NCBI GenBank assembly: GCA_009602725.1
Contig: WELB01000110.1
Location: forward strand, 35,654 to 76,772
Reading direction: 5' to 3'
Length of the DNA stretch: 41,119 nt
Origin: Spirogloea muscicola
Taxonomy: Eukaryota > Streptophyta > Zygnematophyceae > Spirogloeales > Spirogloeaceae
Part shown: positions 1 to 41,119 of the stretch, one piece after another
Position numbering within the stretch: the stretch's first letter is position 1
Layout: each line of letters begins with the position of its first letter
Program-made: the position numbers and the translations under genes
The notes under the pieces: model-generated
Database searches by the model: none
The model's input: the letters and a program-made list of their open reading frames with translations, nothing else
Told to the model about the DNA's origin: nothing

Positions 1-2820
1 CTCCGCCCCCCCCATCGCCGCGGCCTCCTCCGCCGCCACCCCGATCGCCGCCTCCCCCGCCGCCGACCTTACCGCCACCTCCTTTGCGACCGCCGCCACC
101 GCCGCCTTCATCCCCGCCGCCCCCTCTGCTGCCTCCGAGCTCCTTGCCTCCTCCACTTTCTGTGCCGCCATCGTCCCTCCTCAAGCGGTCACCTCCTCCC
201 TCTAAGCTTAACCTGCCGCCCCCAAAGCTGGCTCCCCCAGCTAAGGTTCCCACCCCTCCTGTTCTGCCTCCAGGTACGATGTCACTCCAATGTGGTACCT
301 GAGCCGCAGGTTGCATGGCACCTTGGGGCTACACTGCACCCATCGAATATCCACTTGCTGTTATGTCCATGTTGAGCTGCCAGGTCAATTACCATGAATT
401 CAATTAGATTCACTTAGAATGTATATCTGGCAAGGTGCCTGCCTCCTGAGGTTAAGCTGGGGTTTCTGTGCAAGCATTCTCGCTCATGTCCTTCTGGATG
501 CAAGCCCACAACAATTCTTGAAGCTAACCCAGCAGCCGCGTGCCGCTCCTGGATTTTTGCAGCAGCTTGCAGTGCAAGCCGCATGACGATCAATGTGGAG
601 ACCGTCGCTGACATCCAGAGCCGGACCAGCATCCCCAAATCCCAGACCGTGGTGCTCGTGCTGCAGAACGACCTCACTGTCCCCCGCCTTTTCACCTTTG
701 GCGCACCATTCTCCTGCACCATCCTCCAGTCTGCGCCTGGCGCGGCAAGGAACTACAGGATCACCACAACGAGCGACACTGCAGCTGGGATCCTAGTCAG
801 CCACGTCAGCCACTTCCTTCTGCTTGGCGTCGACATCCATGCACCTATTGTGGAAGGCACGTCCCCGAGCACGTGCGGCTGGAAGGTGTATCAACACGTC
901 CAAGCAGGCTACTGCCCTGCGCTGGTGGTTGCCGACAGCTCGTATGTGCAGGTCGTGAAGTGCACCATCGACGCCGCTATCCACCTCTTCCGCTCCACGA
1001 ACTCACTCATTGACCACAACATAGTCTCCAGCCTCGATTTTGGGATTACTGTTGGCGGAACTGGAGGAGGCAGCTTCACAACGACCCCCATGAACCACAT
1101 CATCTCCAACAATGAGATTCGGGGTTACGTGGTGGGTGTTAATCTCGCCTACGGCACCGTGGGCGTCTCTGTCAACAACAACTACATCTGGAACTTCATC
1201 TTCGCTGGTGTGTCCCTGGGCAGGGGCGTGCACAACGTCGGAGACGGTAAGTGCTCTGCTGCAATCTGCTTCACCGGCCCTACTGATAGTGGACATGGCA
1301 ACTAGGGCCTCTGGTTTGTGCCCTCGTTTCCCAGGTCTGACTTTCTGACATGAGGCCTCGTGCTTCTTTTCCAGCCATGTTCAACACCGTAGCAAACAAT
1401 TACATTGAGATCAAAAATGAGACAGCCATCATCCCTGACGGTGCTGGCATTTACACTGTGCTTCACTGGCTCAACCCAGGTGAGCAAGCAGTTCCCGGTA
1501 CTCCTCACTTGTCTTGGTCTTTGAAGGTGGCCCACCAGCTTCACCTAATGGCAGAATTTGGGACAATGTTTGTCCATAGTCGAAGGGGTTTGTCAGTCCC
1601 CCTTCAGATTGCCAGACTAGGCCATCTTTGACGTAATCTCAAGAGCGTGTCTGAGCCAACCGGTGCTACACTGCTGCAGGTAATAGCCTGAAGTGCAACT
1701 ACGTGGTGGGCCACGCACCTCACTGCCTCTACCTGGACTTTGCGAGCTCCGGCGTCCAGATCGAGGGCGCAGTGTGCTATCAAACTGGCAATGGCCTCAA
1801 AATCAACACTGGACACAACAACAACATCTTAGGCATGCTCATTGTCGAGCCTTACGGCCAGCCTGGGTTCATCGCTCCCCAGCTCAACTGGAACTGCGTG
1901 ACCGCCCCAGGCACCGACTGGGAACAGCAACGCAAGGCGCACTTCAGTAGCCCTGTCTTCCAAGCGGTGAGCAATTGCATTGGACTCCCTCAAGAATGCG
2001 TTCAACAATTCGCTGGTCGCCGTGATCAGTAATGCATAGCTGGACTGGCCCAGGTCGTCTCGCACCTGCTACCACCACCTTGAGGGCTTTAAACATTTGT
2101 CACCTCGCCATGCATCTTCCCTTTCCTCTCTGTTGACCCTATTGCACACAATAAAGCTGACACTGCTGAGCTCATGATTTGCAGGCTTACCCCTGGCTCT
2201 CGAATTTCTGCAAGATCACTGAGGTAAACGGCTTCAACTGCAACGCCCCAGGCGGCCTCACGGCAGAGCAGACAGGCAACTGCAGTGGCATGCCGACAGG
2301 CAACCTCTGGGAGGTGAGCTTGCAGCTGCCAAACGGTCCTGGCAGGGAACCTGTAACCTTAAGCTGTCGGCAGCGCAGATTGCCTTCCCAGCAACTCGAT
2401 ATCAAGCACTTACATAAACCTTGACCTCGCTTGCCCGGATTGACCGCAACAATGAGATTGTATCCTACCCCCCGTCTGGCCACATTACTCGTCAGCTTTG
2501 CTAACACTCACATCTACCTGCGATTTGTGCAGTCGGTCGTAGTGGCGGCCAAGAATAAGCACAACCCCGAGCTTTATTTCGTCAACACCCTCCCGGCCCT
2601 TCCTTTCGTGAACACAATCAAGTATGCTCGCTTCGATGGTGTGGATGCTCCCACTGTGGGCAAAAACAATAGCCTCGGCTTCCGAGATGCAGCCAATAGC
2701 GACTACGGCCTTAAGCACAACTCTGCCATTTACCAAACTTTTCCCACATTCTTCTCCTGCCCTCGAGCTGCCGTTGGGCCTCAGCCGGTCGACCCCTCCT
2801 ACTACTTTTCCAGACTTTGA
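1..2820 (+). CDS. Pro-rich (HRGP-like) right-handed beta-helix protein, 5' partial
   Basis: The window opens inside an open frame of about 90 residues that is almost only Pro with Ser, Arg and Leu, ending at a donor after 273. A phase-compatible acceptor leads to exons 563-1246, 1375-1479, 1680-1966, 2185-2313 and 2533-2820 (stop TGA). All junctions keep frame and give about 497 residues after the Pro-rich part. That part has the short repeating hydrophobic/Asn pattern of a right-handed parallel beta-helix (HIISNNEIRGYVVGVNLAYG, SVNNNYIWNF, NIVSSLDFGITVGG) with scattered Cys, as in pectate-lyase-like folds. I see no catalytic site I could assign. A Pro-rich stalk fused to an extracellular beta-helix is typical of secreted algal wall or matrix proteins (family knowledge); that role is inference. 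The signal peptide, if any, lies left of the window. The 273-to-563 junction is the weakest; the frame stays open back to 418, so an earlier acceptor is possible. Confidence 0.78.
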
Positions 2821-4590
2821 CTGCTGCAGCCTGCCCCGCTTCCCCCGGCTGCCACAGACAGCAGGAGCTTTTGCACACTGAACTGCCGTTAGCGGACATT
2901 TCCCTTGGCAACCGTGTGCTCGAATCTGACGCTCTTTTGGCTGGACGCAGGCGGAAGCATGTGTAGATTGAATAAGTGTATCACGTCTCTAATTGTCTGG
3001 GTTTAGGGTTTTGGGTTAGGGTTCAGGGTTAGGTTGAGCATACATAACTTCCTCTGTTGAGAAACATTCCTGACTTTTGTCAGACTGAAAAACTGGGTAG
3101 ATGTCAATCCCATGTACAAAGTGGCCATCGACCATCGCCCAGAATTGATTACAGCAATAAGACATTAGGAGCTGTGCATTCTTTTGGCCACTGTCTTCTC
3201 AGTGTATTCATCTCAATGCTGACACGCTGATAGCCGCTGACCGCTACTTATGCACTCAATCATCTCTTCCGAGATGATAATTGCATGCTGATGGACGTGA
3301 ACACACCTTCCTTTCAGTTTAGTTTGTCTGTAGGAAAAATCTGTTCCTGCTAATTGATCCGTCGAGCCCCAATATTTCATGCACGCCAGGATATGTTGAA
3401 CAGGCTTTGACTGTTGAGATAAGCAAAATCTGACTAGGTGATTGAAGGTGTGTAGTGCAAGCCTTAGAAAGAAGCAATGACCATGGAGTAAAGACAAATG
3501 TATACTCAGCTAAAGTGACATAGGTACCACAGGAGCATCCTGTTGATTAGACTGCCACTGCGGCAGCTACGACCGGAAAGATGAGGAGATCAGCCTGCCA
3601 GAAATCCTCCCAAGCGGGTATGCACTAATCACCACCTTAACATAACCACCAGCCTCCTTCATGGTGACCACAATCTGAAGGATCACAACAGTGTCCTTCT
3701 ATCTGAACTGTAGAAGGTCAGATCCTCAACAACAAATTACTCCTCAATGAGCAGCGATAAGCAGAGGGCAACTTGAAGCATCAACCTCACCACGTAGCGC
3801 AGATGGACTAGGCGCCTGGGTGCTGCTGCAACTGTCAGAAGGCCAGTTGTCACCTCTGTGAATAGCAGCAGTTCGTGTTGTCGCTACGAGTGGACAGGCT
3901 GTGGACGGCCAGCTCCAAGCATTTGATGAGTCAGAGTTCCTTATAAGCGTAGCTCTTTGGATTAGGCAGAAGCTGTGACCTGCCGACCTCATGTAAGTAT
4001 AAAGAGATCATCTGAAAGCTACCGATTGGCATGCTGGATTGGCTCTGGTTGGCGCCAGCAGCAACGGCACAAGGGGGACAAATATGACAGTCATCCATGT
4101 TGGAATTATGGGTCGGTAGAGCCGGGCATAGATACGGTGGACAGCCGATAGGTGGAGGTGGGCAGATTGGCATTGCATAACAGCTGGATGGTACGTGCAT
4201 TAGGAGTGCGTCAATATAGTGGCAACTGCACAGCAGAGCACCCACGAGGCGAGCGAGCAGGCCTGAGTGCTCGTGTAAGTGGCGCTGTCATATGTGCGCT
4301 GCCCCTGTATGTGCGTCGCGGGGGCTTATGTCATCAGGCCTGGGCAATCGAGTCAGGATGTCCAGGAGCAGCCTGTGTGAAAGCGGGCAGCGACGCAAGT
4401 GCTCTCTCACAATCGTGGGTTGCAGCGGCACTGGCGGCGATAGCGGCGTCGAGCAAGGTACAGGAGACGCGAGACGAGCAGAGCTTTTACTTCCACAGTG
4501 GAGACGGTGGCTGTGAGGAGGCAGCCAGTGAGGAGGGCGACTCCGCAATGGAGCAGACGAGGGTGCGAGTTCCTCCGAGAGAGGGTAGAG
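2821..4590. other. Intergenic stretch without a supportable gene
   Basis: Apart from the telomere-like tract at 2999-3032 I see only short overlapping frames on both strands, with no recognisable domain and no consistent splice pattern. It begins with the presumed 3' UTR of the beta-helix gene. Cys/Pro-rich frames near 3931-4245 (minus) look like chance. Confidence 0.5.
2999..3032 (+). repeat. Degenerate TTTAGGG-like interstitial telomeric tract
   Basis: About five imperfect units (GGGTTTAGGG, TTTTGGG, TTAGGG, TTCAGGG, TTAGG) lie in a row, 180 bases past the beta-helix stop codon. The unit matches the plant/green-algal telomere repeat. Degeneracy and the genes on both sides show this is not a chromosome end. 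Confidence 0.75.
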
Positions 4591-4595
4591 AAATA

Positions 4596-5446
4596 AGAGA
4601 GAAGGGCTCGCCCACTGAGGATAGGGGCTGGAAAAAGCCAGCCCAGAAAAGAATGAACAAAGGAAGAGAAGGGGCCAGGGGAAGTACGAAGAATAACAAG
4701 CACAGAAAAGAAACGAAGCAGCTACGAAGCACTCAGTAACCCCTGCTAAGCAGCCTCAGGTCAGAGAGACTGGGTTCCTGGAAGCGGGTCCCCTGGCCAG
4801 AGCCAGAGGCAGCAGCGAGGGCTCTGCCTGCACGCAAGAGAAAGAAGCTCTTCGCGAAAGCTCTTTCACAAAAAAGGTAGCGGCTGCTGATATTAAAAGA
4901 GCGGCTGTGAAAGCCAGTCAGATGCATACAGGTGTTCATGACGGAGCCACAGGCTAGACAGCCAGGGAGCTCTTAGTAACCCCGTGTCAGCAGTAGGAAG
5001 TCAGATGAGCTGAGGGGAGGAAGAGCAACCCCGCTGCGCAAGCCAGAGGCTGCTGCAAGGGCACGACCAGCGCGGCGATGCAAAGCAAGCGCTTGGGAAC
5101 GCTGTAGCGACATAGACAAACGCATGCGGTAGCAGGACACAAGACCCAAAGGCACCGAGCCACCGGGAAGGGCTGCACCCTGTTCCCGGCGCCGCTGGTC
5201 AGCTTGAGATGCCAGCAGCGAAAGTAACGAGGACCACCGACCCCCGTAACACCCATGGATGTCCATGGCCAGGGGGTAAAAGGTATCACCCGCCGGGTGG
5301 TCCTTGTACTTGTGCAACTTCTTCTGTTCGGCCACCTTCACGGCATAGCCGGTCTCAGAAGTTACGGGGCCCTTCGTCCGGAAGCTGTCGGTTAGGACGA
5401 CGTCCATGAGAAGCCGCTTGCCACCTCCCAGGGGGACGCCGACCAA
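4596..5446 (-). mobile_element. 3' remnants of a probable non-LTR retrotransposon
   Basis: Two adjacent minus-strand remnants end in nearly the same peptide. The frame 5446-4973 carries DVVLTDSFRTKGPV, YAVKVAEQKKLHKYKDHP and FYPLAMDIHGCYG, which resemble the region after the reverse transcriptase in LINE-type ORF2 proteins, and ends SSSDFLLLTRGY-stop. The frame 4939-4733 ends SLSDLRLLSRGY-stop. Below 4733 the same strand runs into a non-coding tail, including the hairpin core at 4626-4643, that recurs at 14451-14620 in the other orientation. No intact reverse transcriptase is present, so this is a 5'-truncated, decayed copy. The LINE assignment rests on pattern memory only; the repeat status is seen directly. 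Confidence 0.55.
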
Positions 5447-5458
5447 AGGGAAGCGATG

Positions 5459-5760
5459 GCTGTGCAGGCCAGCCCAATAAGTGGACAGGCTCCGAAGGGG
5501 CCTGAAGTGCTCATATCAAGAGAAGAAGCACTTCGAAGGAATTGAGCGTGTATTGAGTGATAGAGGGCCTGGGTGGCCAGTACAAAGAAGTGGCTCTCCC
5601 AATGGGGGCAAGGGCTGTGGAAAGCCAGCCCGAAAAGAATTGACAGAGGTCGAAGGGGCCAAACGACGGAGGAAAGAACGATGGAGGGGCCTAAAACGCT
5701 ATGGCAGAACGGGTGGAGGATGGACCACTCAGTAGCTACGAGTGAGGAGCCTCAAAGCCG
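5459..5760 (-). repeat. Dispersed repeat modules with hairpin core
   Basis: Hairpin cores of the GGCTGTG..GCCAGCC type lie at 5459-5475 and 5613-5630. The second is preceded by AGTGGCTCTCCCAATGGGGG and followed by a purine-rich GAAAAGAA..GAAGGGGCC stretch. Almost the same arrangement occurs at 27264-27355. A second shared block, TGTATTGAGTGAtaGAGGGCC, at about 5548 also recurs at 27080. The long plus-strand frames here are just this repeat read through. Confidence 0.65.
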
Positions 5761-5843
5761 ACAGCCTAGCAGCCGGAAAACAATCCCCCAGTACAAAGGC
5801 AAGTACATCGACAGATGTACATCACCTGCTGCTAATGATTCGC

Positions 5844-6071
5844 TCAGTGACCACGAGTTAGCACGTAAAGGTCGCTAGCTGATGCCTGAATACCGGACGG
5901 CAAACGACAAGTCCTTCTGATAAAGGTTGACCAGCTTTCTGGAGCAAAGCAAGAGCCTGAGCTCGCTCCAAATTGGCTAAGGGGGCGCTGTGGCTGTCGA
6001 AGGAGAGCCCAAAAGCGAACAGAGGGTCTAATGGGGGACCCCCAACGTCTGAAGACGCCACCGCCCCGCAA
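5844..6071 (-). repeat. Further decayed copy of the element's C-terminal end
   Basis: The minus frame 6071-5844 ends ASDLYVLTRGH-stop, matching the SDLRLLSRGY-stop end of the copies at 4733, 14469 and 27698. The rest of the frame has FGASSGSCFAPESWSTF and no domain I recognise. Orientation is the same as the 4596-5446 copies, so this may be one nested or tandem cluster. Confidence 0.5.
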
Positions 6072-6110
6072 GGCCGGTGGCCACCACGGATTGCTACTAA
6101 CAAGTTCATT

Positions 6111-6400
6111 CTTTGTCTAGGCTGGCCTCTCGCAGCCACCGCCCTGTCCTGGAATCGTCTTCTCTCTTTTTCTAAGTGATCACAGGTCGACGCTTTTCCT
6201 CCCTCCAGTCACTCCGATCTGCATATGTTGACAAGAAGTCGCTGAGGGTCAATTCGCGGAAGTTATGGAGTCAGTTCATGATAGTTTTGCGCCTTATGGC
6301 CCTTCCGACCTTGTTCACTCCTTGTGGGCTTGGCCTCTCACAGCCTTGGGAGAGCCACTTCTTCTTCTCACAGCCATTGCCTTACATTGGACGAGTAAGG
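6111..6400 (+). repeat. Two plus-oriented hairpin-core modules
   Basis: Cores GGCTGGCCTCTCGCAGCC (6120-6137) and GGGCTTGGCCTCTCACAGCC (6326-6345) are present. The second is followed by TTGGGAGAGCCACTTC, the same tail found after the core at 14730-14747. Their orientation is opposite to the 4596-5760 cluster, so an orientation switch falls between about 5850 and 6110. Confidence 0.6.
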
Positions 6401-6409
6401 CTTGCTCCT

Positions 6410-7230
6410 TGATCACCCGCGTGTGGCATTGCTTGTAAAGCTGGGCTATACGTTAGTGCCGTGTTAGGGGTGAACGAATGCCCAGGACAGGAGTGTCACC
6501 ATCACTCGGTTGGGGCTCAGGCGACGTAGAAGCTTGAGGCTCACGTTGAGGCTGACATTACTAACGTTGCCGGCGACGGAGGCGACGTCGGAGATGACGA
6601 GGCCCCGGGCCTCCCATTCCGCGGGGCCCTCGCCGGCCTGGCTGGCCCGGACCGGTACGCACCGGGCCGAGCCCGGGGATCGAGGGGGCGCTGTCATTGG
6701 CTTCGTTGCCACGTGTATGCGACCCCGTGGTCAGAGATGCGCACGTGCATGGGCAACGTCGGGAGCCGCGCCCCCGCCGACAGCGGAGCGGGGCGGCCGC
6801 CCCCGACGGTCGGGCGGGCCCACCCGGCGGTCGGGCGGCCCGCCATCGGGAGTTCATCGGGCGGGGGTGGGTGCACAGTGTCGGCGGGTGGCGGGAGCCC
6901 GACCATCCGGCGGGGCGAGGTATAACCGGGTAAGGGGGGCTGGGGTGAGTGGTGGGGGCTTGTGTCGGCGGGAGGCGGGGGCCCGACCATCCTCCTGGCG
7001 GGGGATCGTCGGGCGGGGGCCGCCCACCTAACTAGCACACCGGCGGCCCAATCCCCCCGGTGTCAGGCGGCGGGGCGGCCACTGGCGCCACGGGCGCGGG
7101 CCCCCCGCGCCTCCTCCCACCGCCATCGCACGGAGCTCGTCTCCCGGCGCCTCCCCTCAGCTCGTCGGACTCGCTACTGCTGACACGGGGGGCACCGAGG
7201 GCGCCCCGTCTGCCTGGCCATTGCCTCCGC
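6410..7230. other. Very GC-rich non-coding stretch with short internal repeats
   Basis: This stretch is dominated by G/C, with repeated CGGCGGG..GGCGGG..GCCCGACCATCC units (for example 6886-6911 and 6966-6992). Frames are open on both strands only because stop codons are rare in such DNA. At 7156-7191 the plus strand reads SSDSLLLTRG, a partial copy of the retroelement end. I see no gene here. Confidence 0.5.
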
Positions 7231-7239
7231 TGAGCTCGT

Positions 7240-7345
7240 CACGGAAGTGGCTCTCCCAAAAGGGGGCAAGGGCCGTGACCAGCCAAGCCCGGAAGGACTC
7301 GAGCACCCGCTGTGTGCACCTACCTGGCTGGCTTTCTACAGCCTC
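7240..7345. repeat. Repeat modules upstream of the permease gene
   Basis: AAGTGGCTCTCCCAAAAGGG runs into a degenerate minus-type core at 7271-7289, and a plus-type core GGCTGGCTTTCTACAGCC lies at 7326-7343. Both types within 60 bases, 640-720 bases before the proposed permease start, suggest independent insertions. Confidence 0.55.
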
Positions 7346-7987
7346 TTGTGAGATAATCAGCAGCCGCCAGCCCCTCCACCCCCCCCCCCGCCGCCATCGC
7401 TCGCCCAGAAGCACGGAGCTCTCTCCCCTGCAGCAAGACCCACAGCCTCGCCGCCGGCTGAGCCACCCGCCGCCGCAAGAGCGCTGGCCGCCGCCGCCGC
7501 CGCTGCCGCGCCGAAGAGCCTGGCCTGCCTCTGCGGGGCTTCGCCGCCGGCAGCGAGGCTCTCGGGGACGAGGGGTTGCGGCTGCGGCGCCGGCGACGAT
7601 CGGCCGTCTCGGCCGTCTCGTGCGTGGCGTCGGCGGAGCACGCGGGAGCCGTCTGTGCCCGGCTGCGCGAGCGCCACCGCCAGCCCGCCTTCAGCGGCCG
7701 CCGGCGGCGGCGGCGGCGGGCTGCAGGCAGCAGAGGCTCCGCGGCAGGCCCCTCGGGCGACGTGTGGCTGGCCGCAGGCATGCAGCCCGACGAGGACCCA
7801 CTGCAGGTGAAGCAGCACGAGCGCCGTTGTCTATCAGGCTGAGAGCCAGAGATGGGCGCCCACGACCGCACTGCTCGTCGCGGAGGCCCGCAAGAGGAGC
7901 CCTCCGGCACCGTCTGCAGGCTGTCTGGGGCCAAGGCCCCCTCCTCTGTCTTTTGATGGGCCGAGCTTGGCCACTGATCTTGCGGCA

Positions 7988-10900
7988 ATGTCGTGTTGCG
8001 GGGGCGGGCCGCAGTATGAGGACGACACGGACCTTGCAGAAATGATGACTCCGCCGGTGAGCCTGCCTGGCCCAGCCAGCAGCTTGTGATGGCTGTCACT
8101 GTTGTGGCAGACTGGCCTGCCTGAGCTGGTAGTAGGTCCTCAGGGCATCAAAATGCCTCAGAGCTCTTCCAAACGTTGTCGCCTACAAAGACGGCTGCTG
8201 GACGAGAAATGGAGGCTTTATGCCAAGTGGAGATTCGATGGGGGATCTGGCTGAGCCTTGGACGCGGAGGAGTCGAACGAGGAGGAAGATGGGCTTCGCT
8301 TTGTGGTGTTTAGAAGAGCGCCCATAGGCAGGGAGGGCAAATGGTGGTTTCTGGGGCGGCACGAAGCGGAGTTCCCAGTCGGCAGATGTTGTGCCCCGGA
8401 TAGGCTCGAAAGCCCGCGAACACAGTGCCAGGCAGGCTGCTGACGTGCACGCCCTGTGGCCTGGCTGTGTTCCTGTAGAATGGACGTGCTGGCTCAGGGC
8501 TGTCGTCGCTGGCAGTCAGCCCCAAGGTACTGCCGCATAGAGCAAACGGGGCCTTCTTTGCTGGTCAACCATATTTGAGATGATGATTCAACGCAAAAGG
8601 CGACACTGTTGCTGCATGCAAGCTAGACAGTAAGACAGTGCTGGACGAGGATGTTCACGGGAAGCCAGCAGTCCTTTCTGCACTACAGGCTGAGTAGGAA
8701 TGCAGATGCAGAGGCGCAACTCAGCAATATGTAATCTGTGCTCGTCATTCCCTGGTTGCTTCCCTGGCAGGCCGATCAGAAATCGCCCTACTCGGATGAC
8801 AAGGTGCGCCTGATTCCAGGTGCCTTGTGCAATCAGACGCCCATCACGATCGTACGAGAGGCTGCTGCTTTCGGGTGGCCGCACAGAGCAGGCTTTTGGA
8901 TCTGCTCATGCAGGGAGTTGCTGGATGAGAGCCATGCAAGGGCGAGAGGCAGCGTTCTGTGACAGCGGCAAGCTCACAACAGACTCGTGAACATGATTAA
9001 GTCTTGGCAGAGCTGATGGCTGGTCTTTCCTACCTGTGCTGCTGCTGGCTGCAGGATGACAGGGCTTGGTCTCAGCTCTCGACGCCCCCGCCCGTTTTCG
9101 AGTTGCAGGTGAGGTCCGCAGCTTGCGCCAGCTTCAATGGTCACATCTGGAACACAAGCCCGTTGAAGTAACTCTCACTTTCATGGTACGTAAGGCGTCT
9201 TGTCACAAAGAGGAGGAGCTTCTATAAGCTCACCCTGTCCCGGACGTGCGCATGTCAGAATTATGATGGCGCAGACCTGCCTAAGAGGGCCATTGTGCAC
9301 TTTCCAGACCACTCAGCATTAAGCCTGCAAGGCATCAAGCCACCGGTAAGTCATGGCCTCAAACAGTCAGCAGATCTACCCACGGACTTACTAGAACGTC
9401 ATCTTGACTGACTGAGACGGTACTAAGTGGACAAGCTGTACCTCCACTTGAAGCTGTGCATCTCATCTCATGACAGCTGAACATGACAGCAGAGGCCTGG
9501 TCAGCTGCTTGTAGTGACGGTGTCTTGGATGGTGGACAGATCCAATCGACTGCTGGTTATAGCTACACCCACGGCTCAGGGAGCCTGCCGCCGAGCTACA
9601 CATTGGACCCTGGAACAGATGCTAGCGAGCAGAAGCTGGACCCTTCAGAGCGTCGCCTGCGACAACTTGGATACAAGCAGGAGCTGCGGCGGTCGTTGGT
9701 AGCTGCCTTCCCTGCATTGTTGCTGCTGTTGCCAATGCCAATACTACTCTGCGTGCCCAAGCTAATCGATTCTTAATGTCATCAAGGTGCTGGATGTAAG
9801 AAATCTACAGTCTGCATGCATCCGCTCTTCTTCGATTAGCTGTATGGGCAGATGACATGAACGAGGACGGCATTGGGCTTCCAACAATCTCAGGTGGTGT
9901 GATTGGCCTGGGTTGTACACAGAATTTCTTGGAGATATTGTCAGTTTCAATGGCGGCATGCAATCCCTACATCACAGTAATTCCATTCTACCAAATTGCG
10001 CTGAGCTATGGAGGGCCACAAAACGTGGTATGGCCGTGGTGGCCAACGGCTGCCTGCGCTTTGTGTGCAGCGCTGGTCTTGTCAGAGATCTGTTCGTCTT
10101 TCCCTGTAAGAGCTCGTGCTTCCCCAGTCTTTCAGCATGTCTCTCTCGAAGTGTAAATTAGGGTCCTTGATAACAGGCATGGCACTTGCGCACAGTACGT
10201 GCTAAGCACAGCACAATGTAGTAGTATGTAGCAATGTAGCAAGTAAGATTCCAGTCTGTATCCTCAAAGAATGTGAACAACTGCAAGTAGCATGCATCTT
10301 CTGCTCCAACTTGGCTAAGCGCGCCAAAGAAAAGTGGAGGACTCCTCTTTCACGGATTTGACATCTCTCAGTATTGTGGAATAGAAATCTTAGCACTCTT
10401 CTTCATGCCTCTGCTTTGGGAGTGATGGCAGACAACTGGTTCGCTCTACTTCTGGGCGGCCAGCATGGCTCCTGCAAAGTGGAAGGCCATTACATCGTGG
10501 GTGACGGCCTGGCTAGAAGTAGTGGCGCTCATTGTGACCAGCGCCAGTGTCGCATACCCAGGTACTGCCATGCCCCTGGAGGTCATTTTGCAGCTCTCCT
10601 GGTAGTAAGAACATGGGCACTACTTATAGCACTTCCTCTGGAGCTGACTGGCAAGTGCGCATTGTTCGTCGCTGAGCACCTTGGCTATCTCATGTCTGCA
10701 GCTACGCAGATCATCCAGCAGATAATTCTGCTGGCAAGCGGTGGCATGACGGGTGGGGGTTACTATCTGCCCAAGGGCCTCTTCTTCCTGGTTTATGCAG
10801 CGCTGGAATTTTCCTGGGCCATCCACGCCTCATTTCCCCTCAAGAGTGTCGCCAAATTTCTCACCTTCACCTTCGTCTACTTCAACGTTGTCTTCCTATC

Positions 10901-13040
10901 CGTTCTGGTACCAAGCAAGCATGACCTCTCATGAAGACACAGGATTATACAAGCAGAGTGGTTGCTTGCCACCTTCTTCCTCCAAGGCTTGTAGCAATGC
11001 GTCTGAAGAATGCCAAATCTGGCTCATGTTATGCCTCATAGCATCTGTCAGACCCCAAGTCAGCAGCAATAGTAAGTTGTCTCAAGCATCTCAAACAATG
11101 TGCGCAGGTCATTCTTCTGCCGTTGGTGGCTCCCACAACAAAATCTGCATCCTGGGTGTTCACTCACTACGAGGACAGCTCAGAGCTGACAGGTTTGTTA
11201 GTTTCAGGAACTGTGCTGGGACGCACCTTCTAGGGCCTTTACTAATGGAAGCTTGGACCTCCCTCAGGGATTCAATTGCAACATTAGCGCAAGGCAAATG
11301 CAGATGTGACTTCTCAATGTTGCCGGCTTCGGCATAGTGCCGGCTCAAGGTGACCGACTTCCCTGATGAGCTGCCGGCTGCTTCGGCAGGTGTCTCATAC
11401 GTGGGTCTCAATTGGATGTTCGCAACACTGCTGCCCCAGTTCTCCTTCTTCGGCTATGACCAAGCTGCACACGTGACAGAAGAAACCAAGAGATCTGACA
11501 TGGCCGGGCCAAAGGCTATCATTGGCAGTCTTGTTGCCGAGATCGTCCTTGGCTACGCTCTCATCGTCTCCCTCACTTTCAGCATTCAGGTCCCTCCTAC
11601 CGCAGGATTGCGTGTCTTTGAACACTGTGCAATAGGCTGAATGTGCTATTATGGCCGCTGCTGGAACTCACATTCTTAGATAAGCTGCTGCTGGAATACA
11701 GCCTCCGCTTTGAATCGGTCTGCAAATAGCAGATGTTACACATGGTAGCATTGACCTTTGTCCAGCTAGAAAGCACAGCCGCTGAAGTCACTACTGCCTC
11801 TTCCTCACCTTTGTCACCTGCCAATCACAGGGCCAGTGGAAACATCTCTTCAGCGCAGACTGTGCCACCGGCGGCGAGTACCCATTTGCTCAGATTATCT
11901 ATGACATCTTCCACGGCCGCTACCATGATTCAACTGGGGCCATCATCATCCTCGTCTTGATTCTACTCCCCTTTTATGCTTCAGGTATCAGGGCTGCTCA
12001 ATTGACAAGCTAGGTGTGTGGATACACTTGCATGCCCAGAAGCTGCGGCACATCTTTGCTGCGGTTGATGAAGGATGACCGACCAGCCTGTCAGTTGCTC
12101 AGAACGTACCTTTACTGTACCACCTTCATGAGCCTGATGTCCAATGTCTGTTCCAGGCGTGGGCATCATGGCAGCCAGCAGCCGAGCAATCTACGCCATC
12201 TCACGTGATGGTGCAATGCCGGGCTCAAACTTTCTCAAAAGGTTGAACGCGAGCAGCAAAGTGCCAGTTCGAGCCGCCTGGCTCTCGTCATTTGTAGCAA
12301 TCATCATCGGCCTGACTCAGTTTGGGTAAGGCTGCCCTCTACCATCACCTCAGATTGCGGCATGCGCTAGCATCATCTGCACCCATGCAGATGACCCATG
12401 TATGGATCTGCACGCATCGTGCATCGAGGCCAGGCCTTACATTCTCGTTATCGTCTGCAATCCTTGAGATACTACCACTGCTCCGATGTGAAGCGGGCGG
12501 CCGCCGAGCTGACCAGCACGTTTTCCTGGTCTTGCAGGGGCTCGACTGCCTTCCTCGCAATCCTTTCAGTGGCAACCATAGCATGGAATGCGACATACTT
12601 CGCTCCAATCTTCTTCCGCCTCATCATGCCTCGCGACGACTTCATCCCAGGGCCTTTTCACCTGGGTTGGTTCAGCAAGCCACTGTGTATTGTCGCCCTC
12701 GCGTACATTTTGTACACCGACATCATGTTCATGGTCCCACTAATCTATCCCATTACCCTCGACAACTTCAATTACGGCCCAGTCGGTGAGCGCAGCCGCA
12801 ACCACATATATCAGTAAATTTGCCAGTAGCATCGGTCAGTCGCAAATAAGAGTGCTTCAGGAACCCCTGCTGAAAGCTCGCTGGCTCTGTTTTGCCTGGT
12901 GGTGGCTGCCAGCTGCTGCTGTGGTACTGGGCGGGGCGCTCCTGTGGTGGGCAGCGAGCGCGCGCAAGTGGTTTGTGGGGCCGGTGAGGACGATCGACGC
13001 GCCCACGCTTCATGGCCGCGACTTCATGGGCGTCTACTAA
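7988..13040 (+). CDS. Amino acid permease, APC superfamily (BAT1/GABA-permease type), 14 exons
   Basis: Exons: 7988-8056, 8771-8803, 9055-9108, 9259-9345, 9477-9698, 9923-10105, 10432-10561, 10702-10907, 11108-11192, 11390-11589, 11831-11984, 12157-12325, 12538-12785, 12913-13040. Every junction keeps phase and gives 655 residues. Family landmarks occur in order: ERRLRQLGYKQELRRSL before the first membrane segment (about residue 139), LSYGGPQNVVWPW, LSEICSSFP then TGSLYFWAASMAPAKW, FGYDQAAHVTEETKRSD, SRAIYAISRDGAMPGS, RDDFIPGPFHLG, and SARKWFVGPVRTID near the end. These proteins move amino acids or GABA across a membrane with about 12 segments. Substrate and membrane cannot be read from sequence. 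The hydrophilic N-terminus (about 140 residues) is longer than usual and built from small exons. An alternative first exon is 7780-7806 (MQPDEDPLQ) spliced to 8015, also in phase. The GC-rich leader upstream is probably 5' UTR. Confidence 0.9.
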
Positions 13041-14215
13041 AGCAAGCGCCGGTCGCTGCCGGCGCTCTGCATTCATGAGCCCTAGGCAGGCCCCCTAGGT
13101 GCTCGCGGTCCATGTGCCTACAGCTGAGGCGCCCCCTTGGGGCCATTGGAGCAGGAGTCTCAAGACCCTGCCTCCTTGCATCTGCGAGGCCAGTGGTACA
13201 CTGACGAGGACAGGTACAGCGGCCTACGTGTTGAGACGCTCCTGCAATAGCAGAGCCCTGGCAGCATCTCAGTAGCGGCGCTTACTGAGGCCGTTGTTGT
13301 GTAGAGTGTGTACGAGTTATGTGTGGCTATTTATTGGGGCTGCAATCCCAGGCACCAGCTTTATGCTGGCTGCACGACGCCAGGCCCCAACGCTCTACTT
13401 GAGCTCCCATAAGGTGTCCACTTCTCCTGCACTGTCGCCTGCAAAAACTGTGGGCCAAGCCTATACAGTCTTTCAGTGATCGCGCCCCAGCATGCTCAAC
13501 GAGCTCCAATGGCCAGGTCGAGTGAGTTCCCATGCTCCAGTATTGTGCTCCATGCCAGTAAGAGACATTGTGCTCCATGCCAGTGTGAGACGAACTGTCA
13601 AAGGCATCACCTTACCTACAGTAGCTCGTTGTAACAGCGGCCTGTCCAAGTGGAGCTTATATTGCTCATGGCCAAAGGAGGACTTGGTTCCGGCTTCCAC
13701 ATCCCACTCGACCCATGTCTTTGGGAAGTGCGCCCAGCATGCTACTTTGGAGGACTAAGCTACCCCCTGCAAAGCTCACGTCTGTTGATGCTTCATTGAG
13801 GCCACAGGCATGTCGGTCTCTCGCACTACACTGGCAAGCCTCTTGGCGCCTGGCTTAGTCAAGCATCGCTGACTGCCTCGCAGCAGGCGGGGCGGTTGTG
13901 AGACAGGACAAGGTCGCAGCACAGGCGGCAGGGAAGGCACTCAATGGATGCCGCCACAGCTAACAGTGTCATCCATCTGTGGCAATGAAGTGGCAACCAG
14001 TACGAGCTGACAGTGGCACTTGTTCTTGAACGCCGTCATCGTCCGTTGCTCTGCATTCGTCCCTCTGCATTGGGCCCTCCGTCGAGACCCTGCTTCTGAC
14101 GCACAGAATCTCAGGCTTGTCCCTTCTGGCCCTTGTGGTTGAAAGTAGCAGCTCTTCCCAAGGGGACGAGGACTGATTGAATTTTAGCCAATGACCAGGC
14201 TAAACAAGCTCCAAA
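13041..14215. other. Downstream region of the permease, no gene seen
   Basis: This contains the presumed permease 3' UTR and unassigned DNA. Frames are short and low in coding character. A 25-base unit (ATTGTGCTCCATGCCAGT..) is directly duplicated at 13542-13566 and 13567-13591 with two differences. Confidence 0.5.
13542..13591 (+). repeat. 25-base tandem duplication
   Basis: Two head-to-tail copies, 23 of 25 bases identical, lie in the region downstream of the permease. This is probably recent slippage or duplication, with no evidence of function. Confidence 0.8.
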
Positions 14216-14834
14216 GATGCCGGGAAGCGTAAAGAATGTGGCTGCAGCCCAGGGGCCCCACCTCCTGATTGATCGAAGGCATGCCGTGGCTTGCAGTTAC
14301 CCCGGAGCTCCAGGCCCCTTCGGACCTTTTGTCCACTCTTTTCTGGCTAGCTTTCCACAGCCCTCGTCCCCTTTGGATGACTGCTGCTCAAGCAGGAACC
14401 ACTGGCCAGGGGTCTCGCCACCAGGAGACCAGTTTCTCCGACCTGCGGCTGCTTAGCAGGGGTTACTGAGTATTTCGTAGCTGCTTGACTCCATGTGTGC
14501 TAGCTTTAGCGCTTTCCCTGGCACCACCTGAGTCTACTTGTGTGCTTCAGCGCTTTGTCTGGCCCCTCGCACTGCGCTCGTCCTTCGTCTGGGCTGGCCA
14601 ATCACAGCCATCGGCCTCGAACTGGAAGAGTTCTTCCCTCTTTCTTTCTCGTGCTTAGTCTCGTGCTTAACTGCGTATTTCAAGCGCCTTTCGGCCTTCG
14701 GATCTTCGACGCGTTGTCGATTCTCGTCGGGCTGGCTTTTTACAGCCATAGCCCCCATTGGGAGAGCCACTTCCTTTCCCAGCCCCTACCTGGACGGGAG
14801 AGCCCTTCCTTTCCGCTCTCCCGTGGGTACTAAT
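14216..14834 (+). mobile_element. Plus-strand copy of the retroelement 3' end and tail
   Basis: The frame ending at 14469 reads TSFSDLRLLSRGY-stop, nearly identical in peptide and DNA to the minus-strand copy at 4733-4775. The upstream GGCCAGGGGTCTCGCC also matches the reverse complement of 4780-4800. Downstream, CTTAGCAGGGGTTACTGAGT..TTCGTAGCTGCTT repeats the tail below 4755. Cores lie at 14345-14362, 14592-14609 and 14730-14747. A second peptide end, PSFPLSRGY-stop, occurs at 14808-14834 after CATTGGGAGAGCCACTTCC. So at least two element ends are stacked here in the same direction. Confidence 0.6.
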
Positions 14835-15006
14835 GTCACCTTAGGCACCTTAGTTTAGGTCTCTGTATTATGTCGCCTTGCTTCTTCTTTAGTTTGCACT
14901 CGCCTCTGCTTGAACTGTGTATTGGCTTGAATTGGCCTCCCTTTTCATTTCATGCGCCCCGCGCGCCTTTCTTCTTTCCTTCTGGACGACCTTACACCTT
15001 CCAAAA

Positions 15007-15059
15007 GGGTTAAGGGTTTGGGGTTTAGGGGTTAAGGGTTTAGGGGTTTAGGGGTTTAG
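15007..15059 (+). repeat. TTTAGGG(G)-like interstitial telomeric tract
   Basis: About seven imperfect units (GGGTTAAGGG, TTTGGGG, TTTAGGGG, TTAAGGG, TTTAGGGG x2, TTTAG) lie in a row. This is the longest of the window's telomere-like tracts, just downstream of the 14.2-14.8 kb element copies. As at 2999-3032, the G-rich strand is the plus strand. Confidence 0.8.
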
Positions 15060-15128
15060 CGATCCACGGCTCATGAAGCTGACTTGCCAGACTCTGGCTT
15101 TCCAACCCTGCAACTGAATCCGGCACAC

Positions 15129-15173
15129 CGCCGCAGCCGCCGCCGCCGCGCCCGCCGCCGCCGCCGCCGCCGC
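15129..15173 (+). repeat. (CCG)n microsatellite
   Basis: About 14 nearly continuous CCG/CGC triplets with a few interruptions. Long frames through it are composition artefacts. Confidence 0.8.
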
Positions 15174-15773
15174 TCAGCGGCCGCCGGGCATAGCTCGCCG
15201 GGGGCGGGAACGAGCACCGGCGCCCGCGATTTCCTCGACGGAAGGATTTCTCGACGCAACGGGACGGCGGCCCGACGTCGCGGCGGCGCCGTCAGGCGCG
15301 TTGACGGAAGCTTCCTGTCAAGGGGGGTGGGGGCCTTCTGGTGGGGCCAGGTGTCGCCCGCAAGGCCGCGCAATGCTCTTGATGGACTTGCGTCTACGCA
15401 TTAACTGTCGGTGATGGCTGCGTTAGCCATGAGGCACCGCCAACGTCCAACGGGCTTGTGGAGCGGGGGGTTTTGACGGCGGCAGCGTCTGGAAGCCACC
15501 GCCACCCCGCCGTTTAACCGGCTTGGCGGTCAAACCGTAAGTGGATTCCATCAGCTTAATGGGCTTCCGTTGCCGCCCCCGCACCCCATCTGGCGATGCT
15601 GACCCGCCAGGCGCGCTCCCCCCCTCCTCCTCCTCCCTCCCCCCGCGCTCCTTAATGGCTTACCGCCCGCTTCCCTTCTCGCCGCGAGCCTCGTGCATGG
15701 TACCCCCCCCCCTTTTTCCGTAATTCGTCCACGAGTTCATCACTCTGCGCCCCCCCGCCGCCGCTGCCGCGCC

Positions 15774-15774
<1 letters not shown>

Positions 15775-15829
<55 letters not shown>

Positions 15830-15830
15830 N
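15775..15830. other. 55-base A run ending in N: probable assembly gap
   Basis: The sequence changes abruptly from GC-rich DNA to 55 uninterrupted A, then one N, then GC-rich coding sequence already in the middle of the glycosyltransferase. A natural poly(A) tract is possible, but the N and the broken gene argue for a badly closed gap. The missing start of the next gene should lie here. Confidence 0.75.
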
Positions 15831-17195
15831 GCCGGCGGCGCGGTGGGTCCGCGGCGGCGGCACGGCACTGCTGGCGGACCTGACTATGCTGCCGGCGGGG
15901 GGCGGCCACGGCCCGAACCCGCACCACGAGAGCGAGAAGCTAATGCCTGCCGCGCTGCTCGCCCGCGAGCTCGCCGCCGCCGCCATGGGCGCCAACGCCA
16001 GCGCCGGCGGCGCTGCAGGCCTGCAGGCCCTGCCAGTGCCGCTCTTCTGGCTCGCCGACCCCCGGCCGGCGTCATTCCTCTCGGCCTGGGCGCACGGCCT
16101 CCTCGCAGCCTTCGTCGCCGCCAGCAACGGCACGCTGCTGCGGGCTGAGTTCCTGAGCGTCCTTTCACCTGGGCCTCCAGCGGTCTGCTTCGAGGACGCG
16201 GTCCTGCTCGCGGGCATCACCAGCGGCCGTTTCGTGCCGGATCGGCGCAGCGCCGACTGGCTGCGCGCCCTCATGCTGGCCCACTGCGGCATCGACGACG
16301 GCCCGCCGACCGGCGCTGCGCCTCGCCGGGCTGTCCTTGTTGTGCGCGAGGGGGGTTTCCCCAGGCCGCCTCGGTCGATCATCAACGCCGCGGACGTCGG
16401 GCGGGCAGTGGAAGCGGCCTTGGGGGTGCCACTCGACGCCGTCGTGGCAGGCCACGGCTCCATGTGTGACCAGGTCTGTGGACACTCGCGCAACGGCAGC
16501 GCGCATGCCGCCCAACTCAACTCATGTCTCACTTTGCCCGCGACACTGTGTGAGGCCTGAACCCTGAAACCATATATGACTGGAATCTGACCTCTGGAGT
16601 TGCTCCAGCGCGTGGTAAGCTAGTGTATCATAATCAAATATATTAGATAGTGTAAATCTATCGTATTTTCTCACGCCATGCCCAAGTCCACATGTCAACA
16701 CACTCCACCTTCTATTGAAATTGTCACATCCTCAGCCCTGGTGGTCGCCTTCGGCCGCGGCAGTCATGTACCTGACCGCAATCCAGGACCGGATGTTGGC
16801 TGCTTTTGTAGGTGAGGAGCGTGGCGGATGCGGACCTCATCCTCACGCCGCACGGCTCGCAGAACGTCAACCTGCTCTTTGCGCCGCGCGGGGCAGCGGT
16901 CGTGGAGATCTTCCCCTTCCTCTACCACGCGCCGTTCCTACGCAACTACCTCTGCGCTGCCGATGTCCACCACCACGAGCTCTTTGGGAGCTGGTCGCCG
17001 CTGAGCGGGGGCGGGCCGCTCATGCCGTGGGCGTTGCGAGCATATGCACTCGCACTGGGCTGGCGCCGCTGCTTCCACTGGCGGCCTTGCATGAATCTCG
17101 CCAAGCGCCAGGACATCTTTGTGGACGTTCCAAGTCTCAAGCTTCTACTGAGCTCGCTCGCTGTAAAGCCCATCATGCAAGCCACTGACGCGTAA
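15831..17195 (+). CDS. GT61-type glycosyltransferase, 5' truncated by gap
   Basis: Exon 15831-16473 is open from the N onward and is joined by a 338-base intron to 16812-17195 (stop TAA). Phase is kept, giving 341 residues. The C-terminal exon starts VRSVADADLILTPHGSQNVN and continues with a LLFAPRGAAVVEIFP stretch, the signature of GT61/DUF563 enzymes (HGxxxxNxLFxxPGxxVxEI). The N-terminal part has GGGHGPNPHHESEKL followed by a helical region. Known family members transfer xylose, arabinose or GlcNAc to glycoproteins or wall polysaccharides in the Golgi or ER. The donor sugar here cannot be told. The frame runs back into the N at 15830 without a start, so the signal-anchor and first exon are missing. 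Its stop lies 285 bases from the stop of the convergent glutaredoxin gene. Confidence 0.75.
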
Positions 17196-17480
17196 TGCTC
17201 ACAGTATTGGGTTCACATTCACTCATGAGCCAGTGATGAACAAGGGCCAGCTCCAAGCAACCACAAAGCCAATTGCCTCTGCTGTTGCTTCTCAAGGCAT
17301 CGAGTATCGCGAGCAGCACTTATTTTGTGATGTCTTCACACATACCCAACCCTTCCCACCACACCTCTCCATTGTGCCATTGAAAGAAGGAATCGAACAC
17401 GTCTCATGAGAGCTCTTGTTGCTCCAGCAACGTCAAGATGGCATTAAGTGCAGCCAGGAGATCAGGACAAAGACCGGAAG
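17196..17480. other. Short spacer between convergent stop codons
   Basis: These 285 bases must hold both 3' UTRs and both polyadenylation regions of the glycosyltransferase and glutaredoxin genes. I see no gene. Overlap of the two transcripts is likely. Confidence 0.6.
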
Positions 17481-19919
17481 TCAGTGCGAGAGGACCTCCT
17501 TGAGCTCGCCGCTCCTTTGCATCTCCATAACAATGTCACAGCCGCCAACCAGCTCGCCGCCGTGGTAGAGCTGGGGGTATGTCGGCCAGTCCGAGAGCTT
17601 CTTCAGCCCCTGGCGGACCTCGTCATTCGTTAGGATGTCGAAGTAGCCAAATTCAACGCCTGCCTCGCGCAAAGCATTGACGACCTGCATGTTTGCAACG
17701 TGAGGTGCTGCGACATCAATCAACGAGCCAGTGCAGGTCACCAGCATCCAAAGCCATGACTTCTCAGGTGGAGTTGCGGAGCTCTGCAGAGTGGATGTGC
17801 TGGCAAGCTTGGTTAGCTCAAGACCTGATCCAGCAGCAGCATAACTACCACCATAGCTACCAGCATAGCATAGCTAAACTGCGGTGAGCCGCAATATACT
17901 AGAGGTCAGACCTACATGCGCTGGTAAGCTATTGTTTCCAGACTTATCATGCATTACTGCATCGACAACGTATATCACAGCATATTATTCCTGATGCCTT
18001 GACAGACAATAGCACCCCTTAGAGCTAAGGGCTGACCTTTGAGCTGAAGCCGCAGCGGGGGTCGTTGGGCGTGCCCTTCATGAAAAGCATGGTCTGCTGG
18101 CTGACGAGCAGCCGCCTGCACCGGTCCTCGGCGCTCTTAGCAGGGGCCACGGGTTCCTCCATACTGCCAGCACCACCGTTGGCTGTACCTGAGGCCTTAT
18201 CGCCTCGAAGCAGCGCCGCAAGCTCGCCACTGCTGTGCATCTCAAGCACAATATCGGAGCCGCCGACCAGCTCGCCGCGGCAGTAGAGCTGCGGGTATGT
18301 TGGCCAATCAGAGAACTCCTTGAGGCCTGCGCGCACGTTGCTGTCTAACAGGATGTCGAAAGTTTCAAATGGCACACCCTCCTTGTCTAGTGCTGCAACC
18401 ACCTTGGCGCACAAAGAGCACACACAGCAGGCAGGGTTGAGCATCTTCGAATTTTCCTCGCTGCTCGTGTTGGCCTTAAAGTGTGGCACACAGCTGACGG
18501 CTAACAATGACACCAAGTCAGTCCTTGACGCAATGGAACTGACGATGACTTGATAATCTGTTAGCAACTTTCATGTCCATCTTGTGTATCAGACTGAACA
18601 ACCACTTTCTCAAGCTGCTTCAAAGCGTCGACAACGCATGCTCGACCAATCAACAGATGCTTGCAGAATACCTTGGAGCTGAACCCGCAGCGGGGCTCCT
18701 CCCGAGTGCCCTTCATGAAGAGCATCACAGGGCTCGAATTTACCAAGGCCGTCAGCCGCCGACGCAGCGTGTCGCTTAGGCCTGCATACATTCACTTGAT
18801 CAAAGCCAACGCTCACCTAAGGCACGGCTTCGACAAGTACAAGTCCGCCTGCTCTTCTGGACATTGTGCCCAATGTTGCTGGTCAAAGATTGTCCACACA
18901 GTTGGGCCCCAAACGAGCCGCAAATATATTGTTTCTATGCGAACGATAGTCCACCATTTAGGTCTTCTTTTGTATACATCTTGTAAGAAGAGGATGAGGT
19001 GAGGTGACAATCGATTGTATCAAAATCTTGCCGGGTTGAGGGGGTTTACCTCTAGAGTCGTTTTCGTCAGCACCGGCTCTGGAGCTGCTAGCCACGGCCT
19101 CGATCACTTCCGGGCCGGCAGCTGTGCCGGCCACAGCGGGCTGCCGCAGCGTGCCTGCAGGCGGGTTTTGGGCATCGGCGATGTGCGTCGCGACCTTGTG
19201 CGCCAGCTCGGGGGGGCTCGCGCCCTCCAGGCTATCGATGACAGCGCCGTTCTGGAGATCGAGCGCAGGTGCCGGCACACTGATGGGTCTGCTTCGCCTA
19301 CAGAGTCCTCACGGTGTAGCCGAAGCACAGTGGGGACTGTGCTTCGACTAACAGTCCCGGAACACAGTGTGGGCACTCCACCGAGTGCCCATAAGCAGCA
19401 AGTGCAGCGATATGGCGGCAAAAGCCGCGCTCGACGCACCAGGGGAGCTCTGCAGGAGTTGAACCCGCACCTTGTAGAAGAGGAAGAAGGGCACCGCCGC
19501 CACGCCGCACTGCTCCGACACCTCCGGCAGCTCCTCGGCCTCCACCTGCGAGAGCCGTCGTCGCCGGCAGGCAGCCGAGCCGAGCCGCTCAGCTGCGCCT
19601 GGCGGGCGCCTCGGCCTCCATTTGCGGCGCGACGAGGAGGCCATCACACTGTCATGTTACTCAAAAATTTCTCCATATGACTCATCCACAATAAAGTAAA
19701 TATTTGCAACATGACTGCGACGGCGCAGGGGCTGACCCGGAGGAAGGCGGCGGCGGGGGTCTCAGCAGCGAGCGCCGCGAAGACGCTGTCCATGTGGGCG
19801 CACGGCTCGCACCAGCGCGCCCAGAAGTGCACCGCCGCACCCGCCGCGCCCGCGCCCGCCACCGCCGCCTCGTACTCCGCCTTGGAAGCCACATCCACCA
19901 CCGCGCCGCTGAGAGCCAT
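17481..19919 (-). CDS. GRX3: Multidomain monothiol glutaredoxin, Trx-Grx-Grx (GRX3/PICOT, GRXS17 type)
   Basis: Exons on the minus strand: 19919-19737, 19545-19471, 19251-19050, 18781-18672, 18402-18037, 17684-17481, giving 379 residues with all phases consistent. Residues 1-110 form a thioredoxin-like domain with WCEPC at 36-40. An Ala-rich linker follows, then two monothiol Grx domains. Each has [12 protein letters not shown] (CGFS about 185-188 and 307-310), [10 protein letters not shown] and a GELVGG(S/C)DI glutathione-binding stretch. CGFS Grx bind a bridging [2Fe-2S] cluster and act in iron sensing and cytosolic iron-sulfur delivery. The two-Grx layout equals human GLRX3, whereas land-plant GRXS17 usually has three. 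The start Met is chosen because [20 protein letters not shown] matches the usual N-terminus; upstream frame residues have no ATG. Introns 1 and 5 start GTCAGC, an uncommon donor. Confidence 0.93.
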
Positions 19920-20042
19920 GGCTGCTGGGAGCTCGCGCAGCACAGCCTTGCTGCCCGCAAGGCTGCCGCCACGACCGCCGAGGCGCTGTGCTTCGGAGCT
20001 GCTCAACCGCTGCCGAAGCCCTCGTCGGCTGCCGCACGGCCC

Positions 20043-20073
<31 letters not shown>
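20043..20073 (+). repeat. (CGG)n tract upstream of the glutaredoxin start
   Basis: Ten CGG triplets lie about 125 bases before the glutaredoxin ATG, on the promoter/5' UTR side. Similar tracts precede the starts of EMC2 and the methyltransferase-like gene. Confidence 0.8.
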
Positions 20074-20214
20074 GGAAGCAGCAGGGCGGTCGCGGAGCTG
20101 TGCAGAGCTCGCGACTCATCGAGGAGGAACTTGCGGACATTAACGGCTTTCTAGCATTTCGAAGCTCGTTAGCTCTTCCGCTTTGGCGCTTTCTCTTGGC
20201 GCTGTCTGCTTGAA

Positions 20215-20530
20215 GCGTCTCGTCTTCCTTTGTTGCGCTTCGCCCCTTCGAGCTTTGCTCATTTCTTCTCCTGGGCTGGCTATCACAACCTTCGCCCTCT
20301 TCTGGAGGAATTTTCTCATCTTCGCAATGGCTGACACCATCCCCAAATCCTAAACCCCATACTTCAAACCCTGCACCGATCTGCTCAACAGGGGATCGTG
20401 AGCACCCCGTGGCCACTTCAATCGCTGTGTGCTTTTGCGCTTTTCTAGCCCCTTAGAATTTTGTTCTGGGCTGGCCATTCACAGCCGTCGCCCTCTACTG
20501 GAAGAGTCTTTCTTCTCCTGCACAGGGGCC
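20215..20530 (+). repeat. Two plus-oriented hairpin-core modules between GRX and EH1 genes
   Basis: Cores GGCTGGCTATCACAACC (20274-20290) and GGCTGGCCATTCACAGCC (20469-20486) are each preceded by GCGCTT..GCCCCTT..TTCTTCTCCTGG-like sequence and followed by a TCGCCCTCTnCTGGA block. The same order is seen at 14550-14630. Confidence 0.65.
20341..20373 (-). repeat. Degenerate CCCTAAA-like tract
   Basis: CCCCAAATCCTAAACCCC..AAACCCTG reads as imperfect TTTAGGG units on the minus strand, about 420 bases before the glutaredoxin start. It may be a telo-box-like promoter element or a telomeric relic. It is short, so it is only suggestive. Confidence 0.45.
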
Positions 20531-21096
20531 GAGGCAGACATCCCCACTGCACTGCTGCCAATGCGGCCGCAGCAAGTGGCTCCAGCAGTCACACTGGCGC
20601 TCAGCTTGCAGGCTGGCAGGCCTGAAGGTCAGGCTGTTGCCGGGCATAGAGCCGCTCGCCCGCTCGACGTGCTCTGAGGCAAAACTAGGCTGTGTCGCTT
20701 GCACGTCTGAAGCAGGCCACTGCCGTCGTCTTAATCCTCTGAGGTGACTCCCTTTGACTTCTGCAGTGACGGTAGTCAAAATTATTTCTCCACTCAATCT
20801 TCTGTGGGCTCACCTCACCGCCGTCCATCCATGCATCTACATTGCCTCAAGCACGATCATCAAAGTGATACTCTAGCGGCACACATGGACTTGTCTAGCA
20901 CTATTGAGCAGGGCAAGCTAGACCTCAGTCTTCTTGCTGCGACTTGGTTCCTAACGCTTTGGACCTTCAGAGCAACATTGAAGGTACCCGACCAGCAGCT
21001 CGTGCTGGCTGACAAACGAAGAGAAGGAGCTGCAGATAAAATAGAGCGCAAGGGTCGTGTGTAATACAGATCCAAGCCAGCCCAGCTGCCAAGGAG
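20531..21096. other. Spacer downstream of the EH1/Pan1 gene
   Basis: Holds the presumed EH1/Pan1 3' UTR (minus strand) and unassigned DNA. I see no frame with a recognisable domain or splice pattern. Confidence 0.45.
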
Positions 21097-24000
21097 CTAC
21101 TCAAAGGAGCTCCATGCGTCCAGGCCCTTATTGCCAGTCAGCACCCGCCCGCTCGCAGCAGGCGCCCTGCCGAAGTTGGTGAAGGAGCCGAAGCCGCCAG
21201 CAGCCGCTGGCGACTCCACATCTTCCGCTCGAGGGCTGTCCCGGTGCTCCAGCGAAAAGTCGTCCCGGCGGAACGAGATTTCTGTGTTTGTGTCGACACT
21301 CCGAAAGGAGGCATTGCCAGCCTCGTCCCCAAAGCCAGGCTCCTGCGTCGTGGTCGCGACGGCACCCAACTTGCCAAAGTTGCCGTCGTAGTCATGTGTT
21401 GCCTGTAGAGCCTGTAGGTTGGATGGGCCAGTATGAGGCAGTGCCAAGATGTATGTCAGCAGACAACTCCTACCTTAGAGCCCCATATACAGCGGCTTCC
21501 ACTAGAGCTATAATATATAATACTGCACTGCAAAAACAATCTCCGGCTTCTCACAAATACAGAGACCACAGTTACCATACATCGACTTCTAGTACACTGC
21601 TTAGCATCCAGTACACCACAAACTTTATGTGAGGCCGCAGTCCTGAGACCAACAACAAAGTTGAAGTTGATAGGTGAGTTGTCCATGGACTTGCCTGTGT
21701 ACTGTAAGGGTTGCTGTTCACAGCCCCTGAGGCGCGGGTGCCAGAATCCACGTCGTCGTAATGTTGGCTACTTAAGGTCGATGTCCAGAAGGGGCCTCCG
21801 TCACCATCTCCGGATGGAGAGTCATAAGACTGGGTGCCGTGGTCGAGGCTGGAGGAACACGTAAGACACCAAGCAAAGTGAGGTGCTCAGGCTTCCAACT
21901 TCTCATTCTTGCAAGAACTTCGCATGTTTCACTCGTTTGGGTCTAATTCGTCAATTTGGCAAGCACCATCCATGAATACCTTACCTGGAGCTGTGAGCCT
22001 GACCATTGGTATTTTCTTGCTCAGTGAGGTATTGAGAACCTGCACTCTCTGAAAGACTGCACAAGCTACAGAAGCAATTATTCATGATGTTTCTCAACTA
22101 GATGATCTGATGTCTGTTGCCAAGTAGGAGGAAGAACTTCATAGACTACGGGGATGGATGTCTGTCTCCATTGGCAACAGGGCAGCACGAGTCATCACCA
22201 CGGCACGAGCTCTTGCCATCTTAGCCATCAACTGCGCTGCTTTCAGGCGCAAGGGCGCAGCAAGGGCGCAGGTTGTCACCGTGCCGGCTTCTGAGCATCT
22301 GCAGGCCCGGTCTCCGCGTCCTCCTCGTCCTGTTCAGCATTCTCAAAGAGTGGCGGTGATGAAAAGTCCTCGATAGGGAGAGGGCCCCCTGTACTGCTGT
22401 ACCGCGGGGACTGTGTTGGAATGGCTCCATTGGGAATGTTCGTGCCCTCATCAAGGAGGTTTTGCACATTCGTGAAGCCTGCAGCCAGATATGGAGAGCA
22501 AGGCATGTCAACCTGTACACTACCTCATTGGTAGGTGCACTTGCATCTGCCATGGCTGCATAATTGCAGAATTTTCGGCTTGTGATCGAAAGCTTCATTG
22601 TAGCTTCAGAAATCTTACTGTAGCTTGCACTCTCAATCATAATTATGACAACATAGACTTCCCCCAGTCATAGTTGCTAAAGTTAGTGTGGCCAGCACGG
22701 CGTCCTTACCCTCATCAACAAACTTGTCCCAGTCCTCGTCCCAGTCAAGGGCATTCTCCTGCATCCCAGCCTGCCAGCCTGTGGTTGTACAGAATGCAGC
22801 TATAAGTCAGTCCATGCCTTTGTAAACTGCAGCTCAGGTTGCAAACAGCTTGAACACGATGACTAGCACCTCAACTATGCAACCTTGCCAACTCCAGTGC
22901 CAGCTGCATGACGAATTTGGAATATGACACATTTAGGATCAATTTCCGAGCTCTCATTGGTAAGGAGCTTGCCAAAGGGGATTGTCTCAGATGATGCAAT
23001 CGGTCGGACTGTCAGGCCCAGCTGCTTGGCACGTTGATTCACCATACGCCGCAGGTCTTCAAGGTCGTTGACAATTTTGTCAGCCCTTTCCTGCAGGGCA
23101 CACATCCACTGTGACTTCCGGAAAACAAGCCCATGCAAGTAGGAGGTATACCAGGTTGTACGTGGCATATGCTTCGCCCCATATATCTATGCCCATATAG
23201 CGACTGTGACATGTGACTGTGATTGCATGCCAGGTGAGTACAATAGAGCACCTACCTGCAGCAAACCATTGGGATTTCCACCTTGCTCCATACGAGCCAG
23301 TGCATTATAAAGCTCCAATCTCTTGTCCTGGACAAATCAAAGGGTAGCAGTGTCAAGTGAGGAACACAACAAAAGCAACATGTCAACCATTTGTATCTTG
23401 CAGGGCAGGATCATCGAGCCTGTGAGGTTATTGACAGATGCCACTGAGAATGTGCATCTCACTGCACATTGAACCATAAATTGTTCGATCTAACCTGTAC
23501 ATCCTTGAATGCCTTCTCCTCGAGCTGGAGTCGTGTCATGACGCCCTCTGCAGCCTTGTACCTGTCATTGTACCTTTTTGAAAGCTGCTCCACCTGGTGT
23601 GCAGAACCATGTTGACATGATCAGATTGTAAGTTGCTCAGGATCACAGCAATATCGTCAACAAGCATACCCACTCAGCAGATAGTCTGCCCTTCCAAAAG
23701 CCATCACTACAACAATTTGCTCAGCTCTGCGAACACGCCTGGCTATACGTGCCTCAATGAGGTGACAGGTACATGCACAAGACAGGGCTGCTTTATGGCG
23801 ACAACTGTAAGATGAGCCATTGATTGAATGTATGTAGAGACTCTGTTAGCCTCCACAACAATGCCACATGATACCTCGCGTTTCTCGAGTGCCGCTCTCT
23901 CTGTGACTTCATGGAGGCGGTTGTCACACCTTGTCTTGAATAGGATCTGGAAGAGGGAGCCACAGATGCGGTATGTGAAGACCAAGTCTCTAATGACAAC

Positions 24001-26969
24001 ACAGGACAAGTACAGAGTCACGTGACAAGTCTGAAAAAGAGAAAGAATGCAAACTCATGCAAAACTCACAATCTCTTGCATTTTGTCTCTGTAGAACTCA
24101 ATCTTCTGCTTCGAGTCCATCAATTCCTTCTCCAGCTCGTAGGCCTGCACTTGCACACAGGCCCAGGTCAGTGTACAACGCAAGACCCCTTGTGCCAGTG
24201 CAAGAGCGGAGGTTAAAGAGCGCCTGCACAAAGCACGACCTATGTAGCATCACAAGATGCTGCCCCGCGGGGTGCATGAGTAGCTCTCACGTTCTTCTCT
24301 GCGTCCGCGGCCTCTCGCTGCTTCTTTTTGAGAGCATCTGCCTCATCCGGCTGAAGCTGGTTGACAAGGCGATCATCAAGCTCTGGCGCCTGAGCCTTGA
24401 ATACTTGGGGCCCAACTTCTTGCGGTCCCACATTTGGCACCTGCTGCGGCAGCTGCCCAATAGGTGCTGTCTGGAATGCGGCAGGTTCAGGTGGTCCTGG
24501 CACTGGCGGGGCCAGTAAAGCTGGCCCTCCCAGCATACCTGGTACAAGCAGGACCGGAATGATCATGACCAGGCTGCCTCATGCCGATGCTGACGAAGCT
24601 GGCACCCATCTAAGCGGAAATGTGAGAGTGCCAAATGCTCCAGGTCCTTGTCAAGTGGACATTCGTCTTACCAGCACCAAATTGCCTACACGAACTTCTC
24701 TTATCTCAGTGGCGGAGACGGGCTTCACATACCTGGTGTGTTCTGCCAGCTGGGCACGTTGTAACCAGCTGCGTTCTGCATGAGGGCTTGCTGAGCCTGG
24801 GCAATGCGGGCAGCTGCAATCGCAGCGCGAGGATCTTGGGCTGGTTGGTCAAAGTGGATGCCCAGCGGCAGGACTGAGGGGATTGGGCGCCCTTCCCGGA
24901 ATCGCTCCATCAGGTAGAGGGCCGTGCAAAACTCCCGTAAAGAAAGCATGCTGTCAGCATCTTCATCGGCGAGCTCCCACACCTGCTTCAGTACCCCTAC
25001 ATAAGAAATCCGGAAGCTTTGGTTGAGCATGCCGTCACTGAGTCTTGGCATGAAAATAATATTGGCATTGCTGGTGAATCTCAACTATAAAATATTGATG
25101 TTGCCGAGATGTACTGATAATGGCACAGTGTGGTGAGTGCGTGGAACACTCACCGCGAGGAAGCCCCCAGCTCAGAAACAATTCCCTGGCCTGCTCTCCA
25201 CTGATCTTGCCATCGCGGTCCGTGTCAACATCAGCAAAGACGCGGGTGTACCTCTGGGCCTCCACCACAGTCATCTGTGGCCAAGCAGCACCTGGAGTTG
25301 CTGCTGTTGGCGGCTGAGCCCCGGGAGAGAAGCTCTGCTGCTGGGGAGGCTGCGCTCGGGTTGGAGGAAGCAGCACCGGCTGCACGTTCGCCTGCGGCCT
25401 GGACAGGTAGCCCGCATCCTGCTGATGACCTGGGCCGTTGACGGCTGGCATGGAAGGAGGTGCTGCACCAAAGCCTTGCCCCGAGGATGAGGAGACGGGC
25501 TGAGTGGGCAAGGGTGCTGGGGACATTGAAGACGGTGGTTGAGGCAATGCCAGAGGCCTGCCTGAGGCCGCGTTCGCCGCAAACGCCTCGCCAGCAAATG
25601 ATGCCGTGGGCGATGCCAGCGACAGTGGCTGAGATGTTCCCTGCCAAGAGACCTTAAGAGGATGGTGAGCAAGGCTGAGACATGCTTAGCCTAATACCGT
25701 GATTTGCCACTGATGATTCACGCATCTGACATGGGTTGGAGTTGGCATGCCTCTTCTCTCAGTAGCAAGAAAGACGACATTGAGGCTTAGCCTTTCCCAA
25801 AAGCTATTAGCACCTGTAACCCTCCCACTGCAATCACTAGTGTCCATGTAGAAGTCCTCCTGAGGTATATATCATGCCTTCGGACGCACACGCAGCAGTG
25901 CAACGTTCACCTGCATGGAGCTGCCATAGCTCCCAGTGTTGCTTGTGGCAGGCACCGCCGGCGGCTGAGCCCTGAAGCCAGAGCCTGAGAAGTCGGCTGA
26001 AAACATTGCAGGCTGCTGCTCCTGCTGGGGAGGCGACGGTGACGGCGGTGCCGCCTTGAAGACGCCGCTGGACCCAAAGCCGGAGCTTGCGCTAGGAGCA
26101 TCGAAAGCTGCTGGCGCCTGCTGAACTGCGGGGCTTGGGAAAGACGAAAATTGACTCTGGGGCTGGCCATAGCTTCCCTGCTGCCCCCCCGCTAGACTGG
26201 CCGCCGAGGCCGGGACGCCGGCTCCAGGATACTGCCGGCTGCCGTAAGCACTGCCGGAGCTCGGAGCAGGCGGCGCCGACGAGATACGCGGCGGGGGAAT
26301 TTGCGCAGCGGCGGGGCCGGTGAGCGCGGCGCGGGCGACGTCCGCCGTGAGCTCCCTCCCCGACTGGGCGACGGTCACGAGCTTGAGCGCGTTGTGGAAC
26401 TCGGGCCGGTTGAGGAAGCCCCGCTGGGCCTGGTCTGAGAACTGCCAAATCTGCACGAGGGAGGCCTGCCTCAGCTACTTACTGAGCTTCTCGGGCTCTC
26501 CGCGCCACAGGTGGCCCAAGTCTCGGGGACGGTAAGAGACATATGATGCGATCTGACATGTGGCTCAGGCCTATCAGAGTGTAGCCGGCGCGCCCCATCA
26601 GAGGACCTAAATGAAGGGCAGGCCGGCATTATCGGCTGCCGCCAGGAGCAGGCTGCCGCGACGGGGGGCGAGGAGGTAGGTGCAGAGCCAGACGACGACG
26701 AGAAGGAGCAGCTCCCGGCCATGGACGAAGCTCAAGGCCGAGGGACGTCAAGCCCGTGGCAAGCGCACGGAAACTATGGGGCCGGCGGCGGCGCCTAAGC
26801 CCAGCTGCATCGCAAGCGAGCTTACCTTTGCCAGCGTGACCTGCGGGAGGCCGGCGCCCTCGAAGAACCCGACGGCCTCTGCGCCGCTGATGCGGCCGTC
26901 GCCGTCGGCGTCGGCGAGGCGGAAGTACTGGTCGAACACATGGAGCGGCGGCGGCAGCGGGCCGGCCAT
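21097..26969 (-). CDS. EH1: EH1/Pan1-like EH-domain protein, TPLATE complex subunit, 14 exons
   Basis: Exons (minus): 26969-26826, 26450-25911, 25640-25154, 24996-24733, 24538-24291, 24144-24070, 23946-23875, 23593-23495, 23327-23256, 23090-22973, 22778-22710, 22478-22280, 21848-21695, 21402-21097; 948 residues, all phases consistent. EH domain 1 (about 7-95) has the loop DADGDGRISGAEAVGFF; EH domain 2 (about 350-435) has DVDTDRDGKISG and VWELADEDADSMLSLREF. Between them is a Pro/Ser/Gln-rich linker. Residues about 520-705 are a charged coiled coil (KKKQREAADAEKN, ELEKELMDSKQKIEFYRDK), followed by GWQAGMQ..WDEDWDKFVDEGF, a stretch I associate with plant EH1/EH2, and an acidic, FG-containing tail ending GLDAWSSFE. 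EH domains bind NPF peptides and lipids; in plants this subunit acts at the plasma membrane in clathrin-mediated endocytosis and actin-linked autophagy. Two introns (donors at 22972 and 21694) start with GC. Confidence 0.92.
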
Positions 26970-27021
26970 GGCCGCCGCGCTGCCCCGCCCCGGCAGCTCG
27001 CTCCCCGGTCCGCGCGCCCGG

Positions 27022-27022
27022 N
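27022..27022. other. Single unresolved base upstream of EH1/Pan1
   Basis: The N lies 53 bases before the chosen ATG in a GC-rich leader. The frame is open through it, but the chosen Met begins the family-typical N-terminus, so the protein model is unaffected. Confidence 0.8.
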
Positions 27023-27074
27023 CGCCGCCGCAGCCTCGGCTGCCGCGGCAGCGGGAATGGCGTCGCGGGCGACA

Positions 27075-27725
27075 ATGGAGTGTGTATTGAGTGACGGAGG
27101 GCCCGAGTGGCCAATCACATTGACAGAAATCCATTACCTGCTGACCAGTTTCAGTAACCATGAGTCAGCAGCACACAAAGGTCGCGAGGTGGGCTGGGGT
27201 TACCGGGACGGCTGCCCCGAGGACGTTGTCGGGGACATACCGACGGCACGGGCGCCTGAGGAAGTGGCACTCCCAATGGGGGCAAGCGCTGTGAAAAGCC
27301 AGCCCGAAAAAGAATGGACGAAGGTTCGAAGGGGCCGAATGATGGAGGGGCCTAAGAAAAAAGCGCTAAGCAGCCACGAAGGGGCCTGAAGATGCGATGT
27401 CAAGGCCTGAGGAGAGAAGCGGCGGGTAGGCCGCCGCCGATATCAGACAGATAGCTCTTCAATGTACGGCAATGGCTGTGAGAAAGTGGCTCTCTGTGAG
27501 AGGCCAGCCCAATGGAATGGACACGGTCGACAGCGCTGCCGGCCCAGACGCCGGGATTCGGAACGCAGAGCCTATGTCCAGAGACGAAGACCTTCTCCGG
27601 TAGAGGGCGATGGCTGTGCTTGGCCCGCCCAGAAAGAGAATGCACAAAGTACGAAGGGGCCAAGAAAGCTCAAGTGACTCAAGTGGCCCCTGGGTGCTCA
27701 ATACCCCCTAGTGAGCAGCCGCAGT
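27075..27725 (-). repeat. Cluster of minus-oriented element copies
   Basis: TGTATTGAGTGAcgGAGGGCC (27080) matches 5548. Cores lie at 27288-27303, 27488-27509 and 27612-27629. The minus strand at 27730-27698 reads S-E-L-R-L-L-T-R-G-Y-stop, a fifth copy of the retroelement C-terminus, with the tail below it. The cluster begins about 105 bases upstream of the EH1/Pan1 ATG, so it probably supplies part of that promoter. Confidence 0.65.
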
Positions 27726-28546
27726 TCAGAGAGACAAGAAGGAAGAGAAGCCAGGCGGGCGGTGCACACGGAATGGAAGGCCTAGATGAGCCGATGCTCA
27801 TGACAATGGAGGGATACGAGTGGTCTCCAGCACATAGCTCCGTGGAAGATTAGCTGGAATGAGGATTCAAACTATGACGCACAGCTCTTGTTGCGCAAGC
27901 AGCAGGAAGTCAGCAATCCAAAGTGGCAGTGCCCTGCAAGCCCCCGTTGCTTGTACGTGCTCTGGCAAGATAGATAGATCTATTCATGCAAGTACTGCAA
28001 TAGCAGAGCGGCGAGCTGTCCTGTTTGTCAGAGGACGGGCATTGATGCTCAATAGGATCAAGGGTGATTCTGCCAATCTGCACAAGCAAGCTCGTATCAC
28101 GAAGCTGCCAAGCAGTCAAGTGAGGACAAAGGTGGCTGGTAAACAGAAGATGAGCCTACTAGGCAGGACCTAGCTGCGGCATGTCTGAGCAAGTGCAAGA
28201 TCCACCAATATAAGAGGTGCAGTAGAGTGGTGCTCGTGCATGGGGGGGGGTTTGGTTTTATGTATGAATGGACACAGACGAATGCACTCTAAGGTGCATT
28301 CAAAAGGTGAGTGCATTTTTAATAGGATCGCACACTCCAGCTCTACAACAAGAATGCTGGTCAACATTGGGCAGATAAAATAGACCAAGCTACAGTTGCA
28401 GTTGCAGCTGGTACAGCAAGTAAGACGTGGGTTGCGTGCTGAATATTCGGGTCTCCTGCTGAATCTCTCAAAGCCAAGTCGAGCACGAAGAAGCCAACAG
28501 ATACCTCTTTGCTTCCAGGTCAGGCAAGGCATCATCGGACTTAAAA
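27726..28546. other. Spacer and presumed 3' UTR of the MIF-like gene
   Basis: I see no gene with domain support. The minus-strand half next to 28547 must contain the MIF-like 3' UTR. A G10 run lies near 28243. Confidence 0.45.
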
Positions 28547-29913
28547 TCAGAATGTGGATCCATTCCAACCAAAATCACTCCGCTGCAAAATGACAAACCA
28601 ACAAATTGCTGTCAGGAAAGCTCTCTAGTACCTGTTGAGGAGGCTGCAGCAAAAAGTCCAAGCACTCAATTGGCATTATGCTGACTTTCTTTGGCATACT
28701 TTATTGAGCATTTAATCTGTCCGCCTGATATGTATTCCTGACTTGGCCTTTGAAGCTGTCACAGCAGTCGTGCAAACGCATAGTCGTGTAGGCTTGGAAT
28801 GAGTCTGTCCCAATTGACTTGCAACCACTAACAAGATACACCTGCCTTAACTTTACGTCTACTGTGTCATTATGCAAGTCAATTCAGGGCCTTTGATCTG
28901 CCAGCGCAGGACCCAACGTAGGACCTCTAGGAGGACTTACCATCCCTATGGAGCTTGTTGGGCTAACCGCTACTCCTTGACCGACCGGCGCATCTGTATT
29001 GTACTTATGCTCTACTGATGTATGGCATGCAAGCATCTGCTCTCTGCAGCGCTCGCCTCCAGTCCCTGTGGTGCAGAGGTTTCTCTTATTGGCTCATTGC
29101 ACAATCGACTTTGTGCTCAAGTCTGTACATTTTGACAACCCAAGTATCGCCAATTCTGCATGGCATGGCAGGGTGGCAGCTCGTGGCTCTACTGTCATTC
29201 TGCTGCAACACTGAGTAACTGTACACTTGAAGCTCACCTTCACATCGTAGAACTTGATGTACACCCGGTTTGGTGGCACGCTCAGCTTGCTCTGGAGGAT
29301 ATCGCAAATAGCTGCACTCAATTTCTTGTTCGTTTCTGGATCCAGCCCACCAATAGACACAACCTCTCCATAGGCTGTAGGCTCCTCACTGCCTCCAAAG
29401 GACATGGGAACTCCTGCCTTGAGCGACACCATGACATACTGCAATGTACATGGCACGCGGGCCATCCTTCAAGTAAGTTACACAGGTCAGAACAGAGGGC
29501 TGCAGCGAATCTCTTGGGAGGCAGCAGAAAACAGATCAATGCTTCTCAGCAGCTACATTTCTCCATGCAACTTGTACTGTAGGCATTGTAGGCACAAGCG
29601 TCTAAAAAAGGATACTGTTGGAACAGCCCAATGCATGATGTTGTTGGAGCAGACGCATAACTCTAGCAGTTGCATGGTCTTGACTATGGAATGTCGAGCA
29701 CATGTGAGAATCAGAACCACTGAAGCGTGTCAGACTTTTGCATGCAGTGTACTCCAAGTGTGCCTTACGGTGTGATAAGAGGAGTAAATTCAGAGGACTT
29801 ACTGACTCCGGCTTGCCGATGATCTTGGACACGGCCTTGCTACCATCCTTCAGTATGTCCGATGTCACGACGCCGTCTGCTGGAACGTTGGTCTGGATGT
29901 TGAGGGTAGGCAT
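28547..29913 (-). CDS. MDL: MIF/MDL-like tautomerase-superfamily protein
   Basis: Three minus-strand exons, 29913-29803, 29438-29238 and 28582-28547, encode exactly 115 residues, the usual MIF length. The protein starts MPTLNIQTNVP, so the catalytic Pro becomes residue 1 after Met removal. It then shows AVSKIIGKPES, VPMSFGGSEEPTAYGEV (the most conserved MIF block), SIGGLDPETNKKLSAAI and the C-terminal RSDFGWNGSTF. Members form trimers with a tautomerase pocket at the subunit interface. Plant and algal MIF/MDL proteins are cytosolic or peroxisomal with poorly defined roles. The 11-residue last exon was located by phase and by the conserved C-terminus. I see no C-terminal SKL-type peroxisome signal. 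The gene is head-to-head with EMC2; the start codons are 584 bases apart. Confidence 0.95.
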
Positions 29914-30497
29914 GGCGGGCCGCTGCACTTCAGACGACGTGACACCTCGGCTTTCCTGTGGAACGCAACTCGACACAGCAGAGCTTCAAGCACAGCACAG
30001 TACAAGAGCTGCCTCCAGCCTAACCTCAGGCCTGGCCAGCGCGGACAGCCATGGTCCGCAACTGGAGGTAAGTACCTCGAACAGTGGCCTCGGAGACGAC
30101 CCGCGGTCGGCCTCGTCTCGGCGTGGCTCTGGCAAGCCGACGACGCCGCGAAGAAGCGGCGGCGAAGTAGCGGGACGGGGGGGCCCTGGTCCTGGCGACG
30201 ACCTGGTGCGCCGCGGGTGGAGAGATGGGACGCACAGTCTAGACGGAAAAGTAAGGCTTTGAGTGTGGCTTTGAGAAGCCAGCCCCAGTTGGTAGAATCT
30301 GACAATGGCGCGCTTACTTTCTCGACGATAGGAATAAATAGCACGAGACGTGATTTGAGGGCTGAGCTCGTTTAGGCACGGACGACATGCTGGATCACAT
30401 CACTTTGTGTTTACTTATTTACCTTCGGGACGTACTCCCACTCGTCCACCTCCCACGCACTCCGGCGCGCGCGGCGGCGGCGGCGGCGGCGGCGGCG
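29914..30497. promoter_or_regulatory. Shared divergent promoter region, MIF-like / EMC2
   Basis: The 584 bases between the start codons must carry both 5' UTRs and promoters. A minus-type hairpin core, GGCTTTGAGAAGCCAGCC, lies at 30267-30284 in the middle, and a CGG microsatellite (30471-30497) directly abuts the EMC2 ATG. No TATA box is obvious. Bidirectional action is inferred from geometry only. Confidence 0.55.
30471..30497 (+). repeat. (CGG)n tract directly before the EMC2 ATG
   Basis: About nine GGC/CGG triplets end at the base before the start codon, so they lie in the 5' leader. The frame is open through the tract, so an Ala- or Gly-rich extension cannot be excluded, but there is no better upstream ATG. 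Confidence 0.75.
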
Positions 30498-33021
30498 ATG
30501 GTGACCGCGCCGGAGAGCGCGGAGGTGGAGGCGCTGGAGATGCAGCTGGAGGCGCTGAGCGTGGCCGGCGGCGGCGAGAGATTCGCCGACCGCGTGGCCT
30601 ACCTGCAGCTGCTGCGCAAGCACCGCCTGCGGCGGCCCGCCACCGCCGCCGCGCACGGCCTCGAGCTGCTCAAGGACCGCCGCAGCCGCGCCAGGCTCGG
30701 CAGCGAGGGTGAGGACACAAGACTGCGGCTGCTGGTATTGAAAGAGCGGCTGTAATCGCCAGCCAGGTGCATACAGACGGTGCTCATGACCATACCAGCG
30801 GAGAGCCAGAGAAGGAGGTCCCGCCGATCGCTCCGTCAACTCGCTGCATCAGTTGCGCGGTTGCCTCCACTGATCCGCTTCCTGGCCCTCACGGTGCCTG
30901 CCGGCTGCCGCTTCGCAGTGTGGACGGTCTACGAGCAGGTGGCCGTTGCCGCCATGGACTGCAACTCTCCGGCCGTCGCCGATGTCAGCTCCGTGGCCCG
31001 CCCCTCTCTGGCTGCAGCCTGGCCTCCACCCTCGCCCCCCTCGATAGCACCTCACGGGGCACTCAGATGGCTGGGAGCCTCAGATCTGGAGAATGGACGC
31101 GTCAATCGCCTAGATTGGCGGCCGATGGAGGCCCGCAGACATGCTTCAGTTGGGAGTGGAGGGGGCTTGCTTCCGAGCTTGAAGTCGAGAGCCAAAAGGA
31201 TCTGCGACAATGTGACGCTGCAGTGATAGTTGCTGAGCACAGTCTTGGAGCCGTGCCGCTTCTGACCAGCTTCCTGCTGCTGTGGTTGATCCCAGAAATG
31301 TGTCGAAGCACTCATGCAGCGATTTCCAGACAGCCTTCGTGTCTGTGAGGCTTGCCAAGACCCCTACTTGTTCTTATGTCTTTCTTTAAGGCATCAGCTG
31401 CTACTGATCTCCATCTTTTGATCCGAGGGCGTCTGAGGTCGCAAAACCCTTCCAGTGGCATTGCTAGTCTAAAGCGTGACCTGCCTTGCTACGGCAGCAC
31501 GGTTGAAGGGCATGTTGCTTGAGGCCAAAGGGTGGTACGATCAAGCGGACAACGTATACTCGAGCTTGTTGGTTGAGCATCCGACAGAAGCTGTGTGTAG
31601 GCCCGACCATTCTGTACCACTTTGACAGGCTGAGACAGCATTGACGAAGTACTTGCACAAGCCTTGTTGGAGCATGCGTAGCATCGCTTTGCATTCTCCT
31701 CCTCCTCCTACACCCTAAGGAACTTCTTGTGACGTATGCTCCTTGGTTCATTCCGTCGCTGTTGACACGTGTTCAACTGCTGAAAAGGTATTACACAAGA
31801 GGAGGGTGGCCATGTTGAAGGCTAAGGGCGACCTTGTTGGAGCTGTGGACGCTCTCAAAGAGTATCTGGACATGTAATTCTCTCCACTGTACTCTTTGTG
31901 ATAGTCCTTGCGACTTCCTTCTCGATCCGGCCGAAATCACCTTTCTTAAGAGGATTCAGGATTAGTAGATTGATCGGCAGAGAACTCGCTAAAGGGTTGC
32001 TTGAGCATTTTATGATGTCATCACTGCACACCTCTCGTTTGCCATCAGATTCATGGCCGACCACGATGCATGGAGGGAGCTGGCAGACATCTACATCAGC
32101 TTGCAGATGTGTGGACGTCCATCTCTTATACTGTGGTTTTGTCCTCCTTTTGCTTGCTCCAGTGCTTGCATACCTGAGCTCTACCTCCAAGAAGCAGCAA
32201 TAATCTCGTGTGCGGCAACTTGCTATCCATGTCAGAGCTCATACTCCACATAAATGCTAAGAGTGTGCTTCTTGGACGTGTTGGCAGGCTGAAGCAAGCG
32301 GCTTTCTGTTACGAGGAACTGCTACTCTCTCAACCAACAAACTGCCTTTACACCCTCACATATGCAGAGGTAATTGTTACAAGCTTCAATGTACTTCCAG
32401 GATTGACTCCTACTCAACGACAGACTTGGTATAGCTTTGGCAAATCTCCAGGTAATATCTCAGTTCCTCTTTCTTGTGATGGCCAGATATTATACACCAT
32501 TGGCGGTCCTGACAATGTGCGAAGTGCGCGCAAGTACTTCGCTGCAGCAGCAGAATACAGTGGTGGAAAGAACATCCGTGCACTCTATGGCATCTGCTTG
32601 GTGAGCATCAACAACAGTTTGAAAGGATTAGTAAAGTGTTTGCATGCAATCGTAGAGTCTGCACCTCCGACAATGCCTTGCAGTTTACATGAGTGCCCAT
32701 CGAATCAATATTAGTAGAAGGCCAACATGGTCAGCGTCCACTAGGATTTAACACATTTATTGGGTTGCCTGCTAGAAGGGTCGCTATATGGGTTGCTTGC
32801 CCGACATTAGTCAACATTGGACGTGCCATTCATGTGCGCAGTGCACTGCAGCATCTAGTCCAACCCCCAGTGGGCGAGGCCGCTCAGAGAAGGACACTTC
32901 GTCAATCTCAGAGGTTGCCTCATTAGTACTGCAAAAGGAGTACGTCCGCCGATGCCCAACAAAGGCCAAGCTTGTAAATAGTGCGCTTCAGGCGTGGAAG
33001 ATCCCTCTCAAAAGCAGTTGA
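30498..33021 (+). CDS. EMC2: ER membrane protein complex subunit 2 (EMC2, TPR protein), 9 exons
   Basis: Exons: 30498-30708, 30919-30983, 31296-31344, 31498-31592, 31788-31873, 32049-32108, 32288-32369, 32487-32600, 32842-33021. All phases fit and give 313 residues, close to the usual ~300. Family landmarks: VWTVYEQVAVAAMDC, FPDSLRVSRLKGMLLEAKG, KRRVAMLKAKGDLVGAVDAL, MADHDAWRELADIYISL, AFCYEELLLSQPTN and LYTIGGPDNVRSARKYFAAA, that is, a run of TPR-like helices. EMC2 is the cytosolic scaffold of the EMC, which inserts tail-anchored and multipass proteins into the ER membrane. The last exon carries a Ser-rich insertion, SSPTPSGRGRSEKDTSS, before the terminal helix. Intron 1 begins with a fragment of the window's dispersed repeat, and intron 2 starts GTCAGC. 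The first 70 residues are Arg/Ala-rich and less conserved. Confidence 0.95.
30715..30800 (-). repeat. Repeat fragment at the start of EMC2 intron 1
   Basis: GCGGCTGCTGGTATTGAAAG, the core GGCTGTAATCGCCAGCC (30748-30764) and GTGCATACAGACGGTGCTCATGA match 4880-4945 in order and spacing. The minus strand reads CMHLAGDYSRSFNTSSRSL here and CMHLTGFHSRSFNISSRYL there. The insertion starts within about ten bases of the donor. Confidence 0.75.
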
Positions 33022-33566
33022 AAGCTGGCCGTGCTGCTTGTGCGTTTGACTGCTGCTCAGGTGTAGCGGTTGCTTAAGCTTTCCTGCAGCCCATGCCGGG
33101 ACTCGTTAGGTACCGCCTGAGTTAGAATGTCAGCTTCAGCACAGTCTGCAAGATGGATTTGTGGTTTCCTTCAAGACCCTAGGCTTGCGATTCTTGGCTT
33201 CTTGGGTTCTGGGTGCACTGCAATGGGCAGGCCCTGGGAGAAGTTAGCACCCACAATCCTGCACTCGAAGGATGACCCTGGCTAGGCACACGCCGTCAAG
33301 TCGTCACAGGGTGCTCAATTTTCGCTATTGGACCAGAAGGCCGAATCCTCTAAACCCAAACCCTGCCTGAGACGCGCAGACCCCTAGCGAGACCCCCGGC
33401 CCGCCATCCGCGCCGGGGATGGCGCCGCGGCTCCCGGGCCCGGGGCCACGGGTCGGCGGCCTCGGCGGCGGCGGCCNCGGGCCGCGCCTGCGCCGTCTCG
33501 AGGCTGCTCCCGCCAGCGCCCGCGCTCTGACACGCCTGGCCCGCCTGGCGCCCGCGCTCGCCCCAG
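33022..33566. other. Spacer between EMC2 and the Mpv17-like gene
   Basis: EMC2 3' UTR and Mpv17 promoter. A CCCTAAA-like stretch, TCTAAACCCAAACCCTG (33349-33365), lies about 200 bases before the first safe Mpv17 exon and could be a telo-box-like element. An N sits at 33477. Confidence 0.5.
33477..33477. other. Single unresolved base in the Mpv17 5' region
   Basis: The N falls in GC-rich sequence where the N-terminal exon of the Mpv17-like gene should be. If the N hides an indel, the true start may be the ATG at 33419. Confidence 0.7.
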
Positions 33567-35390
33567 AGGTTCCCTCTCAAGGCCGCCGGCATCGCCGGGG
33601 GCCTGGCGGTGGTCGGCGACGGCATCGCGCAGGGGCTGGACGCCGTGCGGCGCCGGCGCGACGCGGAGCGCGCCAACGACGGCATGGCGCCCTGCTGCCG
33701 GAAGAAGGTCAGCCCACGTCTAGCTCTGCATTCCTCCCTCCTTACCAGTAGCCCAGCAACTCGAGCTGCCGGCCTGCCCGGGCTACCTGACCAGCGCGAG
33801 GGCGACGGAGGCTGTCATTGTCAGAGTCAGGGTCAGATGCAGACACACCGTCAGCATGAGCATCCGCTCTAGCGTCAGCGAGGCCATGTAGCTGTCACAT
33901 ACCCAACAGTCGCTGCTGGAGCCGAATGCAAACCCTCAGAGAATCTGCTGGGCTAGCCGGCCTTGGGCTCTTCTAACCATGGCCAGAGGCTGGCGGGCTT
34001 GTAGCTCTTGTTGTGGGCTGCGGAGAGCTCTGACGGACCCCTTGAGCTCAACGCAAGGCTTGCCAGTTCAGGACAGGCCTTGCTGCCACTGCTGCCAAAG
34101 GGTCGTAGGCCCGCTTCTCTAACCGGCTGCAGGAAGTCGCATGGTGCACGAGGTCCTGAGCTCATGGAGGTGCTCTAGTGCCAGCAGTCCTGTGATTCTG
34201 ACCGAGGCGCGAGTATTTCGTGCTGCAGGCGCTGGCGAAGGCGAGCCAGTATGACTTTGTGCGAGCTGCGCGCATGGGCAGCTATGGTTTCCTCCTGTAT
34301 GGGCCCTTCTCGCAGAAGTGGTACGAGTTCCTCGAGGGCGTCGTCCCAGGGAAAGAGGTCGGCGCCATCTCCCAAAAGGCAAGTGGACTGACGTCAATGT
34401 ACTCACCTCCTGGTGCTTCTGCAATGTGGTGGAGATGAACGTGGGTCAAAAGGAGCGTGTGTTTCCAGTCGCAAGGCCGATGCGTACTTCTACACACGTA
34501 CATAGCTCGAAACAGACATAAAGGTCAAGACCTAGCACACCTAATCTGCAGGATTACAGGAGGTTGAGGAGCTTGATACGGATAATCAATTGCACTCAGC
34601 ATGAAAACATCCATGTTCAATATTGACGCCTGCAATGACTGGATGTTTACATCCTAGGCATCAATGTCCAATATATCATGTCCATGGCATTAGAAGGGCC
34701 AGGGCCGATTCTTGAACGATTATGGCTGCAGGTATCTGAGTGCAGAGGCTATCTATGCGTATGCTGCAGGTGATTGCCAACCAGCTCATCCTGGGCCCAA
34801 CAGTCCTGCTCATGGTCTATGGTTGGAATTTCCTCTGCATGGGCAAGCTACGCGAGCTGCCGCAAAAGTACAAGCGGGACATGTGGCCGTCCCTCGTTGA
34901 CGGTGCGTACTCTGACATTGGGTGCTCATATATCTGCTACATTATTGTGGCACAGTGCCAGTGCTAAGATCACCACGTCTGTGCTGCAAGCTATGCGTTG
35001 CTGTATAGGAGCCAGGGTGTTTCATATTGTCTATGCACCTGCAGCAGGCTGATGCAGTAGCATGCTGCCGAGTGCATGCAGGCTGGAAGTTCTGGATTCC
35101 TGCTTCGGTCGTCAACTTTGGGTACGTGAAGGTCCCCTCTACACTTGCTCTTGGTTATGTGTCTACGCCCCTGCTATTGACTCTCAACATCTTTCTTCAC
35201 TCGCTGAAATCATCTCATAGGCCTCCTATAAGGTTTGCAACATTAATGTGCCCCTTGCTTGTTCTCATGACTATTCCTTTGGCTTCTGATTCATTTCAGG
35301 GCCGTGCCGCTCGAAGCGCGGGTGGCATTCATGTCAACGTGCGCCATCTTCTGGAATTTCTACTTGTCACGGAGTGCGAGCAAGGCCTAG
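33567..35390 (+). CDS. Mpv17/PMP22-family membrane protein, N-terminus unresolved
   Basis: Exons 33567-33707, 34229-34378, 34770-34902, 35082-35121 and 35300-35390 (stop TAG) give 184 residues in consistent phase. Recognisable family features: FPLKAAGIAGGLAVVGDGIAQ (first membrane helix and GDxIAQ), YDFVRAARMGSYGFLLYGPF, WYEFLEGVVPG, NQLILGPTVLLMVYG, and WKFWIPASVVNFGAVPLEAR followed by ..IFWNFYLS at the end. Mpv17 proteins have four helices and sit in mitochondrial, peroxisomal or plastid inner membranes, probably as channels. The organelle is not readable because the N-terminus is uncertain. 33567 is an acceptor-defined exon edge (an in-frame stop lies at 33528), and the upstream exon falls in the stretch containing the N at 33477. 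The intron after 34378 has a GC donor (AAG|GCAAGT), required by phase. TGTAA, the chlorophyte polyadenylation signal, occurs near 35494. Confidence 0.88.
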
Positions 35391-36155
35391 GTCAAGCACA
35401 GTGGTCAACAAGCAGGCCACTGGCAGGCCATTTAGAAGCAGATGCTAGAAGGTTAGAGCCCAACTCCTGGCACTTACCCTCACCTTTCTTGGTGTAAACC
35501 CGACAGCAAGCACTTCCCCCGTCAGCAGAGGGCTGCTGCTGAGAATTGGCAATATACGGCGCCCCGGAAGTTAATGTTATCAAACTCTTATCTATTGGTG
35601 GATCATCAGAGGCGATCCCGTCTACCTGCAGGCAAAGCTGCAGAAATAACAAGTGTGTGAACCTTGGACCTTGATCTGACATGGCGGACCGAGTAGAATA
35701 GGTCCTCCAGCGTGAATGGAAGAGCAGTAAGAGCAACATAGTGAAGCGTGTCCATGGCCCTCGGCGGGTAGTGCGTGCCACATCGAGAACCACCCGGGCC
35801 TGCACAAGGAGCATGAAGCGACCTCGATACTGAAGCGCATGTATTGGACTTCAAATCCCCATATGGTGAGGCAGCAGAGACAAGCAAGTGATGTGGAAAT
35901 AACCTCAGCTTGTGAAGCGGACGTGCCGCTGTGAACGATCAGCAGGACTGCTTGAGAGCACGTAAGCTTGACTCACAGGATGAGCCTCTTAAGCCTGCAT
36001 AACGCATCGAAATTTGGAGATTTAACAGGAAGCTGTTAAATCTGCAGATTTCGCAATGCGCGGCGGGCTTACGGCAATACCGGGGGCGGTTGTCCCGGGG
36101 GGGTGGTCCGGGTCCAACTGTCCGGCTGGCCTGATCAGCTCGCCTCCCGCCTGCA
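35391..36155 (-). other. Possible minus-strand coding traces, unresolved
   Basis: Two minus-strand stretches look protein-like: from 35756 down, MDTLHYVALTALPFTLEDLF; and from about 35630 down, VDGIASDDPPIDKSLITLTS and GAPYIANSQQQPSADGG. They are separated by possible splice sites and the second ends at a stop at 35392, next to the Mpv17 stop. An overlapping frame (GFEVQYMRFSIE joined to ARVVLDVARTTRR) competes with the first. I cannot decide between them or name a family. Confidence 0.2.
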
Positions 36156-36170
36156 GCGGCGGCGGCGGCC

Positions 36171-36202
<32 letters not shown>
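36156..36202 (+). repeat. (CGG)n tract before the methyltransferase-like start
   Basis: About 15 CGG/GGC triplets with one GGCCGC interruption end one base before the ATG at 36204. Confidence 0.8.
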
Positions 36203-36203
36203 C

Positions 36204-39200
36204 ATGCGGCCCTCGTNAGAGCGCGATGGCGCGGCAACACCTACGGCGGCGGCGGCGGGGCTGCCCCGGGTGCCGACCGGGTCGCCTCGCATGCCCGGCG
36301 GCGCCGCCAGGAGGCCAGGCCCGGCGCACGCCGCAGCGGGCGTCTCGAGCTCGAAACCATGTGCCTGCCTCCTCGTATGCTGGCCATGGCAGTCCTTGCT
36401 CGCAAGCGGCCTCCTCGCTGTGATGGCGCTCGTTGGATATCTGTCCACGCGCATGCTCCTCATCGAGCTGTCGACTTCATCGCTTCCGGGCTGCGAAGCC
36501 GCCGGGCGGAACTCTAGCTCTCCTCCACAGGAGCACACGGGAAAGCTGCGCCTGGAGACGGGCGACAGATTCAAAGAATTGGCTCCACGGCACTTGCACT
36601 ATCGTAGTGCAAGCAGTCGGGGGCAGAACGATATGGACGACGTCTGGAACGACCTGGATATTAGCTTGTCACACTACAAGAACGGCGTGCCGATTCCTTT
36701 GCAAATGCGACTGCGCTGCAAGTCGCTCTTCCTGGCGGCGCAGAGCATAACGGGGCGAGGTACGTGTCTGGACTGACGCGAACAACCAGGTTATTCACGC
36801 CGGCTGTGGCGGCTAGACTGTAGCTGGCTGCATTGACATTGTTCTTGGACACCTGCTGTCTGTAACATGATAAGAACCTCTCGTCAATAGCATAGCAACC
36901 GGATATGAGACCTTGAGCATCTTTACCAGCTGTGTACGACTGTAAGCTGTCGGGCAGGCTTCCTCGGCCTCCCTTATTCGATGAACACTCCTAAGAGCTA
37001 TGCATGCATGCAGAGCCAAGCCATAGTGATTCTGTTATAAGAGACACATCCCGCACGTCAAGAGGCGCAGGTGGTCACCTCTCTAAGTCGGAATCTTGAG
37101 GACCGTGCTTCAGGAGTGATTGTGGAACTTGGCACTTCGATAGGACAAAGTACACGATGTCTTGCTGCAGGCCTTCGCAAGAGCAACAAGCACAATCAGA
37201 GCCGCATCTACTCCTTCGGTACATTCAGGCAAACCGCCAACCTGCTGACCAACATACGGCCCAGCTATAGCATGTTTGGAGAATTTTCTCTACAAATAAC
37301 AGCGGCATGCAATGAATGTAGTCAAAAGAGCAGAGTTGTCAACAATGTACGATCTGTATCTAGAACTACGTGAGTAGAAAGCCACAACATGTCGAAGTGG
37401 ACGTAACCAGAGCCTGTCTTTGCAATCATAACACTTCTAGCCAAGCACAATCAGAAGGCCGCTTGTGAGAAACTGTCGTGATGCCACATGCACGTAGTGC
37501 TGAAAGCTGGTAGCATTCATCCTTCATGCATCAGGTACGTTGAGTAGCTTACAACCTTGGGATTGCAATGTGCGTGCTCTAGATCCTTCTGCTACAGCAA
37601 TTTCCGGAAGGCTTGCTCAGGTCTGAGTTGGCTTACATCAGATTCAGCAACATCGGACATTCCAAACATTAGCTCAGTACTAAAGAAGAGATTGCTTTTT
37701 GCTTGACATCCTCAGAAGATGTACAATCTATTCTTCTCAATGATCTCTTGTACAAGACTTCAGAGCTTTTGTGCTGCAGGTTGTCACACCTGCTGCTTGG
37801 CGTCACCAACCCATCGAGCTTCTCATCATACACGCTCCTACAAAGTTGCCCGAGCTGCGAGCTCTGGTATATTTCAAGAAGCTGAATCAAACTTTTGTTG
37901 CTGAAAGCGAGTGTACACAACAACCCCATAACGATCAACATGCACATCAGCCATCCACTGCTTGCAGATACGAGAATGATCTGCCCAGTCCTGTGATCAA
38001 TAATAGCATATTCGCTTACTGTGCAGTTGATTGGTGTAGGCGAGCTCGCCGTCGGGAGTATCATCAGCATCATGCAATTTGCACAGACGGCACTGGTAGG
38101 TTTTCATTTGATAGCCTTAAGCAACAGCTGAGCTGCTTTCTATCGCCACTGCAATTTCTATGTTGCTGATTCACGAAGACTCGTGCTCCGCATGAAGCTG
38201 ATCAGATCGTCGCAGATAATGCGCAGCTTGAAATATTCTTATTGATGTTCACTCCGACCAAGGAGTTAGAAGTAGTCGCACTTGACTTCTGCTCCATTGC
38301 GTGGACTTTCATTGTCAGGTAGGCAAGCCGCCAATGTAAAATAGATACGAGAGACTTGCCCTGTAGCAATCTAGGGCCATTATAACATTGGCATATAGCT
38401 TCCATACAGCAAGTGGCAGGTTGGATTCTCAATCGAGGAATTGCCTATGCTTCCAAGCATGGAGTTTCCTGGAGTAGTCTACACCACACCAAGGCAGTAG
38501 TAAGGCATGCCTGATGCTGACAGTCTTCGAGCTATTTGAAACAGGAAGCCACTTTCGTTAGCTAACCTCGTCGTATACGACCCTATGGCTATACCGAAGA
38601 GCCAGTGGGAAATCACATTCGATTCTGCTCGTTCGATTATTATCTCCTTAGCCACTGAACTGGGCGCCTCATCCAGCATGTCTACTTGCACACTTGAGCT
38701 TATACAGGCGAGGTAAGAGGAACTACCACATTTGGTCAGCCAGGAGTTGGCTAGGATCGTGGTGTATCACAATAGTACTGTCTACTCCTGTGAGCTTAGA
38801 TTACTTTGCTATGCGAGGTTAGGATCACAAGGATGGACGAGGCATGCAGTGAACATATCAGTGGCGGATCTTCAGCAGATTTAGCAGAAAGGGTTGGTGC
38901 AATCTAGTCGGAAAGTTGCTGCACTAGCATGTCTTCTGACGCAAGTAACAGCACTGGGACCACAGACTCGCAGTGGCTATGTCAGGAAGTATTGAACCAA
39001 CACACAACACGGTGAGCAAAATTTCTGACAAGATGAATATGCTTCTCGCGGCATGTGGCGGCATATAAATGATGGCGTTCTAGCCCTGTGCTGCTGCTTT
39101 GTTGAATCCTCCAGATGCTGCTGCGCATTCAGGAGAAGCACAACTACTCGTCTGAGCAGCAGGGCCTCTCTCAAGATCTCAGGTTGTACTGCAACGACAG

Positions 39201-39411
39201 CAATCAAAGCCCGAACCACCAATTCCACAGAGATCACCATGCAAGTACGCTTAGCAACAATCAGAAGCTGGAGCAAGCTCCAGAGCAGCTGCCATCCACA
39301 GTATCTCTACTACCTGTGCCAGGCAAGCCTGAAATCAAACTGCAGGCTACTGAAGGGCCACGGCAGGTTGCGTGGCAGGACAGCATCAGCCTTCAAAAAC
39401 TGCGGCAATGA
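36204..39411 (+). CDS. Membrane-anchored methyltransferase-like protein, model incomplete
   Basis: Exon 36204-36759 encodes a short basic/Pro-Ala head, one membrane segment (about residues 54-80, LLASGLLAVMALVGYL) and a Ser-rich stem, which is type II topology. The next phase-compatible exon, 37063-37218, has GVIVELGTSIGQST, a typical class I SAM-methyltransferase motif I, followed by RIYSF. A later exon, about 37771-37851, reads VVTPAAWRHQPIELLIIHAP, resembling the strand after motif I in the Methyltransf_24 group. Likely further exons are 38030-38098 (LIGVGELAVGSIISIMQFAQ), 38562-38712 (NLVVYDPMAIPKSQWEITFD) and a polar C-terminus from 39115 to 39411, where AATAAA overlaps the stop. Junctions between 37218 and 38562 and after 38712 are not solved. 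The N at 36217 makes codon 5 TNA, possibly a stop, in which case the start is the ATG at 36291. Catalytic activity and substrate are unknown. Confidence 0.5.
36217..36217. other. Single unresolved base in codon 5 of the methyltransferase-like gene
   Basis: The codon is TNA: Ser or Leu if N is C or T, stop if A or G. It decides whether translation can begin at 36204 or must start at 36291. Confidence 0.8.
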
Positions 39412-40676
39412 ATAAATTTTCCTCCTTGTCTTGAAGTCTTGACAGACTTTTCACTCACTTGAGCAAACACTTATATGATGCACTTCAAGAAGCTGCTGAC
39501 AATTTGTGACTGATTTACATCTGAAAGCCCAGCCATCAAATGGCAAAAGACTTGAGCTCATACTAGAAAACAAGCAATGTGTTGGCACAGCTGTGCTTCA
39601 TCTGTTCAAATTGCAGCTGAAAGTCATTAGGCCAACCTATACAGGCCGCTGAAAAACCAGCTAGGCTACCGCCTACAGAGGAGCTTGATTGGGCAGATCA
39701 AAGAGGCCCAGGACCTCAGCAGTGTTCATAATCTTCCAAGCAGCAGCTTATGCTAGCACTGCAGCTCTTGTGCCGCAGCTCTTCAGAAGAAGCAGTGAAG
39801 AGGTACAACGGACTCTGCAAGCAGAGGACTCAGTGGCCACACTGGCAGCACCAGGCGATTCGGCAACTGGAGCCCCTCTGCTTCTCATTTGCCACATTTT
39901 GTAAACTGACAGGGGCTTAAGTAAACACAATGTTCTAGAACAGTCGGGGCTGTGGTAGCGCAATTGCAACGAACTAATGCTGGCAATGCAGCCTTCAGTC
40001 GAGGCTGCTGCAGCATAGTGACTCTTGATAAAGCGGTTGGCTTGACTGTGCAGGCAGGCTTGGGAGCAGTCTCCTGGCTAAGGCAGACACGCTAGCAAGC
40101 AGGCCTGCTCGACCAGAGCTCACTCGTGTTTACCAAGGGCCAGCTCCTGACTGCGTCGTACGAGCGACACAAAGCCCATGTCCCATGGTGAATCTACTGA
40201 GCAGAGGCCAGGCGGGGGGGGCGGTGCCTTAGCGTTTGCTTTTTCCCGGTCATGTCCGGGTGGGCTCGTACTGAGGTCCCCCCAGAAGCGAGTCGACGAG
40301 AGGAGGGTGCGGCCGGCCTTGCCATCTTCGTCCTCGTTGAGCAGCCCTGCCCAGCCCTTGTGCCTGTGACACGGTGTGGATGCACGTCAGAGCGAGCAAC
40401 AACTATCCGTCTTGGCGCATTCGCCAATTGCCGCCCCTCTGCTTGCCCAAAGCCTGCAGCTGGGGGCTGGTAGCTACCCGGCAACGAGTACAACGGTGGG
40501 AACGGGTGAAATGATGGACCAGGTTGCAAGGTGCGGCAGTGCGATTTGCACGAGCTACTCAAATTGGGCCTAGGAAGCTGCAAAGGGTGGGCGGTGCAGC
40601 TGGGGTCAACAAGAAGTACAGAATGAGGAAGTGAGGATGGGAGAGGGAGGGGGGCGGTGAGAGTGGTGGGGCTTAC
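39412..40676. other. Stretch without a supportable gene
   Basis: Short frames on both strands lack domain or splice support. A minus-strand acceptor followed by LPRPNLSSSCKSHC at about 40578 could belong to the next gene, but its phase does not fit the exon at 40677-40852. Confidence 0.4.
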
Positions 40677-40852
40677 AGGTAGCAGGTGAGCAGGTCAGCG
40701 TCCAGAACGGCTGCGACGGCCGTCCTGAGCGTGTCGCCAAGGCCGCTGAGCAGCAAGCCGACGGCGGCCTCGAGATGCCAGTTCTCGAGAGAGGAGGCAG
40801 CCGCGCAGCCGGAAGCGTCGACCCGCGACGCGGGCAGCTGCACTTGCAGCAT
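40677..40852 (-). CDS. Probable first exon of an unknown minus-strand gene
   Basis: From an ATG at 40852 the minus strand reads 58 residues to a good donor (CCT|GTAAGC). The segment ENWHLEAAVGLLLSGLGDTL and the following RTAVAAVLDADLL are well-formed amphipathic/hydrophobic helices, unlike the composition-driven frames around them. The frame is also open above 40852 (LAKLSGLRTQERPPASAPA), so the start could be further up. I do not recognise the family. The continuation at lower coordinates was not found. Confidence 0.3.
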
Positions 40853-41119
40853 GGCGGGCGCCGACGCCGGCGGCCGCTCTTGCGTCCGGAGCCCGGACAG
40901 CTTGGCTAGCGAGGGGACCCCCGGCGAGGAGGGCGTCCGTGCCGGCAAAGGTCGGGGCTTGCTCGCAGGCGCGACGGCGGCGGCGGCCGCGGCGGGCGGA
41001 GGCAGTGGGCGCCCAAGACGGGACCTGGGCTGTCGCGACGGCCTTTGACGCTCGCTGAAGAAGGGGAAAGAAAGGGTTCAGGGGAGGAGGGAGGGCGGGG
41101 CCGGCGGAGGAGGGAGGGC

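Follow-up and report, generated by a model that had tools for sequence, protein, structure and literature searches.

R2 and the other restriction-like-endonuclease (RLE) type non-LTR retrotransposons (LINEs) CRE, R4, NeSL, HERO, and Utopia are the closest described systems. According to PMC10499050, a 43-nt two-stem core of the 3'UTR suffices in R2 of Bombyx mori. CRE, R2, R4, and NeSL are described as mostly target-specific and HERO as having many non-specific members (PMC4640811). A stem-loop in the 3' tail is also found in the stringent-type LINEs UnaL2, ZfL2-1, and ZfL2-2, and for the latter two, recognition of both stem and loop by the LINE protein has been shown (PMC4176376). Zepp-like elements of green algae are L1-type LINEs; those of Coccomyxa make up roughly one cluster on each chromosome, which is probably centromeric (PMC3446292, PMC8226300).

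The window (the whole 41,119-nt stretch of Spirogloea muscicola DNA that was analyzed) contains a dispersed hairpin that we assign, with a probability of roughly nine in ten on sequence grounds, to the untranslated 3' end of an RLE-type LINE superfamily. The kind of element is already known; its tail is unusually clear and conserved, and the group is very abundant. As in R2 and the RLE-type LINEs named above, there is a single long frame with a putative zinc finger, a reverse transcriptase (RT), a putative C-terminal knuckle, and an RLE-like motif with KX2KY (here read by motif alone), followed by a short 3'UTR with a hairpin and no poly(A). Unlike R2, the copies are dispersed and nested (about 20,000 exact-core matches) rather than confined to one target gene. 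A stem-loop comparable to those of UnaL2, ZfL2-1, and ZfL2-2 may be present: the arms are conserved, but compensation is absent and a folding excess is seen only in tail types B and B2. Moreover, the tail-binding region of stringent-type LINEs is placed between endonuclease and RT (PMC4176376), whereas here the RLE-like endonuclease lies behind the RT. Clusters of nested copies are shared with Zepp and Zepp-like LINEs (PMC3446292), but unlike those of Coccomyxa the present clusters are small, with several in one 41-kb window beside genes. The RLE-like motif and the lack of an apurinic-type endonuclease match in two family D proteins also set these elements apart from the L1-type Zepp. Our literature search, the scope of which excluded Repbase and most subscription journals, returned no description of the element.

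The dispersed hairpin and its copy number

The initial annotation placed a hairpin-forming core at 18 positions of the window. All were read in the sequence, and 17 are matched at E<=1 by our motif model R1 (16 at E<=1.3e-4 and position 7326 at E=0.056). The remaining position, 30267, has no match at E<=1, and the model adds one weak match at 4496 (E=0.47). The model was built from 78 tails, 12 of which are from the window and so match by construction. These 78 remained of 106 nhmmer hits once 20 that were mosaic or incomplete, 5 duplicates, and 3 rows lacking the 5' arm had been dropped. When the annotated 18-mer was sought on both strands of the window, 6, 10, and 16 occurrences were found with at most two, three, and four mismatches, respectively, versus means of 0.04, 0.34, and 3.06 in 50 dinucleotide shuffles.

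The motif is also far more frequent genome-wide than in controls. In the 153-Mb genome the core GGCTGGCNNNNCACAGCC has 10,349 exact matches (5152+5197), whereas its backward control has 7 (4+3). The core GGCTGGCNNNNCCAGCC has 4631+4632 strand matches versus 1+3 for the control, and GGCTGGCNNNCACAGCC has 527+528 versus 0. Eleven places occur twice among the GGCTGGCNNNNCCAGCC matches listed (100 rows) because the word there is its own complement; hence the total of 20,667 strand matches for the three exact cores includes some counted on both strands. On average, the most common letter has a frequency of 0.97-0.98 at arm positions, 0.80 at loop positions, and 0.72 and 0.63 in the flanks, in agreement with the annotated picture of persistent arms and drifting loop and flanks. 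The recurring flanking modules of that annotation proved to be the remainder of the same 3' tail. An Rfam scan of the window gave no match at the gathering score, and a tRNA scan, also of the window only, found no tRNA gene.

The first genome search used positions 27255-27345, around a family A tail, as query. The tails and LINE pieces of the window are as follows (E values are given for the hairpins unless a percent identity precedes them).

4599..4735, minus strand: family B LINE remnant from stop codon to 3' end; hairpin at 4626, E 3.5e-16; stop at 4733-4735 (LLSRGY-stop), the coding remnant continuing up to about 4830 (by eye)
4874..5461, minus strand: 5'-truncated family D LINE copy with the last ~160 codons and 3'UTR; hairpin at 4903; ORF stop 4973-4975; 5445-4874 matches the intact-frame copy L029 at 99% identity
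5430..5494, minus strand: C/E-type tail adjoining the truncated D copy at its start; hairpin at 5459, E 6e-6
5585..5789, minus strand: family A LINE remnant and 3' tail; hairpin at 5613, E 2e-17; ORF stop 5729-5731; 86% to L032
5787..5972, minus strand: family H LINE fragment (74%, E 7e-30), adjoining the A copy in the same orientation
6097..6164, plus strand: E-type tail; hairpin at 6120, E 1e-7
6300..6364, plus strand: A-like tail; hairpin at 6326, E 6.6e-6
7150..7229, plus strand: family D LINE fragment near the ORF end (79%, E 7e-12)
7243..7307, minus strand: A-like tail; hairpin at 7271, E 6.6e-6
7326..7367, plus strand: decayed D-type tail with D-like end AATCAGCAGCCGC; hairpin at 7326, E 0.056
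14313..14389, plus strand: A-like tail; hairpin at 14345, E 9e-10; a LINE ORF end (LLSRGY-stop) follows, its stop ending at 14469
14560..14641, plus strand: E-type tail; hairpin at 14592, E 2e-8
14704..14774, plus strand: A-type tail; hairpin at 14730, E 1e-13
20241..20323, plus strand: E-type tail; hairpin at 20274, E 2e-10
20430..20513, plus strand: E-type tail; hairpin at 20469, E 3e-12
27258..27339, minus strand: family A tail; hairpin at 27288, E 1.6e-17
27447..27530, minus strand: C/E-type tail; hairpin at 27488, E 5e-5
27583..27700, minus strand: E-type tail; hairpin at 27612, E 8e-11; LINE ORF stop 27698-27700 (LLTRGY-stop)
30267..30284, minus strand: degenerate candidate of uncertain membership, below model detection at E<=1
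30720..30791, minus strand: family D tail; hairpin at 30748, E 1.3e-4

LINE frames upstream of the tails

The hairpin lies 53-122 nt past the stop codon, on the strand of the element, in 28 of 41 LINE-frame ends, including all five of the window. These ends are of the type [LFV][LFT][ST]RxY and come from the window and loci L001-L035, with L021 and L027 left out owing to overlaps. One of the 28, that in L010, appears to be a fortuitous match within coding sequence. Among the other 13, which have no such hairpin within 170 nt, are truncated loci and rearranged copies as well as the H and F-like families. The hairpin is common to the tail types A, B, B2, C/E, and D; of these, D and B2 were read over the complete frame, whereas A, B, and E were read at the end of the frame. 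At E<=0.001 the window ORF 4973-5515 has at least 151 matches, with 150 of 18,418 candidates scored. Its best other matches are 96-98% identical, and several have frames of 1340-1488 residues. Read from stop to stop, the frames are 1434, 1379, and 1488 residues in family D, 1393 and 1410 in B2, and 1137 in H. Copies are spread over many contigs and, in the window, lie among protein genes; they are not 28S rRNA-gene insertions.

Pfam searches of two family D proteins detected RVT_1 (E 4.6e-17 and 3.9e-17) and no other domain at E<=0.1, whereas the LINE fragment of the window gave no Pfam match by itself. When a three-family profile was compared with the PDB, R2 was best (E 2.6e-12, compared with 2.9e-6 for chains named LINE-1 ORF2). 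Nothing beyond the RT and zinc finger was matched, and similarity to R2 was seen only in these two parts. Pfam reported no RLE domain in the two D proteins, and the RLE was read by motif alone, following the description in PMC5678591. Residues D986, D1001, K1029, and Y1033 of this C-terminal RLE-like motif are invariant in the three families, with KX2KY in D and B2, KX2HY in H, and VD, AD, or LD in place of PD. The three families also have a CxC...H...C motif at the expected place of the knuckle, between RT and RLE, although its spacing (CX1CX12HX3C) differs from that published for RLE-type LINEs (CX2-3CX7-8HX4C). An N-terminal CX2C..H..C is likewise invariant, but its alignment with the zinc finger of R2 scores low (3.1 to 8.9 bits).

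Copy ends, truncation, and nesting

Sixty 3' ends of one family (A), the earliest entries listed for three contigs rather than a random draw, were inspected. The copies terminate at a single fixed 3' point that lacks a poly(A) tail, and their ragged 5' sides are cut at many places. In 34 of the 60, similarity to the tail extends no farther than 110 nt from the 3' end, and in 9 no farther than 27 nt. Of 55 junctions, 8 have a shared word of at least 9 nt, as expected of target-site duplications, where shuffled partners give a mean of 0.7 and a maximum of 3; a word of at least 7 nt is shared at 20, against a shuffled mean of 4.0 and a maximum of 12. The 5' truncation and target-site duplications of these family A ends are consistent with target-primed reverse transcription (TPRT). 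Together with the upstream LINE frame and the single 3' end, they bear out the annotated reading as the structured 3' tail of a transposable element.

The alternative annotation, a small non-autonomous element, is not supported: a second fixed end was sought in the 60 copies and none was found, the 5' ends being scattered, and the window has no tRNA gene. A DNA transposon or MITE with terminal inverted repeats finds no support either, as just one end is fixed, and a SINE with its own 5' end and Pol III head does not agree with the scattered 5' ends. A SINE or MITE that carries the hairpin and spreads alone or through LINEs would fit the many very short copies (34 of 60 within 110 nt and 9 of 60 within 27 nt), but not the scattered 5' ends, the longer copies that extend into LINE coding sequence, or a window devoid of tRNA genes and Rfam families. 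A common non-LINE 5' end joined to the tail was noticed in none of the 60 ends, and we consider such an element very improbable.

Nine of the 60 junctions lie 18-27 nt from the 3' end (eight when L100, an internal deletion, is omitted), whereas the next eight 10-nt bins hold 24 (mean 3.0); a second cluster of seven lies at 91-99 nt. The number at 18-27 nt may mean that the enzyme pauses at the hairpin, which is suggestive only.

Many copies of the LINE tail sit against older ones. In 14 of 55 cases, no more than 20 nt separate the junction from the end of an upstream older tail that has the same orientation, and in 2 of 55 the older tail is opposite; copies are separated by 3 nt or less at 9 junctions. 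Such close head-to-tail neighbors could also arise within one insertion by template jumping of the reverse transcriptase, an activity described for R2 at low levels (PMC10499050), rather than by serial insertion. However, at L104 the new copy splits an older B2 tail, the remainder of which lies downstream, with a 7-nt shared word, and at L058 a new copy abuts an older one with a 10-nt shared word that repeats the tail of the older copy. Insertion at an antisense tail also occurs, as at L084 (11-nt shared word). We regard template jumping as a rather unlikely source of these neighbors. Same-orientation nesting produces clusters by orientation. The annotated clustering stands as a tendency, in that 9 of 11 pairs of neighboring tails with starts at most 600 bases apart (17 tails) share orientation in the window. 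It fails as a strict rule, since by the same measure only 5 of 8 pairs do so in 12 sampled regions.

Possible pairing of the arms and a proposed mechanism

The arms show no compensatory change. Copies mutated in both arms are complementary genome-wide in 11 of 36 cases (12.5 expected, p 0.76) in a first set and in 23 of 60 (21.8 expected, p 0.41) in a second, and RNAalifold called no pair on the tail alignment. Only one pair among the 78 tails is two-sided. It is the outermost of the stem, and U-G, the state of family D, fills 11 of its 12 cells, which hence represent one change. Judged by the refuting condition set in the annotation, the copies count against a hairpin kept for recognition, since their arms mutate uncompensated. 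This carries little weight, given that LINE copies are mostly dead on arrival when they insert. Folding energies relative to shuffles show a clear excess for B2 and B (z -3.7 and -2.3, respectively) and none for A (-0.6), A' (-0.8), D (+0.75), E (-0.1), or H (-0.9). The minimum free energy structures drawn for the E tail of the window and for the A' copy differ from the simple hairpin.

These data bear on the possibility that the arms are conserved as sequence, for example as a processing signal or a binding site in DNA or RNA, with pairing incidental. Frozen arms without compensation favor that explanation, as does the finding that, of the six hairpin-bearing tails folded, four have no clear excess in folding energy. 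On the other hand, the two conserved blocks are reverse complements of one another, and B and B2 lengthen the pairing to 7 and 8 pairs via the letters opposite G7 and C8. Moreover, the family H tail, which lacks the shared hairpin, carries a different one, GGCC-UUU-GGCC. Conservation as sequence alone seems rather doubtful, though a serious contender. An outer stem of TTGTCCAT with ATGGGCGA, drawn for B and B2, is put forward as a suggestion, as mainly one side varies between them (by eye). That the hairpin is kept for recognition, as annotated, remains plausible in that the arms are frozen across families, whereas the mutated arms offer no compensation in its favor. The proteins of D and B2 are only 51% identical, while the arms are nearly invariant across tail types.

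In the mechanism we propose for the LINE tail, the protein of the element would bind the tail RNA via the hairpin, perhaps aided in B and B2 by flanking segments able to pair across it, and would nick a pyrimidine-rich target. TPRT would then start at the CTTC/CTTT end of the tail. As this end may resemble the preferred target, new copies would land at old tails and build same-orientation clusters. The enzyme would often stop early, sometimes just ahead of the hairpin, leaving fragments barely longer than the tail. In its fullest form, this would be an RLE-type LINE superfamily without a fixed target gene that uses its own pyrimidine-ended tails as preferred landing sites. The hairpin would both select the RNA and block the reverse transcriptase so that insertions of about 20-30 nt accumulate, and the arms would be an invariant recognition code of several diverged families. 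We offer this fuller version tentatively, as possible rather than probable.

The least explained repeat of the window thus becomes a set of oriented LINE insertions, and the 20,667 exact-core strand matches (some on both strands) form a natural data set on the choice of RNA by a LINE protein. With diverged families that have a common hairpin, and at least one (H) that has another, in one genome, tail recognition in RLE-type LINEs becomes approachable, and the frequent landing at old tails provides a case of self-targeting.

A hairpin core abundant in window and genome

The initial annotation had listed 18 places in the window with a dispersed hairpin core bearing GGCTG/CAGCC arms, and this core proved to be real. 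With a covariance model trained on 78 tails from the window and fetched loci, 17 of the 18 places were recovered at E<=1 and 16 of them at E<=1.3e-4, although the scores of the 12 training tails that came from the window are not independent. Place 30267 gave no model match at E<=1 in the window search. The 18-mer occurred far more often in the window than chance predicts, six times with <=2 mismatches versus a mean of 0.04 over 50 dinucleotide shuffles, and 10 times with <=3 mismatches versus 0.34.

A genome-wide copy count, which had also been proposed, was made over 153.1 Mb (471 contigs). The exact core with a free loop was far commoner than its control (5152+5197 occurrences versus 4+3 for the backward pattern). 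The core form of LINE families B/B2 gave 4631+4632 strand matches versus 1+3, and that of family D gave 527+528 versus 0+0. In 12 sampled 6-kb regions, the positions of which were fixed beforehand, all 14 model matches at E<=0.1 fell in four regions. The high counts and this confinement indicate that the motif is both abundant and clustered.

Within the window, tail clusters adjoin the MIF-family, EMC2-like and EH-domain gene exons. A run of 55 A residues (15775-15829), which interrupts G+C-rich sequence close to an N, is possibly an assembly artefact.

Other features of the window
2996-3033 and 15005-15059, contig-internal tandem repeats of degenerate TTTAGGG-like units, of a kind that may hint at a plant or algal host
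13542-13591, a 25-nt unit repeated twice in tandem, 92% matches
17503-17618 and 18221-18336, a pair of 116-nt copies with 78% identity in the glutaredoxin gene region (PF00462), repeated glutaredoxin domains
18035 and 18670, second such pair, 84% identical, likewise repeated glutaredoxin domains
25872-26474(-), EH-domain gene exon
29094-29468(-), MIF-family gene exon
32178-32714(+), EMC2-like gene exon

The elements that carry the tail

A 91-nt query from window position 27255 gave at least 45 matches (the best 40 of 333 candidates were scored), and 40 of the 45 listed were long and 87-100% identical. At 20 of these loci similarity broke off abruptly on one side (GAAGTGG...) and was lost gradually on the other; viewed on the opposite strand, this indicates that the 3' end is fixed and the 5' ends are ragged. 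In the window and fetched loci L001-L035 (overlapping loci L021 and L027 omitted), 41 frames ended in [LFV][LFT][ST]RxY plus a stop on the element strand. The hairpin lay 53-122 nt past the stop at 28 of these ends, including five of five in the window, and was absent within 170 nt behind the stop at 13; one of the 28, at locus L010 outside the window, is probably a match due to chance. With a LINE stop placed thus before the hairpin and a fixed 3' end, the suggestion that the core is the structured 3' tail of a transposable element was largely right.

The window's 4973-5515(-) frame encodes the C-terminal end of a LINE protein; a search with it gave at least 151 matches (best 150 of 18,418 candidates scored). 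Among the matches listed, the closest others were 96-98% identical and several had open frames of 1340-1488 aa; much longer frames, one of 13,193 aa for example, probably reflect runs of N. Three further C-termini gave at least 150 matches each (best 150 scored). Stop to stop, the open frames were 1434, 1379 and 1488 aa in family D, 1393 and 1410 aa in B2 and 1137 aa in H; the family A locus contains a run of N.

RVT_1 was the sole Pfam match at E<=0.1 in two D proteins. Against the PDB, a D+B2+H profile matched R2 proteins best (E 2.6e-12, versus 2.9e-6 for chains named LINE-1 ORF2), across the reverse transcriptase and, with a weak match, the zinc finger. The D protein shares 51% identity with B2 and 44% with H over about 1,100 aa. 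The C-terminus carries a CxC...HMLRC motif, H.LLRD, an invariant D, DVV and K..Y. The signature of restriction-like endonuclease (RLE) LINEs described in PMC5678591 is a CCHC knuckle followed by the endonuclease, in which the K that opens KX2KY is the catalytic lysine. The motif reads KX2KY in D and B2 and KX2HY in H, while zinc-knuckle spacing in D, B2 and H differs from the signature in that source. From these motifs the elements are called RLE-type LINEs.

Integration and nesting

Exact matches to the terminal 18 nt of family A numbered 701+721 in the genome (control, 0). Sixty ends were fetched (the first 61 of 100 listed places minus one at a contig end), together with the 400 nt ahead of each and the 120 nt beyond it. 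Poly(A) is absent, a five-A run within 20 nt behind the end being seen in just one of the 60; the copies end in CACTTC followed by a short pyrimidine-rich stretch. The 5' limit of similarity to other copies lay inside the fetched stretch in 57 of the 60, at many different points, two of which coincide with a run of N. Among 55 usable junctions, the flanks shared a word of >=7 nt at 20, >=9 nt at 8 and >=12 nt at 3, versus 4.0, 0.7 and 0.06 expected from shuffled partners. The lack of poly(A), fixed 3' ends, scattered 5' ends and shared words are marks of target-primed reverse transcription, which family A copies bear as judged from their sequence. In 7 of the 60 loci the 5' junction lay 91-99 nt from the 3' end, near GTAGCTGCT, in addition to the junctions at 18-27 nt.

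The model found 112 tails in these 60 loci. An older tail ended <=20 nt before the 5' junction in the same orientation at 14 of 55 junctions and in the opposite orientation at 2, versus about 0.1 expected with independent places (tails occur about once per 10 kb on each strand in the sampled regions), in agreement with the annotated clustering of copies by orientation. Downstream neighbours were mixed (11 same, 9 opposite). At L104 an A copy lies inside an older B2 tail, whose remainder comes after it, with a 7-nt shared word; at L058 the shared word measures 10 nt and reproduces older-tail sequence, and at L084, where the older tail is antisense, the word is 11 nt. We interpret the pattern as recurrent insertion at old tails; their CTTC/CTTT ends resemble the preferred target, and we infer that this likeness may cause such insertion. 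Some of the adjacent pairs may come from template jumping within one event.

Conservation and putative recognition of the hairpin

In tail types A-E the arms persist (top-letter frequency 0.97-0.98), whereas the loop (0.80) and flanks (0.72 and 0.63) drift, much as first described. Compensatory arm changes, also looked for, showed no excess: 11 of 36 and 23 of 60 two-arm mutants were complementary (12.5 and 21.8 expected), and RNAalifold predicted no pair. Since inserted LINE copies are mostly dead, uncompensated arm changes carry little information on active elements, in which the arms apparently stay the same. Folding was stronger than in shuffles for the tails of B (z -2.3) and B2 (z -3.7), where a second helix spans the hairpin, and A, A', D, E and H showed no excess (z -0.6, -0.8, +0.75, -0.1 and -0.9). 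In B2/B tails (L033:5177-5243, L035:5221-5287), TTGTCCAT / TTGTTCAT upstream of the hairpin can pair with ATGGGCGA downstream, a possible outer stem; variation between B and B2 in these segments is mainly on one side. The family H tail (L034, minus strand, 337-405) lacks the GGCTG hairpin and has GGCC-UUU-GGCC at a similar position, as does L024 at 3366 with GGCC-AUCU-GGCC (by eye).

Movement of ZfL2-1 and ZfL2-2 is reported to need their own 3' stem-loops, which their proteins bind (PMC4176376), and a 43-nt two-stem 3'UTR core is reported to suffice for Bombyx mori R2 (PMC10499050). By analogy with these hairpin-bearing 3' tails, the tail is best understood as an RNA tail putatively recognised by the LINE protein. 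RLE clades except HERO are described as mostly target-specific (PMC4640811), whereas the elements here are dispersed. Clusters of nested LINEs have been described for Zepp (PMC3446292), an L1-type element according to PMC8226300, whereas the present elements are RLE-type by motif. Their interest lies in a frozen hairpin common to diverged families and in apparent insertion at the elements' own old tails.
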